Assembly: GCF_000003605.2 (NCBI RefSeq) | Contig: NW_003133348.1 | Coordinates: 374,114 to 399,560, forward strand | DNA length: 25,447 nt | Direction of reading: 5' to 3' | From: Saccoglossus kowalevskii | Taxonomy: Eukaryota > Hemichordata > Enteropneusta > Harrimaniidae | Made by a program: the position numbers and the translations under genes | Shown: positions 1 to 25,447 of the stretch, piece by piece | Numbering within the stretch: position 1 is the stretch's first letter | Layout: the number at the start of each line of letters is the position of its first letter | Notes under the pieces: model-generated | What the model saw: only the letters and a program-made list of their open reading frames with translations | The model's database searches: none | Told to the model about the DNA's origin: nothing

Positions 1-624
1 ATATGGAATGTTAACCGACTGAAATGTTATATCTGCTTGCCTGCATGGCGTGGAAATCTTGTGAGCAGCAAATAAATAAATATGTCAGCTTTCCAAGTGA
101 AAAAGCAATTATTGGGAACAGCATAAACATATATAGAAGAGGCTAATATTAATATTAACCGTAACTGCCAGAATGTATCAATCCGTCTAGAACATATACA
201 ATAATAAAAGCAACTAGCTTTTAAAATTGCATTGTAGCTTGCCCTAACAATATATACAGCCATTATAGAGAAAACATCGCTCTCTGCTTCACTTATAGCT
301 TATCAGAGGGAAAACTATTTGAATAAATGTACCCCTTATACCCACGTAGATATAAAACACTGGCTTGATTCAGTGCGAAAACGAAAGTACACACACAGGC
401 ACTGACAATACATTGGGCAGCATACAAAAGAATTTGGCATTATTATAATTAAATGTAGTAATATAATATACTATTGGCACGAGCTGAATTAATACTTCCG
501 TGTACTTTCGAGTGGGGTTGTGCAAGTAATGTCGATTACTGTGTTCCACTATTGTTAAGGATGATATTACAGTATTGTGCCAGGCTCGGACGCAAAAAAT
601 AAGACAACGGATCAACTGTATCAC
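1..624 (-). other. Intron 11 of copy A (partial)
   Basis: No exon-like sequence was seen. Positions about 526-580 match 8540-8595 in intron 11 of copy B (shared gtaatgt-gattactgtg...attacagta), so the duplication covers introns as well as exons. The foldback element in intron 11 of B is absent from the part seen here. Confidence 0.6.
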
Positions 625-3600
625 CTTTCAATGACACGTTTTTCTGGGGAAACTGCGGACTCTGACGTGTCAATGTGGGCATCACTAATGCGTCATAATC
701 ATTCAAAGAAGCATCATATTTCTTTCCAAGTTCTATTGCCAGATTTTTGCACTTTGCATATATCATTCCGCCGTAGTTGCGATTTAGATACTCGCCTGCC
801 AACATGTTTTGCTAGAAGAAAGGGTAAAAACAACTCGCATTTCAAGGGGAGATAGAGAGAGGGTTGGAGATTGAAACCACCGCACCACATTTGTATAACC
901 TTATCTCTGTATGAATAATTCAAAATAAAAATTTGCCACATTGACATGGATATGCGACTTCAGTTCCTTGTATAATGTTCATTTTACACTGTTGGATTAT
1001 GGGAATTTATGTTGAATAGATTATACTCTATTGTTTGTACATTGAAAGACACTACAGCCACAATTGTTATAACAACGTGAGTTATTTACCTTGACTCTAA
1101 CAGGCGCATCATTAGGCCTGGATTTGAAGGAGTGGTGAATGCTATCAAACAAGCTGGTTGGATGAAATCCTTTACTACCATAATTAAAACCTGTGACGTA
1201 TCAATCAAAATGATTACACACAATGCGAATCATACTATCATGCCAATGGCCAATCAAATCAATTTATTTTAAGTTGCAATACAAAGATGTACCTACCTCT
1301 CGAAAATGTTGAAACCGCGCCTTGTAATAGTATCCCGCGCCTTATTGTGCCACCAACTGAATATACAAACATAAGAATATGTAAATTATAATTATCACCA
1401 ACACGCTTGGTGTGGACACCATAGTAAGACAGTAAACAATATTGTTAGGTTAATATTTGTTTTTGCACCATAAGCTAATTTAGTATTTCTTATTCCACGT
1501 TTCACAATTTTTCAAACCATTCCATGACACGTGAATATTATTCCTGTACAAATAAGGTTATACTGACAATTTGTCAGCGATTACAGTGAATTTACTATAA
1601 TTACAGCAAAATACAATTGTTTGTACAATCTACCTGAATGCATAGGTATCGAAATCTCATCTACTGATGCACCAGTCTTGGTAAATTGTCTGGCAGCTTG
1701 TCTCACTATATCATCCACATCTTTATCAGACGAGGACGTACCAAACCCCTCCTTGACAACACCGATTTTTATTCCATTCAAATCCCGCGAGAGCTTACAA
1801 AATAATATTATGTGAAGAAGAATTATAATGGTAGTACAAACATGTGTGACTATGCTTTCATATACATAACTATAGCTGATTTGTAATAAAATTATATCGC
1901 TTGGAGACTCAGTGTTTTCGTGCATATAAAATCATGTTATTACTTCAACAAGTTATTAAATGTAAAGTTACAAAATATAAGAAGATGTTGAATTGGTAAA
2001 TTGTACAATATACTACATTGTTTAAGTCGTTACATCGGAATAACTCCACAAATATAGTTATATTACATACTTGTTTAGTGTATTCAGGTACTACTAAATC
2101 ACGTGGTTGTCTCGGATCCACTCCATCGTCGTATCCAGCAAGCACCTGACATATGACATACACAACTAGTATGAACAAAGTGATTGAAACATAATCGCTA
2201 CTATGTTGATTAGATTGCGGTTCAGCTGTGGAAAAGTATAATCAGTAAATTGCTGCACATACCTCTAATAGTAATGCACAATCATAAACCGTTTTCGTCA
2301 TTGGCCCTACATTGTCAAACGTGGACTCCAATGACAGTATACCGGTATATGGTACCAACCCAAATGTTGGTTTCAATCCCACAATCCCACACGATGATGC
2401 TGGACTACGTATGGAGCCTCCCTGGTCAGTACCAAGCGCCATATCAACTGCACCAACTGACACCTGAAACATTGATAATTTAATTGTTTAATTATTTTAA
2501 AAGTGTAAATACAAAAACTGTTCTACCCAGTCAATACAAAGTATAAAGAGCAACATAAATAAAGAAAATATATGAGGTAAATTACAAATTCGGAACATAA
2601 AACAACAAACTGGCGAATAAGTAATTGATAAGTTATATCACAACCACTCAAACAACTCTGACAATTGATCTACAAGAACAAAACAAAACAAGAGCACTAC
2701 AGTACATAGTCGCATCAGTAACAGAAAGAACTTCTTAATAAACATGAAGGTGGGCATCCTATTCTGCATGAGGCGCCCGAATTAATACTTTTTGTTATCT
2801 TATTTAACCACAAGATAATTGTATCTGTCCAAAATATGCTGGAATATATCCTATTTTTAAATCTGTATATGTACTACCCTTGTAGTTCGTATTCATCAAT
2901 TTCCAAAACAAAATATACTTACTGCTTACCAGTGTAACATTCATAGACGTATTGGCGGAGTATTACAATATTACAATAAATACCGACAGAGAACAAATCT
3001 GTTCTTGTCACTGAGCCCATCGCCAACAACATATAAATAACAGCATGTAATGCAATACATAACTCAGTTGTGCACAATTGTATAGGAGGAATTTTTTCCG
3101 GACGAAAAATTGTAAAAGAACAGATAACGTTTATACCAATACAGCACTACCAGTGCTAGATCCACCAGTCATTCTTGTTGTATCGTAAGGATTAGTTACT
3201 GGTCCATTAACAGACGTACAACTGCCACAAGATACACAGCAATTTTCGCAGGTTGATTTGCCGATGATACATCCACCTGTAAAACCACGAATGATATACA
3301 GACTAATAAGGTGCACATTTTACAAATTGCGAAGAGTATATTACACATTTAGAAATATCTGATTCTCCGTTAGAATTTTGAATTTATATAATATAATAAC
3401 CTTCTCCCAGTATCTTGGTAATTACAGTTGCATCATAGTCTGGTGTATATCCATCGAAAAGGCGACTTCCATTGCGTAAAGGTACACCGGCTATTGGTAT
3501 ATTGTCTTTGATAGCGATAGTTTTACCCGCTAGCTTGCCATCACTACTTCCCTTAATATCACAGCGCCAACACCTAATCGGTAATAAACAGTGGAAGAGC

Positions 3601-6600
3601 TATATGATATCAATATAAATGCTGTATATATACATACAACAGCAGTATTGTTGAATTAAAAAAATGTATACATATTCTATATAACAGGTAAAATATGATG
3701 ACATCAATCTTACAAGTTTTACATATAGATTGTTTATATCATGAGTTTTAATTTCTTTCATTGTAAATTAACAAAATAATGGCAAATTACAATATCGATA
3801 TAATCTAATTCATGCGCCTCACGTACTTCACTTTTAACATATTGTTCAAATAACAAATTACACGGTAACGCATACCATACGTACCATGCATTATGTGGGT
3901 TTTCTTCATTTTTCGGTGCCCAACCTGGCGTACGTGGATATATTACGGGTAGTTGTGGTTCTACGAAATCTTCCAGCTTGTCAAACATTTTCAGTGAGCT
4001 CTTAATTTCTTCTACACAATTAGAATAAAAAATAACTGTACTGAACACTATTTGAGGGGAAAGGAACTCGCGCAACTTCCTTGCTCTCCGCGAGATCTCG
4101 GGGCCATTTTCGTTCATCAAAAATGATCATCTTTTTCTATTTTTTTTAGAGATTGTAGATGTGGTATATATTAACAAGAATATACATTTAAAAGAAAAAA
4201 CGTTATGCGAAATCGCTGTGACCATTTCTCATGATTTATTCTACATTTTTCAAGAAAAAAAAAACGCGGCATATCTTCCAATTTATTCATAGTACTCATT
4301 TAAATCCTCAATAAATAATTAAGTCACTTAGCAGTCATGTTATGGCTGTGTCTAACATAACCTCGATGTATAATTAGTGTGACTTATGAACTTTCATAAA
4401 GTTTGATTTGCTTTAAAAAATCTTTTCCGTGAAGATATTTCGTGTGAATTTTGCTCCCGGAAAACCTCTACTACATCCTTAAATGACCGTGCACAGGAGT
4501 GGAAACTAAAATAGAGACCACACAACTAAATAGTTGCTTTGAATGCACTATATTTCCTAAACAATTTCTAGACATTCTAGCTGTATGGATTTGTTGAATC
4601 TTCACCAAAACGCCCAGCACCATGTGTACAACACAAAGTTAACTTTGTAGATTGTGCTCACGTGAGTGTATAAAGTGAGCCAAGTCATTTCAAACATACT
4701 ATACGTTATTTCGTGGAATTGCACACAGTCATGTAACGGCCGCCAATGTGCAAATTCTGCCGATAGTTATATATACAAAATGCTAAATTAACTACCTTGA
4801 TATTCCATTAGTTCATGCTGTTCAAAGGTAAATCCATAACTGTCTGCGATTTCAGCGACATCCGCAATAGTAGGTGCTTGTACAACGTGAGTTCTATACA
4901 CTGACACACAGCCAAAAAGAAAAAAAACATGTATAACTGTATATAGTCAAAGGACAATGAATATATAAATATATATATAAGGTGAACGACGTCCATTTTC
5001 TTAGATACAGTGAGCACAAGTCTATTAAAACATTCCTTAGCTGGGTACAATTGCTGATTTCAACAGCAGTAACATAACGCCATATATATTTTAATTTGTT
5101 ATACACGGACGGTAATCGACTGATGGTTTCTATTTATGTTACGCTTGATAGATTGATTAGCGGCATCATTGATTTAGCCAATCCTAACTCAGACTCACCC
5201 GCTAATTCAACCAGAATACAGGACATCGCGGGTATATCTAACACTGTGATATTCATGGTGGAGGGTAGTTGGATCATTCCAAAGTGAAAAACCCAAAAAC
5301 GTACAAAATCAGGAAGCATAGAATAGTATACCACGACCATAAATTAATTTGAATTAATGAGGGTGGTACGAAATTTTGCATGGGGGAGGGGATCTGCTGA
5401 CCATCCCTGGCGCGACTTTACTAGGGGTTCCGAGGGCATGATCCTCTTTAAAAAATTGAAATCTAGACCTTATGAAACGCTATTTCCTGCATTTTGAGGG
5501 GAAAATTTTGCTCACACAAAGGGTTTCAGCTTGATTTTAGGGGGCGACGCCCCCAACAATTTATCGAGGGGCGACCGCCCCTCTGTCCCCCTGTACCGCC
5601 ACCACTGCAGCATCACAAAATCAACATTCGATATGAAACATTTTCCAATAAGATCAATCGAGTTGAAACTCGGACTCACGGGTGTTTCGCGCATATTTGG
5701 GAAGGGGATTGACTGTGTAATGGGGAATTCTAAACATTATGTACTTCCCAAGTTTAACTTAGTTGCATGGAGTGCCTATCAGAAACAGGATTCGCTATAA
5801 TAATGCATGAATATTTAATGTAGTGAAGACAATAAATACAATCAGTATAGTACGAGCATATATAAGTTTTGCCCAAATTACTCAGCATTGAGCGTCCAAC
5901 TAAATTGTGTCAAAATTACAAATTTTGAGAGAAATCTACAAGAAAAGGAGGCAAACATTCCAAAACAAAGAAAAAACAATAACGAATTAGCATGACAAAA
6001 CAAGGGCGTATTTGTTGTATTGAACGCAAGGATATTTCTCATGATGCAAATAATAAACTGTCGTGTACTGTCGCTCACTGTGTTATTATGTTGGTTCTAT
6101 CGGTGTCAAAATACCCTCGCGTTCACGAATAAATAAACCGGTGTTTAGCGCTGCCTTTAATGACATGGATTAGTTAGATTGCTGACATAAAGTCATATCC
6201 TTGTTGTTGTTAACATACATCGAGCAAGCTGGGATTATCTATCAGTCACTGTCTCGAGTAGGACAAACAGTGGTACGACAAAAGCAAATATATTTTTAGG
6301 CACACCCCTTCCAAACGACGGTGTACAGGTGATAATAAATTTACTTTACCAATATTTACTATATGGGTCAGCCATCTTGAATACGGCTTGACTCATTCGG
6401 TCTCTTTCTTTAGTTCAAGCCGTATACAAGATGGCTGCGCCCATGTAGTAAATATCGTTTATTTTATTATAACGCCGTATTACTGTGTTAGAAACGCCGA
6501 TTCCACGCCGGTGTTTCTTGTTTACACACGTTCTTAGCCAGTGAGAACAAGGCTGTAGACGCTGATAGTATCAGTGAAACAAGTAGTATAACACAGTAGG

Positions 6601-7051
6601 CCACAGAAGGCCGGTTTACTCGGTAAATAAAACTGATTGATAAAACTTAGATAAAACTAATTGGGCAAACCGTCGATGTACTGCGTGATACATTTCACTC
6701 AAACTTTACCGATGTTATTTTTACTTACGGAAGTTTGAGTGAAGGTTACCGTTTTTAAAATTTAGTCTAGGAACTGCATAAAATAGGTTGTATGCAGATA
6801 AGTCAATATGTTTGCTGCATCTACTAGTCGGCATTTCCCGGCGCGGGTTATTACAGTTCACTCGTGGCAACAAGTGACTTTTGGAAACGAAAATATTTTG
6901 GTGTGAATTAAAGGCGCACCGCTCGGATTTCAGAAACACACGTGATTTAATGCTGGAGCCTCCGCTGTAGTCGATGTTGTTTAAACTATGGGTGCTTAAA
7001 CTATTAACTCATATGTACAAGCAATACAAAACCAATGTTACCTTCAGACAT
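1..7051 (-). CDS. Amidase copy A (exons 1-11; 3' end outside window)
   Basis: Multi-exon amidase-signature hydrolase that would cleave a carboxamide to acid plus ammonia or amine; substrate and location unknown. Exons lie at 7042-7051, 4796-4900, 3885-4011, 3401-3573, 3137-3276, 2263-2463, 2071-2145, 1634-1793, 1297-1356, 1090-1190 and 625-811. They join in one open frame of 446 codons plus one base. An N-terminal helical region (residues about 1-75) leads into the amidase core. Lys103 (AIKDN), Ser178 (GGSSTGSA) and Ser202 (DQGGSIR) are 75 and 24 residues apart, the family spacing. [15 protein letters not shown] and the N-terminal domain point to the Rhodococcus-type amidases rather than FAAH or GatA. 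The last exon (about 65 codons in B and C) must lie before position 1. No stop, frameshift or bad splice site was found, so this is the copy most likely to be functional. Confidence 0.87.
625..811 (-). CDS. Copy A exon 11, LVMPTLT segment
   Basis: 187 nt, phase 0 to phase 1, acceptor tcttctag and donor GTGATA. It encodes [15 protein letters not shown], then [19 protein letters not shown], the core strand that ends in the conserved P-T. The terminal exon that should follow is not found between 1 and 624, so intron 11 runs past the window edge. Confidence 0.88.
1090..1190 (-). CDS. Copy A exon 10 (101 nt)
   Basis: 101 nt, phase 1 to phase 0, acceptor tcacag and donor GTAAAT. It encodes [20 protein letters not shown] and ends PVRVK. 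The Y-G-x-K-G-x-x-P-x-S-L core is shared with copies B and C. Confidence 0.82.
1297..1356 (-). CDS. Copy A exon 9 (60 nt)
   Basis: 60 nt, phase 1 to phase 1, acceptor tattcag and donor GTAGGT. It encodes [19 protein letters not shown]. It was found by matching frame, phase and length to the exons at 9274-9333 and 17063-17122 (shared R/G-x-G-I-x-x-x-G pattern). The sequence is quite diverged from C. Confidence 0.72.
1634..1793 (-). CDS. Copy A exon 8, [11 protein letters not shown] segment
   Basis: 160 nt, phase 0 to phase 1, acceptor ttgtaag and donor GTAGAT. It encodes [18 protein letters not shown], then [19 protein letters not shown] and SIPMHS. The L-K-G-x-x-I-G-V-x-x-E-x-F pattern is a standard amidase core strand. 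Confidence 0.9.
2071..2145 (-). CDS. Copy A exon 7, [11 protein letters not shown] segment
   Basis: 75 nt, phase 0 at both ends, acceptor tatgtcag and donor GTATGT. It encodes [16 protein letters not shown] and ends PEYTKQ. The GYD-x-x-DPRQ stretch follows the LLLEV helix in related bacterial amidases. Confidence 0.88.
2263..2463 (-). CDS. Copy A exon 6, nucleophile serine
   Basis: 201 nt, phase 0 to phase 0, between acceptor tgtttcag and donor GTATGT. It encodes [18 protein letters not shown] with the nucleophile Ser202, then [20 protein letters not shown] and [15 protein letters not shown]. This is the most conserved block of the amidase fold and the best-supported exon of the copy. Confidence 0.93.
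3137..3276 (-). CDS. Copy A exon 5, amidase signature cis-Ser
   Basis: 140 nt between acceptor ttttacag and donor GTATAA, phase 1 to phase 0. It encodes [11 protein letters not shown] (usual family form GKTNM/E), a Cys-rich patch CCVSCGSC, and [19 protein letters not shown]. The first Ser of the SS pair is the cis-Ser (Ser178). Absent from copy B. Confidence 0.92.
3401..3573 (-). CDS. Copy A exon 4, catalytic lysine
   Basis: 173 nt between acceptor cgattag and donor GTTATT, phase 2 to phase 1. It encodes WRCDIKG, then GKTIAIKDN with the catalytic Lys103, then [11 protein letters not shown] and [12 protein letters not shown]. The IKDN Lys is the general base of the Ser-cisSer-Lys triad. This whole exon is missing from copy B. 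Confidence 0.9.
3885..4011 (-). CDS. Copy A exon 3, PRTPG...ENPHNAW linker
   Basis: 127 nt between acceptor ttgtgtag and donor GTACGT, phase 1 to phase 2. It encodes [16 protein letters not shown], then YPRTPGWAP and ENPHNAW. The last segment is characteristic of the Rhodococcus-type amidases and joins the N-terminal domain to the catalytic core. The last Trp codon is split by the intron. Confidence 0.87.
4796..4900 (-). CDS. Copy A exon 2, N-terminal domain
   Basis: 105 nt between acceptor gtgtcag and donor GTAGTT, phase 1 to phase 1, 34 whole codons. It encodes the start of the helical N-terminal domain, with [16 protein letters not shown] and ending LMEYQ. The counterparts at 11570-11674 and 20801-20905 have the same length and phase. 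Confidence 0.8.
5374..5607 (+). repeat. GC-rich dispersed repeat, copy 1
   Basis: An island of G- and C-runs in AT-rich DNA, sharing several blocks in the same order with 18379-18570: ttttgcat, atctgctgacca/atctgctcacca, cacaaagggtttcagctt, gggcgacgcccccaa and a gccaccactg/gccgccactgg end. The orientation is the same in both. Short frames across it are low-complexity and do not look like real protein. The family is not recognised. Confidence 0.75.
6352..6455. repeat. Imperfect palindrome (foldback) with about 42-bp arms
   Basis: Arm 6352-6393 and the reverse complement of arm 6412-6455 agree at about 90%, with single-base gaps, around an 18-base loop. Each arm carries agccatcttg / caagatggct and acggcttg / caagccgt. 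Weaker pairing extends outward through gataataaa / ttattata to about 6310-6495, so the full element may be about 185 bp. Probably a small non-autonomous foldback element. Confidence 0.75.
7042..7051 (-). CDS. Copy A exon 1 (mini first exon)
   Basis: Ten-base coding exon, ATG TCT GAA G, followed by donor GTAACA. It ends in phase 1 and completes a Val codon with exon 2, giving M-S-E-V-Y-R-T. The surrounding sequence (acaaaaccaatgttacc on the plus strand) matches the first exons at 12567-12579 and 13326-13335, which supports the choice. Too short to stand on coding evidence alone. Confidence 0.65.
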
Positions 7052-7402
7052 CGTGTACCGTAGTCGTGTATCTATGCGTCAAATATGTCAAAGTGCACTA
7101 TTACAAGATACACATTGAGGTCACACATCAGCTAACGTAAACGTCAGCATTTTGTTGTGTTCATATTTACTGAACACTCAAATACTCGTGACAGTGTTAA
7201 CAAATTGATTCTAGGGTATGTAGAGTTTCATAATATGAACATAATAGACTATATATGGCTTATTGTAATTGAAGAAACGAAACGGGATGACATACATAAT
7301 AAAAATTAAACGGTAATCAAAGAAAATTGGTTTTATACGTACAATAATTACAAAAATATTACAATATACATGTATATTTAAAAATAACAATATTTTAATT
7401 GG

Positions 7403-7501
7403 CCAGTATATTCACCCCTAAGTTGTGTATATACCTTCATAAAACATTTGCCGAAAATAACGGGATTTTAATTACAAAACGGTACGTTTCGCTAATTACA
7501 G
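7403..7501. repeat. Direct repeat, unit 1
   Basis: Shares ccagtatatt, gtgtatata, cataaaacatttgccgaaaa, gggattttaatta and gtttcgctaatta in order with 7576-7674. The units are offset by 173 bp at about 80% identity. This is a local tandem duplication just downstream of copy B. Confidence 0.8.
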
Positions 7502-7575
7502 ATAATCAGAAATCTGTAATCAGCAAAACAAGAGTCTTACACGTACAATATTCACAACTGTCAGACAAAACTTCA

Positions 7576-7674
7576 CCAGTATATTTAGCTTTCAGTCGTG
7601 TATATAACTCCATAAAACATTTGCCGAAAATAATGGGATTTTAATTAGTAAATGGCTCGTTTCGCTAATTATAG
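7576..7674. repeat. Direct repeat, unit 2
   Basis: Second unit of the 173-bp-offset duplication. It differs from unit 1 mainly by scattered substitutions (for example taacggg against taatggg) and ends just before a TAAATAAATAAA tract. Confidence 0.8.
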
Positions 7675-7726
7675 AATAATTATTAATAAATAAATAAATT
7701 AATTCTATCGAACTAGAAAACATTTG

Positions 7727-7732
7727 TTTATT
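7727..7732 (-). terminator. Possible poly(A) signal of copy B
   Basis: AATAAA on the minus strand, 15 nt beyond the copy B stop codon. That would give a very short 3' UTR. AATAAA is common by chance in DNA this AT-rich. Confidence 0.3.
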
Positions 7733-7746
7733 CATCAACCTAAATA

Positions 7747-7937
7747 TTATTTGTACAATTGTTCATAGGCATAAGCAACTTTCAAAACAGTACTCTCATC
7801 AAAGTGCTTTCCCACAATCATCATGCCGACAGGAAGTCCATCTACTTTGTTACCAGTGTTAATAGTAATGGCGGGATGACCTGTGAAATTGAAGCCACCG
7901 AGGTTGGACACGTTGTTATGTAATGCAGTGTTCAGAT
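7747..7937 (-). pseudogene. Copy B exon 12 (terminal exon, stop at 7747-7749)
   Basis: Acceptor acctgtag, phase 1. It encodes [14 protein letters not shown], then [16 protein letters not shown] and AYEQLYK, then TAA. The F-x-x-T-G-x-P-A-I and GLP-x-G-x-x-x-V-G motifs are the standard amidase C-terminal block. The exon itself is undamaged and is the best guide to what copy A carries beyond the window. Confidence 0.88.
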
Positions 7938-8042
7938 CTACAGGTAATATGAAGAGTATACAGTATAATTGATAAACTCGTTGTGTCAGTTTGATGAACA
8001 TGTTCGAACATGTATGCGTTATAATACGGTATAATATATAGT

Positions 8043-8436
8043 ATCAGAGGTTAATTGGGGTTTGCAACGCGCACAGTACTGTATGGTATGGTGACTTCAT
8101 GCCAAGATCCCATCCAAGTCTCATCTCGTAGATAACGAGACTGATGGTATAACCTTCTGACATGACAGGCGGTTTGTAATAAAACAATATAACATGTATT
8201 ACCACATTCATAGTGAAAAATGTAATACATCGAAAATGTATAGAAAATAAAATTATCGTAATCCGTCATATCGTGAGCTGCTATTTTGATCAACCTGGAC
8301 ATCCCAATATCCAAGTTACCTCGAGCATGCGTATTTGCATTTTTCTGAGTTAGAACACTTATGCGAGAGCGAGATTGAAACGGGATCTTGGTATCGTGTC
8401 ACCGTAGTTGCAAACCCCAAGTAATGTACCTCTGAT
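8043..8436. mobile_element. Foldback/MITE-like element in intron 11 of copy B
   Basis: 394 bp with terminal inverted repeats of about 70 bp. The left end starts atcagaggt and the right end finishes acctctgat. Inside, ggggtttgcaac, ggtgac and ccaagatccc recur as gttgcaaacccc, gtcacc and gggatcttgg near the right end. The left copy has an extra duplicated gtatggtatgg stretch. The middle is AT-rich with no transposase, so it is non-autonomous. Flanks are TA-rich and a target duplication cannot be called safely. Confidence 0.82.
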
Positions 8437-8673
8437 AAAATATATAATATGATATATAATATAATGTGATAATCAATCTTAAATGGGGCCAGCTATACTC
8501 AAATTTATACTTTAGTTGTGTCTTTCAAATTGGTCGCGAAAGTAATGTGGATTACTGTGGTCCTCTATTATTACGAGCATATTACAGTAGTGTGTATTTA
8601 TATTGCGCGGGGCTTACATGAGAAAATACTAAAATAGAATAACTGAATCAGATTTACTCTGTCTTACTCCCAC

Positions 8674-8861
8674 CTTTCAATGACATGTTTTTTCTGAGGG
8701 AACTCCGGGCTCCAACGTGTCAATGTGGGCATCACTAATACGTCACAATCATTCAAAGAAGCATCATATTTCTTTCCAAGTTCTATTGCCAGATTTTTGC
8801 ACTTTGCATATATCATTCCGCCGTAGTTGCGATTTAGATACTCGCCTGCTAACACGGTTTC
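8674..8861 (-). pseudogene. Copy B exon 11 (1-nt insertion)
   Basis: 188 nt where A and C have 187. It encodes [15 protein letters not shown] and [16 protein letters not shown], then shifts frame because the plus-strand T-run at 8688-8693 has six T where copy A has five. The last few codons before donor GTGGGA are out of frame. In the intron close to the exon start lies a run of about 12 G (8873-8884). Confidence 0.85.
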
Positions 8862-9059
8862 CTAGAAGAAGGCGGGGGGGGGGGTTGCTATAAACATGAT
8901 TAGTACTATCATAACCAGTACATGACACCACAGTTGTATAACCTTATTTCTGCATGAACAATTTACAATGAAATATGGCCCATTGACATAAATATTCAGT
9001 TCTTTGTGCCTTTTTCATTTTGCACTTTTATATATGATGTGTTAAAATAGTTTGTTTAC

Positions 9060-9160
9060 CTTGACTCTAACAGGCGCATCATTAGGCCTGGATTTGAAGG
9101 AGTGATGAATGCTATCAAACAAGCTGGTTGGATGAAATCCTTTACTACCATAATTAAAAC
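9060..9160 (-). pseudogene. Copy B exon 10
   Basis: 101 nt, nearly identical to copy A exon 10 ([20 protein letters not shown]), with the same acceptor tcacag and donor GTAAAC. Intact in itself. Confidence 0.82.
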
Positions 9161-9273
9161 CTGTGACGTATCAATCAAAACGATTACACACAATATGAAT
9201 ATAACTTTTTGTCAATGGCTAATCAATTAATTTTAAATATTGTTCCAAGATGTGAACACGATAAAGTACCTAC

Positions 9274-9333
9274 CCCTTGGAAATGGAGAAACCGAGCCGT
9301 GTAAAGCTATTCCGAGCCTTATTGTGAAACTGA
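9274..9333 (-). pseudogene. Copy B exon 9 (60 nt)
   Basis: 60 nt, acceptor ttttcag, donor GTAGGT, phase 1 to 1. It encodes SFTIRLGIALHGSVSPFPR, which bridges copies A and C: LGI-x-x-HG is shared with C, TIR and the SV-x-x-F-x-R end with A. Intact in itself. Confidence 0.75.
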
Positions 9334-9489
9334 CTGAAAATACGAACATAAGAATATTTAAACACAGTAAGATGAAACACTTTGACACCGAAGGAAAATT
9401 AACAATATTCACTTGTTAAACTAATATTTGTCAATGTCCCACTACCTACAATAATATTAAAACAAAATACAATTGTTTGTACAATCTAC

Positions 9490-9637
9490 CTGAATGCATC
9501 TCATCTACTGATGCACCAGTCTTGGTAAATTGACTGGCAGCTTGTCTCACTATATCATCCACATCTTTATCAGACGAAGACGTACCAAACCCCTCCTTGA
9601 CAACACCGACTTTTATTCTATTTAAATCCCGCGAAAG
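9490..9637 (-). pseudogene. Copy B exon 8 (12-nt deletion)
   Basis: 148 nt instead of 160. Four codons (I-S-I-P in copy A) are missing between V-D-E and M-H-S, in frame. The rest, [18 protein letters not shown] and [19 protein letters not shown], matches copy A closely. Confidence 0.85.
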
Positions 9638-10104
9638 CTTGCAAGGTATTATTATATAAAGAAGAATTATGATGCCAGTGAATGTGATTATATTCAATTG
9701 TTTGTTGCTTGTTCAGTATAAAGTAATATGAGGTTATTACAAAGATACTGCAAAGTATACACGCAGACAATAGAGCGGAAGTCGATGCGAAATACAAAAC
9801 GTTTAGAACATATTTAACTTCTTTGTGTGTGCTCCGGTCAAACCCTGGGGGCAGCCATGTTTGTTTTTATTATTAGAGGACGCTTACGCGCGTAATCGTT
9901 CCATATTTGGAATTCGCGTTTCATAATATGGTAATGATGAAAATACTCAGTGCAATACCGCAACATTACGGCACGCTGTAACTTATGGCGTCACGGTGTC
10001 ATATGTATAATACCAGAGTATACAAAACGAAGAATTCACATCATTTGTCTCTCGAATAATACACATAATTAATTTTGTAATTCCCACTACATAGAATGAC
10101 ATAC

Positions 10105-10179
10105 TTGTTTAGTGTATTCAGGTACTACTAAATCACGTGGTTGTCTCGGATCCAATCCATCGTCGTATCCTGCAAGCAC
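10105..10179 (-). pseudogene. Copy B exon 7
   Basis: 75 nt, acceptor tatgtcag, donor GTATGT. Almost identical to copy [17 protein letters not shown] ... PEYTKQ. Intact. Confidence 0.85.
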
Positions 10180-10296
10180 CTGACATATGACATACACAAA
10201 TAGTATGAAGATAATAATTGAAACATAATCGCTACTATGTTGATTAGATTGTGGTTCAGCTGTGGAAAACAATGATCAGTAAATTGCTGCACATAC

Positions 10297-10497
10297 CTCC
10301 AATAGTGGTGCACAATCATAAACCGATTTCGTCATTGGCCCTACATTGTCAAACGTGGACTCCAATGACAGTATACCGGTATATGGTACCAACCCGAATG
10401 TTGGTTTCAATCCCACAATTCCACACGATGCTGCTGGACTGCGTATGGAGCCACCCTGATCAGTACCAAGCGCCATATCAACTGCACCAACTGACAC
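10297..10497 (-). pseudogene. Copy B exon 6, nucleophile serine block
   Basis: 201 nt with [18 protein letters not shown] and [20 protein letters not shown], differing from copy A by only a few residues. Donor GTATGT. The nucleophile Ser is kept although the exons with the other two triad residues are gone, so the loss is probably recent. Confidence 0.88.
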
Positions 10498-10939
10498 CTG
10501 AAATATTGATATATTGTGACTGTACTTCTTAATATTATTCACTGTAAGTATTCAATAAATATCATTGTATTATACCATCATTCATGCTTCGTGCTGATTG
10601 GTCGACAGTCACGTGAGTAGACAGAAGTAGACCCAAACGTGAATAACACACAGGAGGGGGGAAATCCTGCTGTCAACTGAAATCAACAATATTTTTTCTC
10701 TTACAAGCATAGAACGTTATGAAGAACATTGCGGTACTTTGGCATTTGAGGTTCAACAGGTGAACATTATTCCTACATAATGTTCTAAAAAATATTGTTC
10801 ATCCCATGAGTTTTAATTATTTTTATTACCAAAATTGAAAATTACAAAATCAATATAACCAAAATTATGCGCCTCACGTACTTCACTTTTTACATATTGT
10901 TCAAATAACTAATTACAAGGTAACGCATACCATACGTAC

Positions 10940-11066
10940 CATGCATTATGTGGGTTTTCTTCATTTTTCGGTGCCCAGCCTGGTGTACGTGGATATATTA
11001 CGGGTAGTTGTGGTTCTACGAAATCTTCCAGCTTGTCAAACGTTTTCAGAGAGCTACTAATTTCTT
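10940..11066 (-). pseudogene. Copy B exon 3
   Basis: 127 nt, acceptor ttgtgtag, donor GTACGT, phase 1 to 2. It encodes [25 protein letters not shown] and ENPHNAW. The next exon downstream is exon 6, which it cannot join in frame. Confidence 0.86.
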
Positions 11067-11569
11067 CTACACAATAGAATATAATAATTAGCACAATCAT
11101 ATATAGAATACAAACCAAATTTCTCACAGAAACAAAATGTAGATCGGATGAGAAAAAGTAACACTCATATAGTAAGGAATTTTGTGGAAGCTCGTTATAT
11201 TATAGTAAATATTGAGAATGTGTTTGCACTAGGACTAAATCCAAAATCAAGACTACTCAATTTGGACTGTTGCCTTGTGTGTGCGAAAATTCCAACAGAA
11301 TTTCTTGACATTCTAACACTATATTCGAATATTCAAAATCCATGCAAAACAATCTGTACATTTCACTGCCATTTGTCTTTCTCTCATTGCGCTCATGTGA
11401 GTGTACTATATAGGAAGCAAAGTCGTCGCAAACATACTATATGGTTTACACATAATAAATGTCCGTGGAATTACATACTACAGTTATGTGACGTTTAATG
11501 TAGAGTTCTTTCGATAATCATATACGTTATATTTTAATTATATTAAGAATAAAATGCAAAATTAACTAC

Positions 11570-11674
11570 CTTGATATTCCATCAGTTCATTATGTTGTAT
11601 AATAAATCCATAACTATCTGCGATGTCGAAAAGTTCCGCAATGGTAGGTGTGCGTACAACAGGAGTTCTATAAA
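11570..11674 (-). pseudogene. Copy B exon 2
   Basis: 105 nt, acceptor gggtgtcag, donor GTAGTT. It encodes YRTPVVRTPTIAELFDIADS and ends NELMEYQ. Intact. Confidence 0.8.
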
Positions 11675-12155
11675 CTGACACCCATCCGGTAAATAAAACA
11701 TTGTATAAAATAAGATCGCTCAATCAAACTAACTGTACAGTATAAATGTTTAAATATTTATATAAACATTCATACTGATTGGTTTATTGTAATTAATTCT
11801 GATTAAAAATAACAGTAGTCTGTATGAAAAATAGCATTACATTTTTAGTATATATATAGTGAAATACAAAATTAGCCACATGATTTGCTTTGGTTTTTTT
11901 TAATATTATATTATTAAGTATAAAACTATTTTTCGAGTTTTATACAATTAACGTCCGATTGTATGACTTTTATCCTCTAAAATCCAAGCATATGAAAATA
12001 TTAAATGGTATATACACCTAACTGTAGTTTACAATTGTACTTTTGACGGTAAAAACACATTTTCAATTGATTGTTTAATACCACGTAGTAACATTTGGAC
12101 AAATCATCCATGCAATTCAGTATGGGTTATTTGCCTCTAAAGACAGTGCCATCAC

Positions 12156-12310
12156 CAAGATGTGGACACTGAAAGCTTAGCATATACGCTATATACCGAC
12201 GTTGTACCTTTCAACGCTCCTCGCCACGTGACGGATTTCAACGAAATGGCGACTAGTCAACCTTTAGTTTCCACACAGTATTTTATGTGATACATGTATT
12301 AGCCTTGTGT
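12156..12310. repeat. Intron 1 segment shared with copy C
   Basis: Aligns in two blocks with 23298-23357 and 23566-23666 in intron 1 of copy C: atgtggacactgaa / atgcggacattgaa, then acgaaatggcgactagtcaa / acaaaatggcgatgactcga followed by cctttagtttcca / cccttagttttca. Copy C has about 200 bp inserted between the blocks. Either a dispersed element or a conserved intronic regulatory segment. Confidence 0.65.
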
Positions 12311-12566
12311 AGGGTTACTTTATCAATGCAATTGTGACTAAAACGATATTGCGGTATGATTTGGCCATTTTGTGTGTGTAAAGGTGACATTGTGGTACGA
12401 AGTGATTTTGGTTCACAGTTAAAATCGACTCGGATTTCAGGGTTGAATGCTGGGGGTAATTTTGAGACTTAAGTTGTAATACAATTTGTGTTTAAACTAA
12501 TTTCTAATTTAAGTCGAAATCGTCGACTTCAACTATTATACACAAGAAATACAAAATGAACGTTAC

Positions 12567-12579
12567 CTTCAGATATCAT
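12567..12579 (-). pseudogene. Copy B candidate exon 1
   Basis: 13 nt, ATG ATA TCT GAA G with donor GTAACG, giving M-I-S-E-V when joined to exon 2. Flanks (acaaaatgaacgttacc) match the first exons of A and the orphan at 13326. A TATAAATA tract sits only about 10 bp upstream of the ATG, too close for this to be a normal TATA-driven start; the orphan exon at 13326-13335 may be the real first exon. Confidence 0.55.
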
Positions 12580-12939
12580 ATATTTATTTATAAATGATGA
12601 TTCAGGTCACATTACATCGACACCCAGTTTCTGGCAGCAAGGCATAGCGATTCTAAAGGTCGAAGGGGAGATGGTTTCCTATTTTTAACTGCGACATTAC
12701 TTGAATTATTCTTACAGTTTTTTCCATAACTGAGCTGTTGTGAAACAGCCCAAAACATTGTGATACATTTTCAAGTTCACGTTTTAATATATTGATTTTT
12801 ATTGTGCTTATTGGCACTTATCAAAATTATACACCCTATTTAAGAAATGGGCTGATACCATTATATAGGGATTTCAATAACTGATTCATTTCAGCACTGA
12901 CTGCTGTTAACATTTTGACATCGCCTTCGTGTTCGTGTT

Positions 12940-13060
12940 CGTGTGGATTCGCCCTATGTATAGTGTTGTGTCGGTTAGTGATGCAATACTGAATGGTGTG
13001 AACGTGACATCTTTCAGTATTATGTCCTTAGCCAACACATCACTGTACACGGTGCCACAT
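12940..13060. repeat. Imperfect inverted repeat upstream of copy B exon 1
   Basis: gtgttgtgtcggttagtgat...aatactgaa (about 12963-12993) pairs with ttcagtatt...agccaacacatcact (about 13014-13044), roughly 23 of 31 positions. A cgtgttcgtgttcgtgt hexamer repeat precedes it at 12927-12943. This symmetry explains overlapping frames on both strands; none looks like a real protein. Confidence 0.5.
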
Positions 13061-13097
13061 CCGTTATGCACAACTATTACATGCATACATTTTAATA

Positions 13098-13122
13098 TGT
13101 CCAGCATGGTTATTGCTGGACA
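13098..13122. repeat. Short perfect hairpin
   Basis: tgtccagca at 13098-13106 and tgctggaca at 13114-13122 are exact reverse complements with a 7-nt loop. No T-run follows that would suggest a terminator, and function is unknown. Confidence 0.5.
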
Positions 13123-13325
13123 CATTTACAAATGTTTAACCTCTATTTGTCATACTCTATAATTGCTTAGCAATAAGGTGTTTTGAGGGAGGTGGCATAA
13201 ATTTACGACGCTGCTTGCAAATGTCACCAGATATTGGAAAAAAACTGAATGACTCCGTTGAAAGAGTATTATAAAATTTCATTTCATAACAACTGATAAT
13301 ACGAGGAATACAATATGAACGTTAC

Positions 13326-13335
13326 CTCCAGCCAT
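13326..13335 (-). CDS. Orphan amidase mini first exon
   Basis: ATG GCT GGA G followed by donor GTAACG, phase 1, the same form as the first exons of A and B and with the same flank (acaatatgaacgttacc). Spliced to copy B exon 2 it would read M-A-G-V-Y-R-T-P. It has the best promoter of the three (TATA box about 45 bp upstream). It is either the true or alternative first exon of copy B, or the remnant of a further gene copy whose body is lost. Confidence 0.55.
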
Positions 13336-13379
13336 TATGTGTAGAGTATGAAAAAGCATGACCTTGTGACGAGTAGCAG

Positions 13380-13389
13380 TATATATAAG
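13380..13389 (-). promoter_or_regulatory. TATA box upstream of the orphan first exon
   Basis: CTTATATATA on the minus strand, 45-54 bp upstream of ATG 13335, so initiation about 30 bp downstream would leave a 5' UTR of about 15-25 nt. An AAGGTCA nuclear-receptor-type half-site lies between TATA and ATG at about 13360-13367. Confidence 0.5.
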
Positions 13390-13399
13390 CGTGATGGCC

Positions 13400-13483
13400 A
13401 TTAAACTTATCGTGATGTATATTCACCATACTGTGATGTCCATTCACCATATGGTGATGCCCATTCACCATACTGTGAGCTCC
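13400..13483. repeat. 21-bp tandem repeat, 4 units
   Basis: Units 13400-13420, 13421-13441, 13442-13462 and 13463-13483. The last three share attcaccata-tgtgatgtcc with few changes and the first is more diverged. The third unit contains the perfect palindrome caccatatggtg (13445-13456). The array begins about 10 bp upstream of the TATA box of the orphan exon. Confidence 0.8.
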
Positions 13484-13489
13484 ATTTTT

Positions 13490-14829
13490 GGGCTATAAAT
13501 GTCGTCAATATTCATATATTTTTAGTGTCATATTTGAACTATTTAACGTGTTCCGATATCATAATATTGTTCTTAAATGCATATAACTGGCATAATGTTA
13601 TCAGATGGAATGTGGTGTATATTATAGAAGTCTAAATATTAATGTCATGGGATAGGTACAATTTAAAAGTAAATTTTAAACGAAAAGACCGCGAAAACAA
13701 CATAATACAGATGAAAGTGCAGAATGCAATTTATATTTTTATATCACTTTTCATTCAACTTTTCATCAGTATTATTTAGACCATCATCTTGATTCCCTAG
13801 CAAAGTTCTGTTGAAAAATTATGAATTCATAGCTACGGTTGTGAAAAATTGAGAAAATTATTTACATTTCTTTGAGAAGCTCTTTCACCGGAGAAGCATT
13901 ATGTTATTTTTGCCTGGTCTTTCTGTTTAAAGAAAGAAACCTACCCGCGCATTTTTGACATATTTTGCGGATATTGTTGTGCATGCAGAAGTGAAAATAT
14001 TTCATGTCAAAATCAATCTAAAATTAACCGTTTTAGTATTATTTACCACAATGAGGACAGTTCTTTCAATCTGTTTTTTTTTCAGAAAAAACAAATATAT
14101 ACAAACTGACAGTTTAGCAGCGACGATGAAAACATATTTTCGTATATAGATAAACTGTTTTCATCCTTATTTTCATTAAACAAAATACGTTAGCTTGTTA
14201 GCAAGGCGTCAGAGGCTGATATCAACATGAAGCTAATAAAGTACTGGCAAAAATTCATGAGAAGACCCTTCAACCAAAATTATCTTCTTCCATTACATAC
14301 AGTCTTGGACATACTAAACAACTGAATTAAAGTGAAATTTATTGTATCGTGTCATGGAAAACAATCATTATACACAAAATATAGCCTCACATGAATAACT
14401 GTGGACCAGTAGTCTCATTCAACCAGTGATCATCAATGCATCAATTTGTCGGTTAATTCGCTCCAAGCTACAACTTTAATTGTAATTTATTTAATATCAA
14501 ACTACCCATACTATACCCATCTTTTCATACTTAATATTTCATTCATGATCACCAAGATGATCGCTGGCAATCAGATGCATAATTTAAATTAGAAGATATT
14601 GTACACATGCCATTCAATTGCAACACCCGTCAATGAAACACTATGTACATCTATAGCAGTAACTGCTAAGACACTTTTTTTCTGGTAGTTGTCAAACCAG
14701 AAAACGAATAGTGTTCGTGAGATGATTGACTTTAGTCTAAATAACGCTATAAATCACCGCCACCACCAAATTAAATGAATAACACACTTAGCAACCTGCT
14801 ATTAGGCTTAACGATGTTTTCACGTCCAA
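13490..14829. other. Intergenic spacer, 3' flank of copy C
   Basis: AT-rich with no gene. Short frames (for example 13955-14149 plus) lack any recognisable domain. It should contain the 3' UTR of copy C. Minus-strand AATAAA sequences occur at 14486-14491 and 14338-14343, either of which could serve as a poly(A) signal. Confidence 0.5.
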
Positions 14830-15029
14830 TCAGTTGGCATCTTGTGATTGTTCATATGCAAATGCAACTTTGAAAAGTGTACTTTCATCGAAATGTTTTC
14901 CAACAATCATCATACCAACCGGCAGACCGTCTGTTTTGTAACCAGTATCAATAGAAATTGCTGGATGACCAGTTACATTGAATGGAAATAGAAGATTCCC
15001 CCCGCTGCTGCGGCACGCTGCCGTGGCAT
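14830..15029 (-). CDS. Copy C exon 12 (terminal, stop TGA)
   Basis: 200 nt, acceptor tgtttcag, phase 1. It encodes [33 protein letters not shown] and [10 protein letters not shown], then TGA at 14832-14830. Slightly longer than in copy B because of a Ser/Gly-rich insertion after the start of the exon. Confidence 0.9.
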
Positions 15030-18000
15030 CTGAAACACAAGAGCAAAACTGATTAAAGGAAAAGTAATTATGCAAATTGGTTGTGTCATTGTAATGGTTC
15101 AGTATAACAAAGTATTTTGCTGATGAACCTATATGACTGGCGATGATGGATATTACAAAACTAAAAGAACTAATTATTAGGCAGACTAGCACAACTTATA
15201 TAGCATTATTTAAAATATGGATTTGTCATGCATTTCAATAAATCTATACGGATTCATTCCAATATATATTTAATCATATTCATTTAGACCGAACAATTCT
15301 AATCTGCTGTATACTAGGCTGAAATGTTATCATTTCCTTGACATGAAAACTGAATTCTAGTGAGGTAATACAAAATCACTTCAGGTGTAGTAATTCCTGA
15401 ATATCAAACGTGCTTTTAGATGCTCTATTTTGTCAGTCTAATTCAAGACATTCGTTTATTGAAATAAGTTGATTTTCCCAAATTGACCCCTTTCGAAATG
15501 ACGCCATTTTTTCATGCTATTCCTTTTCCTAAAGATTTCGATGACAAACATATTTCTGAAAATGCAATCTCTTTTTTTGACAACACTTCAATTATCATAT
15601 AAATATGCTAAACAAATCACTTTTGGCAACTTTCATAAGCACTGTCTGACTAGTTACTCGCCACAATGGTTAAAAAAATAGTAAGTGAACTTTTACGATG
15701 GGGTCACAATATTGGGCTGCAATGGCCAATTAACCACCCCGAAGCAAATTACTTTTTCATAAAAATATATCACAAAAAGTTGTTGTCAGAGACAGCTATG
15801 AACCTGGGATCCCCGACTATAATGATTGATAAATAAGCCAACAACAAGACGACGACGGCGACGACGACGACTATTTCTTGTAATTTCTTTACCACAACAG
15901 GCAAGTTAAATGATTTCATGATTTCAAAATGATTTCACATGTAACACAAAATACTAAATATTAGATCGATTTGTCAATGTTGACTACATACCATTTAGAG
16001 ATGCATTTTTGGGAGGCAATTTAGGTATTGTCTTTGTTAACGTGGGCATTACCAGGACGTCACATTTGTTTAACACTTCGTCGTATTTCTGGCCGAGTTT
16101 TCTTGCCATGTTCTGAAACTTTGCATACATCCTACCGCCATACTGACGGCTCAGATATTCGCACACCATCAGCGATCGCTATAAATATAAATAAACAAAT
16201 CAGTACGTGTTAACATATACACTGTATGTGTTAGAATTAATTTAGTTGTATGAAAATGTTTTCAATCGCCTTCGATCACGTATAAGTGATCAATTGATAA
16301 TTACTATTTTTTTTAAACTAATGAAGTAATAATATTCAAAGGTCAGTGCACATAATGTAGAACGAATGCAAAGTTGTAGAAATGCACAATTTGACAAAAT
16401 CATTAAACACTAACATGTGAACTACTACATGCTGCACTACTAATATAACAAATCCAAAACAAGTAAACGTTTTAAAAACAGAACACCTGTTAAATGTTAA
16501 GAGAATTCGTTTTTCTATTGATTTTAATTCAATAGTTAAAATACGTCTTTTTGAAAAGACCTGTCATGGCGGTTGAACTGGAATATCTACATCCGCTTGG
16601 ATGTGTATATTGGTATGGACTATTTGTAAAATTGAAATCATCACTCTGAACCCCTGTGTGATTGAATGTAAATCATACAAACAGAGGAAGTAGATTCTGG
16701 AGTTGTTAAGCTGAAATTCATTTATATAAATCATTGCTATTTAATCATTATTTAACTTAGTAGTGATTTTAGAAAACTATTTTGTTAATCTTACCTTGAC
16801 AGTTAAAGAAGCGTCATCAATGTTAGATTTGAAAGAATGGTGAATATTTTGGATCAAACTTGATGGATAATACCCTTTTTGTCCAAAACTGAGTCCTATT
16901 TCAAAATAGGTAAAACACTATTTATACACACGTTTATAAGTCGTCAACGCTTCTCATCACAGTATTCTAATTCTATTTCAATTAAACATGAACTATTACG
17001 TGCTAATTGAAAAAGTGATATTTTAGTGATATAATAGTATAATGACACAAGCACAGACTCACCATGCAAAACAGGATGTTTCAAACCATGCATAAATATA
17101 CCAAGTCCAATTATGCTTCCAACTGGCATAAAATAAACAGAAATATCGAGGAATTGAGGACAGTTGGTAATAATTAATTTCACAAAACTGAATCTCCTCC
17201 TGAGTGAATAAATTAGAATAAGTCACTCTTTCCGTTTATTGAGATAATGATGATTTTACGAAACTAATAAAAGCGACGTCACAATATTGTGGAATATTTG
17301 CATTTGACCCAAAATTATTATACAATAATACTTCATAGATTGATCAATAGCAGATACTACACATGTTCGGTAGTAGTTAGTAACTTATTCTGAAGGGCTG
17401 ATACCACTTTTCCAATGTATGCCTTCAGGTATTCCAGCAATTTAGAATTTGTGACGGGTATAATAGCATCTCTTCCATTACAGGGATTAGTCTTTAAGAT
17501 TGCGAGTCTGAAAATTAGTGAAAATTGCAAAAATCGCTATTCAATTAAGAATAATAACAGAACATAACCTCACCATCATTGTCAATGGGAATACCCAAAT
17601 TCCCATAAATGATTTGTTGTATGATACTGCTTGACAAATGTGTCGCTAATAAAATCAGTTATGCAAAGCGACAACACAGTGATCCAGCAAGTTGTGTTCA
17701 CAGTAGTTGGTAATATGCAAATAAATACACGCTGAATAGAAATCATACCTGAATGCATTGGTATCGATATGTCCACCACTGAAGCCCCAGTTTTAGGGAA
17801 ATTTCTCAAAGCTTTCATCACGTTATCATCAACATCTTTCTCCGAAAATGGAGTATCAAACCCCTCCTTGAGAACGCCAATTTTCATCCCAGTCAAGTCA
17901 CGCGAAAGCTTGAACAAGAAAGTAAATATTATTTTAATTTTATTTTTAAAGCCATCAAGTATTTAAGATTGGAAATTCCAAACATGATGGATAGGAAATA

Positions 18001-21000
18001 ATAGGTCTGCCGTGAAAATTATTCTGAAAATGTCTGCACATATATGAATTGTATTCAACACGCAATGACTGCTACAATTACATGTTATTGTTATCTGTCA
18101 CTATCTCTAGTAATTTATTGTACAATATTTTAACAACGTCATAGTTTTTCTGAAATTAATCTGTTCTCGTATGCTGTGTATTAATATATTCAATGGACAT
18201 GGTTCAACTTGAGAAGAGTATGGGAAAAACTGTACCTGCTTAGTGTATTCTGGTACAGTCAGATCTCTTGGCTGTCTTGGATCAAGGCCATCATCGTAAC
18301 CAGCAATAACCTGTTGATAAAAAACACTTTATTCATACCAAAACAAATGTTTTATTTGAACTGCTGAATTACACAAACTTTTGCATTTTGGGGGTGAAAT
18401 CTGCTCACCAACTTTACGCCGAAGGGGTCCGGGGACATCCTCCCCTTTACCCTCTGAAACGATATGTCGTGCATTTAAAGGGGCAAAGTTTGCTGACACA
18501 AAGGGTTTCAGCTTTATTTTGGAGGGGCGACGCCCCCAACCTCCCCCCCCCCCTGTGCTGCCGCCACTGGAATACTATATAGCTTGGAATGATAAACATT
18601 ATGGTTTCGTGTGATTAACGAGACGGAATTCAACATAAAGATTTACCTCTAACAATAATGCGCAGTCATACACTGTCTTCGTCATTGGGCCAACGTGATC
18701 TAATGTTGGTTCTAATGATAGTATACCCGTGTAGGGAACCAACCCCCACGTAGGTTTCAGTCCCACAATACCACACGACGAAGCTGGCCCGCGAATGGAT
18801 CCTCCTTGGTCAGCGCCTAATGCCATATCAGCAGCGCCTGTTGACACCTGAATAATGATGCGGAATAATACAACCATTTAATTTATTTACTTGTTGTGGC
18901 TGACATTTTAACGATAAAATTACTTTAAAAATAGGAATCGTGCCTACATTACATAACGACTCATGTTTTGACATGAAATCCAAAGTTACGTTCTACTTAA
19001 TAAAACATTTTTGTCAATTATTATGGCATAATTTGTTATACGTAGCCATAGAGTCAATAATATTCACCCCGGTGCAACTAGATATATTGGGTAAAAAAAT
19101 GACATTATACACACATTGAAAGCCATAAGGGCATACAATCTGTTTCCTGTGGCCGCCGCGATAATGTAGTTTTTTGGATAACTCACAGACCCGAGTTGGA
19201 CAAATGTGGCTAGTCATAGGTGTATACCCTCCATATCCTAATTATGCTAAATATGTATGGTGTGTGGTGAAGTCAATATGTGACAATTCCTCCCCGGAGA
19301 AATGCGTAACTCGTGGGAATGCTTCGTTGTTGATGTCGGACATCTTGTTTAATTACAGACAGTATCTTACGCATGCTCAGTAGAGTGTTTATTACACTAC
19401 TTTGGGAACTGTCCCCAAAGTGACGTCATTTCGGAAAAAGATGGAAATCCTCGTTTTGGAGTAACGGCGTAAAATTGCGTAACCGCGACACGACTATGGG
19501 TGATCGGTCATGTCACATAAAATTTGGCTGTGGTGCGTTATAATATATAATTAGTGTGATATAAACACATTTATACCAATACAGCACTACCAGTACTAGA
19601 ACCACTAGTCATTTTTGTTGTATCGTAAGGATTAGTTACTGGTCCATTAATTGAGGTGCAGCTGCCTCCAGATGTACACAAATTTTCACAGGTTGATTTT
19701 CCGATGATGTGACCGCCTGTATAAAAATAGAGATTACATATTGCTACTAAAATAGAAAAAAACGCATCCAAGATACTTGTTTTAACCTGAAGTTATAACA
19801 GAAAAGAAATGTGTTTTGCTGATAATCTAATTAGCTTAAACTCTGTTTAGTAAATTGAAGAAAATACTCATCTGCATCAAGTATCCTAGCAACGACAGTG
19901 GCATCATAATCTGGTGTGTATCCATCAAAAATGCGACTTCCGTTACGTAAAGGAACCCGGCTATTGGTATATTGTCTTTGATAGCGATAGTTTTACCTGC
20001 AAGCTTGCCATCACTACTACCCTTAATATCACAGCGCCAACACCTAATGCGGTAACAGAATATATATATAATTTATATATAGTATATAATATATTATACA
20101 GTAGTTATACGCTAAATAAATGCGTACGTCTACAAAGCATTTCTTCTTTCAATTGTGTTGTGTCCCGTAATTATATGTCGTGACATGCGTATGTTAAATT
20201 ACAAGTGTAAATGTTGACGAACATACAGTAATTATTGTCACAGAAATTATGCTCCAGGGTTGGGACTACGTGATTGGGAAGTGGCCACTGAGGAGGCCCG
20301 GTTGAACACATGCACATGTTGAGCCTTAACCTTAAAGTAAGGTCGATGTCGCATTCATTTGTGAATACATTTTATTTTGGCCAGTGGACTTCCCCCCCCC
20401 CCTTTTTAGAACAAAGTGACATAGTCGTCAAGGGTGTTCAAAGCTGCAGGTAGCGTTTTGACATGGGGACTAAGCAATCGTGAGTCCAACGCACATGTAT
20501 ACACTGACATACGTACCATGCATTGTGTGGGTTTTCATCTGGTTTCGGCGCACTCCCGGGTGTGCGTGGATATTTCACTGGCAGTTGTGGTTCTATGAAT
20601 TCTTCCAGTTTGTCAAACACCTTCAAGGAGTCACATATTTCCTCTAAAACATAATATTGACTGAACTCATACCACACTTTCACTTTTTCGATATATTTAA
20701 AACTTTAAAATTCAACCACTGCATGATTTGAAGACAATCCTCATAGAAGACAGACAAATCCAACAAGCTGTAAATCACGTGGTTCCTTTCAATATCTTAC
20801 CTTTATAATCTTCAAGTTCAGAATCATCAAAATGTAATCCATAACTGCTGGAAATAGAAACAAGTTCATCCAAGGTCGGTGGCCGTACGGTCGGTGATCT
20901 ATACACTGAAATAACAACCGTAAAACATGCATTCAAACACTATACAATTAAATACATTGAATGCCATGTAACTATAGAGGACGCGTGATTACTGTGACGT

Positions 21001-24000
21001 ATAGAAACTAACACATTAAACTTTGCATACGGTGCTGTATATAAGGTTCATCCCAATATTGCAATATTCATTAAAAATATTTCTGTGCAAGGATTTTATT
21101 CATATTTATAAATGACATGTTTATATTGATAAAAATCACCATTTGCATTGGTGACATATTTAATTTGTATTCGTGAAATTCCAATCTTTATTCCTACTAA
21201 AAATCTCAATTTCTATTCGTAAAACCCTCATTCGTATTCGTTAAACTTCCATTTATATTCTTAGCTATAGCCAACAGATGTAAAAACTGCACGACAGCAA
21301 TATACATAATTTAATGGAGCTATAACAGAGTATAGTTACTATGGGAATATACATCATAATACTGTGCATTAGCTCTCGCAATCGCGTACTTAGTCATTTT
21401 TACAAGGTTCGCCATTTTTGATGTCACGTGATAATTATGTAAACAATGTCTGTCCAGTTTGTGCGAACTTGCACCTCTATACTTAGTCTTTTGATATATA
21501 TAACCTAAATTACTGTTCTGAACGAGACAACAGACAGAGAATGTTTTATTTAAAAACGTCACAAAACCTTCTCGCTACCTTAATGAGCAATGATGCTTCC
21601 TATCATGCACCATGTATTAAAGGGGGACCGCTCAATCCCATGGATTGCACCAAAGAATCATGGGACACTATTGTGTATGTTGTTTACAAAGTTAATCTAT
21701 CTTTTGTTATCCATTGTAATTTTAATCCAGAAAGTAAATTTGTTGTGAGATTAGGCTTAACTGGAAGTGCCCCTTTAAATATAAGTGTGAGTATTGATGT
21801 GTACGATATCACATTACAGGGAATGAAACTACAGTGCACACACGGCAGGATATAATGTAACACGGTAGCAGGATATGGAATTTGGTCTGGGAGCTTTGCA
21901 CGACAAGCAGCATAGCATTATAGCATAGAAACCCGTGTTAAAATTCCGTGTACAGGAGCGCATTATATGATACCGTGCAACGCGATAACATTATTCGAAC
22001 TCTAGTCGGAAAGCCATGTACAATAATCACAATAGCATTATAGAATAGTGACGACAGCGTACTGTCGCGTAATCAAGCACGAAATCGCTACGTTAATGCA
22101 AGTTCATATTTCCTGGTCACATGTCTTATTTTAATGTATTGGTGGTAAACGCTAAAATTCACAAACAAAAGGGCTTCTGACGCCATTTACGTGAAGATGT
22201 TAGTCTATGTCAAGAGAAACTATGTTCTGATTGGCAATTGCGTAATCAACTGTGCAGTTTACTGTAGGTGATATGTTTGGCATAATCTTCGAAACGGACA
22301 ATGCGTTGATTTCACAGCAGTTTCAGAGTTTTATCTCTTCATTATTATAGTTACTGTAATAGTGATGATACACCGGGGACAATTTAATGAAAAATAGTAC
22401 GTGACTGACGTATTTCTGCCCTCAGGTTACTGTGCATTTATTGCACCATACCTAATTGCTATTTGAGCATTAACGAATCACAAATCGCAAACCGTTGTTG
22501 CTTGTTTTGGGTGTTTTGGCTTCGTCTGTCGGCATACATGACAGCGTCGTCGTACAGGCCGGACCCTAAATCCGAGGTGCAACCCTATTCACAAAATGGT
22601 AAAACGGTTTAAATGCTAATACAAACCCACAAGACATAACGAGTCCTAATTGCTGTCAACAGAACCAATAGCACATAATCTTTGCTAGAAGATATTTTGT
22701 TTGGCCAAAGAATTATATTGTATCTTCGACCAGTTTTACTGCCTGGCGTACAGATGTAATATACACTCTCTCCACTTTTACCAGTTTTCGAATAGCGTTT
22801 GAATAGTCCATGGCTTGAAAGAGCGCTCCCGTGTTCATTTGTTACATATGCACATGATTCTACGAATACAAATACGAATATAATTGAAGTTTTTACAAAT
22901 ACAAATACAAATATTTCTATTGTACGCCTTCTATGCTCTCTTATCGCATATTTTACAAATGATTTACGAATACAAATGCAAATTTCACAAAGCTGTGACG
23001 CTTTTGGAAGTTTCGTGAACATAAATATGTCATTTATAATATTAATATGAATTCTTGCACATATGATTAACCATTTGAAATGGAGGGGAATCTTTTCACG
23101 TGTATCCAGAACTTTTTTATTTATACTTTGTTTTCAAAATAGCGATATATGTATTAATACCAAGTTGTATTTTATTTTTAAATCATTTACATTTAAAGCG
23201 CCTATAGCTGTAACTATCGATCTTTTCATTTATTTTTATTGAAAAAAAAACCCTAACAATTCCTGTGTCACCGGTGTCAATTTGTAATGACTATTACCGA
23301 AATGCGGACATTGAACTTACAGCATACAGTATATGCTCTATACTTCTGTTTGTACAATAAATCAGTTGCAGGTTTACAGAGGGCGCCATCTATTGAAATC
23401 CAAAATTTGACAAACGAACCCGTGGGATTACGGTACATGCGTGTGCCCTGGGCGGAATGTCAATTACGTTGCCATCTTGAGAGGCTAAGCCTCTCTCTGA
23501 CGGACTCTCGCTGATGATTTTATGTGCCATATCCCATAATAGTGTGCGTCGGTCTTCATCATTTTTCAAGTTTACGGTCCACACTGCGTGACCGAATTTA
23601 ACAAAATGGCGATGACTCGACCCTTAGTTTTCACCTTGCATTTTTAGTGATATTATATTGGCATTGTGTACTATCACGCGAAATAAGTAATATTTCAGTA
23701 ATATTTTGTCATCAGTATGAAGCTATATTAAAACAAAAACATGTTCTAAATAACAGCTATTGTCGCTTTAAATATATGGTGAACACATTTTTGCCGCCTT
23801 GCAGAATTGTTCCCAGCGAATTTCGCTCACAATTTACCCCAAGACGAGTGGTTCAAGTTGTCCAGAGAAAATATGCGTTACCACAAAAGTCTTTTCCATG
23901 ACAATAAGACACGAATAAACAAACCTGTCGGTGAGAATTTTACTGAAAATTATGGGCTGAGTTGCGGCTTACTAGTATTTGCAGTACAGGCCGAACATAC

Positions 24001-24158
24001 CGAGGTTGCACTCAGCTGGTACTATGAGTGACCTGGGTATAATGAAGTCAGTGCACAAGACAGTGGAGAAGTATAAGTGAGACGTCATTACACGAAATCT
24101 GGTGTTATGAAGTTATAGCCATACGCATCAGCTTACCTTGAGAACTATGACTTGCCAT
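14830..24158 (-). CDS. Amidase copy C (12 exons, two lesions in exon 4)
   Basis: Full-length amidase-signature gene, diverged from A and B. Exons lie at 24137-24158, 20801-20905, 20517-20643, 19872-20043, 19577-19716, 18647-18847, 18236-18310, 17749-17908, 17063-17122, 16795-16895, 15992-16178 and 14830-15029. With exon 4 counted at its usual 173 nt the sum is 1551 nt, 516 residues plus stop. Catalytic positions would be Lys107, Ser182 and Ser206, with the canonical 75/24 spacing. Two defects sit in exon 4: a 1-nt deletion near 19958 and AT instead of GT at the donor (19871-19870). Splicing at the GT four bases further restores the overall frame but replaces about 28 residues after the Lys. 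It could be a young pseudogene, a gene with altered exon 4, or a sequencing error. Confidence 0.8.
15848..15871 (+). repeat. (GAC)n microsatellite in intron 11 of copy C
   Basis: Eight GAC triplets with one GGC interruption. Simple repeat only. Confidence 0.85.
15992..16178 (-). CDS. Copy C exon 11
   Basis: 187 nt, acceptor tttatag, donor GTATGT, phase 0 to 1. It encodes [20 protein letters not shown] and [15 protein letters not shown], and ends in a split Asp codon completed by exon 12. Confidence 0.9.
16179..16794 (-). other. Intron 10 of copy C
   Basis: About 616 bp of AT-rich sequence. No coding or repeat structure seen. Confidence 0.6.
16795..16895 (-). CDS. Copy C exon 10
   Basis: 101 nt, phase 1 to 0, donor GTAAGA. 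It encodes [20 protein letters not shown] and ends SLTVK. The acceptor was chosen as tgaaatag (not the later ctcag) because this keeps the phase and length of copies A and B. Confidence 0.8.
17063..17122 (-). CDS. Copy C exon 9
   Basis: 60 nt, acceptor tatgccag, donor GTGAGT. It encodes [19 protein letters not shown]. Phase 1 to 1, as in the other copies. Confidence 0.82.
17749..17908 (-). CDS. Copy C exon 8
   Basis: 160 nt, acceptor tgttcaag, donor GTATGA. It encodes [38 protein letters not shown] and SIPMHS. It retains the four codons lost in copy B. Confidence 0.9.
18236..18310 (-). CDS. Copy C exon 7
   Basis: 75 nt, acceptor tcaacag, donor GTACAG. It encodes [17 protein letters not shown] and ends PEYTKQ. 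Confidence 0.88.
18379..18570 (+). repeat. GC-rich dispersed repeat, copy 2
   Basis: Second copy of the element at 5374-5607, same orientation, inside intron 6 of copy C. It includes cacaaagggtttcagctt, ggggcgacgcccccaac and a long C-run (18542-18553). Copy C has it in a different intron from copy A, so the two insertions are independent of the gene duplication. Confidence 0.75.
18647..18847 (-). CDS. Copy C exon 6, nucleophile serine block
   Basis: 201 nt, donor GTAAAT. It encodes [39 protein letters not shown] and [16 protein letters not shown]. The nucleophile Ser is in DQGGSIR. Confidence 0.92.
18848..19576 (-). other. Intron 5 of copy C
   Basis: About 730 bp. Plus-strand frames around 19174-19383 show no recognisable domain. 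A short hairpin, actttggg-aactgt-ccccaaagt, lies near 19399-19421. No other feature. Confidence 0.5.
19577..19716 (-). CDS. Copy C exon 5, amidase signature
   Basis: 140 nt, acceptor ctatacag, donor GTATAA. It encodes [12 protein letters not shown] and [19 protein letters not shown]. The usual GGSS reads SGSS here, a Gly to Ser change just before the cis-Ser. The Cys-rich patch of copy A is reduced. The 3' half of the exon is about 95% identical to copy A. Confidence 0.9.
19872..20043 (-). CDS. Copy C exon 4 (frameshifted, donor changed)
   Basis: 172 nt against 173 in copy [20 protein letters not shown] and IKDN with the Lys are intact. A base is then missing in the AGVP region near 19958. 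The end reads gatgcag followed by ATGAGT, so the normal GT donor is absent. The next GT (19867-19866) would extend the exon 4 nt. The shifted frame stays open all the way there and rejoins exon 5 in frame. Confidence 0.8.
20517..20643 (-). CDS. Copy C exon 3
   Basis: 127 nt, acceptor tgttttag, donor GTACGT. It encodes [35 protein letters not shown] (Gly-Ser where A and B have Gly-Trp). Confidence 0.88.
20801..20905 (-). CDS. Copy C exon 2
   Basis: 105 nt, acceptor tatttcag, donor GTAAGA, phase 1 to 1. It encodes [20 protein letters not shown] and ends SELEDYK. Same length and phase as A and B although clearly diverged. Confidence 0.82.
21180..21252 (-). repeat. Degenerate cgaata/cgaaat tract
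   Basis: attcgtga, tattcgta, attcgtattcgtt recur, the reverse complement of the tacgaatacaaata tract at 22860-22990. Low-complexity repeat. Confidence 0.5.
21618..21700 (+). repeat. Dispersed repeat segment, copy 1
   Basis: gctcaatcccatggattgcaccaaagaatcatggga followed by ttgtttac matches gcaatcccagggattgcaccagtgcgtcatggga ... ttgtttac at 24430-24498. The 104-residue frame over it shows no domain. Confidence 0.6.
22860..22990 (+). repeat. Hexamer-like tacgaa/tacaaa repeat tract
   Basis: tacgaatacaaatacgaata, then acaaatacaaatacaaata, then acgaatacaaatgcaaat. It produces FVFVFV and NTNTN runs in opposite strands. The 137-residue minus frame (23022-22609) that spans it has no recognisable domain in its remainder. 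Confidence 0.65.
23298..23666. repeat. Intron 1 segment shared with copy B (with insertion)
   Basis: Counterpart of 12156-12310. Blocks 23298-23357 and 23566-23666 align with copy B; the roughly 200 bp between them (with gagggcgcc and a gagaggc-taa-gcctctc hairpin at 23479-23495) have no match there. Confidence 0.6.
23805..23930 (+). CDS. Candidate internal exon, unknown gene
   Basis: 126 nt between acceptor ccgccttgcag and donor cg/GTGAGA, phase 1 to 1, 41 whole codons without a stop. It encodes [20 protein letters not shown] and [20 protein letters not shown]. The composition is mixed and soluble-looking, unlike the surrounding low-complexity frames, and both splice sites are good. No family is recognised and no partner exon was identified on the plus strand. 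It may belong to a nested or exonised element. Confidence 0.35.
24137..24158 (-). CDS. Copy C candidate exon 1
   Basis: 22 nt, ATG GCA AGT CAT AGT TCT CAA G, donor GTAAGC, phase 1. Joined to exon 2 it reads M-A-S-H-S-S-Q-V-Y-R-S-P, and the whole reading frame then totals a multiple of three. It lies about 3.2 kb upstream of exon 2 and about 470 bp beyond the intron 1 segment shared with B. The choice is inferred from phase and donor, not from similarity. Confidence 0.5.
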
Positions 24159-24266
24159 ATCTTAGTAGATATGTGCCGTATACGTCGTCAATCAAATCTG
24201 TATTGATCTAAAGACACTATGATTCTAGGCGACCTTTGCCATTAGTTGTAGCACCCTCTGTGTTGA

Positions 24267-24278
24267 CCTATATATAGT
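24267..24278 (-). promoter_or_regulatory. Candidate TATA box of copy C
   Basis: ACTATATATAGG on the minus strand, about 110 bp upstream of the proposed ATG at 24158, followed by a GGTCA half-site. This would give a 5' UTR of about 80 nt. Confidence 0.4.
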
Positions 24279-24429
24279 ATGAGGGCGCTATTTGAGTGAT
24301 CAAAAAGATATTAACAATGAGGTACGACTTCTGTGTAAATCATTAGGGACTAACTTGATCTAGTTTAAGGTAAGCATTTTTATTTAGGGTAAGCAATGGA
24401 CAGTTTATTTAAATTTTAAAGCTCGGCTC

Positions 24430-24498
24430 CGCAATCCCAGGGATTGCACCAGTGCGTCATGGGAAACGTAATTTGCATGGTCCGTCCAGTTGTTTACT
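24430..24498 (+). repeat. Dispersed repeat segment, copy 2
   Basis: Partner of 21618-21700 in the same orientation, upstream of copy C. The shared core is ggattgcacca and tcatggga. Confidence 0.6.
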
Positions 24499-24915
24499 TG
24501 GTACATTGCTGTTATCATTTCAACCGAAGGTGTTAATTCCGCCGCGTAAGCTAACATCATGCATTACGCTATTATCCGATTTGAAAGGACTTATTGAATC
24601 GCGTTCAACGTTCACTGGGCCCCACAATCTTTTTTAAAGTAGTTTTCTGTGGTTCAACGTGTGCCATAACGTGTCTTGTCGGCTAGGCAATAATGACGTC
24701 ATGCACCGTGAAAAAAGACTCAAACAAATTAAAAAACAAAACAAAATAACTTCGTGATACAGCAGTGGCACGGGCATACCCAGTTGCCCGACGCCAAATA
24801 CTTAGTATACACGAATATATATGCGACTCATACGTTACAAAACACGGACACGCACACCCGTTTTTACGCAATGCTGTCGGTCAACAATCATTTCAGTGCG
24901 GGGATATAGTTCAGG

Positions 24916-24945
24916 CATGGAGGTAAAAAAAGATTTACCTCCATG
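24916..24945. repeat. Perfect 12-bp inverted repeat
   Basis: catggaggtaaa (24916-24927) and tttacctccatg (24934-24945) are exact reverse complements with a 6-nt loop. Each arm reads ATGGAGGTAAA outward, by chance resembling a start codon next to a splice donor on both strands. Confidence 0.75.
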
Positions 24946-25447
24946 GTTCAGGGTACATAATATTTTTTGCGGGATCTTTCAAGTTATTTATTTCGAGACA
25001 CATTTGTACTTTTAAAATTGTCGAGAACGTCATATATTAAATTCGAGAAGCATTCGCATATTCGAATATTGTCGGGGAATTATGTGTTGACGAGCCCCTC
25101 GAGCGAGCCCCGCTATTATCATGACCAGCCAGGCCCGTTACATCCGCCAATAAACTAATCTAGGGCTGTACCCACAGCTTGGTTGGTCTTGTCATCGACA
25201 ATGGGGTGAAAATCATCCATTTTCCCTTCTTAACACTTTCAAGTATTATGTAATGAATATTATATGAATACGTCGATAACAACCAGAACTGATTCAAAAC
25301 TAACATCCAATAAGAAAGCTATTTACAAGAACTCAAGAACAATAGGGACATTTGAATACTAAAACTGGTCTACATCAAAAACCTAAAATACCACCACAAA
25401 GCAGAACTTTTCAAAACTGTGACAAAATTGAAGATGAACAACATTCT

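Follow-up and report, generated by a model that had tools for sequence, protein, structure and literature searches.

Is the amide metabolism of animals built on more amidase lineages than those by which it is generally known, and if so, how would a further one have arrived? Amidase-signature enzymes of animals are usually discussed as fatty acid amide hydrolases (FAAH) and as GatA, the A subunit of glutamyl-tRNA amidotransferase. A further lineage of bacterial type in an animal-like genome would widen known animal amide metabolism, and the array described here would offer a case in which old transfer or differential loss could be tested. The stretch of DNA analyzed (the window; 25,447 nucleotides) carries three amidase-signature genes in tandem, which an earlier note had read as an expanded array of Rhodococcus-type enzymes.

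Our main reading, to which we assign a probability of roughly 0.78, is that a tandemly duplicated nuclear gene encodes a hydrolase of the PRK07235 type, resembling the amidase of Protein Data Bank (PDB) entry 3a1k, with one copy working and two decayed. Among the titles and abstract openings listed by searches of an open-access library, none reports a PRK07235-type amidase in an animal, a silence that is weak evidence of novelty. Penicillin amidases belong, we presume, to a family other than that of the array. It is penicillin amidases that the consulted parts of two papers describe in a ctenophore and a coral (PMC6005172, PMC4878875).

ARCHITECTURE OF THE ARRAY

Three paralogous, intron-containing genes, designated A, B, and C, are arranged head to tail along the minus strand from position 20905 down to 625. 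Exon limits were set by homology between the copies together with splice sites, and the exons were then joined by script. AG acceptors and GT donors bound the exons of copies A and C, including an AG acceptor at exon k of copy C. The exon tables, splice sites, and homology thus bear out the proposed head-to-tail, one-strand arrangement, although the span first given to it, 1–24158, was too generous: the exons occupy 625 to 20905 only.

Within the window, copy A has ten exons, copy B nine, and copy C eleven. Copy A (625–4900) comprises exons a–e at 4900–4796, 4011–3885, 3573–3401, 3276–3137, and 2463–2263, followed by exons f–j at 2145–2071, 1793–1634, 1356–1297, 1190–1090, and 811–625, with 442 codons open. 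Copy B (7747–11674) retains exons a, b, e, and f at 11674–11570, 11066–10940, 10497–10297, and 10179–10105, and exons g–k at 9637–9490, 9333–9274, 9160–9060, 8861–8674, and 7937–7747. Copy C (14830–20905) runs from exons a–f (20905–20801, 20643–20517, 20043–19868, 19716–19577, 18847–18647, and 18310–18236) through exons g–k (17908–17749, 17122–17063, 16895–16795, 16178–15992, and 15029–14830). A candidate small exon lying between g and h was rejected, since the alignment to 3a1k requires none at that point.

The claim of identical exon lengths holds for copies A and C at nine of their ten shared exons (a, 105; b, 127; d, 140; e, 201; f, 75; g, 160; h, 60; i, 101; and j, 187 nt). It fails at exon c, which measures 173 nt in A and 176 nt in C, and in copy B, where exons c and d are absent, exon g falls short by 12 nt, and exon j carries one extra base. 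The first coding exon was not identified in any of the three copies. Exon a begins with TG in A (4900) and C (20905) and with TT in B (11674), and a start codon split as A followed by TG is possible in A and C. To the right of the array, in 20906–25447, neither an exon nor a fourth copy turned up in a tblastn search with the proteins of A and C (E up to 1).

Several other features occupy the window. A direct repeat of about 100 nt closely follows the 3′ end of copy B (7403–7506 and 7576–7680; 85% identical, 173 nt apart), a tandem repeat with a 21-nt unit in 4.6 copies spans 13391–13486, and a dispersed repeat, possibly the remnant of a mobile element, recurs at 5467–5557 and 18449–18540 with 86% identity. 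On the minus strand, a 174-codon open frame at 22609–23133 contains simple-repeat FVFV stretches and has no Pfam match up to E 0.1. Ten of 95 open reading frames, all outside the exons, were compared with Pfam; two matches at E 0.03–0.04, under the curated cut-offs, were taken as chance. The window yields no Rfam match at gathering scores and no tRNA.

FAMILY ASSIGNMENT AND CATALYTIC RESIDUES

The family of the array was assessed with protein profiles and with solved structures. The NCBIfam model NF005565 (PRK07235 amidase) matches copy A from position 3 at E 4.5e-161, a value that excludes chance, and outscores the next model by about 300 bits with copy A, with copy C, and with an artificial chimera of copy A with the last exon of copy B, a molecule absent from the window. 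The chimera scores 611.6 bits against a cut-off of 545. Copies A (536.9 bits) and C (541.8 bits) fall just below it because A is read without its last exon and C includes an out-of-frame stretch. The second-best model, gatA, reaches 242 bits with A, 239.9 with C, and 288 with the chimera, short in every case of its equivalog cut-off (TIGR00132, 481.1 bits).

Solved structures give the same order. The best match to copy A is 3a1k (337 bits, E 1.9e-99), followed at a distance by GatA chains (183 bits or less, best E 1.1e-52), by 6dhv, which leads the chains named fatty acid amide hydrolase (94.7 bits, E 6.6e-26), and by FAAH1 (about 59 bits, E 3.7e-15). These homology scores support the assignment of the array copies to the PRK07235, or 3a1k, type of amidase and to neither FAAH nor GatA. 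We take 3a1k, like its companion entry 3a1i, to be an amidase from Rhodococcus; the label of Rhodococcus-type amidase is thus upheld by the 3a1k match and by NF005565 as top model.

Alignment to 3a1k locates the active site of copy A, with residues counted from the first full codon read. The lysine (motif AIKDN) lies in exon c (3401–3573), the cis-serine (GGSS) in exon d (3137–3276), and the nucleophilic serine (DQGGSIR) in exon e (2263–2463). Lys99, Ser174, and Ser198, presumably the catalytic residues of the amidase signature, align with residues 96, 171, and 195 of 3a1k; 3a1i shows alanine at the position of the last serine. The spacing of 75 and 24 residues expected for both A and C is found in A, whereas C as joined has all three residues spaced 76 and 24. 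The anticipated ENPHNAW motif and N-terminal region ahead of the amidase domain are both present in copy A, with 3a1k aligned from its residue 14.

STATE OF THE INDIVIDUAL COPIES

Copy A is the one likely working gene of the array. All ten of its exons in the window are open, and nothing in its readable part is damaged; its first exon is unseen, and its last lies outside the window, where the assembly sampled directly to the left reads N.

Copy B is, by the state of its exons, a pseudogene. Between its exons b and e there is no match to residues 78–181 of copy A, and hence neither exon c nor exon d, so that it lacks both the catalytic lysine and the cis-serine.

The case of copy C turns on exon c (19868–20043). 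Residues 78–106 and 107–132 of copy A match it in different frames, which meet at 19956, just past the lysine motif. The site equivalent to the donor of A reads AT, and a GT sits 4 nt downstream. With the existing GT, the protein is back in frame after exon c and the assembled exons run uninterrupted up to the final stop, but everything between the frame change and the donor is scrambled. Copy C could instead be intact, with the frameshift a sequencing or assembly error and the array comprising two working copies; the frame change amounts to a single base adjoining a run of G, and the remaining exons are open and constrained. In the unshifted frame, however, the AT in place of a GT donor would be a second departure in the same exon, and with the existing donor only the segment beyond the frame change, up to the end of exon c, is out of frame. 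We consider an intact copy C unlikely and regard it as a probable pseudogene. The frame switch at about 19956 thus undercuts the view of copy C as a sound protein. The proposed three-copy expansion of an enzyme survives as a count of copies and is weakened as an expansion of function, given that B is a pseudogene and C probably one; with B and C decayed, the array would be shrinking rather than growing.

DIVERGENCE, CONSTRAINT, AND PROBABLE GENE CONVERSION

Nei–Gojobori comparison of A with C, with exon c omitted, gives dN 0.224, dS 1.447, and dN/dS 0.15 over 380 codons; for exons f and j taken singly, dS is saturated. The comparison of A with B, which omits exons c, d, and k and the ends of g and j, gives dN 0.060, dS 0.159, and dN/dS 0.38 over 320 codons, the last value including substitutions from the pseudogene phase of B. 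A comparison of exon k between B and C, at 4% identity, was out of register and was set aside. These ratios show that the proteins of the copies were under constraint through most of their past, and the dS values make the split of A from C (about 1.4) older than that of A from B (0.16).

One tract departs from this pattern. In the first part of exon c (3487–3573 in A and 19957–20043 in C), only 3 of 87 nt differ, all at third codon positions; the remainder of exon c has 17 differences in 84 nt, exon d has 22 in 140, and exon b has 30 in 127. The tract and the rest of exon c differ at Fisher p 0.0006, a value for a tract picked after inspection. The near-identity points to gene conversion between A and C. 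The frameshift of copy C sits at the edge of the tract.

GENOMIC CONTEXT

The window forms the right end of contig C2505 (399,560 bases) in an assembly of 572 Mb and 4830 contigs. To its left, the sampled bases from 325,000 to 374,113 are all N, as are samples at 300,000, 250,000, and 1–5000; samples at 200,000 and 100,000 are not. Further copies may exist in the N region or elsewhere. The profile searches of the assembly scored the best candidates only, which makes their counts lower bounds. For NF005565, at least 17 matches were found, 15 of them within the window and the other two on contigs C1468 and C1617; searched exon by exon, no single match exceeds the cut-off. For the amidase-signature profile PF01425, there are at least 14 (seven in the window, one on C1468, four on C1617, and two on C126).

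The exon on C1468 is FAAH1-like, with solved FAAH1 chains as its top matches (E 1.6e-24). The gene on C1617 was named FAAH2-like by reading its sequence; in the PDB it matches urethanases and amidases best, and FAAH1 ranks below them. A GatA-like gene lies on C126 (tblastn with two GatA chains). By homology, then, the assembly has FAAH1-, FAAH2-, and GatA-like genes apart from the array. At about 6500–9900 of locus L106, near the FAAH2-like gene, long open frames look retroelement-like by eye.

The description of the genome as animal-like is borne out indirectly, by the 572-Mb size of the assembly, by intron-rich genes, and by the FAAH1-like exon that matches solved FAAH1 chains best. The same context disposes of bacterial contamination of the assembly, which has nothing in its favor beyond the bacterial distribution of the family. 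The copies are split into 9–11 exons with AG/GT boundaries in a 399,560-base contig of a 572-Mb assembly, and the introns exclude contamination to the point of leaving it virtually no probability.

EVOLUTIONARY ORIGIN

The trees bear on two histories. An animal ancestor may have taken the amidase gene from a bacterium long ago, with introns gained and the gene duplicated afterward; or an old eukaryotic amidase of the PRK07235 type may have descended vertically, surviving in certain animal lineages and disappearing from others. Consistent with transfer, every relative among the matches listed in both protein-searched collections has a bacterial source: the best 80 of 351 relatives in a GTDB scan are 42–50% identical, and plasmid relatives reach 49.5% among the matches listed. 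The collections hold no eukaryotic genomes, however, so that bacterial-only matches are expected under either history. In viral contigs, 32 pattern matches were inspected and none is a relative.

Two full-length trees, both rooted on GatA, place the copies among bacterial rows. In the quick tree, of 85 rows (the best 80 of the 351 relatives plus five more), A and C join each other (100), stand beside the bacterial locus L020 (82, flagged as long branches meeting), and fall inside a starred set of 33 of the 85 rows (97). In the careful tree, which keeps 34 of the 80, adds five rows, and leaves out L020, they sit on a branch of 1.92, grouped with 25 of 35 bacterial rows (93/100), and are attached at a weak fork (82/0) inside that group. 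A third tree, of the signature region, has 22 rows, 14 of them from the 80 and one, FAAH1-like, that fills under half of the columns. There the array copies lie outside the genome's own FAAH-like pair (97/94) and also outside the GatA trio (92/89), and the split of these five rows from the rest reaches only 57/60. In the protein search and tree against FAAH and GatA, a comparison chosen beforehand as one that could overturn the proposal, the array copies are thus inside neither group.

Across 200 bootstrap trees from the careful and the 22-row analyses, the bacterial rows never lie on one side of a branch. Such a result favors transfer and speaks against vertical descent, although an early transfer to eukaryotes would look alike. 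Forcing the bacteria into one clade costs 3.77 log units, and at p-AU 0.0519 that clade is not rejected at 0.05; the bootstrap of the careful tree is unsettled and its root very distant (4.3). Transfer is further burdened by the length of the A/C branch (1.4–1.9), by a nearest neighbor that changes from L020 to the weak fork with the tree, and by at least ten introns, which need time. Those ten or more introns count in favor of vertical descent, as does a long branch near the base of the bacterial group and not near any single species. Vertical descent also draws on a parallel within the pathway: the part of PMC3323583 consulted argues that the nitrile hydratases of eukaryotes are ancient and underwent losses. 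Against vertical descent, the trees include no further eukaryotic member of the PRK07235 type. Taken together, the trees lean toward array copies nested among bacteria. Transfer is to us a tentative reading, somewhat short of even odds, and vertical descent a possible one that we rate a little lower.

The consulted part of PMC3323583 also calls eukaryotic amidases distinct from prokaryotic ones. The array, if animal, does not fit that distinction as stated there.

PREDICTED FUNCTION AND COMPARISON WITH KNOWN AMIDASES

The substrate of copy A is guessed from its relatives. A nitrile hydratase alpha motif occurs within the fetched flank (up to 4 kb) of 10 of 80 bacterial loci, with L001 and L002 among those ten being near copies. 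In L001, the sole locus checked with Pfam, the alpha and the beta N-terminal domains of nitrile hydratase are confirmed. Because the motif lies near 10 of the 80 relatives, our best guess at a function is the hydrolysis of small amides, which copy A probably splits. Its product would be a soluble amidase that acts on primary amides, small or aryl, and releases acid and ammonia through a Ser–cisSer–Lys mechanism. The nitrile hydratase profile PF02979 has no match in the assembly, but the controls were equally silent. For animals, the consulted portion of PMC3323583 favors loss of the eukaryotic-type nitrile hydratase. In an animal with such a loss, the array enzyme would take its amide substrates from elsewhere.

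A fuller history can be imagined, in which an animal domesticated a bacterial nitrile-pathway amidase, acquired ten or more introns, and duplicated the gene in tandem with gene conversion, and still uses it to split amides from the environment or from symbionts as the additional copies decay. As a whole, we think this sequence of events improbable.

Among known systems, the animal enzymes FAAH1 and FAAH2 share with the array the amidase signature and the Ser–cisSer–Lys triad. They differ from it in PDB scores far lower than that of 3a1k, and the genome has its own separate FAAH-like genes. GatA likewise shares the signature and provides the second-best NCBIfam model, but at under half the score of NF005565 and with a separate GatA-like gene on C126. 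The amidase of nitrile hydratase clusters, represented by L001, comes closer. The alpha motif of nitrile hydratase has no match in the six frames of the window, whereas in L001 the alpha and beta genes adjoin an amidase 48% identical to copy A. The 3a1k/3a1i amidase, a bacterial protein, aligns with residues 17–439 of copy A, from its own residue 14 and with the N-terminal region included, at 41% identity; past the IPMH motif, in exons h and i, the window copies show little conservation.
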